Shown in pieces: positions 1 through 64,000 of a DNA stretch of 64,000 bases (within the stretch, counting starts at the first letter, position 1; every line of letters begins with the position of its first letter). The stretch spans positions 868,001 to 932,000 of the forward strand of contig OZ037922.1 of assembly GCA_964035575.1 (NCBI GenBank), in the 5' to 3' direction. The DNA is from Rhynchopus sp. YZ270_cl-10. Its lineage: Eukaryota; Euglenozoa; Diplonemea; Diplonemida; Diplonemidae. The notes below the pieces were generated by a model. It was given only the letters and a program-made list of their open reading frames with translations, did not search any database and had not been told where the DNA came from. The position numbers were made by a program, and so were the translations under genes.

Positions 1-90
1 CGTTGGTATAAATAATTCCCGCCGCCTATCCATAGGTGTAGCGTTGGTATAAATAAGTCCCGCCGCCTATCCATAGGTGTAACGTTGAAG
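1..90. repeat. 41-bp tandem repeat, two copies plus a start
   Basis: Two nearly identical 41-base units run head to tail from base 1, and a third begins at base 83. Each holds TATAAATA and the small palindrome CCTATCCATAGG. The array probably continues to the left of the window. TATAAATA could be a promoter element, but no gene start follows it. Confidence 0.75.
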
Positions 91-2216
91 ATCTGTGTGT
101 TTCTCGGGGGCCGGTCCTTGACCATGCGCCGATGCGTTCTGTACTCTGTCCGTGTGGTCGGTCCTGCCCGTGGTACCTCTATCCTCTGTGTGTGTCGTAT
201 ACCCTTTCCTACCGTGGTGATCAGGTCTGCCTGTCCCCCTTGCGGTTCTTGGTCGTCTGGGTGTGTGGTCATGAGTATGTCTTCTACCTTCAGTCCTCTT
301 CTTCCCTTGCCTGTCTTGTTCGCCGAGTTCTTTCCTGTCTCTGTTGCATCTGTCGGGTCTGAGGTGTCTATGTGGTGTGCGATACCTTGGCTGGAACAGC
401 GCATCTTCGTACCCACGCACGTGGAGGATCCTGCTGCGCTACCACCCGCGACCCGGCTACGGAATACGACGTCTGCCCCTGCTGTACCCAACACGCATGC
501 GTCTGCTGCCCCGAGTGCGCCTTCCCCAAGTACGGCTCCATCTGTGCTGTGCACCCGTGCGACGAGCACCAGTGCGATGCTGTAGGTGCTGTAGTGCCGC
601 TGGGATCTTTCTGCGTCAGCCAAGAGTGATGTATGGAGGCATCGACCGGTACGAGGCCAGGCACCTTACGCAGTGGATGTACGGACACGACGCTCAGTTG
701 AGGCTACGTGCCGGTGGTGTGTCTGTGTTCGGGATTATGGCCGCTTGGACTTCCGCAGTTTCCGGGTTGACGAGGCTGTGGTCGCTTGTGAGTGAGCCGG
801 TGAGGGCACTGCATGAACCTGATGCTGGGCAGGATCCTTCTGTGCCGTGCATCTTCTACGGGCCGTACTTGTCTGCGAAGCAGGTGGTGGTTTCAACGAC
901 GCCTCTCAGTGTGGCGATGGCAGTGATAGCCGACTATGCGTACGATGTTCCCTGTGTGTGGCTCGACGCATACCGCTACGTGAGTTCGTGTGTAATAGGA
1001 TCTGCTTGATTTGTGATGGTGTCTTCAATCTATTCCTCTTCCCACTATGCCTCGTCTTGTTCGCCTCGTTCTCTCCGGTACCCCTTTGCGTCTGTCGGGT
1101 CTGAGGAGTCTAAGTGTTGTGTGATCTCTTGTGTCGTAGGTGGCTAGGCGTGTGAGGCTTGCGTCCATCTTATGATCTTTAATGACACACTGCCGCTAGT
1201 TCTTTGCATTTCACGTTTCATTGATCTGAGCCACGCAGTGTTTTCCGAATGGTTTGTGAGTCGTGTAGTATCTTCGGATTCTTCCTCTCAGTTCGTCCGA
1301 CTGACTGTTGGTGTGTGACCCTGTCCGAACCAAGAGAGTCTTGGTTATTTGAGTATTTAACTTCCACATAGTTGTTTTTCCATCTGTGCGAGTAGAACCC
1401 TCGCCGAGCCAAGAGTGTCTGGGTGGCTTGAGATTCAGAAGAATTTCTCTCTATTCGCCGAGCTGCCTGTGTGTGCTATGAACTCTGTCCAAGTCTGAGT
1501 TCTCTGGGTTCTTGTGACAGGATGCTCCTCCTTCTTGGGGGCTGTCTACCTGGTGTTGGGTGTCTATGATATGTTGCTGTTCCTGCCCCTGCCAGTTCGC
1601 CTTTCCGGTATGTCTTGCGACGCTTCGGCGTGGCTCAGTGCCGCGCCTGGACGCCAGAGCGATCCTGCTTGTGTATGGTGGCAGCACGGACATTGCGGCG
1701 ATGTGGTAGGAGCCTCCGTGTTTTTGCCGCTTAGTTGAGGCTCCGTGCCGATGTCGTGTCTGTGTGTGGGATTGCGAGGCGCCGCTTAGTCTTCCGTACT
1801 TTCCGGTCTGACAACGGCAATGAGGTTGTGGTCGCTTGTGGGCGGGCCGGTGAAGGCACTTCATGAACCTGACGCTGGGCAAGGTTCCTTCTATGCCGAT
1901 CGCCTTCTGCGTGACGAACAAGAAGTCTGCTAGCAGAGGATTCGTGGTTCAACGATGCTTCTCAGTGTGCGCGACGGCGGTGGTAGCCTCCTGTGAGTGT
2001 GTGTTTTTATGCGTATGGCACGATACAGACCTGCTGCGTGAGTCCGTGTGCGACACGCTGGATACCTATGTTACGGACGCCGCGGACCCTTGCCGTGCGG
2101 ATTTCTCCCTCGTATACCGCTGCTTCTTCTGACTCCCTGACATCATTGCTCCGTCGTTCTCGTCCTTCCGATGAACTCCTCACCTGCGTTGGGATATGAA
2201 AGCCAGAGATCTGCGT
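91..2216. other. Decayed tandemly duplicated sequence, no gene recognised
   Basis: Bases about 320-1000 and 1062-1990 share degenerate blocks in the same order, for example the stretch ending GTCGCTTGTG followed by GAACCTGA near 790-820 and again near 1830-1870. This points to an old duplication of about 1 kb. Short cysteine-rich open stretches exist, such as 372-629, but none matches a family I know and they are not maintained between the copies. A remnant of repeat family C lies at 1138-1180. I see no functional gene. Confidence 0.4.
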
Positions 2217-2406
2217 TGGGGATTTCATTATCTCTGAAGCTTTCTGGATTTCTCAAATTATCGTAGCGGTTCAGATCTCGAAATTTCATCTGAAAGAATT
2301 TCAGTGACGAGATCAAAACACGCACGATTTTTCCCATCGCAGTTGAGCGATTCGGTAAGCTCAATCAAGCAAACAAAAGGTTAAAGAGGTAGGCGTTACG
2401 AAAACA
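2217..2406. repeat. Left copy of a 190-bp direct repeat (LTR-like)
   Basis: The sequence matches 3994-4183 almost base for base, starts with TGGGG and can be ended at CA. The two copies are in direct orientation and about 1.8 kb apart, as in the ends of a small LTR-type element. Near-identity suggests a recent origin. No coding part was recognised between them, so a plain segmental repeat is also possible. Confidence 0.55.
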
Positions 2407-3993
2407 AAAGAAGGATTATATTTTGTGTAACCAAATATCAGCCTTTTTGTTTTCGGCTAGCCAACTCTGCAACCGATTCAGAAATCATGAGAGATGATTT
2501 CTGCAACCGACTCACAAATCATGTGATATGATTACAATGTTATGCAAAACGTGACCATGACATTTAAAAATTTCTCCCGCCCACCCACACCTGAGTAACT
2601 CTCTACGGTATCATGGTTCACGTTTCTCTTCGCTGCACTCTCGTGGTGCAGATACGCCTGCGTTGCCTTCGTTGACGGGCACATCCTTCCCGGGTAATTT
2701 CGTGGTGTCTGCCCTCTCCTTATCTGCCATCACGGTACCGCACATTCCCTCCCGCACTTCGGAGTGGTCTTCGCGTGGATCCTCCCATTCCTCGGCTGAC
2801 CTAGCTAGTGAACGCGCGTGATATACTTTGTCGACTACGCTTGCTTCCATGGAGAAGTCTTCCTCTTCACCTGGCCTACACTGACTAGCTGACCTGCTGG
2901 ATGGGCGCCAGACTGTCTGGATGGAGACCTCCGTTTGGCCCCGTAGAGGTAGTTCACACTGGGCGTATTCATGGTGACGATGTACACCGCGTTGTCCATC
3001 CTCGTTTACGGCTGGTCGTCATCGCGAGGAGCTGAAGGTGCACACCGCAGTTTTCGCTACGATTGGCTGCCCTGCGGGTGTCTTCAGCGCGGAGCGTCTC
3101 AAAGAGAAGCGGATCCGTGTGCACGATTCTACATGTCGCTGAAGGTGTAGGACGCTGCTGCTGCTGTAGAGATGGCGCGTTCATCTAGGGTGCATGGATA
3201 AGAGACAGGCACTTTTTCCGCCGTAGCTTGGGAATGTGTGGCAGTCGGTTGTAGGGATTTGTGCTGTACATCGCTGCCACCACTGAGCGGGCCGTCCTTA
3301 TCACGATCTACCAGGAAGTGCGCTGCATCGAGGCTATGTGTACTAGCTGCTTACTGACGGTAGGCTTGCGCTCCTCCCCGAGATGCGTCACTTCAAGTTT
3401 GCGGATCGACCACATCTACGACGTGCAAGGGCAATGTATCGCCAGAGGGTTTAGATAGGCATTGTCTGCGATCTTGGATAAACGGTATGGCGAAGAGGCG
3501 CAGGGTTGTGGCTGCTTCTTTGGAAAGAGGCTCACCAATACGTGAAAGGACTACGGTGAGCTGTCGCATGCGTCGTATTTACTTGCCTTTGGACAGGTCT
3601 CATAGAAAACGAACAACTCTCTGTCTATATCACGTCTTGAGAGGTTCGCAGACGCTGGCATGTACGAACCCTTGAACAGGATTGCGGCCCTGGCTGAGTT
3701 TGCCATGACCACAGTAGTTCCTTGAAGTGCCGCAAGTTTATATTGGTCACGTGGCTATCGAAATCCATCTCTTCACGGCTCCAGGTTCGCTATGTACTGT
3801 CGGACGTCTTCCTGCTCCGGAGCAGTGAAGAGTCCTCTGCAGGACATTCTCACGGAGGTCCCCCCCCCAACTGCGCTCATACGGATTAGGGCCGGCGGGA
3901 CACGCTGTTCGATGTGTCAAGGTTCTCTAGATTCAAACATTTCATGGATAACCAGCTTCATTACCTTATATGATTATGTTTTCGCGCCCACCC
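2407..3993. mobile_element. Interior of possible small LTR-type element, broken or non-coding
   Basis: This stretch lies between the two 190-bp direct repeats. Only short open stretches are present and none gives a recognisable gag or pol domain. If the repeats are LTRs, this is a non-autonomous (TRIM-like) element of about 2 kb. No target-site duplication could be shown. Confidence 0.25.
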
Positions 3994-4183
3994 TGGGGAT
4001 TTCATTATCTCTGAAGCTTTCTGGATTTCTCAAATTATCGTAGCGGTTCAGATCTCGAAATTTCATCTGAAAGAATTTCAGTGACGAGATCAAAACACGC
4101 ACGATTTTTCCCATCGCAGTTGAGCGATTCGGTAAGCTCAATCAAGCAAACAAAAGGTTAAAGAGGTAGGCGTTACGAAAACA
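3994..4183. repeat. Right copy of the 190-bp direct repeat (LTR-like)
   Basis: Partner of 2217-2406 with nearly the same sequence, including the final run before the CA/poly-A end. An A-rich run follows it. Confidence 0.55.
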
Positions 4184-4302
4184 AAAAAAAATAATATACT
4201 CGCCTTTCCGGTTGAATTAGAGGACAGAACCAACCTCTTTTGGTAGGGTGATTTTGTTCAGATACAACACAAAAAAAAGGAAACTATTTTCACTTTTTTA
4301 TT

Positions 4303-4553
4303 CTCTCCCATACTGCGAAACGGGCAGAGGAACCCCAACCGGACCCTACATCACACAGTATTCGCGTCTCTGTGTTTGCAATGATCCCCGTTCATCTGGC
4401 TGAGTGGAAGCGGGGAGTAGCACTTATCAGATGTAAACCACGAAATGGATTTGTAGGACTGCATGGTTGGGGTGTCCACCCCTCCGGTACAGCCGGTCAT
4501 TGAACTAATGGTACACTGTTTCACGAGAGGGCTTTTGTATTTCAACTCTACTT
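4303..4553 (+). repeat. Repeat family A, long copy, upstream of ankyrin gene 1
   Basis: This 250-base stretch is nearly the same as 25051-25296. Both carry an extra left half beginning CTCTCCCATACTGCG, followed by the common core that starts GATGTAAACC and ends GTATTTCAACTC. It lies about 190 bases before the ankyrin gene start and is followed by a T/C-rich run, as are the copies near other gene starts. Confidence 0.85.
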
Positions 4554-4686
4554 TTATTTTTTCCTTCACCAGGGAATCATCTGCACATCGCCACCTTACA
4601 GAACGAGAATGGCATTCTTGTAATACACAATCTACCAGCCAAACTAGCCCCTTTCCCTTTCCCCCTCTTTTCTTTTTCATTTTTTT

Positions 4687-4746
4687 AGGTTTTCTCCTTC
4701 TCCACAACCCTTTTGGTTTTCATCTTAGCAAATTAGCAAAAAAAAA
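4687..4746 (+). promoter_or_regulatory. Probable splice acceptor and leader of ankyrin gene 1
   Basis: A long T/C-rich run is followed by several TAG acceptors (4688, 4728, 4736), the last 10 bases before the ATG at 4747. It could serve trans-splicing or a 5'UTR intron. Confidence 0.45.
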
Positions 4747-6807
4747 ATGGAGGCAAAAGCAGTTCTCTCACGACAACACTCAATTCGTGGATCGTATGAG
4801 CAATGGTTGCTGAAAACGACCCGGTCGTCTTCTTCACGGACAGCCGCTGAGGTGGTTGGGTTGCTTATTGCCGCAGGGGTTGGGGTGGATGGCACTTCGG
4901 ACGACCGATACCGTACCGCGCTCCATTTGGTTGCTTCTACCAGCGGTAGAGTGGACATAGCGAGCACTGTCATTGCAGCTGCCCCAGGGCTGGTCCACGA
5001 CCGTGATACAGATTTGGAAACTGCATTGCATTGCGCAGCGCGGGCAGGGAAGACAGAGCTTCTAGCTCTCCTCAAATCGCATGGGTCAGACCCTTCAGTT
5101 CGCGATGCATATGGGCGTACAGCGATGCACCATGCATTATCGAATTCGAATAATACCCTTCCAGTTGTTTCTCTGCTGTCGTCTTGGGGGTTGTCTCTGC
5201 AGAACGTTGATTTGTCTGGGAGAACTCCACTTCACAGCGCCGCTCTAGGATGCAATCCACGCAGCTTTCCGCCCCTAATCGTTGCATTGCGTGAAGCAGG
5301 GCATGACATCGATTTGACAACCCCGGATGCTCAGGGTGATACTCCACTTCATTTGATCGCTGCGGTGCGAGGTGCGGATGTGCTCGGTCCGGTCCTAAAG
5401 GCGCTGTGCGAAGAGGCCGGGGTATTAAAAGGGTTGGAGGTAAGGAATGCCGCGGGGCATACCCCGTGTCATGTTTTGTTGTTGGGGGGGAAGGTGGCAA
5501 GCTTGGCGGAGGTGTTAGGGGTGTCGGAGCAGTTGAGGCAACGGTTTGTTGAGATGAAGGATGAAGAGGGGAAGGGGTGTTTGCATTTGGCTGCGGGGGC
5601 GCCTTCTGCTTCGGGATTGATTTCATTGTTGATAGAGTATGGGGCGGATGTAAATGCACGAGACAATCTTTTACGTACTCCACTCCACGATGCCGCAGAA
5701 AGCCGCCACCACGCAGCCTCAGGCGCTCTCAAACTCCTCCTCGAGCACAACGCTGACCCTCTTCTTTCAGACACAAACGGAAACCTTCCCCTCCACAGTG
5801 CAGCCTCCTCCCCATGCTGTGCAGTTCCTCGCGTTCTCCACCTTCTTACGCTATCTCCTTCCAAAAAGAACAATGCCAACCAATCCATCCTCTTTGCTTT
5901 AGTTGCAAACACTCAGGTAGATTCCGCAGGGTTTGCTGAAGTTTTTGAGGCAATTTCTCCACCAGAAATTGAAGTGGATAGTTATGGGAATACCTTGCTG
6001 CATACTGCAGTGGAGCATAATGTGAAGGTAAAAATGGTAGAAGCGGTGTTGGCAGTAGGTGTTCCCCCTGATGCGTTGACCGCAAAGAACGAAACCGCCT
6101 TGATGATTGCAGCTCGGAGAAACCGCACCTCACTCTTAGAGGTGCTTTGTGACGCATCCGGTGGGGTGACAGATGAGGTAGTCTGCGCTCCTCTCCACTC
6201 TGCCGCCGCCGCAGGACGTAAAGATGTGGTTGACTTCTTCTGCAAAGCGATCCCCAACGCAGGAAACCTCATTGATTCTAAAGGAAGAAACGCGCTGCAT
6301 TGTGCTGTGAAACATGGTAAAATTCCTATCGTTTTTGCTCTATTGGAAACGGTTAATCCTATGGTAAAAGATAAAGAACTACGTACACCTTTACACGAAG
6401 CTGCCCTAGGAGATGTTCTGCATGCAGGAAGGGTGCTGCTTGCAGGAGACAATGTGGAGGAGTTGGTAAATGCGGAGGATGCGTCTGGGAGGACTGCGTT
6501 GCACTATGCTGGGGGGAATGGGTCGTTGCAGTTTTTAGCGTTGCTTTTGCAGAACGGTGCGGATGTTGCAATATGCAGTGCTACGTATGGTACTGCAGCG
6601 GAGACTGCAACCGCAGCAGGGCATCACGCTGCGGCTCATCTTCTCACAAAGAGACGATGGTGTGGTGTATTGTGCCGCAGTTCTGACGAAGAGCCTCCAC
6701 GCAAAAGGGTTCGCTTTGAAGTATCCTACAGAGCAGAGATGCACGAAGCTGTACAGAGTGCGGAAGGGGTGTCAGAAGAAGGGGAAAATGGTACAATGTC
6801 GCCCTGA
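4747..6807 (+). CDS. Ankyrin-repeat protein, 686 aa
   Basis: Nearly the whole protein consists of ankyrin repeats, about 14 by eye. Typical repeat signatures are TALHCAAR, TPLHSAA, TPLHLIAA, TPLHDAAES and TALHYAGG, spread from about residue 55 to 640. There is no signal peptide or membrane segment, so it is probably a soluble protein-protein interaction scaffold. The tail (about residues 640-665) is basic, with RKRVRF, which could be a nuclear localisation signal. The ATG at 4747 is the first in frame after a pyrimidine-rich acceptor stretch. The gene is intronless. A second, quite different ankyrin gene follows 1.2 kb downstream. The specific partner cannot be told from the sequence, because ankyrin arrays bind many unrelated targets. 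Confidence 0.9.
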   Translation: MEAKAVLSRQHSIRGSYEQWLLKTTRSSSSRTAAEVVGLLIAAGVGVDGTSDDRYRTALHLVASTSGRVDIASTVIAAAPGLVHDRDTDLETALHCAARAGKTELLALLKSHGSDPSVRDAYGRTAMHHALSNSNNTLPVVSLLSSWGLSLQNVDLSGRTPLHSAALGCNPRSFPPLIVALREAGHDIDLTTPDAQGDTPLHLIAAVRGADVLGPVLKALCEEAGVLKGLEVRNAAGHTPCHVLLLGGKVASLAEVLGVSEQLRQRFVEMKDEEGKGCLHLAAGAPSASGLISLLIEYGADVNARDNLLRTPLHDAAESRHHAASGALKLLLEHNADPLLSDTNGNLPLHSAASSPCCAVPRVLHLLTLSPSKKNNANQSILFALVANTQVDSAGFAEVFEAISPPEIEVDSYGNTLLHTAVEHNVKVKMVEAVLAVGVPPDALTAKNETALMIAARRNRTSLLEVLCDASGGVTDEVVCAPLHSAAAAGRKDVVDFFCKAIPNAGNLIDSKGRNALHCAVKHGKIPIVFALLETVNPMVKDKELRTPLHEAALGDVLHAGRVLLAGDNVEELVNAEDASGRTALHYAGGNGSLQFLALLLQNGADVAICSATYGTAAETATAAGHHAAAHLLTKRRWCGVLCRSSDEEPPRKRVRFEVSYRAEMHEAVQSAEGVSEEGENGTMSP

Positions 6808-6837
6808 GTTGAAAAAAGAGTAAAAAAAAAGTAGATC

Positions 6838-6872
6838 TCATCCGCCAACTGATCTTGATAACAAAAATGTTA
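6838..6872 (-). repeat. Repeat family I, inverted copy
   Basis: It is the reverse complement of the family I end at about 54500-54528, sharing ATCTTGATAACAAAAAT and CGCCAACTGATC. It is the only clear minus-strand copy of any of the short dispersed families. Confidence 0.6.
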
Positions 6873-7513
6873 GTGTTTTTGTGGAGGGAGGTTCGCTACA
6901 GAGCCTTGAGGAGGAATGACTGAATGATTGAAGTCGGTATGGAGAGGAGGGTTTGCGCTGCTGAGGTGTGAGCCAGGCTGTACCAGAGAAGATGGGGGGA
7001 GACCGCATGATGTCAGCCTGAGTGGATGATGTAGGTTGCAACAGCTGGTTGGGGGGGGGGTTTTTTTTTTGAAGTTGTGGTGTGCAAAATGTGTATGTAT
7101 GTGAAGCATTGTGTGTCTTTCAACCTTGCTTTCTTTTTGACTGCGGGGTGTGTGTGCTGCATTCTTCCGAGCGGTTGTTAAAAGGGTGATGCAGTAACCG
7201 AGAGGCTTAGGGCCATTCTCACTCCTCAGGTACGCTATTTTCCTGTACGTAACATGATTTTTTTTTGTATGATTTTACATGCATTTCAAAGTAATACAAC
7301 AAAGCGTGTTACTTAGCATGTTCCCGTTTAGCATGTTACACAACAAGGAAAATAGCATATTAACCGGGTCACATGGTCATCATGTGCAAATGTTTGTTTG
7401 TTCCAGTGTTAGAAACCCGAATAATATAGCCAACGTTTAATCGCCCGATACCGACTATTTTCTCCCCCTCCCGTTAAATCACTTTGCGCCAAATTTAGAT
7501 CTCGCACACTGTT

Positions 7514-7590
7514 TTTGGCTGCGTTCAACGAAAATATTCTTTCTCCTTTCCTAGTCGAGTTATCAAAGATCAGGTGGCGACCGTAAAAGG
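7514..7590 (+). repeat. Repeat family I, forward copy
   Basis: It shares TTGGCTGCGTTCAACGAAAA at its start and a degenerate ATCAAAGATCAGGTGGCG end with 54460-54528. Confidence 0.6.
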
Positions 7591-7610
7591 TCGAGAATAT
7601 TTTTTTTTCT

Positions 7611-7673
7611 TGTGCTTTCATCCGGGGCTGGCATCGTACGTCAGTCAGAGGTGCTTGCCTCAATAACCTCACT
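7611..7673 (+). repeat. Repeat family B copy 1
   Basis: Degenerate copy of the family core GGCTGGCATCGTAC followed by GTCAG(T), then CTCAATAAC. A second copy lies 220 bases downstream. Confidence 0.7.
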
Positions 7674-7894
7674 TTGTTTTTGTTTGGATGCACCATTGGT
7701 TTCACAACGTCTCTCCGCATTGTCTCTCACGGAGTTTTCTTATCACCATGTCTCCCCCAACACACCCATCAAGATATCCCGCCCCTCACGGCCCGATACA
7801 TATGACCCCTCCTCCTCCTCCTCCTCCTCCTCCCCTTCATCGAACACTAGCTCTGTATCATTTCCTTCCATCTACTGTTGTAGGCCGCAGGGTA

Positions 7895-7964
7895 CTTTGT
7901 GCTTTCATCCGGCTGGCATCGTACAGTAGGTTAGTCGGAGGTGTCCCTGCATCAATAACTACAG
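7895..7964 (+). repeat. Repeat family B copy 2, in the leader of ankyrin gene 2
   Basis: TGTGCTTTCATCCGGCTGGC opens the copy and CTGCATCAATAACTACAG closes it. It is followed directly by a C/T-rich tract and the acceptor AG of the next gene. The preceding ACTGTTGTAGGC is shared with copy 3 at 12790. Confidence 0.8.
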
Positions 7965-8018
7965 TTTCCTTCCCCTCCCCCTTCTCTCCACTGCTATCAT
8001 ATACAGAAGAAACACCGT
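7965..8018 (+). promoter_or_regulatory. Pyrimidine tract and acceptor of ankyrin gene 2
   Basis: A C/T-rich stretch ends in ATACAG at 8006, 12 bases before the ATG. It fits a splice or trans-splice acceptor. Confidence 0.55.
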
Positions 8019-10067
8019 ATGGATGTGTGCGGGGCTGTGAGGGACGCATCTGCAGCAGGGGATGTGGAGTGGCTTGTTGCCTGGCGTGGGGGTGCCACGT
8101 TTCTCCCGTCCGCGCTGCGGTGCTGTGACGCCTCCTCAGGGCGCGGCGCCTTGCACTACGCTGCGGAGCACGCCAGCGCTGCCCTCATCATCCGCACACT
8201 CCTCACCTTAGGCGCGCCTGTCAACGCTACCGACTCCGCCGGGTCTACACCTCTCCACATCGCAGTGGCAACCGGGAACGCCACTGCCACCATCGCTTTG
8301 TTAGATGGCGGTGCAGACCCCACCGCCGCAGACGGCAATGGAAGCACAGTGACAGAGTTGGCAAAAGGGAATCCTGCGGTTCTAACACCACTACTCTCGC
8401 ATTTATTGCAGGTAGGGGTGGTGGGGGGTTCGACGGCACCAAGGCAGGACACACCGCCGCCTCCTCCTCCTCCTCCTCCTCCTCCGACGTTGCCGGATGA
8501 AGCAGTAGAGGGTACAGCGTTGCTGCAGAATGTGGCGCGGAGTGTGAGGGTGATGGAGCGGAGCCAGGCGGAGCTGGCTGGGGAGGTCGCAGCCCTGCGC
8601 GCAGAGGTGGGGAGGGGAGGGGGTGGTGGGGCATCGCTGTCGGTTCTGCAGGAGGAGACGCGGGGGATGCAGACGGTGTTGGAGAGCTTAGGACGGTATG
8701 TCGTGGATCTGCAGACCAGGAGTGATGAGAACACACAGCGCTTTGCTAGGGAGCTCTCTGGGGTGAGGCACGACAATGAGGAGATAAAACAGACGTTAGA
8801 GGCATTAAGTAAATATGTGGTGGAAGGGCATCTTTCGTTGGCATGTACACAGGCAAGCAGAACGCATCCGACCCCACGCCTTCCAGTAATTGAACGCGAT
8901 GAATTAGAAAAAGAACTCAACAAACTCAAACAAAACAACCCTTCTGCCGACCCTGTATACCTCGCGGTATCCCCCTCTTCGTCAGCATCTTCCTCTGTTT
9001 CCACTTCGGTGGCGTCTCCTGCTGTTCACTATGAAACTCCACAGAACCTACATCTCCCTCTCTCTGGCAAAGAAACCGTAAAAGAAGAGCCACGTGGTCC
9101 GATCACCCCGAACCCCAATAGGGAATACAATGCGGAATCTGAGACACCAAACATCAAATCCGATCAATGTACGTACCACAGCAGCCCGCAGACGTGGAGG
9201 GGAGGGGTCTCCCCTTTACACGAAGGCCCTGGGGTGTGGACGTTGGAGGCAAGAATTGCGGCTAGACAGGCAGAAATCGATGCGGCTCAAGCATCAGAAG
9301 GGGATGAGGTGGACCCTGCAGCTCTCTTAGCACAACGTGAACAGGAGCGTATCAAGCACAACCGTGAACTTCTCCAGGAAGCTATGACCATGGCAGAAGC
9401 TGCCTCCTCCCGCGACCTAGCGGAGCACGTAAAACGATGTGAATCTCGCGAACGACGTCACGAAACGCTCAAATCAATTCGCCAAGAAAAGGAAACAAAA
9501 ATATCAGACCTCCGTGCCGCCTCAGTCCAACGCTCTGATGAAGCAGGAAGAATAGAAGTGAAACGCGCATTCGAAAAAGACAAGGTCCGCCTCTCTCAAG
9601 AATACCCCGACCTCTTAGAAGGAACAATCGACAAAAAGAAGGCCCTACTAATGGACGGAATGGCGAAGGAAATTCGCGAAGCAGAGCAAAGGGAACAACG
9701 GGCGACCAGACCACGACCACCCCCTTCCGATCGCACCCACCAGAATGGACCGAGCTCTCAGGTGTCATCTCCCTCGGTGGTTGCGGCACCATCCTCAACC
9801 CCTTCAACATCTTCTCGAGCGGGGTCAGAAGCAGGAGCACATCAACCCCTTTCCAAACGACCCCCTATCGGCGCAGTGGAGTCCGCAGCAGGTTGCAGTG
9901 AAAACAGTGAAGGTGATGGAGGAGGAGGAGGAGGTGTCGGTAGTGATCAGCAGGGTGCCCCGCAGCTCTGCCCGGACCTCCCCTCCAGTGGGTGTGCAGC
10001 GTCCTCACGGAAGGTCTTCCTTACACGACGTGAGAAGATGGCGAAGGTGGAGCTCCCCACGTTATAG
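8019..10067 (+). CDS. Ankyrin/coiled-coil protein, 682 aa
   Basis: About residues 40-125 hold two or three ankyrin repeats (GALHYAAEH, STPLHIAVA). A run of about 11 prolines follows near residue 145-160. Then comes a predicted coiled coil (about 165-265, rich in L/E/R heptads), a Ser/Pro-rich linker, and a long charged helical stretch (about 405-590) with many Glu/Arg/Lys, ending in a disordered Ser/Pro/Gly tail. It looks like a cytoplasmic or cytoskeletal scaffold with no enzyme domain or membrane segment. The proline run comes from a CCT/CCG triplet repeat and is probably length-variable. The start is the first ATG after the acceptor at 8006. The gene is intronless. The function is unknown beyond protein binding. 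Confidence 0.85.
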   Translation: MDVCGAVRDASAAGDVEWLVAWRGGATFLPSALRCCDASSGRGALHYAAEHASAALIIRTLLTLGAPVNATDSAGSTPLHIAVATGNATATIALLDGGADPTAADGNGSTVTELAKGNPAVLTPLLSHLLQVGVVGGSTAPRQDTPPPPPPPPPPPTLPDEAVEGTALLQNVARSVRVMERSQAELAGEVAALRAEVGRGGGGGASLSVLQEETRGMQTVLESLGRYVVDLQTRSDENTQRFARELSGVRHDNEEIKQTLEALSKYVVEGHLSLACTQASRTHPTPRLPVIERDELEKELNKLKQNNPSADPVYLAVSPSSSASSSVSTSVASPAVHYETPQNLHLPLSGKETVKEEPRGPITPNPNREYNAESETPNIKSDQCTYHSSPQTWRGGVSPLHEGPGVWTLEARIAARQAEIDAAQASEGDEVDPAALLAQREQERIKHNRELLQEAMTMAEAASSRDLAEHVKRCESRERRHETLKSIRQEKETKISDLRAASVQRSDEAGRIEVKRAFEKDKVRLSQEYPDLLEGTIDKKKALLMDGMAKEIREAEQREQRATRPRPPPSDRTHQNGPSSQVSSPSVVAAPSSTPSTSSRAGSEAGAHQPLSKRPPIGAVESAAGCSENSEGDGGGGGGVGSDQQGAPQLCPDLPSSGCAASSRKVFLTRREKMAKVELPTL

Positions 10068-10227
10068 TGAGAATCAGAGAGGGGAAAGGGAGTAGGGGGA
10101 GAGGGGGTGAACTTTAATTTTATTTTCTTTATAAAAAACGCCCGTTGCTTTTTAGGTGGTGCTAATCATTGAAAGGGGTAGGTGCATCTAGGTCGGTCGG
10201 AGGGTGCATGTATCTATTTTTGTTGTT

Positions 10228-10336
10228 CAGATGTAAACCACGAAATGGATTGTAGGACTGCAATGGGGTGTACAGCCAGTCATATACCAAGGGTACACTG
10301 TTCACGAGAAGGGCTTTTTGTATTTCACTTTCAACT
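10228..10336 (+). repeat. Repeat family A copy 2
   Basis: It runs from GATGTAAACCACGAAATGG to GTATTTCACTTTCAAC and is shorter in the middle than copy 1. It lies 160 bases after the ankyrin gene 2 stop and is followed by a T/C-rich stretch. Confidence 0.8.
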
Positions 10337-10655
10337 TTTCTTTTCAACTTTCTTTCACCCCTCATCCCATTCTTTCCATATCACCACTTCCGTGGTGGTT
10401 TTTTTTTTGTTTTCGTTTCTTTTGCTCTGTTGAAGTGTGTTTTCAAAAAGAAAAACAAAATCCCGTTGGGGTTAGTACTAATTGCTTTGCGCTTATCAGT
10501 CTTTTATGTTCTGGGTTACAAAAAAGTTTATTTTCTGGTTCCGACTACCATGTTTTTTTTTAAAGTGTTTTATTTTCCCCTCAAGACAGTTTTAAGGTTA
10601 GGGCAGGTCCCCCTTTTTTGTCTTTCCCCTTCATTTCCCTCCCCGCCGCCAAAAA

Positions 10656-10701
10656 TAAATAGTGGAGCTCATCCCAAGCTACGCTACCAGGTTTTCAAAG
10701 A
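10656..10701 (+). repeat. Repeat family J copy 1
   Basis: AATAGTGGAGCTCATCCCAAG and GGTTTTCAAAGAAAAC correspond to 36636-36672 and 50009-50063, where the centre reads GTGGAGCACACTCTAGGG. Confidence 0.5.
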
Positions 10702-10864
10702 AAACAAATTCTGGTTCAGTTCAAAAAAGAAATAAAAAAACCACCCAGTCAATTACCGCACCCAAGCACACCCACTTTATTTGCGTGAGGTTCAGCTTCA
10801 AATCTCAAAGACAAAGACACCCCATCTTCCCCCTTCCCCCCCCCGTTTTTGACAATATTTTTTT

Positions 10865-10965
10865 AGATGTAAACCACGAAATGGATTGTAGGACTGCATG
10901 GTTTGGGTGTCCACCCCTACCATACCAAAGGTACACTGTTCACGAGAGGGCTTTTATATTTCAAT
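10865..10965 (+). repeat. Repeat family A copy 3, upstream of the sterol reductase
   Basis: The core is intact from AGATGTAAACCACG to ATATTTCAA. It differs from other copies in having a minisatellite, not a T-run, directly behind it. Confidence 0.8.
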
Positions 10966-10974
10966 GGTGCTTTC

Positions 10975-11095
10975 GGAAGTCGGTCAACGACCTGTCAAAC
11001 GACCTGTCAATATCAGGGGGTGTGTCTATAAAGTCCCTGTATCAGTGACCTGTCAACGACCTGTCAACGACCTGTCAACGACCTGTCAATATATC
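10975..11095 (+). repeat. 11-bp minisatellite
   Basis: Units of CGACCTGTCAA occur in two blocks, about three at 10979-11012 and four or five at 11046-11092. It is just downstream of a family A copy and upstream of the sterol reductase leader. Confidence 0.8.
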
Positions 11096-11189
11096 GACCC
11101 CTCCCGGAGCACCATTCAAATCAATTTTTCGCCCCCCAAAGGAAGCAGTGTTTTTTTTACGTAAGATCCGCCACACCGACCTCTGGTAA

Positions 11190-11280
11190 TCCAAGCAGCC
11201 TGCCTATTCCCCCCTCCCTCTCTCCCTGCCCTCCTCTCTCCCCAAACACCCTCATCACAGACACTCCTCCACACCCCACG
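11190..11280 (+). promoter_or_regulatory. Pyrimidine tract and acceptor of the sterol reductase gene
   Basis: A 60-base C/T-rich stretch ends in ATCACAG at 11260, 20 bases before the ATG. Such a clean tract beside a highly conserved gene is strong local evidence for an acceptor. Confidence 0.6.
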
Positions 11281-12552
11281 ATGACTGCCTCTGTTGCAAA
11301 GCAGCAGAAGAAGTTTGAGTATGAATTCGGCGGCCCCTTTGGCGCTGTGAGCACCATGGTCAACCTCCCGCTGGTCATCCTCTTCCTCTACTTTGCCTGC
11401 GGGAAGGAGTACCTGGTCGACGGCTTCAACGTCGCAAAGCTGTACCACAACCCCCCTACGATCCCTCCATTAGCAGAATTCTTCGATGCCACCGTTCTTG
11501 CCTGCACGATACTGTGGATTCTCTTCCTCGCTGCCCTCTTTTACATTCTTCCAGGTGAAACCGTGTTCGGCTCTAACATCCAAGGTACCTCCCAAAGGTT
11601 GAAATACAAACTGAACGGACACAGTACCTTTTGGGTTTCTATTGCCTGCGCGCTGTGCCTTGATTTGACCTATATCTATGACCACTATCTGCAGTTTGCT
11701 GTGAGCGCTGTGATTGTATCGTTGATGCTGACAGTGTATCTCTCCGTAACGTCGTTTATTGGGAAGAAAACGCTGGCAGAGGGGATCAGTGGGAACTTTG
11801 TGTACGACATCTACATGGGGAGGGAGTTGAACCCGCGGATTGGCAGCTTTGACTTGAAGGTGTTCTGCGAGCTGCGCCCTGGGTTGATTGGATGGGTTGT
11901 GATTAATCTGGGGATGATGGCGAAGCAGCGTGAGAACCTTGGCTACAACACGGTCTCTATGTACACTGTCGCAGCAGGCCAGGCACTGTACGTCTGGGAC
12001 TCCCTCTACCACGAACAAAGCATCCTCACGACAATGGACATCACAACAGACGGATTCGGTTATATGCTGGCCTTTGGCGACCTTGCGTGGGTGCCCTTCA
12101 CGTACACCCTTCAGACCCGCTTCTTGGTGGACCATGAAGGCGCCTCCGATCTCCTCTCATTGGCCGCTTTGGTGTTGACCTTCGTTGGCTTTTCGATCTT
12201 CAGACTGGCAAACTCTGAGAAGGATCGGTTCAGAAGGGCTCCAGGGTCGCCCGAAGTAGCGCACCTCAAGACTATGGACACAGGGATCAAAGGAAAGAAG
12301 CTGTTGATCTCCGGGTGGTGGGGCACTGCACGCAAAATCAACTACACCGGCGACTGGATTCTTGGGCTCTCCTGGTCTATGGTGACCGGGAGTGCAACGG
12401 TCTTGACGTACTTCTACCCGATCTACTTCGCGATTCTTCTCATCCACCGTGCAGGGCGCGACGACCATATGTGCAGGAAGAAGTACGGTGACAAGGTCTG
12501 GGAGGAGTACAAGGCGCACGTCCCATACTGCTTCATCCCTTACGTTCTGTAG
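11281..12552 (+). CDS. ERG24: Delta14-sterol reductase (ERG24/LBR family), 423 aa
   Basis: Membrane enzyme of the endoplasmic reticulum that uses NADPH to reduce the C14 double bond left after 14-demethylation in sterol synthesis. The family marks are clear: GRELNPRIGSFDLK (about residues 180-193), GYMLAFGDLAWVPFTYTLQ (about 260-278), LLISGWWGTARKINYTGDW (about 341-359) and the C-terminal RDDHMCRKKYG and PYCFIPYVL. About eight to ten hydrophobic segments are spread over the length, and 423 residues is normal for the family. MLAFGDL..WVPF fits delta14 reductases better than 7-dehydrocholesterol reductase, which has a different residue pattern there. The gene is intronless and follows a strong pyrimidine tract. 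It implies that the organism makes its own sterols. Confidence 0.93.
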   Translation: MTASVAKQQKKFEYEFGGPFGAVSTMVNLPLVILFLYFACGKEYLVDGFNVAKLYHNPPTIPPLAEFFDATVLACTILWILFLAALFYILPGETVFGSNIQGTSQRLKYKLNGHSTFWVSIACALCLDLTYIYDHYLQFAVSAVIVSLMLTVYLSVTSFIGKKTLAEGISGNFVYDIYMGRELNPRIGSFDLKVFCELRPGLIGWVVINLGMMAKQRENLGYNTVSMYTVAAGQALYVWDSLYHEQSILTTMDITTDGFGYMLAFGDLAWVPFTYTLQTRFLVDHEGASDLLSLAALVLTFVGFSIFRLANSEKDRFRRAPGSPEVAHLKTMDTGIKGKKLLISGWWGTARKINYTGDWILGLSWSMVTGSATVLTYFYPIYFAILLIHRAGRDDHMCRKKYGDKVWEEYKAHVPYCFIPYVL

Positions 12553-12810
12553 ACAAAGCGTGAAAAAAAGTGGATAAAAAAGTGAGGATGGTGTGATCAG
12601 AGTTTCTGATGTGCTTTCATGTCTGGGAGGAAGTGTTCTAACCTTGAAGGTGGTATTAAAAGGAAGAAAAAAACCCCTATCTCTTGGTGGTACAAAAACA
12701 AAAAGGAAAACGATGTTGTGTGCATACCATACTAGGTGGCTGACTATTTTTGTTTTCTTTTTCTATTTTTCTTACTCTGCGGCCTACATCAACTGTTGTA
12801 GGCGGGAATT

Positions 12811-12876
12811 TGTGCTTTCATCCGGATGGCTGGCATCGTACAGTGGGTCAGTCGGAGGTGCCTGCATCAACTACAG
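12811..12876 (+). repeat. Repeat family B copy 3
   Basis: It runs from TGTGCTTTCATCCGGATGGC to CTGCATCAACTACAG. A hairpin GCCTACA...TGTAGGC sits just before it (12782-12803). Confidence 0.8.
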
Positions 12877-12967
12877 TTTTTTTCTTCTTTTTTTAGTGGG
12901 CGGTGAGTGTTGCGTTCGTTGTGTGTGAATAGCCTGTATCCTGTCTGTCCGGTAGCTTTCTTTTTGC

Positions 12968-13020
12968 AGGTGACTAAGTACGTGATGTTTAGAGTCATCT
13001 TATCAACTTCTTCTTTGTGC
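12968..13020 (+). repeat. Repeat family C copy, diverged
   Basis: It begins GGTGACTAAGTACG and continues AGAGTCATCTTATCAACTTC. Directly before it is CTTTTTGCAG, so the repeat begins at an acceptor-like AG. Confidence 0.65.
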
Positions 13021-13560
13021 GCCCTGCCTATTCAAGTGTTCTTGTCAGGATTTATCCCAAAAGGCGGGCGAGAAGGAGAAGAGGGGAGTGACAGAGCGAG
13101 GATACGTGTAGTGTGATTTTTGAAATCAAATGGGTTATGCCTACGCGGAATATAGCCCATGTTGTTGTGTTACATCTCTCATGTTTTTACTTAGAATTTT
13201 TTTTTGTCCTTTTTTTTGACTTTTGCCTATTCTTCAAAAAGTATCTCCCCTTAACCTGACCATTGCAGAAAATGGAAAAAAAAGAAGTAATCTATAGGGA
13301 AACAAACGGGGTGTGCTATGTATATGGGGGGACCATGCTCCTGGAACTCCGCCCTGTAGAAATAATCTACAACATGACCAGCACTTGTCTATGACCAAAT
13401 TTGCAAAAAAAAATTATAACAGAAACAAAAAAATAATGTGTTCACCACAATGGTCACCGCCCCCCACTGATATTAGCTAAAAAAACGTTTTTGGCAAAAC
13501 AACAAAGTCTCTCACCTTCTCTCTCTTTCTCTTTCCCACCCTCTCATCCTTCCCCCCAAC
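13021..13560. other. Intergenic stretch before the eS25 gene, nothing recognised
   Basis: A/T-rich with several T runs. I see no gene or family repeat. The last 60 bases turn C/T-rich and form the acceptor region of the next gene. Confidence 0.4.
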
Positions 13561-13620
13561 TGACCCTCCATCCTCAAACCACAACCCACCACCCCACCGC
13601 AGGTCTAGTTCCATCACACC
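13501..13620 (+). promoter_or_regulatory. Pyrimidine tract and acceptor of the eS25 gene
   Basis: About 90 bases of nearly pure C/T with interspersed A end in CCGCAG at 13602, 18 bases before the ATG. It is the cleanest acceptor-like leader in the window. Confidence 0.6.
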
Positions 13621-13962
13621 ATGCCCGCTAAGAAGGCCGCCGCAAAGGCGGCACCCAAGAAGGGTGCCGCAAAGGGAGGAGCAAAGGGAGGAAAGGCCAA
13701 GAAGAAGAAGTGGTCGAAGGGAAAGACCCGTGAGCAGCTGAACAACGCCGTCATGTGGGACAAGAACCTTGTGAAGAAGCTGGAGAACGACGTGCCGAAG
13801 TTCAAGGTGATCACCATCTCCGTGATCTCCGACCGTTTGAAGGTCAACGGATCCCTCGCACGTGTCGCGCTTGAGTACCTGACCGAGAAGGGCCTCATCA
13901 AGCCGGTCTCCTTCAGCAGCAAGATCCGCGTGTACACCCGCGCCCTGACCGAGGAGGAATAG
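13621..13962 (+). CDS. RPS25: 40S ribosomal protein eS25, 113 aa
   Basis: Small-subunit ribosomal protein near the head of the 40S subunit, also needed for some viral and cellular internal initiation. The N-terminal 35 residues are an Ala/Lys/Gly-rich basic tail. The core follows with KKKKWSKGKTREQLNNAV (about 27-44), then YLTEKGLIKPVSF and IRVYTRA at the C-terminal winged helix. Length and order match the eukaryotic family throughout. Codons are strongly GC-biased (AAG, CTG, GTC) compared with other genes here, as expected for high expression. No intron. A-rich runs at 14010-14053 lie just after the stop. Confidence 0.97.
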   Translation: MPAKKAAAKAAPKKGAAKGGAKGGKAKKKKWSKGKTREQLNNAVMWDKNLVKKLENDVPKFKVITISVISDRLKVNGSLARVALEYLTEKGLIKPVSFSSKIRVYTRALTEEE

Positions 13963-14009
13963 ACGCTATGTCCTCGGACATAACCACCTTTTCCGCCTGA
14001 GAAAATCAA

Positions 14010-14053
14010 TTAAAAAAAAAAACACAAAAAATTCAAAAAAAAAAAAAAAAAAA
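14010..14053 (+). other. A-rich stretch after the eS25 gene
   Basis: Two A runs, the longer of about 18 bases, begin some 50 bases after the stop. They could be a genomic poly-A left by retroposition of an intronless gene, or just one of many homopolymers here. Confidence 0.35.
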
Positions 14054-14426
14054 TGCCCCGTTCCTTTTGAATTCCTCATCTTGGAGGTCATTTTCTGCGT
14101 TCCCTCTTCCCATCCACACCATCAACAGAAAGCAAACCAACACACCACCAATCCACTCTACACAAAAAAGGGCGATCAAACAACGTTCTTGCCCTCCCCC
14201 CCTTTTCCCTCATCAATTCTTTAAACCCCCGGAGGGGGGGAGAATCTACAGACGTGGGTTTAAATACAGCATACAACAGTTCAGTATCATTTGATAATTT
14301 CAATTTAACACAGTTTTAATACGTTTTAAACACCCTATATACTACACGGTGAACCAACACTGGGGGGTACCTTTGTTTCCTCCTCCTCCTTCTCCTTCTT
14401 CTTCTCTTCCACCTACCCTTATTAGA

Positions 14427-14481
14427 GCTGACTAAGCAAGAGAGGCTTAGGGTCATATTATAAACCTTTCTTTTCTTTGGT
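14427..14481 (+). repeat. Repeat family C copy in the leader of the acidic-protein gene
   Basis: GCTGACTAAGCAAGAGAGGCT, TTAGGGTCAT and ATAAACCTTTCTTTTC match the copy inside the cold-shock/DHH intron. A T-run and the acceptor AG at 14502 follow directly, so it has the same position relative to an acceptor as that intron copy. Confidence 0.85.
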
Positions 14482-14516
14482 TCTTATTTTTTTTTTTGTT
14501 AGAGGTGTGGTAAAGG
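14482..14516 (+). promoter_or_regulatory. Acceptor of the acidic-protein gene
   Basis: A T-rich tract ends in GTTAG at 14502, 14 bases before the ATG. Confidence 0.55.
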
Positions 14517-15548
14517 ATGGAAGGGGATGGCGTGCTGCCTTCTGAAGGATCGCAGACCGCGTTGGAATCGGGTTCGCCATCTTATGCTCAATCACCTTCG
14601 GAAGGGCCTGCTGTTGAAGGGATGGCGCATCGAGTCGAAATTATTTCGTTTCCTGAAAGCGAGGGGTGCCAGCTTTGCCAGGATACCCTTTCTGCGAACA
14701 ATGCGTTTGATGCGAATAAACTTCGAGAGATTCTTGCCTCTATCGCAGCCCTTCCCATCACAGAACAAAACGAAAGGGTGCGCACGCATCTCCTCGGAAC
14801 CCCTCGGGTCGCCCCACGGCATCGACACTCCGATGCAGGTACTCCTACTCATGCAGGGGGTCATCATCACCACCATGCCCCAAAGAATAGTTACGGAAAT
14901 ATGGCACGTCCAAAAACGAGGAGAGGCGCTCGAAGGGCGAAGGATACGTCTCGTAGTGTGAATGCGACGGTGTGGTCGGATAATGGGTATTTTGGGGATT
15001 CAAATCAGTCGCCGTTGTATCCAAACTGTGTGCAGCAGGGGTTTACGGGGCGGCCGGTGTCGAGGCGGGGGAGGAAAGGGGTGGAGGTGGCGAGACCGGA
15101 TTCACCATTACCAGAACCGCCTTTGGGGGATGGCGCGGTGGAGAACTCTCTGGAGGGCGAGGCTGCGGTGTTGCGATGCGTTTCCTTAGAAGATACGTGG
15201 CCCTGTGATGTGCACGGAGGGAACACCATTGTGCAGATCCCCTTTGTCGGGAATGTACACACTAATCATTCTCATCCTCATAAGACAGGAGGTCGAAGGC
15301 AAACACGGCGGCGTAGCTTCACAGACGACGTTCTTTCCCTTCTCCCATCCGTCGTGACTCAAGACCGACGGCTAGTAGTCAATTTTTTGAAATCGCTAAT
15401 CCGAACCCGAGAAGAAGAAGAGGAGGAAGCAGAAGAAGAAGACGAGGAGGAGGATGATGAGGAGGAGGAGGGGACACTGCTGGAGCCAGCACCTCTTCCA
15501 GGGCAAGGGTCGCGGGAAGAAGAGGGGTTGCATCTGGTCGATGCATGA
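14517..15548 (+). CDS. Unknown low-complexity protein with acidic tail, 343 aa
   Basis: I do not recognise this gene. The protein is largely disordered. It has CQLCQ near residue 55, a helical stretch (about 65-95), a histidine run HHHHH near 115, an Arg-rich segment RRGARR (about 135), and a second helical patch near 275-295 (FTDDVLSLLPS, VVNFLKSLIR). A Glu/Asp run of about 25 residues (about 298-322) comes from GAA/GAG/GAT repeats. There is no membrane segment. Acidic runs of this type occur in nuclear and chromatin proteins, but that is only a guess. The start is the first ATG after the acceptor at 14502. Single exon. Confidence 0.75.
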   Translation: MEGDGVLPSEGSQTALESGSPSYAQSPSEGPAVEGMAHRVEIISFPESEGCQLCQDTLSANNAFDANKLREILASIAALPITEQNERVRTHLLGTPRVAPRHRHSDAGTPTHAGGHHHHHAPKNSYGNMARPKTRRGARRAKDTSRSVNATVWSDNGYFGDSNQSPLYPNCVQQGFTGRPVSRRGRKGVEVARPDSPLPEPPLGDGAVENSLEGEAAVLRCVSLEDTWPCDVHGGNTIVQIPFVGNVHTNHSHPHKTGGRRQTRRRSFTDDVLSLLPSVVTQDRRLVVNFLKSLIRTREEEEEEAEEEDEEEDDEEEEGTLLEPAPLPGQGSREEEGLHLVDA

Positions 15549-15559
15549 GGGTGGGGGGG

Positions 15560-15702
15560 TACACGACGTTGAAGCAAATTACTTTACTTGTGGTTTTACA
15601 TGTCATTTTTTTTACTTGTGTTTAAGCTGTACGCTTACGTTTTTACGTGTGCCACAAGTAAACTATTTTCACAAGTAAAGCCATTTACTTCAACGTCGTG
15701 TA
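15560..15702. mobile_element. 143-bp MITE with 33-bp terminal inverted repeats
   Basis: The ends TACACGACGTTGAAG and CTTCAACGTCGTGTA pair over about 33 bases with about 3 mismatches, and the interior is A/T-rich. It is flanked on both sides by G runs. The outer TA may be part of the inverted repeat or a TA target duplication. It lies 12 bases after the acidic-protein stop, so it is probably in the 3'UTR. Confidence 0.85.
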
Positions 15703-15833
15703 GGGGGCGAAAGGGGGGGAGGAGGAGTACTGATGACGGAGGGTGGGAGATGGGGAGGGTGTGTATGAAATAAGAGGAGGGGGGTGTGAGGTATACGAAC
15801 GTCGTTTTTCAAGTCGTGCTGTCCTCTTTTTTG

Positions 15834-15935
15834 GATGTAGGACTGCATGGTTGGGGTGTCCACCCCCCGGTACAGCCGGTCATTTGTACCAAAGGTACAC
15901 TGTTCACGAGAGGGTTTTTGTATTTCAACTCTACC
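15834..15935 (+). repeat. Repeat family A copy 4, 5'-shortened
   Basis: It lacks the first 20 bases of the family (begins GATGTAGGACTGCATGG) but keeps the rest, to GTATTTCAACTCTACC. Confidence 0.8.
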
Positions 15936-16354
15936 TTTTTTTGAATAATCAACCATTGACAAATAGAAATGGAGAAACGACGTATGGTGCCCGCTTCTAG
16001 CGGATTTGGTTTTGTTCACTAACATCTCGCTCACAATTCATCAGTGAATAAAACACAAACCTTTTTGCGGTGGCGATAAAACGAAAAAGTGTTTTCTTGT
16101 CTTTCATTTATGTTTTATTAGGCTGCTTGACGTGGACCTGACATGCCCCATTTTTCACTTTTTACCACCGAGTTAAACCGATCACCACCGATCACCATGG
16201 ATCACCACCGACCAAGCCCAGCGTCAATCAGCCTATTTATGCTTTATTGTCATATCCCGAGGTCGTTTTCTATTTTTTTGTGCCATTTCAGGGGATCCCT
16301 CTACACATGTGAAAGTGCTCATATACACGCTTTCTGGTGGCGATATCAATTCTG
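15936..16354 (+). repeat. Dispersed repeat shared with the TMEM65-gene intron
   Basis: TGGAGAAACGACGTATGGTGC and GCGATAAAACGAAAAAGTG (up to about 16100) match a degenerate copy at about 33155-33300. The rest holds no gene. GATCACCACCG / GATCACCATGG repeats lie near 16180-16210. Confidence 0.5.
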
Positions 16355-16404
16355 AGGTGATTCAGCACAGAGCGGCTTAGGGTCATCTTATAACCCTTTT
16401 TTTC
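16355..16404 (+). repeat. Repeat family C copy
   Basis: CAGCACAGAGCGGCTTAGGG then TCATCTTATAACC, followed by a T-run. No gene start follows nearby. Confidence 0.7.
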
Positions 16405-16926
16405 ATGCCCAAAAAAACGTTCAAAAATGCATACCTTTTAGCGAAGAGGAAGCAAACCAGTAAAAGGGGAGGTCATGCAATGGGGTGGGTGGGTGGGTGC
16501 ACACATCCATGTGGTGCGGGTGCGGAGCCTTGCCTATGTGGGTGTGGGTACCGACACTCCCATGGGTGTACCTCAGTTTCCGCTGCACCTTTCGCCGTGT
16601 TGCACATTCGCTTATCACCATGTGTGTAAATGTGTTACGAAAATGTCAACCAAAATGAGGGGAGATTTCCCTTATAATAGTACAAATGCAAAACAAAGTA
16701 TGGTTACGTACACGGTCTTCACGTCTCCCCCAAAAAGGGCCCCAACTCCACTGGAACGGTGTTGTTTCCACAAGACTGCTCTTTAAAATTGCCTGGTCTT
16801 TTTTTTCTTTTTGGAAAAAAGATGAAAATAAAATTTTCCGACAGGAAAGAATTTCCACCCCAGGAAATTAATTTCACGCCAAGAAATACTTTCCCCCCAA
16901 CAGTGGTCTTGGTACCGTACTGCTCT
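16405..16926. other. Intergenic stretch, nothing recognised
   Basis: It contains GGGTGGGTGGGTG (about 16484) and Lys-rich A runs, but no gene and no family repeat that I can align. Confidence 0.35.
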
Positions 16927-16980
16927 AATCAGACTAAGCACGAGGCTTAGGATCGTTCTGGTTAACTTTTCTTTCTTTGT
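16927..16980 (+). repeat. Repeat family C copy
   Basis: AATCAGACTAAGCACGAGGC then TTAGGATCGTT and AACTTTTCTTTCTTTG. Confidence 0.75.
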
Positions 16981-17430
16981 TTTGTGAGAGGGCGGGGATC
17001 AGCTTACTAACAGCGCTCTCTTCGCGCGATACTGATATAAGATGGTGTGCACAACGGGCACATGCATCTGATATATTTTTCTTCTTCGGCTTCGTTGAGC
17101 ACTGCACCCATCAAACAATACCAAGATGCCTGCATTGCCGACTACAATTCCTGGCCACTCTCCGGGATGGTCTCCTCTCTCTCTCTCTCGTTTCCTTCTC
17201 TTGAGGGATGTCATTTCTTAACCCCCTCCCAATTCTCAAGGTCCCACAAAAAAAAAAGAATTAAGTAACAGGTGTCAACCTACAGTAGAAACCCTGGTTT
17301 CCCTTCCACATCCCCTCCTTAAGGTCCAGCTCAATTCAAATTCAATTACCATCTACCCTCCACATTTTCTTTAACTCCTTGATTTATACTCAATAATAGA
17401 CTTTAACTCCTTGATGAAATAAGTTAACTC

Positions 17431-17594
17431 TGTCACCTCATGAAATGAAGGAGGTTGAAACACACTTTGCGGTTCTAGGTGACGAACCGCGCTGCAGAGC
17501 CACTCCTCACCAAACAGGTAGAGGTGTGTGCGTTTCACCACAACCTCTCCCATGGGTTTTATCGTGTGGTGAGTGTTACGTTTCTATTTCCTAT
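17431..17594 (+). repeat. Repeat family D copy 1, in the leader of SPOUT1
   Basis: GAAACACACTTTGCGGTTCT, GACGAACCGCGCTGCAGA and CCTCTCCCATGGGTTTTATC match 28731-28918, and the right half matches 63640-63738 inside an intron. It includes the small hairpin GCGGTTC...GAACCGC. It ends 20 bases before the acceptor AG of the next gene. Confidence 0.85.
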
Positions 17595-17644
17595 TGTTCT
17601 ACCCGCATTGTACAGGACACATACACTTTAAAAAAAGGGTAATA
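17595..17644 (+). promoter_or_regulatory. Acceptor and leader of SPOUT1
   Basis: A short pyrimidine stretch ends in TACAG at 17615, 29 bases before the ATG. Confidence 0.5.
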
Positions 17645-18601
17645 ATGGCTCCCGTCAGAGAGGTTACACACCTTGTGGATACGGAAAGGAAGGGGCTTGC
17701 CGTTGCTATTCCGTCCTCCGTGCTGGACACACAGCACAAGCCTATTCTGAAGACGTACCTTTGTGGTCAGATTGCCCGCGCCCTTGCTGTGTTTCGCGTG
17801 GAGGAGATCATCATTTACAATGAAGAGGCTGCGTGGGAGCCGTACATTGATTTGCTGTTTTCGCAGCACAAAAACTTTCAGTCGAACAGCGCATTCATGG
17901 CACGCAACCTTCTGATGGCCGAATGCCCGCAGTACCTTAAGAAGTCGCTCTTCCCTATGCACGTTGATGTGCGGGACTGTGGTGCGATGCCACCTCTCAT
18001 GATTCCTTCACACCCTCTAGCCGACGATATGTCTCTCTACCGCGAAGGTGTCGTCATCTCCGAAGATGAGGAAGCGCAATCTTCCAACCAAGTCGAATGC
18101 GGTATCTGGAGACCCGCCACAATCCCTATCGACATCCCCACCGGACGCAGGGTGACTCTCAAAATGAATTTGACCGAGGACGGTACCGGGTATCCTGGAG
18201 GAGAAGAAGCTGCCCCAACCGCAACACCAGTTGCAATGCAGGAGGCAAGACAAAATGGGGAGCAGTACTGGGGGTACACAGTGCGTACAGCGTCGTCGCT
18301 CTCTGAAGCGATTGGGACCGATGAGAAATATGACCTGGTGATTGGAACCTCAGAACGTGGTGAAGATATATCAACGTCAGCATCGACACTGAAGATCCCA
18401 CAGCACTACCGTCCTCTGTTAGTCCTAGGAGGCCCAAAAGGGCTTGAGGCGGCAATAGAAGGGGACCCAGTCTTGAAAGGGTCGTACCCTGAAGATGTGT
18501 TCCACATGTGGGTAAACGCACTCCCAGACCAGGGATCAAAAACGATCAGAACAGAGGAAGCGTTGATAATGTGTTTGACTGCGTTGAAAAGTAAGTGGTG
18601 A
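17645..18601 (+). CDS. SPOUT1: SPOUT1 (C9orf114/CENP-32-type) SPOUT methyltransferase, 318 aa
   Basis: Predicted RNA methyltransferase of the SPOUT (trefoil-knot) fold. The human counterpart binds RNA and associates with spindle and kinetochores. Close matches to that family run through the protein: AVAIPSSVLDTQ (about 20-31), YLCGQIARALAVFRVEEI (about 38-55), ECPQYLKKSLFP (about 99-110), YREGVVI (about 133), YWGYTVR (about 206-212), YDLVIGTSERG (about 228-238) and GSKTIRTEEALI near the end, which forms the knot and S-adenosylmethionine site. An in-frame extension to 17573 exists, but it is a hydrophobic translation of the pyrimidine tract and lies before the acceptor, so I start at 17645. 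318 residues is close to the family norm. Single exon. Confidence 0.93.
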   Translation: MAPVREVTHLVDTERKGLAVAIPSSVLDTQHKPILKTYLCGQIARALAVFRVEEIIIYNEEAAWEPYIDLLFSQHKNFQSNSAFMARNLLMAECPQYLKKSLFPMHVDVRDCGAMPPLMIPSHPLADDMSLYREGVVISEDEEAQSSNQVECGIWRPATIPIDIPTGRRVTLKMNLTEDGTGYPGGEEAAPTATPVAMQEARQNGEQYWGYTVRTASSLSEAIGTDEKYDLVIGTSERGEDISTSASTLKIPQHYRPLLVLGGPKGLEAAIEGDPVLKGSYPEDVFHMWVNALPDQGSKTIRTEEALIMCLTALKSKW

Positions 18602-18768
18602 TTTTATTTTTTTGCATATTTTTATCAATTCGGGGGGTGGGTTAGGGGGGAAATTGGGGGTGGGGGTTTTTTTTTATCAAAAAATGGGTGGGGTGCTGGA
18701 ATTTTTGGAGAAAAAAATCCAAAATAATAGGCCGAACGATAAAAAAAGTTTTGTCTTCTTATTTTTAT

Positions 18769-18893
18769 CAGATGCAAACTATAAAATGGATTTGTAGGAC
18801 TGCATGGTTGGGGGTGTCCACCCTCAATTGTACAACGGGTCATATACCATGATACACATTTCACGAGAGGGCTTTTGTATTTCAAGTCAACTA
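18769..18893 (+). repeat. Repeat family A copy 5, upstream of the kinase
   Basis: CAGATGCAAACTATAAAATG through GTATTTCAAGTCAAC, followed by a run of about 16 T. It lies 310 bases before the kinase ATG, as copies 3 and 6 do before their genes. Confidence 0.8.
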
Positions 18894-19104
18894 TTCTTGT
18901 TTTTTTTTTTTTTTTTGCTGTTTCACATTTCACCATTTCACCATTTTACAACCCTTTTCTTGACAGAGACCACGCCCACCACCACACACCCCCGCCACCA
19001 CTATAACCAACACATCATACTCCAACAACACGCTGCATTTTAACCCCACCCCCCCATCCCTGCACCCCCTTTTTGTTTTGACAGGGTGGACTACCAACAA
19101 GGTG

Positions 19105-19203
19105 TTACCTATCAGTCTCTCTCTCCTTCTCTCTCTCTCTTTACCCCCCTGTTTGTCATTTTCCCTTTCATCACAGTTGTTGAAGAGAGGGGGAGAATAA
19201 TAA
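19105..19203 (+). promoter_or_regulatory. Pyrimidine tract and acceptor of the kinase gene
   Basis: A C/T-rich stretch with CT dinucleotide repeats ends in ATCACAG at 19176, 27 bases before the ATG. Confidence 0.55.
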
Positions 19204-21591
19204 ATGAGAAGTGGGGATGTGATCCGCGGATATACCTTGCATGGTAAGATAGGCCAGGGGTCGTTTGGTGGGGTGTATTGCTGTTCATCGTCTTCATCTT
19301 CTTCTTCATCTTCCTCCCCTTCTTCCCCTTCTTCTGCAACCCCATTGGTGATGAAGGTGATTGACGTATCATCGTTTGAGCCACATGAACGAGAGTCCTG
19401 TCTAACTGAAGTAAAGGTACTGGCAGCGCTAGCCCTGCGTGAGTGTCCGTACATTGTAGAGTACGTCACGTCGTTCATAGATGCGGCCTCGTTATGTATG
19501 GTCATGGAATACGCCGAAGGGGGGACGTTACAGCAATTAATCCGAAGTTCTGGAAATGGGTTGCAAAAGACGGTGTTCTGGAAGCTTGCAGGCCAGCTAT
19601 GCATCGCCCTCCACGCTGTTCACAGTGAGCGAATACTGCATCGTGACTTAAAAACCGCGAACGTCTTTTTAACCAGAAACTGTGACATTCGATTAGGCGA
19701 CTTTGGGCTTGCCAGAATTCTGTCGAATCCAGCCTCATTGGCGAAATCTGTTGTTGGCACACCCTTTTATCTTTCCCCAGAGATGTGCGGTGGGGAGGAA
19801 TACTCTCAAAAATCTGATGTATGGGCATTAGGGGTCATTGTGCATGAAATGTGCACAGCACGGCACCCATTTGCTGCGGGAAATCAAGCAGCATTGGTAA
19901 TGCAAATACTACAAAGCGAGTTAAACCCGACAACCCTCCAGGAAATCGAAGCTGGATACGGACCACACGCCCGTCGTGTCATTGTGCAATGCCTGTCTCG
20001 CTCTGTAGCGGTGCGGCCTGAAATGGCAGACATCATTGCGTCTGACGCGCTGTACGATGCAGTGGCAGCGGCGTGCAGTATCACCTCCACTGCGTTATCC
20101 CACGCCGTTTCTCCTAAGAAGCTCTGCACACCATCCACACCTCCAACCGACCCCACACCACGGCTCCCCAAGATGCCAGCAAACACTGAAAGCTACCGCA
20201 ACCGGGTCTGCGATGCAATACGTTGCCACCCTGTAGCGGCATCTGCTAGTATCGTTGTTCCCCCTCCGAAAACACCCTCCCCAACCGATGAACAGAAAGA
20301 CCAAGAAACCACAGAGACCCTTCTAGACGCGAGAGAAAAACCAACTGAAGAACAAAGACAGGGAACGGTACACACTGAGATTGCAAAGGTGGAACAACAA
20401 AGCAAACCATTACCAGACGAAAAGGGGGAACAAATCCAGGCTGCGATGCTGCAAAGGGAAGAACAAAGTCATATCACACCTCTTCACACCCCAGATCAGA
20501 AGGAGCGACGTCAAATAGAGGGGTTACAAAAGGCAGGTCATTGTAGACGTGCCCAGGGTAGAGAAGAGAAGTCAGAGGTTACCGCAGGAACACCAGAGAG
20601 CGCGGTTACAGAAAAGCCTCGTAGTTCTCCGATGGAACGAAATAGGGCAAAGGGATCACCTCAGGCAGAACGGACACAGAAGGACCGGTTGAGACACTCT
20701 CCGGAACAGGGCTGCTCTCCTCTTCTTGCGAGACAGAAGGACAAATCTGAAAAACCCCCTGAGAAGCAGAAGGAAGCCAAACCGTTTTGTTCTCCCAAAG
20801 AAAAGGCGGAAGGTAAACAGTTCTGCTCTCCACAGCGCAGCGCTGCACCTATTGTATCACAGTATTCGAAGGAAGTGGAACAGCAGAGATTACAGCATGG
20901 GTCGGGTTTGCCACCTTCAAGGAGGGTGCGTCGTGGGGCACCTCAAGGAAGCAGGGTGGGGAGAGGAGCGGTGAGGACCCATATGCGTGCAGCAGCGGCA
21001 GCTGCAGCAGCACCCCCCTGTGGAGGCACCCCAGCAGGAAGTGGAGTTGCCGCTTCGAAATATCGCAACAAAAAGGCGAGACAATGTGACATAAATATGG
21101 TACAAAACCTCCCAGAACTTCCAGCAGATATTCCCTTTTCATTCCCGATTTATGAGAATTCGGCCGAAAATTCTGGGGAAAATGACGAAGAGGACACACA
21201 TCGTACAGTATCATGGTGTATCAAAGGGCAAGAAGGGTGCCATGAGATGTCGGGGATAGTCCATTCTGAAGTGGCGGGTGAGGAGGAGGAGGAGGTGATG
21301 CAGTCAGAGGAGGGTGGGGTGGAGGGGCTGTTTTTGCGGAAGGGAGCCCTACAAGGGGAGGTGGCGGCGGTGGTGGCGGAGTTGCGGGAGGTGGGGTGCG
21401 ATCAGGCTATGTTTACCAAGATTGCATCCTCAATGGATGGAACGGAACACACAGAGACTCCATACGATGTGCAAGACTTACCACCAGAGTCTATTCGCAT
21501 CATGCGATTGGTCTACAGAAAACTCCTTCTCGATGCAGAACTCCAAGGGGTGGTTGAAGCTGAAGACGAGCTGGCATGGGATTATACATAA
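19204..21591 (+). CDS. NEK-like Ser/Thr protein kinase, 795 aa
   Basis: The kinase domain fills about residues 10-280. The glycine loop is GQGSFG (17-22), the ATP lysine VMK is K51, the catalytic loop HRDLKTANVFL has D148, and the metal-binding DFG has D166. VGTPFYLSPE is the activation segment and KSDVWALGVI follows. HRDLKTANVFL and GTPFYLSPE are typical of the NIMA-related (NEK) group, which acts in cilia and mitosis. Odd: a run of 11 serines plus prolines sits between the glycine loop and the ATP lysine, in the beta2-beta3 turn. The next 400 residues are Pro/Lys/Glu-rich and disordered, with an alanine run near 600. The tail (about 705-795) is acidic and helical. All key catalytic residues are present, so it should be active. 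Single exon. Confidence 0.92.
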   Translation: MRSGDVIRGYTLHGKIGQGSFGGVYCCSSSSSSSSSSSPSSPSSATPLVMKVIDVSSFEPHERESCLTEVKVLAALALRECPYIVEYVTSFIDAASLCMVMEYAEGGTLQQLIRSSGNGLQKTVFWKLAGQLCIALHAVHSERILHRDLKTANVFLTRNCDIRLGDFGLARILSNPASLAKSVVGTPFYLSPEMCGGEEYSQKSDVWALGVIVHEMCTARHPFAAGNQAALVMQILQSELNPTTLQEIEAGYGPHARRVIVQCLSRSVAVRPEMADIIASDALYDAVAAACSITSTALSHAVSPKKLCTPSTPPTDPTPRLPKMPANTESYRNRVCDAIRCHPVAASASIVVPPPKTPSPTDEQKDQETTETLLDAREKPTEEQRQGTVHTEIAKVEQQSKPLPDEKGEQIQAAMLQREEQSHITPLHTPDQKERRQIEGLQKAGHCRRAQGREEKSEVTAGTPESAVTEKPRSSPMERNRAKGSPQAERTQKDRLRHSPEQGCSPLLARQKDKSEKPPEKQKEAKPFCSPKEKAEGKQFCSPQRSAAPIVSQYSKEVEQQRLQHGSGLPPSRRVRRGAPQGSRVGRGAVRTHMRAAAAAAAAPPCGGTPAGSGVAASKYRNKKARQCDINMVQNLPELPADIPFSFPIYENSAENSGENDEEDTHRTVSWCIKGQEGCHEMSGIVHSEVAGEEEEEVMQSEEGGVEGLFLRKGALQGEVAAVVAELREVGCDQAMFTKIASSMDGTEHTETPYDVQDLPPESIRIMRLVYRKLLLDAELQGVVEAEDELAWDYT

Positions 21592-21756
21592 GAGGAATTG
21601 CGATTTACGTATTTTTTGCTTTTGGAATTTTGTAAAAAAAGAGTCTTATTTCCATAAGAACATTAAAAAAATGTTTTGAAAAGATAATGGAGGCCTCATT
21701 CATCTTTCAGGTTTAGTATTTTGTGGTTTATTTTTTTTTTTTTTATTCGTCTTTTT

Positions 21757-22570
21757 GCGGAGGTCACGTACAATTTCTACAGGGGGCAGTGAAATAAGAA
21801 TGGCATTATTCAACTCACGTGAAATAAAGTTTTGGTCGTAAAATAGCCGTAGCGTGAAAATAAGATGCCTTTATTCGTTTTTTATTTTCACTCGAGCCTT
21901 ATTTCACGCAGAGAAATACGTTGGAGTAGCCGCGAAAACGCACTTTATTCACAGTAATATAAAGCTTTTTTTTGCGTGAAAATAAAGTGAAATAAAATCC
22001 TTTTATTTTCACGCACTGTTTCCGCTCAGAATACACCACTATTTCAGGCCATTTTTGGCTTAAAAAAGTCCAAAAATGAATTATTTTGTGTCAATACAGT
22101 GAATACAGCACGTCTGTGACACACAACGCGGATAAGTCGACCTGTGTGGGCACAGGTGCGACCGGATTCACTGGCGCAAGCTGTGGCGAGTGTGCTGCGG
22201 GCTACATCGGTTACCACAGACGACGTGCACTGCAGCTCGCACAGCAGTGCTGTGATACACAACGTGAACAAGACGGAGTGCTCGTGCACGTGCAACGCTC
22301 GCTTTGCTGGTGCGACGTGCGACGTGAGACGAGTGTGCTGCTGGGTTTGCGGGGTACCCGAATTGCACTGAAGCTGCCCAGCACGCACACTCCATTTGTC
22401 ACCAAAAAAGTGAGATACTATGTGCATAAAAACCACGATTCTGCCTCAGGACTTTTCCAACTTGCTTTTTGGGCCGTCACAAACACCACCGTAGACAAAA
22501 CACGTATATTGTTTCATAACACCTACCCTATTTGACTGCCCCCCTGTAGAAATTGTACTTTGACCTCCGC
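21757..22570. mobile_element. 814-bp inverted-repeat element carrying EGF-like gene fragments
   Basis: The ends GCGGAGGTCA and TGACCTCCGC extend into matching inverted repeats of about 36 bases (left 21757-21792, right 22534-22570) that share ACAATTTCTACAGGGGG. Inside are TTATTTCACG motifs and, at about 22095-22400, a stretch coding for cysteine-rich EGF-like pieces in more than one frame (GFTGASCGECAAGYIGY, KTECSCTCNARFAGATCDV). No transposase is visible, so it is a non-autonomous DNA transposon that has probably picked up part of a host multi-EGF gene. Confidence 0.65.
22095..22400 (+). pseudogene. EGF-like domain gene fragment inside the element
   Basis: The pieces CVGTGATGFTGASCGECAAGY and CSCTCNARFAGATC follow the EGF/laminin-EGF cysteine spacing. 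They lie in different frames and are short, so no working protein is made. TGAAGCTGCCCAGCACGCAC at the end recurs in the TMEM65-gene intron near 33760, which shows that the same source sequence has spread. Confidence 0.5.
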
Positions 22571-22584
22571 AAACGCTGAATAAA

Positions 22585-22741
22585 ATATTGTATTCATGTG
22601 AAATAAGATTCATATTTCACGCTCCCTGGCCTGGAGACACGCGTTTCATAATTTTCACTCGCTACGCTCGTGAAAATTAACCCACTTGTGACTCCAGTCC
22701 GGGAGCGTGAAATAAAGGGAATCTTATTTCACGTGAATAAA
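22585..22741. mobile_element. Palindromic MITE, type with GCTCGCTACGCTCG core
   Basis: Two arms of about 50 bases (ATTCATGTGAAATAAGATTC left, its inverted partner right, each with ATTTCACGCTCC) surround a core TTTTCACTCGCTACGCTCGT. It is followed by GAATAAATAGTTATTTT, the same tail as the related element at 24554-24713. Confidence 0.7.
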
Positions 22742-22837
22742 TAGTTATTTTTGCCTTCCCTCAGGGCAGGAGCTTGGAATATGGGTTTGGGGCAAAATCG
22801 GGTCAAATTCTGTTAAATCGGGTCAGGTCCCGAGCTT

Positions 22838-22862
22838 TTCCGCCTTCGGCGGAAAAGCTCTT
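22838..22862. other. Perfect hairpin with TTCG loop
   Basis: GAGCTTTTCCGCC and GGCGGAAAAGCTC form a 12- to 13-bp stem around TTCG, shaped like a terminator hairpin but without a gene before it. It is one of many small GC hairpins that mark the mobile elements here. Confidence 0.7.
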
Positions 22863-24553
22863 GTGAAGACAAACACATGCAGAATGAGAAGGCGCGTTTC
22901 ACAAAATGGTACACGTTGATGATACACAAGTGTTGCACCATCCCCGCTCGCGTCAGTAACCAAACCCGTTGATGTCCAAGCAAGCGCGTTTTGATTTCGT
23001 CGTCGGTGGCGAGGTTTTGCACTTGGTGGCCTCTATAAAAAACCCGGTACGTGTCTTTGAGAAGGGTGCAGGTGGCGTCGATGACCGGGTGAGAAGCGGT
23101 GGCGGTTACACACTGTATGTTCAGGCAGTGTACCTGACACCACACCCAGATGGAGTGCCAGTTTTTCCAACCGCGTACAAAAAACTGAACGCCCCCTTGT
23201 TTGCCTCGCATAAGGTTGCACCCGTCTGTTGCGATCCCATGTTATTTTGCCCAAAGGTGGGACCTAACGGCTCGGTCGAGTTCGGCATCCCTCTTGGGTT
23301 CGGGTTTGATCGGGGTGGAGCGCGCGTATGAGGGCATTATGGCTTCTTTGAGCTTCGTGCTCGTCGTGATGGGGTCACATAGCAGTTCCTCATCCTTCTC
23401 AGACCCCCTCATGCGACAAGTAGAGTACCCTATTTTTTGATTTTATTCCACTGGGAAATAAAGTATACGAAGGATTTGGCACTTTTAGCGGGATTCTTTT
23501 TAATGATAATTTCACGCAGTTTTTTTATCGCAAATTAAAAACCCGCTCATTGAACTTTATTTCACGCGTTTTTCACTTTTTTTCACTGCAATTCCTTCAG
23601 AGCGGGATTTTATTTTTGTTTTTTTCACGCTAAAACAGGGGTTTTATTTGGCGATAACTTCACGCTAAATTTTGGTACATCCTGCACCACCACCCACGTA
23701 AAAATTGAAAATTTCGAATTTTTTTTTGCACTTTTCCCATTTTTTTTCTGACACATGCAACATGCCGAAGGATGTAAGACGCAAACGGTCCTCCGACAGG
23801 AGATGGACAAGCACTACAGTGGTTTTGCTGAAGGACTAGCATTGTCGACACCGTACGTCCGTGAATGGGACCGCTTTTTAAGGAATTCATTGGCAAGCCT
23901 GACGGTAAGCCCACGGAAGCCGACTTCGTTTCGTACATAGTGTATCTCCGTGACGATCTCACTATCAAGACGAAGGACACACCACCCCCTTTACTTCATT
24001 GTGAGGAAGGTGGTGGCTGGCATGATATTCTGTGATGGGCGGGGATCTTCTGAATGTGTCTCGCTCTTGCACGACAGCCATTTCCCGACCTCCCGCTAGC
24101 ACCCGAGGGGACACTGAGGTGGCGAGAGGTCGGGATGTAGCTTTGTGTACCGTTGAGGCAGCTTTCCAAACCCGACCACACGCTGCGCTACGCGCTATGC
24201 GTACACGTGGTGTGGGCTTTTTAGGCTACATACTGTACGCGCTACACGCAAAATGCCGTTGTTGTGTGTGTAAAAACGTGGGTTGCGTGGTACTGCATGG
24301 GGTCACACGTGCACCACCCTGTGGCTCACACATGGTTCTGCCACCCCAAAAATGCGTATCCCACCCCACATACCAGGGTATGGGCCCAATTCACCAGTTT
24401 TTTGCAGGTTCCCAGCGAGCAAAAGCTAGCGGGAGGGTAATGAGAGCTACCTGGAGGGACACATTCTCGTTAGTTATTGCACAATAAATGAGTCCCGCTA
24501 AAAGTGCCAAATCCTTTCGTATACTTTATTTCCCGTGAAATAAAATTACGTAT

Positions 24554-24713
24554 TCACCTCCTTTTAGCGGATTATTTTGCGATACTTCACTTATTTTTTT
24601 CCCAGGCTCGTGCACTCAATTTGCCTCGCTTCGCTCGGCAAATTAAGTAGCCCTCGCCTGGGAAAAAAATGCGTGAAGTTATCGCAAAATAAAACCCCGC
24701 TAAAAGGAGGTGA
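24554..24713. mobile_element. Palindromic MITE related to 22585-22741
   Basis: Arms of about 55 bases (ATTCACCTCCTTTTAGCGG left, CCGCTAAAAGGAGGTGAAT right) enclose a core with GCCTCGCTTCGCTCGGC. The tail GAATAAATAGTTATTTT is the same as in its relative. Confidence 0.75.
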
Positions 24714-25050
24714 ATAAATAGTTATTTTCCCTCAAAAATCTATAGTTTTTTTTTTTTTTTTTTGCCCTGACCCGTTTTTTTCTATGGGGCCTAAGGAAAT
24801 CGGGTCAATCTGACCCGATTTAACCCCCAAGCTCCTCCCCTGCCTTCCCTCTCAAAAATTCAGTTCCCCCTGCTTCTACATCATTTTCTTTTTGCCATCT
24901 CCTCGTGGAGGCTCCGGTCCATTTGGCGCACCTCGATTGGTAGGATGCGACTGATGTCCAATCTTCACGCATCCGCGTCACACTGTTCTCATGATCAAAT
25001 AAAAACACCACATAGCCCAAATTAGCGACTCAGGGTTCGTGCTCAACAGC

Positions 25051-25296
25051 CTCTCCCATACTGCGAAACGGGCAGAGGACCCAAAACCGGACCCTACATC
25101 ACACAGGATTCGCGTCCCTGTGTTTGCAATGATCCCCGTTCATCTGGCTGAGTGGAAGCGGGGAGTAGCACATATCAGATGTAAACCACGAAATGGATTT
25201 GTAGGACTGCATGGTTGGGGGTCCACCCCCCGGTACAGCCGGTCATCTACCAAAGGTACACTGTTCACAAGAGGGCTTTTGTATTTCAACTCTACT
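25051..25296 (+). repeat. Repeat family A, long copy, upstream of the potassium channel
   Basis: Nearly the same as 4303-4553 over its whole length, the best-matching pair of any dispersed family in the window. It is followed by a T-run and lies about 300 bases before the channel start. Confidence 0.9.
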
Positions 25297-25524
25297 TTCC
25301 TTTTTTTTTTTTTTTTGCACTCTCTCACACCTGCCCTTACCCCCCTATCCAGGTCTCCCTTTAAACACGTTCTGACCACACCAAATGATTCCTTTATAAC
25401 CCGGCTTGGTACAACGACCCCTTCTGAGGGGGTGGGGGAGGGAAAGACGAGGGGGGGTAATTCTTTTTCTCTAATTTCTGCGAAAAAATTCGTGGCGACA
25501 ATCCTGTTCACACAAGCCTTTTGT

Positions 25525-25583
25525 TTGTGCTTTCCGGGGCTGGCATCGTACAGTGGGTTGGTCGGTGCTTGCTTCAATAACTC
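25525..25583 (+). repeat. Repeat family B copy 4, directly before the potassium channel
   Basis: GGGGCTGGCATCGTACAGTG through CTTCAATAACTC. It ends 13 bases before the first ATG of the channel gene. Confidence 0.8.
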
Positions 25584-25595
25584 TATTTTATTGCA

Positions 25596-28500
25596 ATGCA
25601 GCTTGCGATGGATATGTCGTTGAGAACACGGGGTGCTGAAGGGGTCTCAATGTCAAGCATGCACAACACCGAGCATGCGACACGGCAGGATCAGTACTGT
25701 CCTTCCACGATGGGTTCGCTTTATACACACAAACATGCAACGAAGCCAGATACCAGGGGTTTTGCTCACATCGACACAAAATACCGTTTTCGAGAGCACT
25801 TCGCAAAATACGCCACCCTCTGGAACCGTGCAGTGCTGATCTTCTCCCTCATCTCCGCCGGGGTCTACGTGCTGGAGACCTATCTAGAGCAGTCGGAAAC
25901 CCCGTTGTGGTCGTATTTCATCGAAACGTCGATTGCGTTCTTTTTCTCCGCGGATTATGGCCTGCAGTTTTACCTTTGCGACAACAGAGTGGAATACGTA
26001 TTGAAAATTACTTCTGTGTTGGATATTTTGTGTATTTTACCGGTTTTTTTTACGTACGCTTTGGCGGGGCAAGAGTCGCGGGCGCAGCAGTTCATCTTTT
26101 TTTTGCAGTTTCTTAGGGTAGCTAGGTTAATCAGAGTTCTAAGAGGGTACCGCGCGGTGAGTGTGAGCAAGCGGGGGAACCCTGATAATTTGCGGAAACA
26201 GATTAACGTTCTTGCGTACACTGTCATGGCGTTGATCTTCATCACCGCGGCGCTGCTGCATTTGGTAGAGAAATACGGTTCGCTTGCCTTTGTTGGAGAC
26301 GAAGCTGACAACCCACAATTAGTTCATTTCCACGACGCAATCTATTTCGTGGTCATCACGCTGACAACTGTAGGCTACGGTGACATCTCACCTAAAACCA
26401 CAATCGGCCGTTTTCTGGTAATGATCTTTGTCACCTGCTCCTTCATCATCATTCCCAGAGAAACCGGGAAGCTCAGTGAACTCTTTGCGCTCACTTCACA
26501 ATATGCTGGGGGGTTCGTTCCTAAGGGACAAGAAGATTCTACTCATGTCATTGTGTGTGGTCACCTCGACTTTAACAATTTGCGGTCCTTTTTGATGGAG
26601 TTTTTTCATCAGGCGCATGGGCAGCATAAGATGACGGTCCTGCTGTTGTCTCCTTCGCCCCCAACGAAGGCGGTGAAATTGCTGTTTGGGAGAAATGGTC
26701 TGTATGGTGAGAGAGTGATCTTCTTTGAAGGCTCTGCGCTGGACGAAGATGATCTGCAGAGATTGAAATTTCCGAAGGCGTGCGCAATATTCTTTTTGGC
26801 GGATAAACAGTCCTCCGACGTCCATGCGTCAGATTCCGAAACTATAATGCGAATTTTGTCTTGCAAGAATGTGTGCCGTCAGGTGCCAGTATTTGCACAA
26901 ATTTTACTGCAAGAAACGAAGAATCAGGCGATTATAGCGGGGGCCGATTATATAGTGTGTTTGCGCGAGTTGAAAATGCATATTTTGGCAGCTTCTTCGC
27001 TGGTTCGAGGCTTTTCTACGTTGTTTTGCAATCTGTTTCGCAATGAGGATTTCGTGTATGACAAAGAAGGGCATTGGCTGGAGGAGTACTGCCACGGCAT
27101 TTCTTATGAGGTCTATACGTTTGAGTTTCCACCAGCGTTTCATGGTCGCAGCTTTGCGGAGGTCAGCTACTTCATCTTTAAGGAGTGGCAGTCCCTTCTC
27201 TTTGGCGTCCAACGGGTGGATCCGGTTACCAAACAGATCAATGCCTATCTCAACCCGGTTGGCTCCTCTGATTTCATCATAGGCCCTGGAGACAGCGGTT
27301 TTGTCTTTGCAACTGATTCAGAGGTAACCGACATGATTGCACAATTTGATGGGGATTTAGTCACCGCATCTGCTACAGGTCTTTTTAAATGCAGTGCTAT
27401 CGATCATGCACAGCAGGACTCCGATGGTGCAGGGTTTACTGATATAGGTCTCTCGCTCGACGAAAAAGACTGCGAATCTGACAACAGCGACAGCAGTACA
27501 CCGTTCAATTTATACCCCAAAGTGCACACAGCGGATCTACCCCCATTAGTCCCTTTGACCCATTATAGTGAAGAGCGAGGCAGTCAGGATATACCTACCC
27601 AAATAAAGCAGCGAATCAAAACGAGTGTTCCGGATGAGACGAGCGGGCATATTGTCTTGGTGTGCTCGCAGCTGACAATGTTTTTCCATTTTATTTCGCA
27701 GATTCGGACCGATCCGATGCGTAGTAAGACACCTATCTTTGGTTTGATCCCAAAACTTCCACCAAAATCGAGGCTCGAACAACTCCTACAATACGAAGAG
27801 GTGTACATCATGGTCGGGTCTGGGAAGGACCGTGGGGAGATAATACGGTGTGGGTTGCCACGTGCCCGGAGCTTTGTGATTCTTGCCGGAAGCAAACGCG
27901 ATCCGTTCTTCGATGGGGACCAGGTGGCAGAGGAAATGATGACCGACTTCGACGTTGTCACCGTTTATCACACCTATCAAAATGCATGCCCCGCGGAGTC
28001 AATGCCTTTCACTATTGCAGAGCTTTCACAAAAACAGAATTTGAGGTATTTCCCTCCAGAGCACGACCAGAGACTATGCCATATCACGGAGCAAAACGAC
28101 TACATTGCGCCACCTTACGCAGCTGGGAATGTCTATTCTGACGCAGTCATGGATTCACTTCTTTGCCAGGTATTCTATAATACGGAGCTGCTTCGAGTCC
28201 TCGGGTTGTTTCTCGGGTCACGTGAACAGACGAACCCTGGGGACAGTAGTGGCATGCACACAACGTCTCGTTTCCATTTGACGCCGCTCAGGGTAGAGTT
28301 CATTGGGTGGACGTTTGAGAGATTGCTCTCTCATTTATTGTTAGGGAAAATGAAGATATTGCCGATAGGGTTGTATCGTGCGCCGCGTGGCGCAATGTCG
28401 TCTCTTGCCTCTTATGTGCATCTATGCCCGCAGCCGGAAGCGTTGCTCCGAGAAGGTGATTATATTTACGCATTTGCAGAAAAAGACCCCGCTCTATACT

Positions 28501-28697
28501 TCGAACAGATGGGTGGGGCGTCGCAAGATGCAGGAGGTGGAGGAGGAGGAGGTGGTGGAGGGGGGAATCGGACTCAAGGTAAAGAGGGGAATCCGCTAGC
28601 AGGGCGTAACCAATCGGCGTCTGGACTCAAAGCAGCGAGGAAAGCGCGAGACAACGAGGAAGAGGCGAGGAAACAGAGGTTATCTGGAAAGTCGTAA
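25596..28697 (+). CDS. Slo-type potassium channel with two RCK domains, 1033 aa
   Basis: Pore-forming subunit of a large-conductance K+ channel gated by intracellular ions. The first 70 residues are polar. Then come about six membrane segments (about 70-310). The S4-like helix RVARLIRVLRGYRAV is near 172-186 and the selectivity filter TTVGYGD is at 257-263. RCK1 follows (HVIVCGHLDFNNLRSF, about 325 onward) and RCK2 begins near 685 (GHIVLVCSQLTMFFHF). The tail (about 975-1033) has a glycine run and is basic. There is no extra S0 helix, so it could be nearer Slo2/KCNT than BK. An AG at 25601 follows the pyrimidine-rich leader, so the real start may be the fifth-residue ATG at 25608 (MDMSL). Single exon; the length is typical. 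Confidence 0.92.
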   Translation: MQLAMDMSLRTRGAEGVSMSSMHNTEHATRQDQYCPSTMGSLYTHKHATKPDTRGFAHIDTKYRFREHFAKYATLWNRAVLIFSLISAGVYVLETYLEQSETPLWSYFIETSIAFFFSADYGLQFYLCDNRVEYVLKITSVLDILCILPVFFTYALAGQESRAQQFIFFLQFLRVARLIRVLRGYRAVSVSKRGNPDNLRKQINVLAYTVMALIFITAALLHLVEKYGSLAFVGDEADNPQLVHFHDAIYFVVITLTTVGYGDISPKTTIGRFLVMIFVTCSFIIIPRETGKLSELFALTSQYAGGFVPKGQEDSTHVIVCGHLDFNNLRSFLMEFFHQAHGQHKMTVLLLSPSPPTKAVKLLFGRNGLYGERVIFFEGSALDEDDLQRLKFPKACAIFFLADKQSSDVHASDSETIMRILSCKNVCRQVPVFAQILLQETKNQAIIAGADYIVCLRELKMHILAASSLVRGFSTLFCNLFRNEDFVYDKEGHWLEEYCHGISYEVYTFEFPPAFHGRSFAEVSYFIFKEWQSLLFGVQRVDPVTKQINAYLNPVGSSDFIIGPGDSGFVFATDSEVTDMIAQFDGDLVTASATGLFKCSAIDHAQQDSDGAGFTDIGLSLDEKDCESDNSDSSTPFNLYPKVHTADLPPLVPLTHYSEERGSQDIPTQIKQRIKTSVPDETSGHIVLVCSQLTMFFHFISQIRTDPMRSKTPIFGLIPKLPPKSRLEQLLQYEEVYIMVGSGKDRGEIIRCGLPRARSFVILAGSKRDPFFDGDQVAEEMMTDFDVVTVYHTYQNACPAESMPFTIAELSQKQNLRYFPPEHDQRLCHITEQNDYIAPPYAAGNVYSDAVMDSLLCQVFYNTELLRVLGLFLGSREQTNPGDSSGMHTTSRFHLTPLRVEFIGWTFERLLSHLLLGKMKILPIGLYRAPRGAMSSLASYVHLCPQPEALLREGDYIYAFAEKDPALYFEQMGGASQDAGGGGGGGGGGGNRTQGKEGNPLAGRNQSASGLKAARKARDNEEEARKQRLSGKS

Positions 28698-28730
28698 ATC
28701 GATTTTTTGATGTTTTTTTTTTTTTTTTTT

Positions 28731-28918
28731 TGTCACCTCAGTCACCTCAAGGAGGAAAATAGAAACAAAATCATTTTGAAACACACTTTGCGGTTCTGAC
28801 GAACCGCGCTGCAGAAGCCACGCCTCAACCAAAACAGGTCGAGGTGTGCGTTTCATAACCTCTTCTCCCATGGGTTGTATCTTATTTTGTTTTATGAGTG
28901 TTATGTTTCTCTTTTGTG
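28731..28918 (+). repeat. Repeat family D copy 2, after the potassium channel
   Basis: It is the longest copy: it opens GTCACCTCA..., has GAAACACACTTTGCGGTTCT and CCGCGCTGCAGAAGCCACGC, and closes with TGAGTGTTATGTTTCTC. Confidence 0.85.
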
Positions 28919-29278
28919 CATATGCACGGCGGACTCTTTCTGGAAAAGAGCAGATGTATTCCGGAGTTCCGAAAAAAGAAGAGAGTATCAACTCCCGCTA
29001 GGGGTCTCCTATTCAACCTCTTCTTGAGTTTCCTGTTTTTTTCAGAAAAGGTCCACCATGTGTAGGTCTCCACTCACCCTCCCCCTTCCTCTTCGAAGGA
29101 CCCTATTTTTTAGGCCATTAAGTCGCCACCCCTAGTAGTACCCAAAAAAGGGTTAAAAAGGCTTCGTTTTCAAGTATTTCTTTTTTTTACACAAAGAAAA
29201 GACCCAAAAAGACGCCATTTATCTTACAAACTTCTCTCCCCCTTTTTTTGAATGTGTGTACGAGAGGCAGATTTTTTT

Positions 29279-29317
29279 TGGTACACTGTCATGAGAGGGC
29301 TTTGTATTTCAAGACAA
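29279..29317 (+). repeat. Repeat family A copy 7, right end only
   Basis: GGTACACTGTCATGAGAGGG and TTTGTATTTCAAGACAACC remain, followed by a T-run. Confidence 0.65.
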
Positions 29318-29351
29318 CCCCCCCTTTTTTTTTTCTTTTGAAAAACTTCGA

Positions 29352-29420
29352 GAGTGACTAAGCGCTGATGAATAAACCAAAGAATAATCTAATCAGACTA
29401 AAGCGCGTTAGGGGGATCAG
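29352..29420 (+). repeat. Repeat family C copy with an insertion
   Basis: GAGTGACTAAGCGCTGATG is followed by a second start, AATCAGACTAAAGCGCGTTA, as if two partial copies were joined. Confidence 0.55.
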
Positions 29421-29935
29421 TTGTCGGCGCTCGCCCTCACTGGGGATAATGAAGAACTCATTCGTCTTTCAAATCTTTTGTTTCTTTTTCCCGTTTCTCC
29501 TCTCCCCACCCCACCCCCCTCCCTTCCAAAAAAAAAGATAGTGAGAGGACCATCTTGGGCAACTAAACGCCAACAGAGTATCAAAAAGAAGGGGGTATCT
29601 TTTAACAAAGACGCCCTTTTGTTCACTGTTCTCTACAAACCCCTCCTCCAATTAAAAGAAAAGCAGAGATTGCCACCAACTGTGGCATAGCTAACACACA
29701 CTTTAACATTGTTTTTTTTTCTCTCTCTTCTTTCTCAGACACTAAAAAAAAGGGGGTTTTTTGTGATTTTTACTTCTTGGATGGATGTACCACCTCACCC
29801 CTTCATCTCTTCCTTCTAACACAAAAAGTACCGCCCCTTACAGGACACACACCCAGAGGGTTTTATCCCTAGGGAAAGGGGAGGGGGAAAGACAACAAGG
29901 CAATAGATAGAACAGCTCAGTACGTGGAACAAAAG

Positions 29936-30073
29936 ATGTCATTGAACACGAACGTGATTACAGGGGTTTGTGCGGCAGCAGCCTGTGTTGCGTCGGGGTG
30001 GGTATGTAGTGCAGCCATGTTTATTATATCAGAGCTAGCTACTCCATTTATTGCTCAAACATTACTTCAGTAA
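29936..30073 (+). CDS. Possible small hydrophobic protein, 45 aa
   Basis: ATG to TAA gives 45 residues rich in Ala, Cys, Val and Ile, hydrophobic through most of the length (VITGVCAAAACVASG, AAMFIISELA). It could be a one-pass membrane peptide or a first exon of the methyltransferase gene downstream. No family is recognised and no acceptor is visible directly before it. Confidence 0.25.
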   Translation: MSLNTNVITGVCAAAACVASGWVCSAAMFIISELATPFIAQTLLQ

Positions 30074-30503
30074 AACGAAGAGTACGAAACATAAACAAAA
30101 AAAAACATCGACAAAATACCAGTAAAACGAAAGGAACCAAATGCCAGGCTTTTCCCCGAGGGAGCTCTTTTTGTGCAACGCAGCATTTGTTCCGGAAAAT
30201 TACGGACTCTCTCGGAAAACTTCTACCAAAGCACTAATATAGATGATTTAGCTTTCTGGTACTGGTCGCTTGCAGTTGTTCATATTTCTCATGCACAATT
30301 TTTGCACTGTAAATCTATGGAGATTCACAATTTCTCCTTTTTCCTGCAGGGAAAGAGAGAGCTGTATGTTCCTGAACGAGCCTCTTTTACTGTGTGCAGG
30401 GCAGATTCGTGCTTCAAGAGTGGGTTTCGGATTTTACCACCTCCACGAACCTCTTCAGCGGGACAACCTTTTTCTCGGCTCTCTGTGTAGTTGCTCGCTT
30501 TCG

Positions 30504-30836
30504 CTAAGTTACCACTGCGCAGTGCCGTGCATTAGCGACCCCCCCTTGCACCTTCACCGTGCTGAGGGACCGGGAGTTGTCTGAGTTCTCCTCAGCCGCC
30601 AGCCACACCTCGCAAAACTCCTTGATCAGGGAGTAGGACAAGGTCACAGTCCTGTCCCAATCTTTGGCAGTACGCGCAGCTGACGAGAGAGGTGGCACAT
30701 CAAAGTGAATAATGCCAATGAACACACTTTTGTGTGGGTCTACCCGCTTCTCTTCCTTGCACGCACAGTTCGCAGCCCGCAGCGTCTCATCAAATTGGTG
30801 CCAAGGGGCACCGACGGGCACATTATTAGTCCTTAT
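30504..30836 (-). CDS. Possible minus-strand coding fragment, unknown
   Basis: About 110 residues read open on the minus strand with balanced, protein-like composition (for example DPHKSVFIGIIHFDVPPL and SYSLIKEFCEVWLAAEE). No good start exists at the expected place and no family is recognised. It would be the only minus-strand gene here, so it may be a fragment of a gene inserted in reverse. The same bases read forward give nothing sensible. Confidence 0.25.
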   Translation of the reverse strand: MRTNNVPVGAPWHQFDETLRAANCACKEEKRVDPHKSVFIGIIHFDVPPLSSAARTAKDWDRTVTLSYSLIKEFCEVWLAAEENSDNSRSLSTVKVQGGVANARHCAVVT

Positions 30837-30846
30837 ATAAATTATT

Positions 30847-31814
30847 ATGTTACAACATTCTTTTGCTCTTTCGACCAATTTACTCCCTGCAATCCCTTCT
30901 CTTTCTCCCTCTGCACCCTTTACCCCCACCTCACAGCTCGCCTCCAAATGCGTGTCGCGACAGCGTACACAACGCCGTCTTCGTCTGCTCTGCCACAACG
31001 TGCAGAAGAAGCACAACATCGGCTCGCTCCTCCGTGTTGCAGTTGCGATGGGTGTGGAGGAGGTCATTCTTGTCAACAAAAGCGGTAACAAGAAGGAGTT
31101 TGGCACGTTTGGCGCGTTTGGGACGGAGAAGCACACGAAATTCGCTCACTGCCATACCATTGGCGAGGCGAAGGCGTATCTCGCTGAGGATGGGTTCGAC
31201 CTTGTGGGTGTCGAGATCATGAACAACGCGAAGCCTGTTGTGGATTACTTCGCGCTGCCCGGGATGTGGGGTCTGGTGCGCCAGCCGTGGAGACATCCGA
31301 ATGTGTGCATCGTCATGGGGAATGAGGGGCAGGGTCTGCATGAGACAGTCAAGGTGCTCTGCGACTGGTTTGTGTACATCCCGCAGTACTCGCAGGGCAC
31401 TGCGTCCATGAACGTCGTGACGGCTGCAGCTATCATCATGCACCAATTCGCCATGTCTCGCTGTTCGACAGAGGCATCACGGCAAGGCGAGAAGTTCGAT
31501 GTCGCAGCAGTCCCCACACCTCTCCAAGACTATGAAAATACATCTCCGGAAGAGTTCCAGGCGCTGAGGGATCAAAGGGTATGGGTCGTTTGAAAATTTT
31601 TTTTAAACCAATGTCTGCCTTCGCCGATGAACGGTGAGGTGTTTGCACTTTCAACGTCTTTTTGGCCTCAAAGAGGTTTCCTCTTGGCCAGGTAGTCAGT
31701 GGAGAGCGTATTGCAGTAATAAAAACAATTTTGCTTGCACCACAGGCTTCGCACGACCTTCCTGATGAAGAAGACGCACCGGACGCTGGGTGGATGGATG
31801 AGGAAGACGAATAA
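30847..31814 (+). CDS. SpoU/TrmH-family RNA 2'-O-methyltransferase, two exons
   Basis: Methylates a ribose 2'-OH in tRNA or rRNA with S-adenosylmethionine. The three SpoU motifs are present: NIGSLLRVAVAMGVEEVILV (about 57-76), IVMGNEGQGLHE (about 155-166) and SMNVVTAAAIIMHQF (about 188-202). Exon 1 ends at 31578 (codon AGG), the intron is 31579-31745, and exon 2 adds ASHDLPDEEDAPDAGWMDEEDE and a TAA at 31812-31814. Both joins are phase 0. Without splicing the frame would end four codons into the intron. The start is uncertain. The ATG at 30847 gives an Arg-rich N-terminus that could be a mitochondrial signal, but C/T-rich sequence ending TCACAG at 30936 suggests instead an acceptor with an upstream exon still unfound. 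Confidence 0.85.
31579..31745 (+). other. Intron of the SpoU gene, made of repeat modules E and F
   Basis: Donor GTATGG, acceptor CACCACAG, 167 bases, phase 0. About 31612-31660 is family E (GCCGATGAACGGTGAGGT, TTTGCACTTTCAAC) and 31663-31734 is family F (GCCTCAAAGAGG, GAGCGTATTGCAGTAATAAA). Together they make up almost the whole intron. Confidence 0.85.
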
Positions 31815-32782
31815 GCCTGCTTTTTTTTTTGAACTGGCTTTTTCTTACAAGTTTCCTTCTTGCCTTTTTTATTTTTCTTCTTCTCGCTCTCGTTGCCCAA
31901 CTGTGTGCGTCGAACGTTGAAGGAGCGAATGTCATAATTTGCAAACCCGTTTGCTAAACGTTGACCCACAGAGCCATGGTGTTTTTGATAAAACATAGTG
32001 TGCCTGTTGATATGACATGACTGCATTGCACCTCTAACACTAGCATATTTGCTGCGATTTCAGCTCATTTTTTTTTTCATCTTTCCGCCACAAAGTGCAC
32101 GCGAGAATACTATCCCCGGCAACAAAAAAAAAACAACAAAAATAGCGACAATTCTTTTGGGACCCGCGAAAAAAAGTACTACCAAGTACTGTACCGTCTC
32201 AGGAAGGGTGTCGGTAGCATCCTTCCTCAACAATAAAACCCAAATTTAGGTTCTTCCCTAACCCTTATCTTCCCATGCACAAGAACGAATCTATCAAGCA
32301 AAAAAAACAACCAAAAATCAAAGAAAACGTGGTGGGAAAGTAGTATTTTTTTTTTTTTTTTAAAGTTAGTTCCGCATTTCCCCTAACATTGTGCCCAGCT
32401 CGCTTCTCACTTCTCCTCGTGACTCCCCTCCCTTCCCTCACCCATCCACACACCCTTCACACCCCACAGCAAAAAAAAAAAGCAAACAAAACAAACCACA
32501 CATAATACACGGGGTGTTTCTGGAATACTCCTTTTTTTTTTCTTCCATTTTTTCTCTCCCCCCTCCCCTCTTTCCCCTCCCAGCTCCTCACTCTTTGGGG
32601 GAAAATTCCAACGTACCGCTTTTTGAAAGCCCTCTTCTTTCCTCCTATTTCCAAAATTATTTTTTTAACAATACACAGCGGGTAAGGTGTAGAGCAGTTC
32701 TTTTTTGAACACCTTTTTTTTTTGGTGGTTTGTGGTGAGTGATCGTTTTGGGGGGGTGGGCAGGGTGTCGTAGGGGGTTGCG
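31815..32782. other. Intergenic stretch, low complexity
   Basis: A, T and C runs dominate. I see no gene or family repeat between the methyltransferase stop and the next start. Confidence 0.4.
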
Positions 32783-35700
32783 ATGAACGTAGCTGCAGCC
32801 TTGTTACGACGGGGTGCTGTCGTTAACGCACGTGGTAGTGCTGGTGGTGGTGCGCTCACATCGTTCTGTAGTACACTGCCGTCGCCGCACACAAGAAGAA
32901 TACGAGGGCTCCTCGTCCAGCATCAACACCGATATAGTCTGCACCAACCTAATGTGTACGACACTACCGCCCACTCAACGTCCCCACCGTACCGTGAAGA
33001 TGATGAGTCAGACTTAGAAGAAGTATGTTATACCAGATATTTTTGTTCATCGTTTTTTTTTTTGAAGGTGATGCCTAGACCATGTGGTAAGTACCAGGCC
33101 TGTCAAAAAAACTGCAACCATTGCCCTCAATTTTTTTTTTGGGTTATCGAGCATTGGTGAATATAAATGGAAAACGATGGATGGTGCGTGCCCCGCTTCA
33201 GGGCTTGGGTTTTTCTTCATACCTCATATTCTTCTGTGAAAACTCACAAAGCCTTTTGATGCGATAAAACGAAAAAGGTGTTTCCTCTATTTTCATCCAA
33301 AAACATTTTTTTAGCCTCCCCCCCTCTCCCCCAGTGATGCAAGGTGGGTTTTTTTGCTGGGTTTTTTTGCGGGTTTTTTTGGGTTTTTATGGGTTTTTTT
33401 GGGTTTTTTCAAAACCAGTTTTTTCGGGTTTTTATGGGTTTTTTGACTTTCTGGTTTTCGGTAGGGTATTCGTGAATTTTTAACACTGGCGGCATGCTTC
33501 CCAGCACACACAAGTGCATAGAAAAAATGCCTTGGAAAACATGCAATCTGTGGTGGTCAAAAGTGCAAAATTCCTTCGCCAATTGGTTTTTTGGGTGTTT
33601 GTTATACCTGGAGAATATGGTCAGATCACTCATCATACCACCTGTGGTATGGTCACACACAGGTACCAGACCCCAAAAACACCACTTTTTCAGGCCATTT
33701 TTGACCTGAAAAACCAGTTCATACAGGCACCAGCCAGTTTTACTGTATTAATGTGGGCAGTGAAGCTGCCCAGCACGCACCCTCCATTTTCAGCCAAAAA
33801 AGAGTGTGTCTTTGGACACCCACGGTAAAGGACAACAACGTGTATCGCCACTATTCTGCCTCATTGCGGTACTAACCTGCATTTTTGGTGTTTTAGGCGG
33901 TGGCCCAAATTTACAAAGAAAAAAACGAAAAAACCCACGAAATCTACACAAAAATCTACAATACCACAACCCAAAACGCAACAAAATGTACGAAAATCAG
34001 GAAAACGCACAAAATCTTTAAAAATTCACAACATTGCACCGCTTTTTGGTTTGCGTGACGAAAGGAGCACGCGCGGGTCACACTCATTGCTCACCGAGAA
34101 GATGGTGCTACCGGGGGTTTTTGGGGTTTAAACGTGGGTTACGTGGTACTGCAGTGGAACCACCCATGGTTCTGACACCGGAATCACGTTTCCTACCCCA
34201 CATACCTGGGTATGGACTCAAAAAACCCACCAAAAGAGGTGAAACTCCAGGTGAAAACGCCTGTTGTAGCTGTAGGTGCACACGTAACAGAAGGTTTATA
34301 CACGTAAACTCATGACACTAAAATTCTTCAGAAACCGTATAGAAACGTCTGACTTAGAAGTCAATTTTAGGTGGTTAAACTCCACCAAAAAAAAATGTCC
34401 GACCCCGCAATTTTTTCAGATCACTCCGAAAATTCATATTTGCGATGTTTTGAGCAAAAAAAATCACACTCCACGCCCCAAAAGCAAAATATAATGCGGT
34501 GGGTTTTTATGGGTTTTTTTGGTTTTTTTGGGTTTTTTGGGTTTTTTTGTTTGGGACCCTGGATTCCTGCATCACTGCTCTCCCCTCCCCATTCATCTCT
34601 CCCAGGTCCTCTTAGCATTGAGCAAAGCAGTTGAATCTGACCCTGATGTTGGTCGGTCCGTTGCACAGAGTATTGAGGAGAGCAATCAGGGGGACGGGGT
34701 GAGGCGGCACTTGTCCCAGGCACTGCGCCAGGCCACCGACGTCACCTTACAGTCTGAAGCCCCGACGACACAGCAGCTACGGTTCGTGGGTATTGCGGCC
34801 TCTATTCCGTTCATCGGCTTTGGCATCCTTGACAACATGCTAATGATCCTCTGCGGGGACTGGATCGACACTACCCTCTGCGTCACGCTAGGCTTCTCCA
34901 CCATGGCCGCAGCTGCCTTGGGCAACACCATTTCCGACGCAGCTGGGGTTTACTCTGGAGGGATGGTCGAGGATTGGGCGGCCAAATGGGGTATCGAAGC
35001 GCCAAAACTGTCACGCACTCAAGAAGCCCTTCCAATCACAAAATCTTGGGAGCGATTTGGGCAGCTTCTTGGTGTAGTGTTGGGATGTATCATAGGGATG
35101 TTTCCTTTGTTGTTTATTGATTCGAGAAAAGCGGAGAAAATGAAGCAGGTGAGGAGGATGGATGATTTGTATCATACCGTATTAGAAGCGGTCTCTGACA
35201 TGCTTGATGCAGAGGCGGCGATGTTGATGTTGGTCGATCCCGACGAAGATGAATTATTCACCAGAGCTGCAGAGGGAATTCCGGAGTTTAGATCCCCTAT
35301 TGGCGAAGGGGTGAAGGGAGCCGTCGCAAAAGAAGGGAAATTCATTAACATTGAAGACGTTCGAACCACTTCGTACTATAAACCCGAACGGCATGATTCA
35401 TATCAAGGCTCTGGGGTCGCAGTGAAGTCGGTTCTTTGCATGCCGATTATAGGTCCAGCAGGGGTTCTCGGGGTGGTCGAGGTTATTAATAAACAAGGCT
35501 ATTCTGGGTTTACCGAGAAAGATGAGGATGTGCTCTCCGCAATGTGCTCGCATATCAGTACTGCAATCTGTTCTGTAGACGGATCTGAAAATGCGTTTAA
35601 ACAGACCCTCGAGCTTTGTGAGAAATCATTGAATTGTACTAGGTTAAATGCGGCACAGAATACAAGAATTGATGCACTTTTTAACTCAATAATCGCAGAA

Positions 35701-36330
35701 GTAATCAAAGGGCTTGACGTCCAAGCTGCACAACTTCTTATTCTTGACCGAGAGTTGGGGCAGCTTAAGACCAAATCCTCTTTAAACGTTCCGTCTTTTA
35801 TCACTCCAATTAACCAAGGCATTATGGGCAGGGTGGTGCAGTCGAAGGATACATTGTGTATCAACGATGTCAGAGCGTCAGAGTATTATGACAAGGAACG
35901 GCACGAAAACTACCGAGGGACCGGGATGGAGGTGCGGAAGGTGATGTGCCTCCCCATTCTCGACGTGTCGCATGAGGTGATCGGGGTGATTGAGGTGATT
36001 AATAAAAATCGGGGGAATTTTACGACGCATGATGTAGCGTTTTTGAATGCGGTAGCTTCACACCTTGCATTTGACATGCAAGGTCCGGGGACGTCATTAA
36101 AAAGCATTCTCAAAATGATGGCAGTTCAAAAACCCACCCAAGAAATGCTCTTCGAAGAGGCTGAAGAGATCAGCAAGGAAAGCCTACGAAAGCTGCTCGG
36201 GTCTGCCTTCGTGGAGGTCGACGTCAATGGGGATGGGGTCATTGATAAGGAGGAGTTTGAAGCTGCTGCATTGCAAGTCCTCGAAAGACAACTCACCAAA
36301 AAGAAACGTTATGCACAGTTAGGTCATTAA
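32783..36330 (+). CDS. TMEM65-GAF-GAF-EF-hand fusion protein, 654 aa, two exons
   Basis: Exon 1 (32783-33022, 80 codons) is Arg/Ser-rich without early acidic residues and looks like a mitochondrial targeting peptide (MNVAAALLRRGAVVNARG). Exon 2 (34606-36330) joins in phase 0. Residues about 138-260 match TMEM65, a mitochondrial inner-membrane protein linked to ion transport (IPFIGFGILDN, TMAAAALGNTISD). Two GAF domains follow (about 270-405 and 430-590), each with a VEVINK or IEVINK end strand, of the type that binds cyclic nucleotides or other small ligands. A single EF-hand loop, DVNGDGVIDKEEF, lies near 625. This suggests a ligand- and Ca2+-controlled membrane protein of the mitochondrion. 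GAF plus TMEM65 is not an arrangement I know from animals. Confidence 0.88.
33023..34605 (+). other. 1.6-kb intron of the TMEM65-GAF gene, full of repeat remnants
   Basis: Donor GTATGT, acceptor TCTCCCAG, phase 0. It holds G3T5-8 runs at both sides (33345-33450 and 34498-34560), a copy of the sequence seen at 15936-16100, and pieces resembling the 22-24.9 kb element cluster (TGAAGCTGCCCAGCACGCAC near 33760, AACGTGGGTTACGTGGTACT near 34130). Confidence 0.8.
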
Positions 36331-36635
36331 AAAGGATGGGGAGAAGGTGTTACATAAAAAAAAGACAAAAAAAAAAGCAACGTTTTGGGGGGAGGGAGGG
36401 GAGGGGAGGGGGTTAAACAAAGATAAGGGGGTGTGAGAGTGGGGGAGGGGGGGATGACCATAGATGATGGTGTTCTCTTTAACAATGTATGCCATACAAT
36501 GGGTGGGGGATGGATGGAAGGGGGGGGGTCAAAGGTTTTCGAATAATAGAACAGAAGAAGAAAAAATGAACGTGAAAAATAAAAAACACACAAAAAAAAA
36601 AAGCGCTCGTCTGCGGTGACGAAAAATGTTTAGTA

Positions 36636-36672
36636 TAGTGGAGCACACTCTAGGGTGTCTACAAGTTTTCAA
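36636..36672 (+). repeat. Repeat family J copy 2
   Basis: TAGTGGAGCACACTCTAGGG then TACAAGTTTTCAAAAAAA, matching 50009-50063. Confidence 0.65.
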
Positions 36673-36925
36673 AAAAAGCAAACAAAAAGAACAGTGCAAG
36701 AGACCTGGGTTTCCTTGTGTTCCTTTTTTAAGATCTGTGTGTGCAAGCGAGGAACGTTTATCTTAAGTTTTTTTTTAAAACCCACAGAGCGTCCCAGAGA
36801 GCCTTTGCATTGTCGACATCACTTTTTTTTTGGGTGAGTCACTGACGTCTTTTTTTTATCTGGATGGAACACTGCTTTATGTACCTTGCATACAACTTCC
36901 CTCGTGGTAACCAAAAAAAAAACAC

Positions 36926-36984
36926 AGTGGAGATTGCACAACTGTGGCAACACAACCGAGGCAACTACACTACTCCAACAATTT
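36926..36984 (+). repeat. Repeat family H copy 1
   Basis: AGTGGAGATTGCACAACTG, GGCAACACAACCGAGGC and CTACTCCAACAATTT match 48321-48381. Confidence 0.75.
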
Positions 36985-37104
36985 ATCAAAAAAAGAAGAA
37001 AAAAAACAAGAGCACAAAGCAAACATAACAAAAAACTTCATAAAAACCCAATTCAAACTCCCTCGTGGTAACCATGTGCATGCCAATGAAATGCTCTGTG
37101 GGGG

Positions 37105-37182
37105 GTTCGATAACCCGCGGATAACCAGTAGCTGCGTCCGTCCGGTGTACGGTGTGGTGTTTTGCACTTTCAACAAAAGTTT
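37105..37182 (+). repeat. Repeat family E copy with GGGTTCGATAACCC hairpin
   Basis: GGGGTTCGATAACCCGCGGA, then CTGCGTCCGTCC and TTTTGCACTTTCAAC. The stem GGGTT/AACCC resembles a tRNA T-arm or B-box (GGTTCGANNCC). Confidence 0.65.
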
Positions 37183-38101
37183 GGGTACATTTTGTGCACC
37201 CTATTATACCTTCTATTCAGTAGAATAGTTAGTACATGAAACAACTTTTCAACCTTTCGCTATATCGACTGTTGAATGAGAGAAGGCCCGTGGTATTGTT
37301 GCACTCAAATACAACGTATTTTGTTTTTCTTTTTTAGTTTGCCCCACAGAGAGTTTTTTTTTTTTTTTTTTTGCGAAAGACCCCCCCTTTTTTTAGAATA
37401 ATTTCAAACGTTGATCGCCTGAGTGCGATTTAAAGAAAAAAAAATTCTTACACAAAATCTTTTGTCCTTCGGATAAGAGTAATGTGCAGATACAAAAAAA
37501 AACGAACAAAAACAATGAAAAAAAAAAAAAAAAGCAACGTTTTTTCCTAATATTAACAACGATACACCCCATTCTCCAGCCCCATTCCGCCCCCCCCCCC
37601 CCCCCCCCAAAAAAAAAAAAAAAACCCCTTCATTTTCCATTGTTTATTCCCCCATCCCGACCTTTTTTTTTTACATTTTTTCCCCCCCCTTCTTTTTGAG
37701 GTGCTTTCGTCTGCAGAGGCGTTTACACTTTACAATTTCCTCATTTTTTTTTTTCTCTTCTCTTCTCTTCTTGTCTTCAGACAGGTTTTGATTGTCGATA
37801 CAACAAAAAAAAAAAGGGGGACCTGTGCACACGTGGTACACGTCCACATCCTCCACAGAACATTTGTGATAGCGTCACGGTGACTCTGGTAAAGGAAAGA
37901 CTGCCTTTGTCGTCGGAGGGTGTCTTCAACAGAATTCATGTAACCTTTAGCAACAGAAGGTCTGATTTTCTCTGCTGAAAGTTACCGAAAAACCCCCTCC
38001 TATCAAAATCATCACAAAAACAGCGTGGCGGTGAGGTTGTTGAGGGAGGTTTTTTCTCTCTCTTCTCCTTCTTTTTTTTTGTTTTCAATCCCATACGCAT
38101 C

Positions 38102-38260
38102 ACTCCGGGGTTCGATAACCCGCGGAGTGTCAGTGCCTGCGTCCCAGAGGCGTTTGCACTATCAACTTCACTTTTTTGGTGTACCCTTTTCATTTTTTTT
38201 TGAACTGAATGCCTGCGTCCGCCGATGAACGGTTGAGGTATTTGTACTTTCAACTTCTCT
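38102..38260 (+). repeat. Two repeat family E copies in tandem
   Basis: The first (38102-38168) has ACTCCGGGGTTCGATAACCC within a longer hairpin closed by CACTCCG/CGGAGTG. The second (38205-38260) has GCCTGCGTCCGCCGATGAAC and GTACTTTCAACTTC. Confidence 0.7.
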
Positions 38261-39368
38261 TTTTTTGAATTGACAGTATAATTCTGAATTTTTGTTTTTG
38301 TTCTCTTTTTTTTCTTTGATTGGCACCTGATTTTTGCCTGAAAAATTGATGGAGTTTAGTGGAGTTTTTTGGGTGGTATTAAAACCACTTTTAACGCTAC
38401 CAAAACTTTATCAAATTTTAGGGGAAAATCAGATGGTAATTGCTAGAATGTGTGATTGAAAAATTAACAAATATTGCGTGGCATTATTACCAATTACAAA
38501 GATGCGTGAAAAAGCAGGTGTGCAAGGGGTAGTTCCTCGGAACTGAACCATTGCACGAAGGAGGCCTGGCTCCATAGGTCCCCTACCCTGATTCAAAGCT
38601 GTTTCATTCTTTTTTTCTTTTTTCTTTTTCTTTTTTTTTGAAAAAAAGGTGTGATATTTCATTTTCAATTTTTTTATATTTTTATATTCGACGTCGTTGC
38701 TATTGGCGTATTATTTTATTCTTTTTTTTGCAATTTCAGCTTCTCTTTTTATGTGTTATCCCTCCCCCGCATAGGAACCACCCACTTCAAAGTAAGGGAA
38801 ACAACAAATGCTTTAAAAAAAACAAAGTAGGGAGGGGGGGCAAAAGTAACACGAAAACAAACAAAAAAGAACCCTTTTTTTTGAAAATCTTCAAAAAATT
38901 TAAGGGGGTTTTGAAGGGAGAACCCTGGATGCGTCGCTGCTGTACCCAACCCCAACACTGCCCCAACCTCTCCCCTCCCTTTCCCCATACAGAGTAAGCC
39001 GGAAACTACAATAAAGTTCGCACCTCGTTTTGGTTAAGGATATAAAAGCTAAACACACACAAACACAAAATAGCAGACAAAGAGTACAAAACATAACAAA
39101 AAAAAAAAAAAACATCTACAAACACTCCTATCTACCCAGACACACACACAGACCCCCCTTTTTTTTCTTCTCTTAGCAGAATCTTAGCAAAGTAACCCCT
39201 ATTTTTTTTGTAAAATCCAACCTCCCCCTCCTCCTCCCCCCCAGCAATGCGAACCGTCCTCGTATTCCTTTCTTCATCGTTGTAAAAAAACAAAACGGAG
39301 GGAGGGGGGACATCCTCCTCTCTCCTCCGTATCCTTCAAATACTTTAATTTTTTTTTTCTTTTTGTAA

Positions 39369-41144
39369 ATGACATCTGATGCCACGGGAGCCAGCTCCGG
39401 AGATGGCGGTGAGTGCCCCGAGGCGAAGGAAAAGCGGAGGCGGCTGTCGCCGGAGACAACGACGACACACCGTATCGGGTCTTCTTCTCATCAAAACAAC
39501 TCGACTGCAGCTCTCCCATCACGTGACCCAATGCTTGGGGGTTCGAGCGTTGCGAACACCTCATCGCACCGTGAAACAACACCCCCGGCGACGTCACCCC
39601 GCTCTCCCCGACTCAATCCACCCAACCTCTCCCCCGCTGTCGGAGGCCCTGGGGGTCGCTCCGTGTCTGTTGCAGAACGGTCGCATACCGTTCCGTTTGT
39701 TTCTCCTCCTCCAGCCCTCCGATTTGCAACCCGAGGGGAAAGTGCAGCGAAAGGAGGCACAGAAAGAAGGACCGAAAAGGACACCACAGAGGAGGCCCTG
39801 CGAAGCTTCTTCTTAATCTTTTTTGCGGAAAAGGGGGGTTCGCGTATTGAGGCTACGTTATTCGCAGAGTATCTTAGTGCCTTTGGGTTTTCCCCTGGGG
39901 TTATTCCTGCAGAGACGGTGGTGGCTTTGATTCAAGGAAACCCGGGAAGGTACATAACGTGCGATGAATTTGTGAATTGGGGGGAAAAAATGCCGGTCAC
40001 CGCAGCAGCTTTGTACACTATGGGAACAAAGGGGGAGGTGGGGGCGCTTTCGAACGCAACGCTGGAGGGGATTTTGAAGGAGCTTTCTGCAGTTTCGGAG
40101 GCAAACCCTAAAGGGAGCCCCCTTACTCCCACCCCTGCCCCTTCTCCTCCTAGTGGCCAACCACTACATCACAGCCTCCAATTTTTCCGTGAAAGCGCTG
40201 GCCCCTCCTTAACAACCCACTGTTGCATCGAAACCACCAACAACGGAGGAAAGCTCTGCATCGATTTGCGCATCCCCCTCGCCTACATGGAAGCCCTCCC
40301 GTCAGACCCCGAAGACGTTCACACCGGAGTCGCCCAAGCTCTAAGCATCGCACTCCAGGTTTCCTCTGGATCGTACCTGGCTATACAACCAGACAGTATT
40401 ATGGTGTTTTCTGATAAAGGGAAATGGGTGAAAGCGAATGGGGTGGGAGATGTGAGGGATGGGTGCCATCTCTTTGCAAGGCAGACGGTGGGGAAGGTGG
40501 AGGCGTACGAAGGGGTGCTGCAGCAGCAACAGCTGTATCTGACGGAGTTGCAGAGGGTCAGGGCGGGGGGGGCGGTGGTGGGGGAGAGGACACCGTCACC
40601 TCCGGCGCCAACAACGCCGTCGTCTCCAACGCAACGTACCCCAACACAACTCAGTCCACGTCGTGCAGTGGACAGCCATGCAACCCCCACCGCACCCACC
40701 CCGTTCACATCAAACCACACCCCCCAAGCGGAGCTCTGCTACGCCCGCAGTCTTTCGCATTCGGGTGCAGAATATTCCGTCACCTCTCTGGCAGCGGCGG
40801 GGGAGACGATAACGGTGCTGGGGGAGGAGGTGCGGGCGGGGGAGGTGACAGGGTTTCAGCATTTGACGGATGCAGGGAGTTTGTTTGGGACCGCGTCGGG
40901 GGCGCATGGGTGGGGGTTGGTGTTGCTGACGTTTCGGGGGCAGGGAGGTGGAGGTGGTGGAGGCGGACTGCATCAGGTTATGCGAAGTGGTGTCAGCAGT
41001 GTCGGTGGTGGTGGTGGTGGGGTGTGCACGCAGGTGGTGCTTGCGTTCCCAAGCAGTGCGGTCTGTGTCTGGCAGGAGTACTTCAGGTTCATCAACCCGG
41101 CTGTGGCGACGGAGGCCTGTACTGCAGCAGGTAGCCTGCTCTGA
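39369..41144 (+). CDS. Unknown low-complexity protein with weak EF-hand-like region, 591 aa
   Basis: I do not recognise this gene. Residues 1-140 are Ser/Thr/Pro-rich and disordered, with a KEKRRRLSP basic patch. Residues about 145-205 form a helical region (LFAEYLSAFGFSPG, ITCDEFVNWGEKM) whose layout recalls a degenerate EF-hand pair, but key calcium ligands are missing. Residues about 270-395 look like a compact globular part (CIETTNNGGKLCIDLRIPLAYM). A Pro/Thr-rich linker follows, then a C-terminal globular part broken by two glycine runs that come from GGT/GGA repeats. There is no membrane segment. The gene is GC-rich compared with its surroundings. The start is the first ATG after a T-rich tract; a clear AG acceptor is 125 bases away. 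Confidence 0.75.
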   Translation: MTSDATGASSGDGGECPEAKEKRRRLSPETTTTHRIGSSSHQNNSTAALPSRDPMLGGSSVANTSSHRETTPPATSPRSPRLNPPNLSPAVGGPGGRSVSVAERSHTVPFVSPPPALRFATRGESAAKGGTERRTEKDTTEEALRSFFLIFFAEKGGSRIEATLFAEYLSAFGFSPGVIPAETVVALIQGNPGRYITCDEFVNWGEKMPVTAAALYTMGTKGEVGALSNATLEGILKELSAVSEANPKGSPLTPTPAPSPPSGQPLHHSLQFFRESAGPSLTTHCCIETTNNGGKLCIDLRIPLAYMEALPSDPEDVHTGVAQALSIALQVSSGSYLAIQPDSIMVFSDKGKWVKANGVGDVRDGCHLFARQTVGKVEAYEGVLQQQQLYLTELQRVRAGGAVVGERTPSPPAPTTPSSPTQRTPTQLSPRRAVDSHATPTAPTPFTSNHTPQAELCYARSLSHSGAEYSVTSLAAAGETITVLGEEVRAGEVTGFQHLTDAGSLFGTASGAHGWGLVLLTFRGQGGGGGGGGLHQVMRSGVSSVGGGGGGVCTQVVLAFPSSAVCVWQEYFRFINPAVATEACTAAGSLL

Positions 41145-41335
41145 GTTGTAGGCAAGATGTGTGTGTTTGATAACTAATAGGGGGGGTAATTCTTAGAAGA
41201 TGGCCCCCAAAATGTGTGTATGTGTATGCGTACTCCACAGCTTTTTTTATTCCTGAACGGAATATTTTCTTGTTGTAATGAGTATTTAGTATTTTTTTTG
41301 CTTTCAGTAAGCCTTACTACTATCAGTGATCATTG

Positions 41336-41438
41336 CAGATGTAAACCAAAAAAAAAATGGGTGTAAGGACTGTATGGTTGGGTGTCCACCCACTACCCAA
41401 AGGTACACGTGTTCACGAGCGGGCTGTTGTATTACAAT
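41336..41438 (+). repeat. Repeat family A copy 8, diverged
   Basis: CAGATGTAAACC, GACTGTATGGTTGGGTGTCC and TTCACGAGCGGGCTGTTGTA, then a T-run. Confidence 0.7.
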
Positions 41439-41480
41439 TTTTTTTTTTTTTGTACGAACCTATGAAGTAACATTGCATTT

Positions 41481-41650
41481 TGACCCCGCGGAGAAGCAGT
41501 GCCCTGCGTCTGCCGATGAATCGGTGAGGCATTTTGCACTTTCAACTAGGCCATGTGTGCACAGTCGCGCACATTATCATCTTTCAAGTTTATTTGTTTC
41601 CGTCGACTACGCGCGAGGCTTGGTGCCATCTTTACCAACTTTTTCTAGTT
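41481..41650 (+). repeat. Families E and C side by side
   Basis: E lies at 41481-41548 (ACCCCGCGGAGAAGCAGTG, CTGCCGATGAATCGGTGAGG) and a diverged C copy at 41601-41650 (CGACTACGCGCGAGGCTTGG). No gene follows. Confidence 0.6.
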
Positions 41651-42328
41651 TGTGTTTAGGCTTTTTTTGTTATCTGTTGAGAACGCTTTTTTGTAGTTAT
41701 GTACTCTCTCCCCGTCTCTGTTGTCCCTATTTGGTTAGTTGTTATATTGTTTTTTTTTTTTTTTTGGCAATGGTTATGTGCCAGGGTTTTGAGTGGACAT
41801 CACATAGTTCATCAGTAGAGTGTCGGCTTCCTTTTTGAATTTCTGGTGGGGAGACTTTTTTTTGTGAAGGAGTGTAAGAGCCCCTAGTTCATCCTCCCCT
41901 TTTTGTTTTTTGTGAGTAAAATAATGTGTGTCTTGCGAGTATTCGTTTCCCCTAGTTTCTTACATAAAATCTTTTTTAGTTGTCATTACTGAAAAGATTG
42001 GAGGCATTTTGGGCAAACGGAACCACCATGTTTTGTAATTGTCTGATTTGATTCACTTTGATTCACGCCAACACTTAAAATGCAGTTTCACACTTTTTCC
42101 ACCTTTTTTTTTTCACCCGGCTTTGATACACACAAACAAAGACGCGATCTTTTTCTGCTGTATTTAAGATATGTGCATTGCGACGCACGTTCCTCTCTCA
42201 ATAGAGTGGCGAAGGGCCGGAGTTACACGACAGTAGATGGTGGTGCAATTGGGAAGACACTGAACCAATACCAAATATTCTTGCCCCGTTTATCTTTTTT
42301 GCGCACAAACTGAACGCCTGAATATTTT

Positions 42329-42428
42329 AGGCCTCAAAGAGGGTTCCTCTTGGTCAGGTGGTCAGTGGGGAGCGTATTGGAGTAATAAAAATATCACTAC
42401 AGAATATTTATTACACACTTTGCGCACA
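42329..42428 (+). repeat. Repeat family F copy 2
   Basis: GCCTCAAAGAGGGTTCCTCT, GGGAGCGTATTGGAGTAATA and TTACACACTTTGCGCACAAA. It is longer at the right than the copy inside the SpoU intron. Confidence 0.8.
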
Positions 42429-42538
42429 AAACAAACCTGAGGGTGGCGTGGTGCACTACCTCACAAAGACTCCCAGGTAACCTACGAAAGAGTTACAAAA
42501 TGCTCAGGGCGAGTCTTTGTGGTTTTTTTGTTGTTGAT

Positions 42539-42596
42539 TTGTGCCTTCATCGGGGCTGGCATCGTTGGGTCGGAGGTGCCTGCATCAATAACTTCA
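42539..42596 (+). repeat. Repeat family B copy 5
   Basis: GGGGCTGGCATCG, GGGTCGGAGGTGCCTGCATC and AATAACTTCA, then a T-run. It follows family F within 110 bases. Confidence 0.75.
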
Positions 42597-42728
42597 TTTT
42601 TTTTTTTTTTTTGCGAATCCCCAGGGTCCTCAGCCTGCACCCCCCTGTGGGAATTTTAGGGGTGCAAAAAATTTTCTGTACAAAACCCTTCAGAAAAGTC
42701 CATTCCGAGCTTTCTCCCCACACAAGCG

Positions 42729-42972
42729 GTCGTCGCGCGCGCTTCGCGCGCGCTCCTCCCTGACAAAGTTGGGAGAGGTGTGAAAATTCACGGGAAAATG
42801 GGGAAACCAGGGCCTGACGCTATTTTTTGGGTTTTTGTGAAATCGTGGTTGGCTCAAAAAATTTTTCCCGTGCCCGTTTTTTTTATTTCACATTGGAGTG
42901 TCTTTCCGCGAGCGAAGCGAGCGGGAAAAATTTTTAAGGTGTACCTCCGCGAGCGCAGCGAGCGGAAAATTA
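42729..42972. other. Cluster of small GC-rich hairpins and near-palindromes
   Basis: GCGCGCGCTTCGCGCGCGC (42738), GCGAGCGAAGCGAGCGGG (42909) and GCGAGCGCAGCGAGCGG (42949) lie within 250 bases, the last two next to A/T runs. No gene. Confidence 0.65.
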
Positions 42973-43212
42973 CACTCAGTACCCATGCATAAAACGAAAT
43001 ACACTTCCACGTAATCACTTCGCTTGCTTTCCTGGAACTGCTATAGGTGGCGACAATCGCAGGGAGCATCCCTGGCACCACTTTCACACATTGTGAGTGT
43101 GACAGCCACCGAGTGGTGCTTGGCTGTGTCCGTTGTGGTACTGACAAAAAGCCAGAGAATCCCTTCTGAAGCCTGAAATCCCCCTTCAAAAATTTTTTTT
43201 CGTCCCAAAAAA

Positions 43213-44420
43213 CACGGCATCCATAAGCCCTTACCAGGACCTATCCTCCGGAGGTAAAAATACCACCTCCCACCTCTTACATTAAGCCCTTAATTTTAAG
43301 GCACTCTAAAATTAAGGGCTTAATTTAAGGGCTTAGTAAGAAATTAAGGGCTTAATTTAAGGGCTTACAAAGAGCTTACTAAGAGTGTACTAAGACCATA
43401 GGGGTAGTTTTGGACCTCAGCAAAATTAAAATGCGATAATTGTGAAAAATCACCCAAAATTCCGTCACCCGATCGTCAGAGTGTGGGACAAATGCAACAC
43501 TTACCGAAAAAATTCTACAATCGGACAAAAATCCTTCTCAACATCCAAAAAACACCTCGGTCCACATCCGCTGGTGTCCCGAGGTGGAAATATATGTATT
43601 ACAGCTTTTGGGGTCTAGCGTGGGTCCCACAGAAATGAAGTACAGATGCATTTTGCAACGGGTGTGTGCCTCAACTGCTTCAAAGTACCCTTTTTTGTAC
43701 CTGAAAATGACAACGTATCCTGTACCTAAGTGCAGTAAAGCCTTGCTTGCGTCCTCCTTCGTGGTTTTGGGTGTTCGCATGCGAGATTCATTATCGCATT
43801 CTCGCATGTAATTCTCGCATCACGGAGGATTTTAGCGTTACGTGACCACGGAGAATCGTGCGAGAATTGTGCAAGAATTTTTCGCCAGACCAAAAATAGT
43901 CCGAGAATGCGACTCGCATCGAGTCTATGACTACACCGGCCAAAATTCGTCCAAAACTCGCCCAAATTCAGGTCCTGTGTGTATCATATTGTAGTGCATC
44001 TTGTCAAGATGCACTACAATATGGAGGACCACAAAGGCATGAGTAGGGGCTAGATTCGCTGTACAACGTACTCGCCATGCCGGTTAATAGCATACCTGCA
44101 GGCAAATGAAATTTCACTCATATTTTCGCAGGTGCACTTTTCCCAAGGTAAAATCCCCACCGAAAAAAAACTCGCCCTCCAAAAATGGGCGAGTTTTTTC
44201 TACTCGCCCGCACAGTATGCCTAGGGTAAGTACACTCTTGGTAAGCTTTTTGTAAGCCCTTAAATTAAGCCCTTAATTTCTTACTAAGCCCTTAGTAAGC
44301 CCTTAGTAAGAAATTAAGCCCTTAAATTAAGCCCTTAATTTTAGCTGATCTCAAAATTAAGGGCTTAAAAAATTAAGAGGTGGAGCTCATATCCCTTAGT
44401 AAGGGCTTATGGATGCCGTG
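43213..44420. mobile_element. 1.2-kb element with about 200-bp terminal inverted repeats
   Basis: Ends CACGGCATCCATAAGCCC and GGGCTTATGGATGCCGTG. The inverted repeats are built from many AAGGGCTTAATTT units (and inverse AAATTAAGCCCTT). The interior (about 43440-44200) has a short minus-strand open stretch (43538-43807) of unknown nature and no transposase. It is a non-autonomous DNA transposon or MITE. The modular ends could bind a protein many times. Confidence 0.75.
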
Positions 44421-44442
44421 AAAAAAACTTTTTTTTTTTTTT

Positions 44443-45344
44443 GGGGGGGTGCAAAAATATTTTTTGCACCCCCCCGATTTTTCTTTTTTTTTTTTTTGGG
44501 GGAAGCCTCTTTTTTACTTTCAACGGATGTCATCCGTCCGATTTTGAGAAACCCCCCCCCCTCCCCCCCCGGAGAAGATTGTAAATTTGGCAACCTGAAG
44601 TTTTCGGCTTTTGGACAGACGTAAAAAAATTCGAAAACCAGCGGAAGTGGATTTCCGAGCTCCTCGCTTTTCACCACAAAAAAAATCGACCACTTTAGTG
44701 GAGTAGAAGTTAATTTAAAGTGGCTCCAGTACACAGTACACAGTACACAGTACAGTGAAGTCAATTTAAAGGCTCCATGGGTCTTTATACAGTAACGTAT
44801 AGGGATTTCAGTGCATAAAGGGGGGTCGGCTCCACCAAAAGTTGCGTACCGTGGAGTGTGTTCCTGAATAAAAAAAATGGTCGGAATTGAAAGATTCGTA
44901 AAAAATAAATCCAAAGGAAAAAAATCGAAAACCTTCTTCAAAAGAAATCCAACTTAGAGACGCCCACTGTGCTGCGACCCAAAGAGGAGGTTTTCTTAAG
45001 GAATTCCTTAAGAAACCTGCGTAGAAACGTTCCCAAAGGGGGTACCACAGCCAAAAATCACCTAACCATCCACAGAGGCATAAAAAAAATCGTGCGACCC
45101 CGGAATTGAACGTTTTCGTAACCGATCTTTCCAAATAAATAAAATTCGAAAAAATTTTTTTTGAAGAAAATTCATAAAATCCATGTGACCACGGTTTTGT
45201 ACTAGACCCCCCCGTTGCCAAATTACCAAACTTGTCCGCTCATGTGCACCCCCCCGGAGACCCCCCCCCTCCCCCCCCCGGATGACATCCGTTGAAAGTA
45301 AAAAAGAGGCTTCCCTGGGTGCAAAAAAATTTTTTTGCACCCCC
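44443..45344. mobile_element. 0.9-kb element with inverted repeats and palindromic tips
   Basis: Each tip is itself a palindrome (GGGTGCAAAAATATTTTTTG with CACCCC on the left, GGGTGCAAAAAAATTTTTTTG on the right). The inner inverted repeat is GAAGCCTC, TTTACTTTCAACGGATG and TCATCCG on the left and its inverse at 45284-45317. No transposase. It starts about 20 bases after the previous element ends. Confidence 0.7.
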
Positions 45345-45393
45345 TTGAGGACCCTGCGAATCCCCCATAATTTTCATGACATTTTTTTTTTGT

Positions 45394-45517
45394 CAAATAT
45401 AAACCTCGAAATGGATTGTAGGACTGCATGGCAGAAAGGTCCACCCCCTGGTGTACTGACCATTGTACCAAAGGTACACTCTCAATGAGAGGGGCTTTTT
45501 TTGTATTTCAAGTCAAC
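45394..45517 (+). repeat. Repeat family A copy 9
   Basis: AAATATAAACCTCGAAATGG through GTATTTCAAGTCAACC. A family B copy follows 85 bases later, the same A-then-B order as before the potassium channel. Confidence 0.8.
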
Positions 45518-45601
45518 CTCCCCTTTTTTAAATACAGCTTTAAAACACTCTTCAACGCGGTTTTGAGGCGACTCCTCTCCCAGTTTTTTTTTTTTTCTTT
45601 G

Positions 45602-45673
45602 TTGTGCTTTCATCCGGATGGCTGGCATCGTACAGTGGGTCAGTCGGAGGTGTACCTGCATTAATAACCACAC
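45602..45673 (+). repeat. Repeat family B copy 6
   Basis: TTGTGCTTTCATCCGGATGG, GCATCGTACAGTGGGTCAGT and CCTGCATTAATAACCACACT. Confidence 0.85.
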
Positions 45674-45930
45674 TCTTCAAAATGTGTATGCAACGTAAAG
45701 CATAATATTATTCACCTTTCAACCTTTTTTTTTCTCTTTTTTTTTTTCCTCTGTAAGCTGAACTCTAGTGGTTCAACACTCCAGGACGGGGAATCGATAG
45801 TTTCCACGGGAGCAATCCAGTTGTGTCTTTGGGGTGTTCTCTACACTATCTAAAAAAACTTCATCTATTTTGTACAATTTTTTTTTTTTGCAAAACCCAC
45901 CTGATTTGCAAAAAACGGCAAACCCTCCCA

Positions 45931-46005
45931 ACGCCTCCCAACGCCCTCCCAACACCTCCCAACGCCTCCCAACACCTCCCAACACCTCCCAACACCCCTC
46001 CAATT
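45931..46005 (+). repeat. CCTCCCAACR decamer array, left of the satellite
   Basis: About seven 10-base units CCTCCCAACG/CCTCCCAACA. The same decamer in the same orientation returns at 46991-47063 on the other side of the heptamer satellite. Confidence 0.85.
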
Positions 46006-46201
46006 TAGCCCGAATTTTGGGATTTTTTTTTTTTGAGGGTGTTCTGTACCCCCTTCTGGAGGGGGTTCCAGGGGGGTCCCGGTTCCAAGTCAAACAAAAA
46101 AATAGTGGCAAAGGCAAAGTGGAAATTTGGGAAAAAAAGCGAAAAATGTATTAATTTAGACGCCCTCCAAGGGAAAATCCCGACCTCTGGTGCTGTACTG
46201 C

Positions 46202-46699
46202 TACTGTGTACTGTGTACTGTGTACTGTGTACTGTGTACTGTGTACTGTGTACTGTGTACTGTGTACTGTGTACTGTGTACTGTGTACTGTGTACTGTGT
46301 ACTGTGTACTGTGTACTGTGTACTGTGTACTGTGTACTGTGTACTGTGTACTGTGTACTGTGTACTGTGTACTGTGTACTGTGTACTGTGTACTGTGTAC
46401 TGTGTACTGTGTACTGTGTACTGTGTACTGTGTACTGTGTACTGTGTACTGTGTACTGTGTACTGTGTACTGTGTACTGTGTACTGTGTACTGTGTACTG
46501 TGTACTGTGTACTGTGTACTGTGTACTGTGTACTGTGTACTGTGTACTGTGTACTGTGTACTGTGTACTGTGTACTGTGTACTGTGTACTGTGTACTGTG
46601 TACTGTGTACTGTGTACTGTGTACTGTGTACTGTGTACTGTGTACTGTGTACTGTGTACTGTGTACTGTGTACTGTGTACTGTGTACTGCGTACTGTGC
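46202..46699. repeat. Heptamer satellite (TACTGTG)n, about 70 copies
   Basis: Nearly perfect TACTGTG units without interruption; only the last differ (TACTGCG). Since 7 is not a multiple of 3 and no unit junction makes a stop, all six frames stay open and repeat a heptapeptide (CVLCTVY forward, STQYTVH reverse). Short traces of the same unit occur at 44731-44752. Confidence 0.97.
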
Positions 46700-46745
46700 G
46701 GAAATTGACCAAAAACGAGAACTGTACTGTACTGTGCAGCTATGG

Positions 46746-46836
46746 TATACTGTGTATACTGTGTATACTGTGTATACTGTGTATACTGTGTATACTGTGT
46801 ATACTGTGTATACTGTGTATACTGTGTATACTGTGC
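46746..46836. repeat. 9-mer array (TATACTGTG)n, 10 copies
   Basis: A perfect nonamer that is the heptamer plus TA, 47 bases after the heptamer array, so the two are related. Confidence 0.95.
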
Positions 46837-46990
46837 GTGAGAAAATTGATCACGTATGTACTCAGAACTTGTCCATTTCGGCAAATTGACCCCACCACAG
46901 CGAGGACGGATTCCGGAAATGATAATGCAGGTGTTTAAAAAACTTCACCAACGAGAAAAAGGCTCACGCCGGTGGGAAAAAAAGTGCCTC

Positions 46991-47063
46991 ACCTCCCAAC
47001 GCCCGCCAACACCCCCCAACGCCCCCCAACACCTCCCAACACCTCCCAACACCTCCCAACACC
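46991..47063 (+). repeat. CCTCCCAACR decamer array, right of the satellite
   Basis: About seven units, the first ones with C-rich variants (CCCCCCAACG). See 45931-46005 for the left partner. Confidence 0.85.
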
Positions 47064-47448
47064 CAGCTAATTCAGGTGGAAAACATACAAAAAAGGGAAC
47101 ATTTTGTCCCCCTATACCTATGCATTTTCAATTGCAATGCATATGTTGAAAAAAAAAATGCTTTGTACAAATCAAACTGTCCTACTCGGCAGTGTTCTTT
47201 CCCTTTATCCGTAACCCCATCTCTCTCTCTCTCTCTTTTCCCCCGGCACGTCTGTTAGAAACAAAAATTATTATCACATAGCCGTGTATAGTCTAGTAGA
47301 GGAGTGCAGCCTTGTGTGTCTGTACTGTTACCAATAGTGAGTGTCAAAGCAGTGTAACCCATCCGAAGGACCACAGATGTTCCAAACAATCCCCACTTTT
47401 TGATATAAAAAGAAGAAGGAGAAGGGGAAGAAGAAGACTGGAATTGGT

Positions 47449-48265
47449 CAGGGTTTTTTCTAGGGGGAGCGGGGGGGGACGGCGTCCCCCCCCAGATTTT
47501 GGGGGGAAACGCGTCCCCCCCCGGGGGGGGACGCATTTTGACTTGGGAAAAAAGGATGGGGGTGGTTGGGGGTCACCCGCACAGACCCCCATTTGGGACA
47601 CAACGTACGTAACCCGCACCAGAAAAAAAAGGGGAGGCAGGGAGTCGAGCGCGCGCGCGCGCGCGAAGCGCGTCTTATCCCCTTCCTGGCATCATTGTGA
47701 AGAGGATATAGCGAGGTGAAGTTTCAGACCGTGCCCCCAATTCACTCAATCTTTGCACCATTTGACGGACCGAACAAAAGAGTGAGAATAAGGGATCGGC
47801 AAAAATTAAAAAGTAGCGTACCGTGCGCCTGCGGCGCAACTCAAAACTTATGAGCGGAATACCACAGCCCTCTACCATAGTTTGGCTGTACAAATGTTCA
47901 ATTTTAGGTCACAATTTTTTGAAATGTTGCGTACCGTGGCTTCGCCAGAAAGTTCTGATATCATGACCGCCGTTTCTTCTTGTACTGAGGGAAGGTTCCG
48001 TGGAACATGAGAAAAAGGGTTGGTTTGGTTCTTGATGTTCGTTACCATCCCACGTTATCACGTATTTACGTGAAATGAACGGGCTTTTTTGCGCGGAGCG
48101 CGAAAATTATAGACCCCTTTTTGGACATATCTTCACGGTTTTGGAAAATTTTTCCATGAAGCTAAGCGGAAACCCTGCTTGCACCTGCGAAAAAAAATTT
48201 TTTTTTGGGTGGTTTTTTTGCGTCCCCCCCCAGATCTGAAAAAAAAAATCCTAGAAAAAACCCTG
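47449..48265. mobile_element. hAT-like non-autonomous element 1
   Basis: The ends CAGGGTTTTTTCTAGG and CCTAGAAAAAACCCTG are inverted repeats. Subterminal C and G runs and GACGCGTCC-type palindromes follow. It matches the ends of 52174-53153 except for one base. No target duplication was seen here. A GCGTACCGT-family repeat (47812-47952) lies inside. Confidence 0.7.
47812..47952 (+). repeat. Paired GCGTACCGT repeat, copy 1
   Basis: It opens AGTAGCGTACCGTGCGCC with hairpin TGCGCCTGCGGCGCA and closes GTTGCGTACCGTGGCTTCGC with hairpin TGGCTTCGCCA. CATAGTTTGGCTGTACAA lies between them. Confidence 0.8.
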
Positions 48266-48320
48266 TTGTGGAGAAAAAAAATACCCACCGTAAGTTGATT
48301 GTCGATACAAGAAAAGGAAA

Positions 48321-48381
48321 AAGTGGAGATTGCACAAAACTGTGGCAACACAACCGAGGCTGTACTACTCCAACAATTTCT
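48321..48381 (+). repeat. Repeat family H copy 2
   Basis: AGTGGAGATTGCACAAAACTG, GGCAACACAACCGAGGCTGT and ACTCCAACAATTTCTG. Family G begins 20 bases later. Confidence 0.8.
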
Positions 48382-48401
48382 GTTTTTTTTTCTTCTCTTC
48401 G

Positions 48402-48657
48402 TATACCCACAAAGCGTAGCTTAAAGGAGAAATGGTTCCTCCAATGCGGTTGTCAATCACCCCCCTACCCAGAAGGGTATTTGAGCAATCAACGAAAAAA
48501 AAACCCCCCCTTTTTTTTTGGTCTTGAGGTTTCCTCTTCACGGTCAGATCAGTGGGAGCGTATTGTGAGTAATAAAAATATCAACACAGAATATACATTA
48601 CACACTTTACGCACAAAACACACCACCCCCCCCATATCAGAGTTACTATTTTTCAAA
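48402..48657 (+). repeat. Repeat family G copy 1 interrupted by family F copy 3
   Basis: G runs 48402-48515 (AAAGCGTAGCTTAAAGGAGA, TTGAGCAATCAACGAAAA) and resumes at 48642 (ATATCAGAGTTACTATTTTT). F (48520-48625, GAGGTTTCCTCTTC, GGGAGCGTATTGTGAGTAAT) sits exactly between the two halves, so F inserted into G. Confidence 0.75.
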
Positions 48658-49882
48658 CCCCCCCCCCCCGGGGTAGGTGGGGGCAAAACCTTCAGGACGG
48701 GTGAGGCATTTTGACTTTTTTGGACTTCCGCGCAAAGTACCCACAAACCACCCCTCATACCCACCCAGAAATGGGTCAGAAACACCCTGTGACCCGAAAA
48801 TCCATGCTAAGGGCGACTCAGAATATGAAAAAATGCAAAAAAATAGTGAAAAAGTGGCCTTTTGACGGTTTTGGCCATGTTGGGTAAAATGGCCATTTTT
48901 GGACAAAAAAATCAAAAAAACAGCAAAATTTCGACGTCATGACAGCTGCTTGGGCACAAACCTACCCCAGGGAGGTCCTGTGAGTCCATTCCGACCTGTT
49001 TTGGACACTTTAGGTACTTTTTTTGGCCGTTTTTTGGTGTTTTTAGGTCAAAAAATACCCTGGACTTTACCCTGGACGTCCCTGGGCCGCGACTTGCGCC
49101 CTGCTTTCAGACCCACTCTGGGCCAAAAAATGGGTGAAAACCCCCGAAAAAGCACTCCGGGAACCCAGATAGTTCCAAATATCCACTAGAAACCCACCCA
49201 AACACCTCAAAAACATGCCAGAAAAATATTTTCAAAAACACACTTTTTTCAAAAAGTTCATCTGGGCAGGTTCCATAATGACTTATTTGAAAAAGTGTGT
49301 TTTTAAAAATATTTTTCTGGCATGTTTTTGAGGTGTTTGGGTGGGTTTCTGGTGGATATTTGGAACTATCTGGGTTCCCGGAGTGCTTTTTCGGGGGTTT
49401 TCACCCATTTTTTGGCCCAGAGTGGGTCTGAAAGCAGGGCGCAAGTCCGGTCCGGGGATAGTCCGGGGATAGTCCGGGGATGTTTTTTGACCTAAAAACA
49501 CCAAAAAACGGCCAAAAAAAGTACCTAAAGTGTCCAAAACAGGTCGGAATAGACTCACAGGACCTCCCTGGGGTAGGTTTGTGCCCAAGCAGCTGTCATG
49601 ACGTCGAAATTTTGCTGTTTTTTTGATTTTTTTGTCCAAAAATGGCCATTTTACCCAACATGGCCAAAACCGTCAAAAGGCCACTTTTTCACTATTTTTT
49701 TGCATTTTTTCATATTCTGAGTCGCCCTTAGCATGGATTTTCGGGTCACAGGGTGTTTCTGACCCATTTCTGGGTGGGTATGAGGGGTGGTTTGTGGGTA
49801 CTTTGCGCGGAAGTCCAAAAAAGTCAAAATGCCTCAAAAAAATAGGGGTTTTGCCCCCACCTACCCCCCCCCCCCCCCCCCT
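48652..49882. mobile_element. Foldback element with arms of about 590 bp
   Basis: 48670-49253 is the inverse of 49287-49865 with few differences, the main one being a stretch near 49060-49085 against 49445-49490. The spacer is only about 33 bases. Both edges carry C runs and GGTAGGTGGGGGC / GCCCCCACCTACC. Open stretches in the arms are mirror images and do not look like genes. It is a foldback (long inverted repeat) transposon or a recent inverted duplication, and could form a huge hairpin. Confidence 0.9.
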
Positions 49883-50008
49883 GAAGTTCTTCATTGTCTA
49901 ACCCTCTCTCTCTCTCTCTCTCCACAACAGTGCTCATATTCCCTCCCAAGCCTTATATTAGTTGTACAATGCCAAAGAAACCCCCCTTATGTACTGATAT
50001 AAAAAAAA

Positions 50009-50063
50009 ATAGTGGAGCACACTCTAGGGTGGCTACACTAATACAACCAAGTTTTCAAAAAAA
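50009..50063 (+). repeat. Repeat family J copy 3, upstream of coiled-coil gene 1
   Basis: ATAGTGGAGCACACTCTAGG then CTACACTAATACAACCAAGT and TTTCAAAAAA. Confidence 0.65.
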
Positions 50064-50334
50064 AAAAAAAACTAAAAGAAAACTCTCATTTTTCTCCTCC
50101 TAAGATCTTCCCCCATTGCCAAACTCATCTGATTCATAAAAAGCTCTACCGTAAGAAGCGACGGGTAAACCTGGGGGTACCAGACTGTCCTTACTCCCCC
50201 CCCAAAAAATAAATCCATTACATCTGGTGTGATCACCAAAAACGATTCTCCGTGGTTCTCCCGAAGGTTGTCCATACCCCCCTGAATCACTCCAACAATC
50301 ACTACTCCAGAATACGCATATTTTATACAATAAA

Positions 50335-51524
50335 ATGGAATGCCTCGAGAAAGCGAAAGCGGAGCACCTACGTGCAATCAATGAGATGCTGGGCACTGCA
50401 GGCAGTCCCTATGCCACCACAAGGCAGATCGACAGCACAGACCACACCCATACATCACCCAAACGAGGCAGGTTGAGGGCCCACCAACAACAACACCACC
50501 ACGACACCCAATGGGCCCTCGACTCCCAAGGCTGCACCAGCACCCTCTCCTCCATCGGCCCATCCCAAGCCAGCAGTGTCGGCGCGCACCCCTCCTCCAC
50601 CTCAGGCACCCCATCCCCCATGATGGGCGTTGCTGCGACCCCTATTGAAGACCCTTTCGCGTTGCCTGGGGATTTACCTCGGAAGAAGCCGGCGGCAAAG
50701 GCGCAGAGAACACAGCAGAATGCGAGAGGGAATACGGAGGAGAGATACCGGCGGTTAGTGGAGGAGCTGGGGGTTCTGACGGAGTCGGTTCCGGGGGCGA
50801 TGGTGGGGGGTCAGCCAGCAGAAGGGGGGGTGACCGAACGGATACCACTACGTACCGTTCAACCCCCTGTACTTCCTTTGCGGAGCACCCCGGTGTTGCC
50901 GCCGTTGGTTGCAGCTGAGGAGGGTGGTGGTGGTAGTGCAGTCGTCTCTCCGGTCCAGCGTGCTCGCCAAATGGAGCAGGAACAACGAGATGTGGAATGG
51001 GAATCAAGGCAAAAGCAGTATGCAGCAAGAGAGCAAGAACGGATTGACCGAAGAGAACGAAGGGGCAAGCGCAAAGAGGAGCGAGCAGAGGGGGTGCTGC
51101 GTGCGAAGGCGACGGTGGTGGTGGAGGAGGTGAAGGTGACGGAGGTGACCGTTGTGAAGGTGGAGGTGCGCTGTCCGCCAAAGCCGACAGCGTTGGTGCA
51201 GCTACCAGAGGACTGCGTGCGGGATGAGACGCACGCCAGAGTATGCCAGCATAGGAAAGAAAGGGTGAGGGTGAGGGGGGAGAAAAAAACATGGTTTTTG
51301 GTGTGCTTTGAATATGCTATAGTGCTGCGTTTTTTGCTGGATGGTGGCGAAGACGAGAGGCCATCTCAAAATATTTTGTTGTTGTTGTTGTTGTTGGTGA
51401 GTCAAATAAAAACACACACATTTCCCTCTTGCAGGCGATCGTTGAGTCAGAAGAGCTGGTCGAACGGATGGACATCTCAGAACACGACCCGCGGACGTAT
51501 GGAATCTTGCCCACCTATAGGTAG
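50335..51524 (+). CDS. Unknown coiled-coil protein, 331 aa, probably two exons
   Basis: I do not recognise the family. Residues 1-130 are low-complexity (Gln/His/Ser) with a short N-terminal helix (MECLEKAKAEHLRAINEML). A helical piece lies near 130-155 (TEERYRRLVEELGVL) and a strongly charged coiled coil near 205-260 (RQMEQEQRDVEW, REQERIDRRERRGK). The reading frame runs on past 51240, but the added residues include a leucine run from TTG repeats and look like intron. A GTATGC donor at 51241 and a CTTGCAG acceptor at 51434 join codon AGA to exon 2, which gives AIVESEELVERMDISEHDP and ends TAG at 51524, phase 0. An AG acceptor (51310-style pattern: CTCCAG at 50310) lies 24 bases before the ATG. 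It may be a cytoskeletal or ciliary protein. Confidence 0.75.
51241..51434 (+). other. Probable intron of coiled-coil gene 1
   Basis: Donor GTATGC after AGA, acceptor CCCTCTTGCAG, 194 bases, phase 0. It contains a TTG run (51375-51396). Unlike the SpoU and DHH introns it holds no family repeat. A second possible donor, GTGAGG, lies at 51265 in the same phase. Confidence 0.65.
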
Positions 51525-52461
51525 AAGTGTGCAAGAAGCAGGGTCCTAGCTCAGTAGAACGGAAAAGGTGGCCCACCTTTTCCGTTCTTTTTTTTTTTTT
51601 TTTTGGGATTTTTTTTTTTTTTTTTGGGGTTTTTTTCAGCCCCTCCGCTACGTTTTCAGATTTTTTTTGAGTTCTGTTGCGGGCATGTGTGTTTGGGCAA
51701 TGTGATTCCGATGCCCGATTTGAGAAATTCTCAGAATCCGAGAAAAATTTCTATGGGTTTTTTGTACAGGGGGGGTTTTTTTTTCTATGGGTTTTTTGTG
51801 TAGGATTTTTTTTTTCCCCTAGGGATTTTCTCATAGGCTTTTTGCATATGGTGTGACCCCACCACGTTCCGCAATCGGTCCGGAAAGTCCAAAAATTCCT
51901 CCTCACCCAAATCAACATCATTCAGAACAGAACATCCCAATCCAAAAATGTCTCTGTGGTCTCATGTGGTTGAAGGTGAGTCGACGAAGGTGACGGGGAA
52001 TGTGACGTTTGGCACATCTTCCATCCTGCAGTGCCTCTGCACTACGGTGTTGGTCTCGGGAAAAGGTGTTCTCGGGACAGCCCTGGCGTCCCTTCGTGTT
52101 GCAGACGAATCAGGTTATCCCTATAAGTTTGGGAAGCGTGCGCGATAAACAGCTTGTAGGCTGCCGATGCAACCAGGGTTGTTTCTAGGGGGGTCGGGGG
52201 GGGTCACTGACCCCCCCCAGATTCTGGGGGGTCAAATTGACCCCCCCCGCCGGGCCCGGGGGGGGTCAATTTTACCCCCAGAATCTGGCACGGTGCGCTG
52301 GTCAGCCTCACCCCCCTGTAAAAAATTACATATTTTCCCCCGAACTACACGTTTTCCACCCACCAGTGTTGGCACTGGAGAAGAGCGACAACACCCGCAC
52401 CGACTACACCACGTGGAACGGTGATGGGAGTGTGAAAAAAGATTTGGCGAAAATAATAAAA

Positions 52462-52583
52462 GTAGCGTATCGTGCGCCTGCGGCGCAAGCTTACATCACA
52501 CCCTTCCCATGACATAGTTTGGCTGTACAATAGTGCAATTTTAAGCGCAATTTTAGAAATGTTGCGTACCGTGGCTTCGCCAG
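52462..52583 (+). repeat. Paired GCGTACCGT repeat, copy 2
   Basis: Same order as copy 1: the TGCGCCTGCGGCGCA hairpin, CATAGTTTGGCTGTACAA, then GTTGCGTACCGTGGCTTCGC. Confidence 0.85.
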
Positions 52584-52779
52584 GAACCGTTGGGTACCAT
52601 GGCCACCGTTTCTTTACCTGTTTCATACCCGCACAGAAGCTACATACCACCATGATATTCTGAAGCTTTGGGGTATGGGGTTTTCTTGGTGAGATCGAGG
52701 CTTCGTCGAGAAAGCTGAGGTTACAGGAAAAATTCAAAAAAAAAAAAAAAAAAAACAAAAAACAAAAAAAAAAAAAAAG

Positions 52780-52855
52780 TACAGCCGGGTAGAGCTAGAC
52801 AACGCCAACAGCTGTGGCCCAAGGAGGTCCTCAGTGTTGTCTGCCAATCCCCTTA
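52780..52855 (+). repeat. 76-bp repeat, copy 1
   Basis: GTACAGCCGGGTAGAGCTAG and CCAAGGAGGTCCTCAGTGTT match 54224-54303. Confidence 0.75.
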
Positions 52856-53395
52856 ACCCAACAAAAGACTACAAAATAAAAACAATCTAGACAAAGCCGC
52901 CCCCATCCCCGTCCAGGCAAAATAAAAAAAGTAAAAGAATGCCCTTCCTCAGTCCGGAAGTATCACCTCAACCGGTTACCTGCCGTAAAAGAGAGAGAGG
53001 TTACAGAACTATTGTAGGAAAAAAAAAAAGAAAGCTCGGAATACACCCAAAAACCCTTGAAAGACCATTTTTTCCCGGCGGAAAAAAAAATTTTTTTGGG
53101 AAAAAAATTGACCCCCCCCGAGAAAAAAAAACGAGATCCTAGAAACAACCCTGGATGCAACCCAAAAAAAAAAAGTCCCATGTAAAAAACCCATAGAAAT
53201 TTTTGTGATGCCCACCCCCAAATTCTCGAAAAAAGGGTGTGATGCCCATACACACATGGTTGCGGGGGGTTTTTTTTTTCACCCTGCGCCAGTGTCTTAT
53301 CCAGGAATTCAAATTTCAAGATTGGGGTCAGCTGTTTTTGTGCCCAAAAATTTTTCAGCACTGCTGACCAGGGACATTAGGAACATAGGGAACTG

Positions 53396-53560
53396 TATTT
53401 TTTTTGCGGAGCAAAAAAAATCAAATGGCGCCGCAGGCGAAAAAAAATTTAGGGTACGGTGTAAAAATCTAGCTTTTTACAGTACAGAGTCACACATCGA
53501 ATCCTTTTTTGCGGAGCAAAAAAGGGAAAATGGCGCCGCAGGCAAAAAAAAAATTGAGGT
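53396..53560. repeat. Repeat with GCGGAGC / GGCGCCGCAGGC hairpins, two units
   Basis: TTTTTGCGGAGCAAAAA and TGGCGCCGCAGGC occur twice in tandem here, with TAGGGTACGGTGTAAAAATC between. A further unit lies at 60752-60845. They are non-coding. Confidence 0.75.
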
Positions 53561-53895
53561 ACAGCCTGGATGGTGCGGTCAGCAACCCAGTTCCCCATGG
53601 TACTCCCGTGGTTCAACCATGGGATTTTTTTTTTTTTTTTTTTTTCTTTTTTCCAGACTTCTGTTGCGCCGCAACAGAACTTTATACGGTAGCGGAGCCC
53701 CTGGTTTTTTTTACACGCAGGCCCCAGCCTAACCATCGTTCCATCGTTCTATCGACCCGGGTGCCCGGGTCGATGGGTCGATGGGTACCGGGTTGACCCG
53801 GGGTTTTGGGGAATTTTTTGAGATACCATCGAGCCGGACTCGATTGGTCAAACGTCGAAGGAAAAGGAAGCATGCAGCATGGCGAAATAAATAAA

Positions 53896-54175
53896 GTAGC
53901 GTACCGTGCGCCTGCGGCGCAAGCTTGCAACCCACCCTTCCCATGACATAGTTTAGCTGGAAACATGTGCAAATTTAAGCGCAAATTTTAGAAATGTTGC
54001 GTACCGTGGCTTCGCCAGAACCTTTTGTTTCAGCAAAACATGGAAGTAAAATTTACGGAAACCGACAAAAATTACCAACGAAAGTGTCATTTTTGGCAAC
54101 ATTTTTTAGAAATGTAGCGTACCGTGGCTTCGCCAGGAACTTTTGGGTGCCATGACCGCCATTTCTTTTGTAAAT
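53896..54175 (+). repeat. Paired GCGTACCGT repeat, copies 3 and 4
   Basis: Copy 3 (53896-54020) has both hairpins. At 54114-54175 the right half alone is repeated (GTAGCGTACCGTGGCTTCGC), so three right-half units lie within 0.3 kb of each other or nearly so. Confidence 0.8.
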
Positions 54176-54223
54176 GTACTGAGGTTACTGATAATTCGTG
54201 CACACAAACTTTTAGAGTTAGAG

Positions 54224-54303
54224 TTAGAGTGTACAGCCGGGTCGTGCTAGACTTCTACAACAGCTCTGGGCCAAGGAGGTCCTCAGTGTCGTCAGCCAGT
54301 CCC
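54224..54303 (+). repeat. 76-bp repeat, copy 2
   Basis: GTACAGCCGGGTCGTGCTAG and CCAAGGAGGTCCTCAGTGTC. Three TTAGAG units stand just before it. Confidence 0.75.
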
Positions 54304-54459
54304 CTTTGCTGTTAAAAACAGCGACTTGGCGTGGTCAATTTTTCCGCGCGAAGCGCAGAAAAAATTTTTTTTGAGCCACCTTTTCCGTTTCTTTTTTTTT
54401 TCTTCTGAGCTAGAACCCTGCAAGAAGGCATCAATATTTTTTTTTTCCAAACACGTAGT

Positions 54460-54528
54460 GTTGGCTGCGTTCAACGAAAAAGACTGTTATATTTTTATTG
54501 TTATCAAGATCAGTTGGCGGGTGATATC
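54460..54528 (+). repeat. Repeat family I copy
   Basis: GTTGGCTGCGTTCAACGAAA then TTATCAAGATCAGTTGGCGG. Family G begins 28 bases later. Confidence 0.7.
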
Positions 54529-54555
54529 GTCTAGTTTTTGTTTTTTTTTGTTTTT

Positions 54556-54690
54556 ATTCCTACAAGCGTAGCTTAAAGGAGAAATAGTTCCTCAGATACG
54601 GTCGCCAATCACCCCTCAAACAGGGTAATTGTGCAATCAACGAAAAAACCTTTTTCCCTTTTACTTACCTATCAGAGTTACTATTTTTCC
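54556..54690 (+). repeat. Repeat family G copy 2
   Basis: ATTCCTACAAGCGTAGCTTA, GGTCGCCAATCACCCCTCAA and TATCAGAGTTACTATTTTTC, uninterrupted, in contrast to copy 1. Confidence 0.8.
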
Positions 54691-54965
54691 AGCTTTTTAT
54701 TTGATGCTTGCACGCTAAGCGAAGTGCTCTAAAAGGTTCAAACGGGATGCATCGTTTTTTGAACGTCCTTTTGTATGTTTTTCTCGAAATAGAAAGCTAC
54801 TGTAGTGTGGCTGAAAGGGGGTGCTATTATTGTGCTATTTTCTGCTATTCTGGGTATCTAGGTTTTTTTGGTGTGGCTGAAGGGAGGTGCTACTTTCTGC
54901 TACTTGCGGCTACACCATACTGATTATTTTCCATAATTTAACACAAAAAATCAACTCCCCAACAG

Positions 54966-56016
54966 CTTGCAATACCTTGCAAGGGAAGAAGCTGATACGG
55001 TTGAAGGAAAACTCATCCAAGAGCTCCAGGAGGAACGTGACGCGGCACGCGAACGTGACGCAGCAGAAGTGGCCCGCCTGCACACCTGGGAGACCGTGCG
55101 CGAGACCGTCTGGGAGCAGCAGGCTGTACGCACCTTCCTCGAAGAGGATGAAGCCACAGCGCACACAGACCTCTCTGCCAGCATCGCCGCTGAGCTCGCC
55201 CTCATCCACCTCAGCTCCATCGACACCCCGCTGCACCCCATCCACGCTGCGTCTCAAGAACGCCACCTCCGCGACACAATATGCCACACCGAGACCACCC
55301 TTTTCCCTCAATTCTACCTTCTGCAATTAGAGGACCATCATTTAGTGGTATGGCTCGCAATGCAAGAAAAAATGCTGAAAACGTTGGAAGAAGTATACGA
55401 AGAATGCAGACGAGGTGCGACACACATTTCCTACGAAGGCTTAGAGGAAGGGGTGAGGGTATCCGTGGAGAAGCAGGAGGGGGTGGAGCGTGGGTTGGTC
55501 TTTGCAGCGCTGTCTGAAGCGAAGTTGCTGTTATTAGATAGATTCGCTTGGCTTGCAAACTGTCATGAGGTGGATGAGAGGTTCAAAATCGAGGCAGACT
55601 GGGAGATGCAATTTCGAGACGCAACGTACGATCACCCTACGTCACTTTCCGTGGTGAGTTGGGTGCAGCGGAAGACGAAGGCATACAATGAAGACCAAAT
55701 GCGATGCTTCCTCCAATCCACAGCCTCCACCTTCGAAGCCACCGAGCTCGAAGAAGCGAAAGAGCGAGAAGCAGTGTTCGAACACAGAGCGCACAACAAC
55801 GCCATGATCCAACGCTCAGCAGAGCTCGCAAAGCGGGACGCAATACAAGCGGCCATCAACGCAGCGTTCGAGGCGCAAACGGCAATCACAGAAAAAGAAG
55901 AACAAGAAAAGCACCGAGAGGAAGAGGAGAGACAGGAACGACAGAAGGAGGCGGATGCGAAGAAGGCCGCGAAGAAGGCGCCAAGAAAGACGTCGACAAC
56001 GAGAAAGAAGAAGTGA
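54966..56016 (+). CDS. Charged coiled-coil protein, first exon not found (349+ aa)
   Basis: I do not recognise the family. The visible part begins after an acceptor-like CCCAACAG at 54965. No ATG occurs near the start of the open stretch, so an upstream exon ending in codon position 2 is expected. Residues about 1-60 form a charged helix (EEADTVEGKLIQELQEERDA). A mixed helical middle (about 60-240) has WLAMQEKMLKTLEEVYEEC. A long Glu/Arg/Ala coiled coil covers about 255-325, and the protein ends in a Lys-rich tail (KKAPRKTSTTRKKK). No membrane segment. Cytoskeletal and ciliary proteins often look like this, but the role is unknown. The upstream 1 kb is repeats, so the missing exon may lie far away or be lost. 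Confidence 0.65.
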
Positions 56017-56771
56017 ACTACCGTAAATCAGAAATTTCACCTCTTTTAGGATTTTTCTTTCAACCTTTTTTTTTTTTACGGCCGAACATTATTCCAATCA
56101 CAGTAATTACAGTACTCCAAATCTGTCCGGATTTGGGGATTTTTTCTGTCTGGTGGAGGACCGTTGCAGTGTTTGACGTGCAAATCGCTCGTCCAAGCTG
56201 GGTATATGGGGCGAAAGACCCATCGAACCATCTAGTAGCTGGTTCACTGCTCCGAAGTTTCCCTCAGGATAGCTGGAACCAAAAAAGGAGTTACGCCAGG
56301 TAAAGCGAATGATTGGAGGAATTGGGGAAATCGCTTCCTCGACCTATTCTCAAACTTTAAATGGGCGTGAGCTCGGGGTATCTTATTTGTACCCCATCAG
56401 GATAATTGAATTGTGTACGTACCTCCATTGGGTCTGTGGTACTCTATTCTGCTCTAATTGGGAACCGATATTTCGGGTGACTTTGTGTCCTCGGGATAGT
56501 TGATCGTCGAAAACTACAAAAAAAAAATAGTTTCTTGTCATCTCAGTTTCCCCCCCCCCCATGGGGATGGGGGGGCGGTTCCAATTCCTACGGATTCATG
56601 CCTGCTCCGTCTCGGAGATATTTTGCTCTTTCCCTCTTTGTTCTTCCTCATGACTTTGTTATGTATTTTTTCGTGACTATTTTTTCCCCCGCTTCCTGAA
56701 AAAATTCTTCCGAATTTTTTTTTTCTTCAGAAAAGCGGTTAGTAAATATAACTGCACACCTACACACATAT

Positions 56772-57910
56772 CAGTGGCTGTCACGAAAGGTGTCAATTTG
56801 GTGGACCACCTTCCACTAAACTTCTACTCCACTAATCTTATCGATTTTTTTTGCATTTTTTTGCGCGGACTCCGGAAATGCAGATCCGCGCAGTTTCCGG
56901 GGGAAATTTTTTTCTCCCCCTCCCCGGGATTGTGGGATGAGGGTCGAAAAAGTGGCCTAAGTAAACTGGCCTGTGGACCGACCAGAAGTTGATTATTTTT
57001 TTCGAAAATGCTTTCTTTGGATTCATTCGTCAAAAATCTCTCAATTCCGTACTTTTTTTTTTAATTTTTTGCACCCCATTTTTTCCTGTGGGATGGTCGG
57101 CTCTCCCCCCAAAATCGAATTTTCACTACTTTTAATAGGGGAAAACACTAAGGAAAATGGCTCATAATCAGAACCTGTCCTGGTAATGCTGGAGCGATGT
57201 TGCTTCGTGACAGCTGTGAGAATGGCTGGCAAATTGCGTTGCTGCCGAAGTACGTGCGTGCTTGGTCCTGGCGTCTTCTGCTGACGTCCCGAAGGAGAGG
57301 TGGCTTGGTCTGCCTTGGGCAACAAGGGGAGTTACCACCCCCAGCTCCGGAATACAGTGGAAAGGTGCAAAAAATGGGTCGGTCACGTTTGTCGTAGGTT
57401 CCACTAGGTCATATTCAGGTGGTTTTACAACGAGTTGTAAAAAAAACTACATAAAAGACTCTGAATAAGGTTTTGAAGCCCTCAAACAACACAAAAGCCT
57501 CACCCTCACCACTTTTTTTTACATGGTGGCCCACATAGGCACTTTTGAACGGGTTTTTACCCATAGGAATACAGTAGTAAAGTGCCCAAACCCAGTGGAC
57601 CACCTTCCACTAAACTTCTACTCCACTAATCTTCTCGATTTTTTTTTCATTTTTTTGCGCGGACTCCGGAAATGCAGATCCGCGCAGTTTCCAGCTCCGG
57701 AAAATTAGGCTCCTATCCCGGGATTTCAAAAAGATTTTCGGCAAAAACCGCTTTTTTGGATTTGACTAAATTTGATTTTTTCAAAAGTTCAAAATTCTTG
57801 CTCCAATGGAATCAGCGGGCAAATTTAAGCCCAAATACGTACTTTAAAATTTTTTTTTTTGACTTTTTTTTTTGGGATTCTGAAATTGACACTTTTCGTG
57901 ACAGCCACTG
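56772..57910. mobile_element. 1.1-kb element with CAGTGGCTGTCACG ends
   Basis: CAGTGGCTGTCACGAAA (left) and TTTTCGTGACAGCCACTG (right) form inverted repeats of about 28 bases with one or two differences. ATAT flanks both sides and may be a 4-bp target duplication. An internal direct repeat (56808-56902 and 57594-57692, both with GTGGACCACCTTCCACTAAA and GCGCGGACTCCGGAAATGCA) suggests a duplicated left arm. Short open stretches at about 57195-57470 are of unknown origin. No transposase. Confidence 0.7.
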
Positions 57911-58249
57911 ATATTTCCCCCCCCGAAGGGTCATATTTTCTGTTCTTTTTTCTTCTCCCTCCATCCACCTGATTTATACCTAAAATTTGGTGGTGTTTGG
58001 TTTGATATTTACCTACTATACACCACTAAACTCCCGCCAAATTTTTCATGCAAAATCAGGTGGTCTATATTCTCTAAAAAGTACATGAATTTTAACCCTT
58101 CTGCAATATCACCCCAAGCCCACCGCATAACCCATTCCCGGGAGGGACTGGGTTCACACTCCTCCTCTCCACCTCCTTCACGCCTTTTTCTTTTCTTTTC
58201 TTCATATTTCGTTTTTTTCCTTCTTTTTTCAGACAAAAATTCAAAAAAA

Positions 58250-58325
58250 AATGTCCTACCTTTTCTCTTCTCTCTCTCCTCTTCCCAACCTTTCATTTTT
58301 TTTTACAGACAAACGAAAAAATAAT
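58250..58325 (+). promoter_or_regulatory. Pyrimidine tract and acceptor of the CS-domain gene
   Basis: A C/T-rich stretch of 50 bases ends in TTTACAG at 58308, 17 bases before the ATG. The frame is open through it, but the translation there is only Ser/Phe/Leu/Pro from pyrimidines. Confidence 0.6.
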
Positions 58326-59030
58326 ATGACCGAAGTTGATTTAACCTTGACAGGCAAGGCGCGAGCTGTTCATTTTGATAGTGAAAAAAAGCCGAAAATC
58401 GCATGGACACAGAGTGCCGAAGCACTTGGTATTATTGTGCGCATCCCAAACGCGAAGACGCCCATTGTAGACGTAGAAGAGCAAGTCATTAGCATCCGTC
58501 TGTCTGATCAGGAGGGGGTGCAGTATGTTGCAAATTTGAGTCTCACTGGGAAGGTGCAAAAGAGCATTGACACATGGACCACAACGATCCGCAATGGCAG
58601 CATTAAAGTCTCTTTAAAGAAGCAAAAGGCTTCTGAAGGGGAGTGGGAGCGCCTGGTAGATCAGCCACACAAACTGACGAAGAACTGGCTGGAGTACGAC
58701 TGGGATGCGCATGATGAGGTGGAGGAGGACGATGTCGAGCCCGACGAGAAGGAGCAGCCCGACGTCGAACCTCGTCAACGCCCGCGCTATCACGCTGAAA
58801 AAGAGGAAAACGAAAAAGAAGTTAGTCGCGAAGAAAAGAAGTCATCCTGGGCACAAAAACAGGCGCTTCTCGAAAAGGAAGCTGAAGAGATCCGTCAGAC
58901 TGCAGGCACAGCAAAAAGGAATATGGGTTTAAAATTCACCTGCGAGCAGCTGACAACAATCATGGCAGTTGCAGTTGTGCTGACCGCGTTTTTGACACAT
59001 TACCTAACAAGATGGATGCTGCAGGTTTGA
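58326..59030 (+). CDS. CS (p23-like) domain protein with C-terminal membrane anchor, 234 aa
   Basis: Residues about 15-125 read as a CS/p23 beta-sandwich: KIAWTQSAEALGIIVRIP, then ISIRLSDQ, YVANLSLTGKV, SIKVSLKKQ and LTKNWLEYDWD. The tryptophan/aspartate end is typical of HSP90 co-chaperones and of the N-terminal domain of HACD3. An acidic stretch follows (about 128-150), then a charged coiled coil (about 155-205) and a hydrophobic segment at the very end (about 210-230, LTTIMAVAVVLTAFLTHYL), as in tail-anchored proteins of the ER or mitochondrion. It probably holds a chaperone-binding domain at a membrane. No acyl-CoA dehydratase part is present. The ATG at 58326 is chosen because it follows the acceptor at 58308. 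The last codons CAGGTTTGA could hide a donor site. Confidence 0.85.
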   Translation: MTEVDLTLTGKARAVHFDSEKKPKIAWTQSAEALGIIVRIPNAKTPIVDVEEQVISIRLSDQEGVQYVANLSLTGKVQKSIDTWTTTIRNGSIKVSLKKQKASEGEWERLVDQPHKLTKNWLEYDWDAHDEVEEDDVEPDEKEQPDVEPRQRPRYHAEKEENEKEVSREEKKSSWAQKQALLEKEAEEIRQTAGTAKRNMGLKFTCEQLTTIMAVAVVLTAFLTHYLTRWMLQV

Positions 59031-59302
59031 AGGTTCACAGCTTAGAGTCACATCTTTTACCATTAGTTTGATTGATTTGGGGATCGGGCAAATTCAGCTC
59101 TGACTGCGAAAAAAAGGGGTTTTTTTTCATAAAAATTGCTCTCAAGGGTTCAGGACGACCGTCTATACCTTCTGTAGTACAAAGGCTTCGGCTTACATTG
59201 AGTACAGACCCTAGGTTCCCCAAGCGGGTCCTTAGGGCGATTTGTCGACACAAAAAAAAGACACATAATTTTTCAAAAAAAAATTTTTTTGAGGTTTTTT
59301 TT

Positions 59303-59355
59303 ATCTGGCTGGCATCGTACAGTGGGTCGGAGATGTGCCTGCATCAATAACTTCA
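59303..59355 (+). repeat. Repeat family B copy 7
   Basis: CTGGCTGGCATCGTACAGTG, GGTCGGAGATGTGCCTGCAT and CAATAACTTCAC. Confidence 0.8.
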
Positions 59356-59480
59356 CTTTATCTTGGCCAAGCTTTCCCCCCCTATACCGTGCGATACCGA
59401 TTGTTTCAAGGCGACTTGAGCATAGAGAAGCAAAGGATTTCCGGGTTGTCTAAACCTTCTCTTCTTCTCCCTTCTTTTTT

Positions 59481-59624
59481 GTTTAATAACGAATGTGATC
59501 AAAGGTGACTAAACACAGAGGGGGCATAGGTTCATCTTATAAACGTTTCTTTGTGCTTTTCATCCAGATGGCTGGCATCGTACAGTGGGTCAGTCGGAGG
59601 TGTGCCTGCATTAATAATTACACT
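59481..59624 (+). repeat. Families C and B joined, copy 1
   Basis: C (59481-59550, AAAGGTGACTAAACACAGAG, TCATCTTATAAACG) runs straight into B (59551-59624, TTTTCATCCAGATGGCTGGC, GTACAGTGGGTCAGTCGGAG). The same junction occurs at 60002-60113. Confidence 0.85.
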
Positions 59625-59727
59625 TTTGTTTTCCCCTCTGAGTCTTCCTCTCTCTGCTGTGGACTTTAGTTTGATAGTTTTGTGGGGGTGTTCTAAGACT
59701 GTGCATTTCCTGTAGATGTGTGCATGG

Positions 59728-59899
59728 TGGTGCTATCCGGGAGGGGCGGCGTGTCACAAAGTTTCACAAAATGTCACAAAATTTTCAATCCTATGCACAA
59801 CGTTTCACAACTATGTACACACACCGTTGTGAAAAAGTTGTGAATTTGATTGAAAGTTTGTGAAACTTTGTGACGTGCCGCACCCCCGGATAGCACCAC
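59728..59899. mobile_element. 172-bp MITE with ATG target duplication
   Basis: Ends GTGGTGCTATCCGGG and CCCGGATAGCACCAC, with inverted GTGTCACAAAGTTTCACAAA and TTTGTGAAACTTTGTGAC inside. ATG flanks both sides. A 3-bp duplication would fit the PIF/Harbinger or CACTA type. Confidence 0.85.
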
Positions 59900-60001
59900 A
59901 TGAGAGGCACATTCATCTTTACGAATTTCATCTTTGTGTGGATGCATCAATGCAAAACAAGAACGATCATAAAGAAAGAAAGACACAAACATACGTTTCT
60001 T

Positions 60002-60113
60002 CAAGGTGGCTAAGCACGAGAAGCTTAGGGTCATCTTATAAACTTTTCTTTTCTTTGTGCTTTGGGTTTTGGGATCGTACAGTGGGTCAATCGGAAGAGT
60101 GCCTGCTACAACC
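60002..60113 (+). repeat. Families C and B joined, copy 2
   Basis: GGTGGCTAAGCACGAGAAGC, TTAGGGTCATCTTATAAAC, then GGGATCGTACAGTGGGTCAA and GTGCCTGCTACAACC. Confidence 0.8.
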
Positions 60114-60189
60114 ATTTTATTTTATAGTCCTTCAAATATGTTTGTCGTGCAAAAAAAAAAGTTGTCAAAATCACGCATGCGGCTAAATA

Positions 60190-60995
60190 GTACCTATTTT
60201 CCAGATTTTCCTTAACCTAAATAGACAAATTTACCTGTTTTTATTACCTTGTGATTTTCCCATTTTTCACATTTTCGAGGCCGGGCACCACCCAAAAGCG
60301 CTGTTTCTTGCATTTTTGGGCCAATCCCAGCCTGTGTTGGGGTCACTTTAAAAAAATGGCCAAAATTTTCATCACTTTAATTTTTGGGAAGTGCCAAGTA
60401 TCTAGTTTGCAGTAACTTTTGGCATTATGTTTTTGTGGGGATTTGTCCTCTGGCGGGGGTAGGGGTTGTATATCTACCGACGGATTGTAGAGGGTTTTGC
60501 GAGCATTCGCCTCACTGTAGCGGGTTATTTCGAAAATAATGGACAAGTTCATGGTTGATACAATTTTTGGCCATTACCACCAGTGAGTTGCTTCACAGGG
60601 TAAAATGTAACTATGATTCTGGGCCACCGCCCCCTCGAAATGCAAAAAGGTCCCAAACCCGGGCGCGCTACGTGCGCCGACCTTTTTGCAGCTTGGTCAA
60701 AGTTGTATTTTTCGGCTGCAAAATGCAGGCGAATATATTCGGACTTCTATTTTTTTGCGGAGCAAAAAAAAATAATATTGATGGCGCCGCAGGCGAAAAA
60801 AAATTAGGGTACAGTGTAAAAATGCAGCTTTTACACTACAGAGCCACTCAAAGATTGAAATTCCCCTCAGAAAAAAGCAGGTATTTTTTTCCTGCCCCCT
60901 ATTTTTCCCGTATATAAAAACAGGTAAATTTATTTTACCTTCCCCCGTTATAAAAACAGGTAAATTCTTGTTTTATTCTGAAAACCTAAATAGTA
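60190..60995. mobile_element. Possible 0.8-kb inverted-repeat element
   Basis: AAATTTACCTGTTTTTATTA near the left (60224) is inverted twice near the right (about 60915 and 60950, TATAAAAACAGGTAAATT). Outer parts CCTAAATAG pair loosely. It holds a GCGGAGC/GGCGCCGCAGGC repeat unit (60752-60845). The boundaries are uncertain. Confidence 0.4.
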
Positions 60996-62005
60996 AATAG
61001 CTTTTAGGCTCACGCGTGGTCAAAATACCCCAAAAAAATCCGCCAAATTTCAAATTACGCCAAGTTTCTGTGACTGTATTTATTATCAGATGTACACATT
61101 GTGATGTATTTTGCGTATTCCAATGGGCTCCCCATCACAATACTGCCACCATTAGAGTCTAGGTGTACGATGCAGCATTTGGCACTTTCAGCCTCTCAAC
61201 ATTTTCTTCATTTGAATAGTCGATCCAATTAAAAGCACGCCAAGGATTGTTTTAATACACAAAGAAGGAAAAAAAAAATAGTTTTTACGTAGTGGTAAAC
61301 TCCATTCCTCGGTGGGGTCAACGACTAACACAAGCTCTTTTTTCCCCTCCAATTTTTTAAAAAAAAAACTTACCCCCTTTCCAAAAGTAACACATTAACT
61401 CACAAAAAACCCTCTATTTTTTTTTGTGTGTAACAATATCTAACAAACACCCCCCCACCCACTTAACAATAAGAACAAAAAAAAGAAACCAACCTTTTTT
61501 TAAACTCATTCAATCTCTGGTGTGGCTGAAAGGGGGGTGTGATAGAGTACTATTTTGGGAGTCTGGATTTTTTTTCCCTCGCAAAGTGCGATGGGCGATG
61601 GGGTGCTATTTTGGGGTCGTCAGCCATACCAATGTCCTCTGTTTTTTTTTTATTCCTACGAAGCTTGCTTTAAAGGGGAAATAGTATTACCGGTACGGTC
61701 GCCAATCATCCCTCAAACAGGAGGATTGTGCAATCAACGAAAAAAAACCTTTTTTCCTTTTACTTACCTACCGATCCTACTATTTTGTCATAATCACCTC
61801 ACCCCTCCCACACTAGACACACACAACACACCACCACCCCTCTTTCCCCATATTCTTTCATCGCGGTTCTTCTCATTTTTTTGTTACGTTCCAAAAAAAA
61901 AAAAAAAATACCAAAAAAAACCGTAATGCGATAAGGTTGTTGGCATTTCTCTTCTCTCTTTTTTTTTTTTTTCGTTCTTTTTTTTTTTTTCTCTGATTTT
62001 TTGTG
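60996..62005. other. Intergenic stretch before the cold-shock/DHH gene
   Basis: It holds a GTGGCTGAAAGGGGGGTG repeat (61523-61625) that also occurs at 54811-54900, family G copy 3 (61651-61785), and long T and A runs. I see no gene. Unlike most genes here, no AG acceptor stands close before the next ATG. Confidence 0.45.
61651..61785 (+). repeat. Repeat family G copy 3
   Basis: ATTCCTACGAAGCTTGCTTT, GGTCGCCAATCATCCCTCAA and TTACTTACCTACCGATCC. Confidence 0.8.
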
Positions 62006-64000
62006 ATGTATGGTAATAATTCGAATGGGCGGGCATGGCAGCAGACGCAGGGTGGGATGCCTTTGTCTCCTACAGGACAGGCACAGCAACAACAGTGGAA
62101 TTACAACCAAGGGATGGACCCACGCATGCAACAGCAGGGGATGCACCAAATGCAAGGGGTGATGCAGCCGAACCAACCGGGAATGCCTTCGTCCGCGTAT
62201 GTCCCGCAGGCGCAGACCGGGATGGGGGTGGGGTATGATTCTGGGTACCAAAACAACCGTCAGATGGCTCAAAGCGGATACTCCGGACAGCAAATGTACA
62301 CCTCCGGTCAGGTCCCCTATACCGCAGGGCAACGGTACCACCAACAGCAGCAGCAGCAACAGCAACAACAACAACAACACCGTGCCATGATGGGGGGCAT
62401 CCCCGGGGTGCAACCCACCCAGCCACTCCCATACTCCCAGCAGCCACAGCAACCAATGGAGGCACCGTCCTCAAATCTCCACCAACATGCCTCAGCAAAG
62501 GAGTGGTACCCCCCTTCACAGAAGCAGTCTGGTTTGGATGCGGGGGCAAAGTCATTTTTCCCGAAGGGTGGAGGAACCGCAGCGACGGCCAGTGTAAAGT
62601 ACGCTGCACCCACCTCGTCATCCCCGAAGAGTCGATACGGCTTCCAGGCCACACCTCAACAGGAGTTGCTCCTTGAAAAACCGTTGAAGGGCGTGATCAA
62701 GCAGTACCATGGTTCCCCGCAGGAGATGGGTTTTATTGAATGCAAAGAGGCGAAGGAGGCCTTCGGGAGGGATATCACCTTTATGTTAGAGCGCTGTGAG
62801 AACTTCACCCCAGAGCAGAAAGCGCCGGTGGTGTTTTATCTGTCGAAACAGAAGTTTGCGTTTGCACGCAAAGTCATGCTTGACGAAAACGCAGAGGAAA
62901 GCAAAGAACGGTTTTTCGGACATATCACCAACTGGGACGCGGCAGCGGGTAAGGGGGAGATTCAGAGTGCATCTGCCCAGAGCTGGCACTCTGGGAAAAA
63001 AATCACGATCACCCGCAAAGGGAAGGAGGTGCTGAACAACGGGGTTCGGGTGACCTTCCGGTTAGGTGATCACGACGACGCGGACAATGTCAATGCTCTC
63101 GATGTCATTGCCCTCCCCGTTTCGTTGGAGCAGCTCGACACCTCGCTTTGCCCAGAGGATTTCCCTACCCCGGACATCACTCCTCCGACGCCTGGACAGA
63201 ACCCTTGGGAGATCGACATTGTGTTTTTCCATGCATGTTGCTGGGATGGGTTGTGTTCGGCATATGCGTTCTACAACGCCGCAGGGCCGAACCGAGATAA
63301 CATTCAATTCCGTCCAGTTCCAACGAGCATGCCTTCTGACGCAGAAGCCCCAGACGTAGAAGGTAAAAACATTGCAGTGGTGGACGTCATTTTCCAGGGT
63401 GAGTTTATGATGCAAATCGCAGAGGACAGCAAGTCGTGTATTGTGATTGACCACCACGTGACCTCGAAGGCTCAGCTGCAGGGTCTGCATACAAGGGATG
63501 TGCGGTTTGAGATGGACTACCCGGCGTGTGTGCTGGCATGGGAGTTCTGCAGAAAGGCGATAGAGTTAAACGCTCCGGATTATATCAAGGTATGGGGAAA
63601 AAAAGGGGATAAAAAAAATGCTCTCCGAGGGGTTCTATAACGGAAGAACCAGAGGCACTACTTAAACAGGTAGAGGTGTGTGTTTCACCACAACCTCTCC
63701 CATGGGTTTTATCGTGTGAGTGTGAAGTTTCTGTTTTTGTTGTTTGCTTTTATGAAAAGAGTTCATTGTATTATGTGTTTTTGCATTTGTGTCTTTTGTC
63801 TGTAGAAGCCAGCGCAGCTGATGCTGTGCGATAACGAATATGATAAGGTGACTAAGCACGAGAGGCTTAGGATCATCTTATAAACTTTTCTCTTTGTCTC
63901 TTCAGGAGGAAGTTACTCACGCGTCGATCCCTATGTTCCTCTCCCTAGTGGGTGAGGTGGATTTGGGGAGGTTCGGAATGGATCACCCGATCTCAAGAAG
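62006..64000 (+). CDS. Cold-shock-domain/DHH phosphoesterase fusion, 5' part, two exons visible
   Basis: Residues 1-220 are Gln/Gly/Met/Pro-rich with a run of about 12 glutamines. Residues about 225-295 fit a cold-shock (OB-fold) domain (GVIKQYHGSPQEMGFIEC, VVFYLSKQKFAFARKV) and about 298-373 a second, weaker one (FGHITNWD, GVRVTF). From about 400 begins a DHH-family phosphoesterase: FFHACCWDGLCSAYAFY, IAVVDVIFQ and the metal-binding D482-H483-H484 in IVIDHHVTS. This family includes RecJ, NrnA and exopolyphosphatases, and the RNA-binding domains suggest it acts on RNA. Exon 1 ends AAG at 63589, the intron is 63590-63905, and exon 2 continues EEVTHASIPMFLSLVGEVDLG in phase 0 to the window end. 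An in-frame GTG precedes, but ATG at 62006 is the start. DHHA1 must lie beyond 64000. Confidence 0.9.
63590..63905 (+). other. Intron of the DHH gene, made of repeat modules D and C
   Basis: Donor GTATGG, acceptor TCTCTTCAG, 316 bases, phase 0. Family D occupies 63640-63738 (ACAGGTAGAGGTGTGTGTTT, CCTCTCCCATGGGTTTTATC) and family C 63845-63900 (GGTGACTAAGCACGAGAGGC, TCATCTTATAAACTTTTC), the latter running directly into the acceptor. Confidence 0.9.

What the first reader, a model, noticed from the sequence alone, without database searches (positions are those of the whole stretch)
4303..64000. Sense-only short repeats that form introns and leaders (introner-like modules)
At least eight short repeat families (A to J) have about 40 copies, and all but one lie in the same orientation as the genes. 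Two of the proven-frame introns are made almost wholly of them (SpoU: E+F; DHH: D+C), and others sit right before acceptors of gene leaders (B at 7895, C at 14427, D at 17431, B at 25525). Transposons insert in both directions, so strict orientation plus acceptor position suggests selection for splicing or a mechanism that adds them in the sense direction.
Basis: partly seen in the sequence, partly recalled or inferred. Interest (0 to 1): 0.85.

Follow-up and report, generated by a model that had tools for sequence, protein, structure and literature searches.

The report
Sense-only retroposon tails in gene arrays
At least one of these short repeat families is the broken tail end of a jumping gene (a LINE) in a diplonemid-like protist, and it and its fellow families lie only in the direction in which the chromosome is read, which other jumping genes in the same genome do not do.

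Summary
The repeats are real and sense-oriented well beyond the window, but they are not introners. The genome (152 Mb, probably a diplonemid) has long arrays of genes reading one way, so co-orientation inside this one-strand window proves nothing. Against 231 gene markers elsewhere, listed copies of families A, B, C and E agree with the nearest gene 114:0; an unrelated repeat is 48:44. Family C is the 3' end of a recently active non-LTR retrotransposon with endonuclease and reverse transcriptase. Most C copies are 5'-truncated, many to a 46-nt hairpin tail. The LINE itself is sense 20:0; another LINE group is 4:11 (not significant). T-rich target sites are nearly symmetric. A C copy entered an existing intron (L036), and a splice-acceptor test was negative. 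Best reading: sense-locked retroposition with the lock set at insertion, first strand made on the transcription template strand. Selection and replication-fork coupling remain open. A, B and E are attributed to such machinery by analogy: their parents were not found, and 5' truncation was not shown for B and E.

The parts
63804..63900 (+). C, long form: 5'-truncated LINE 3' end inside the DHH-gene intron (start approximate); core C at 63845-63900
60003..60052 (+). C copy (LINE 3' tail)
59502..59555 (+). C copy
16931..16973 (+). C copy, variant 5' part
16355..16401 (+). C copy
14426..14473 (+). C copy about 44 nt upstream of the ATG at 14517
12968..13013 (+). C copy
4308..4552 (+). K+A: long form of element A
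25056..25298 (+). K+A: long form of element A
10229..10328 (+). A copy
10865..10975 (+). A copy
15834..15930 (+). A copy, 5'-truncated
18770..18885 (+). A copy
29280..29318 (+). A copy, strongly 5'-truncated
41338..41439 (+). A copy
45397..45511 (+). A copy
7617..7674 (+). B copy
7904..7965 (+). B copy upstream of gene 8019
12817..12874 (+). B copy
25538..25583 (+). B copy just upstream of the channel gene 25596
42551..42598 (+). B copy
45609..45676 (+). B copy
59306..59357 (+). B copy
59559..59625 (+). B copy
60070..60113 (+). B copy
31610..31662 (+). E copy inside the SpoU intron
37131..37177 (+). E copy (weak, E 0.18; kept in the profile search)
38134..38178 (+). E copy (E2 form)
38208..38269 (+). 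E copy
41503..41551 (+). E copy
17450..17589 (+). D copy; orientation seen in the window only
28776..28912 (+). D copy
63631..63735 (+). D copy inside the DHH-gene intron
31664..31728 (+). F copy inside the SpoU intron
42330..42409 (+). F copy
48526..48594 (+). F copy
48411..48522 (+). I copy
54556..54694 (+). I copy
61652..61788 (+). I copy
31579..31745 (+). SpoU intron, GT-AG, in frame on both sides
63590..63905 (+). Intron of the DHH-like gene (PF01368 E 0.0019, below the cut-off), GT-AG, in frame on both sides

Best explanation
The modules are retroposons, not introns. Family C is the 3' terminus of a recently active, endonuclease-bearing LINE; its copies are 5'-truncated insertions of that LINE, often cut down to a 46-nt hairpin-plus-U-rich tail. 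A, B and E behave as short elements moved in a similar way. They lie in T-rich DNA in introns and between genes, with their sense strand on the sense strand of the polycistronic array. SHOWN: LINE origin of C; constant 3' end and 5' truncation of C and A; sense lock of A, B, C, E and of the LINE at the places listed; no lock for an unrelated repeat. INFERRED: the lock is set at insertion, because reverse transcription is primed only from a nicked A-rich site on the DNA strand that Pol II uses as template; and A, B and E use this LINE or a sister. UNKNOWN: why this LINE would not use the other strand, and whether any copy is used in splicing.
For: C sits at nt 2357-2404 of the 3' halves of three LINE copies, 10 nt after the stop codon, and their homology ends at nt 2408-2409. 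ORF of 1462 aa (stop to stop) with Exo_endo_phos and RVT_1; two copies are 99.8% identical over 5474 nt, the third 96% over 2408 nt. Long C copies carry the LINE's last codons (L011). 87 of 88 C copies reach the 3' end and 4 of 88 the 5' end of a 144-nt query; for A 16 and 1 of 23. 44 of 71 exact-core C copies start within 2 nt of AAGG, the base of a hairpin with z -3.3. Target duplications: test on 54 C copies, 0 of 500 permutations reach the observed score. Orientation: A+B+C+E 114:0 against the nearest gene within 150 kb; LINE 20:0 within 200 kb of any marker (p 1.9e-6); control repeat 48:44; short A-tailed repeat H 78:11; LINE group RT137 4:11, RT117 6:5. Target-like T-rich sites predict 43-45% antisense.
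Against: No parent was found for A, B or E. 5' truncation is not shown for B (11 of 44 reach the 5' end, 16 of 44 the 3' end) or E2 (10 and 3 of 18); their queries overshoot the 3' end. Target duplications are weak: the 54-copy test used boundaries set after seeing the copies and included some long forms; a looser test on 84 C copies gave 43 of 300, A 3 of 300, B 14 of 300, E2 199 of 300 with 7 pairs. One minus-strand A match (E 8.8e-9) lies in a palindromic stretch of L107 over a plus match. Small RT groups do not split cleanly: RT84(8-202) is 6:0, RT124, A-rich at the 3' end of the copy fetched, is 3:0 with 3 undetermined, and one of those undetermined (L119) lies opposite to the modules beside it. 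Human L1 is biased against sense (PMC5717806, abstract). Transcription and replication direction may coincide.
Confidence: 0.55

Rival explanations
1. The lock follows replication, not transcription: the LINE primes from the 3' ends of nascent lagging-strand DNA, and forks run the same way as the gene arrays. Sense orientation is then a by-product.
For: Arrays mostly diverge from one internal point per contig, as expected if an origin lies there; the strand that must supply the primer is the one that would be the nascent lagging strand under co-directional replication (inference).
Against: The LINE has its own endonuclease domain. A single fork direction over more than 1 Mb would be unusual in a eukaryote (general knowledge). 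Two other LINE groups in the arrays are not sense-locked.
Confidence: 0.2
2. Insertion is random and selection removes antisense copies, for example because antisense copies in transcribed arrays make double-stranded RNA with the many sense copies and trigger RNA interference, or create bad processing signals.
For: D. papillatum has RNAi genes (PMC10161547, section 9). SIDER retroposons of Leishmania are sense-biased about 4:1 (PMC2689281, passages).
Against: H has more exact-core copies than C (2135 against 1790) and keeps 11 of 89 antisense; the control repeat (1238 copies) is 48:44. LINE copies, two of the three checked being 99.9% alike over 2408 nt, are already 20:0. C tails are only about 46 nt.
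Confidence: 0.2
3. Introners: the modules bring splice sites and create introns or acceptors.
For: They occur in introns and upstream of genes; their 3' ends look like branch point plus pyrimidine tract. In L010 the A match covers the donor.
Against: In SpoU, DHH and L036 the donor lies outside the module; L036 shows insertion into an existing intron; YAG test not significant; C is a LINE 3' end.
Confidence: 0.05

Closest known systems
Non-LTR retrotransposons (LINEs) with APE-type endonuclease, their 5'-truncated copies and SINEs
   Same: Endonuclease plus RT in one ORF, constant 3' end and 5' truncation of C and A, T-rich flanks.
   Different: Complete sense lock at the places tested; U-rich instead of poly(A) 3' end; a favoured 46-nt hairpin tail.
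SIDER retroposons of Leishmania (PMC2689281 and PMC11520807, passages read)
   Same: Short, degenerate retroposons in polycistronic arrays of a euglenozoan, sense-biased.
   Different: SIDERs are about 4:1 sense overall and mostly antisense in spacers; here 114:0. The 79-nt SIDER signature was not compared.
Introners (PMC9860276, passages read)
   Same: Short repeated sequences within introns.
   Different: Here a C copy lies inside an existing intron, most copies lie between genes, and element ends are not shown to be splice sites.
Human L1 orientation bias (PMC5717806, abstract and outline read)
   Same: Orientation bias tied to transcription and set at insertion.
   Different: Opposite sign (against sense) and partial.

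Membership tests
Introner | Element creates a new intron, its ends at or next to the splice sites | tested here: not met
   L036: 47-nt intron without and 263-nt tandem copy with the element; donors outside modules in SpoU and DHH; L010 unclear, the A match covers the donor
Introner | Spliced out of mature mRNA | not testable with these tools
   No RNA reads; three introns with modules are frame- or domain-consistent
LINE and its truncated copies (family C) | RT and endonuclease encoded by the parent | tested here: met
   PF03372 E 7.9e-14, PF00078 E 5.1e-24
LINE and its truncated copies (family C) | Copies end at the parent's 3' end and are truncated at 5' | tested here: met
LINE and its truncated copies (family C) | Target site duplications | tested here: inconclusive
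   54 copies 0/500; 84 copies, looser, 43/300
SINE (families A, B, E) | Full element with a fixed 5' end, shared 3' end, truncated copies | tested here: inconclusive
   A: about 297 nt, common 5' end in 5 of 8 loci, truncated copies; not shown for B and E2
SINE (families A, B, E) | Pol III promoter or descent from tRNA, 7SL or 5S | tested here: inconclusive
   No Rfam match at the module positions up to E 1; promoter boxes not searched
SIDER | 79-nt ingi-clade signature | not tested
   signature named in PMC2689281; sequence not compared

The most novel reading that the evidence does not exclude
A LINE and its passengers whose target-primed reverse transcription is confined to the strand that Pol II is reading, so that insertion itself is locked to transcription direction along whole chromosome arms: strand-restricted, transcription-coupled retrotransposition.
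Probability: 0.4. Interest if true: 0.87.

Novelty: new variant of a known kind. Interest (0 to 1): 0.72.

Why it matters
Transposons normally enter DNA in either direction and biases are partial. A near-absolute lock, seen for one LINE and several short families and absent for other repeats in the same arrays, would let one ask directly what couples integration to transcription or replication. It also makes the element a strand marker: its orientation maps transcription domains in a barely annotated genome without RNA data.

Tried and rejected
Rejected: (1) a 42-nt micro-exon in the DHH-like gene followed by C as a complete 58-nt intron. The frame fits, but the same 42 nt precede other C copies and belong to the LINE. 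(2) Modules as acceptors: YAG test not significant. (3) T-rich target bias as cause of the lock: predicts 43-45% antisense. (4) Viral spread: C core absent from viral contigs. (5) A, B, E or D as 3' ends of six other RT groups fetched (L110/L116, L111, L112, L118, L119, L120): no A, B, D or E match directly after an ORF end. L117 carries two H copies directly after an ORF; not pursued. (6) Known RNA family: no Rfam match at module positions. Early nearest-ORF test: 68 same, 11 opposite. The 11 are G or H matches (6), C and I (L039), and B, C and E (L044), against ORFs with coding scores of 42.8 or less; two stronger L044 ORFs (70, 67) agree with the modules; one L039 ORF resembles a hAT transposase (E 0.0046, below the cut-off).

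Not obtained: a whole-genome protein search for sister LINEs.
Full report
1. What the window is. The window is G000:C90:868001-932000 of a 152.4-Mb, 126-contig genome. It is probably a diplonemid: by score the closest named relative of the sterol reductase at 11281-12549 is from Diplonema papillatum (53%; two unnamed EukProt proteins at 62% and an unnamed ENA protein at 60% are nearer), and the named relatives of the LINE found below are mostly from D. papillatum. All genes recognised in the window read on +. D. papillatum has long unidirectional gene arrays and spliced-leader trans-splicing (PMC10161547, passages and section 9); diplonemid introns are surveyed in PMC12621601 (outline and parts 1-3 of 8 read). 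In a one-strand window 'same orientation as the genes' is not evidence of anything, so the test had to be made elsewhere.

2. The repeats exist. Single-sequence searches recovered 46 copies in the window. Profile searches over the window and 46 loci gave 27 A, 22 B, 75 C and 26 E matches (some loci overlap, so a few are counted twice). Eight 10-kb stretches from a random draw held 25 A/B/C/E copies, which would mean roughly 50,000 in the genome. This is very rough: three of the eight had none, and two of the first ten draws were left out when I asked for fewer letters.

3. Genome-wide orientation. The C 20-mer occurs 907 times on + and 883 on -, the B 33-mer 83 and 81, the E2 24-mer 224 and 271. 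Along contigs the strands form long runs: C1 has 19 minus and then 9 plus. Genes do the same: in the map most contigs with both strands have a minus left arm and a plus right arm. With 231 gene markers (131 kinase, 19 ABC, 10 SpoU and 71 ankyrin matches), the nearest gene within 150 kb agrees with the module in 114 of 114 cases: C 26, B 29, E 41, A 18, out of 100, 100, 100 and 40 listed places, the rest having no gene so near. Genes agree with each other 116:3. Controls in the same arrays: repeat T 13:15 against genes within 150 kb and 48:44 against all markers within 100 kb; the A-tailed short repeat H 32:6 and 78:11. Two cautions. Calling domains by extrapolation from genes alone gave 13 antisense calls (11 C, 2 E), all in one block, C2:1.15-1.44 Mb, with no gene marker inside. 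And one minus-strand A match (E 8.8e-9) lies in L107 at 5971-5920, over a plus match, in a palindromic stretch.

4. What C is. Reverse-transcriptase matches (150 scored of 739 candidates) fall into groups by score and ORF length. One, RT91 (27 matches, ORF up to 1462 aa), is itself sense: 20:0 within 200 kb of a marker, 7 without one so near. Three of its copies (L107-L109) are homologous up to nt 2408-2409 and then diverge; the ORF's stop codon ends at nt 2346 and module C lies at 2357-2404. C is therefore the LINE's 3' end. The ORF has an Exo_endo_phos and an RVT_1 domain, and two copies are 99.8% identical over 5474 nt, so it was active recently. Long C copies elsewhere carry the end of this ORF (L011). 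Other groups: RT137 4:11 and RT117 6:5; small ones RT84(8-202) 6:0, RT85 4:1, RT87 4:1, RT84(2034) 4:1, RT124 3:0, RT81 3:2, RT126 0:3. So other LINEs may share the lean, but numbers are small.

5. How the copies were made. Of 88 C matches, 87 reach the 3' end of a 144-nt query and 4 its 5' end; for A the figures are 16 and 1 of 23. For B (16 and 11 of 44) and E2 (3 and 10 of 18) no such pattern shows; those queries overshoot the 3' end. The ladder of 5' ends of C and A is visible in the alignments. 44 of 71 exact-core C copies start within 2 nt of AAGG, 15 are longer and 12 shorter. AAGG is the base of a hairpin of 35 of the tail's 46 nt (-13.3 kcal/mol, z -3.3), so a hairpin-protected RNA fragment may be the usual template (inference). 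The E sequence that I folded also begins at a hairpin base (z -2.5); B and A do not fold better than shuffles. Element A has a long form of about 297 nt with a common 5' end in 5 of 8 loci. Target duplications: on 54 C copies the score is 193.8 against 139.6 +- 16.2 expected, 0 of 500 permutations; boundaries were set after seeing the copies and some long forms were included. By eye, L039 shows C within an A-like 3' end with TTTGTATT on both sides. A looser test on 84 C copies was not significant (43 of 300); A gave 3 of 300, B 14 of 300, E2 199 of 300 with 7 pairs.

6. Why sense only? Flanks of C are T-rich, but target-like T-rich sites are only slightly commoner on the sense strand of non-coding DNA (14,900 against 11,317), so targets predict 43-45% antisense. 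Selection is possible but must spare H (11 of 89 antisense) and the control repeat (44 of 92), and must already have acted on young LINE copies. I therefore favour a lock set at insertion. A U-rich RNA 3' end can prime from an A-rich nick on the antisense strand, which is the strand Pol II reads; if only that strand is usable, every copy is sense. RT137, A-rich at the 3' end of the one copy fetched (L112), leans the other way without significance (4:11, p 0.12), as human L1 does (PMC5717806, abstract). Against a simple tail rule, RT124 is A-rich too (L119) and 3:0 sense, although the L119 copy itself, undetermined there, lies opposite to the modules beside it. Replication-fork coupling would give the same pattern if forks run with transcription.

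7. Splicing. The SpoU intron (167 nt) and the intron of the DHH-like gene (316 nt) are in frame on both sides; joining the L010 exons gives an RRM domain across the junction. Modules cover 118 of 167 and 161 of 316 nt of the first two. In SpoU, DHH and L036 the donor lies outside the module; in L010 the A match starts in the exon and covers the donor, which I cannot interpret safely. In L036 tandem gene copies offer a comparison: 47 nt without C, 263 nt with it. The acceptor test on 152 copies gave 55% YAG against 47% for controls (p 0.09 and 0.10). The modules may sometimes serve splicing, but nothing here shows it.

8. Against what is known. SIDERs in Leishmania are the nearest published case that I saw: sense about four times commoner overall, antisense about three times commoner in spacers (PMC2689281, passages), 82% sense in 3'UTRs (PMC11520807, passages). 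Introners differ in creating introns (PMC9860276, passages). The listings of five searches showed no report of a fully sense-locked LINE; only the papers named here were opened, so this is a narrow search.

Counts were mended (46 copies; 10 nt after the stop codon), and the L010 donor, the L107 minus match, the B and E2 truncation figures and the small RT groups were added.

Noticed in passing
56105-56417: Fragment of the 28S rRNA gene on +; scattered 28S pieces are reported for D. papillatum (PMC10161547, passage).
   Followed up: no
48702-49836: Inverted repeat with two 556-nt arms, 96% complementary, 23 nt apart.
   Followed up: no
46202-46712: Tandem array of a short GTGTACT-type unit, about 500 nt.
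   Followed up: no
G000, contigs C1-C101: Most contigs with markers of both strands have a minus left arm and a plus right arm, as if transcription diverged from one internal point; C2 shows four strand runs.
   Followed up: partly
36638-36675, 50012-50063; genome-wide: Short A-tailed repeat H is sense-biased but not locked (78:11); two copies directly follow an ORF in L117.
   Followed up: partly
RT137 group, e.g. L112: LINE group with an A-rich 3' region in the copy fetched; leans antisense to the arrays (4:11, not significant).
   Followed up: partly
L040: Tandem array of minus-strand ORFs with a period of about 2.4 kb.
   Followed up: no
6880-6830: The one clear antisense match in the window (family J, E 7e-6) lies just after the stop of an ankyrin gene.
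   Followed up: no
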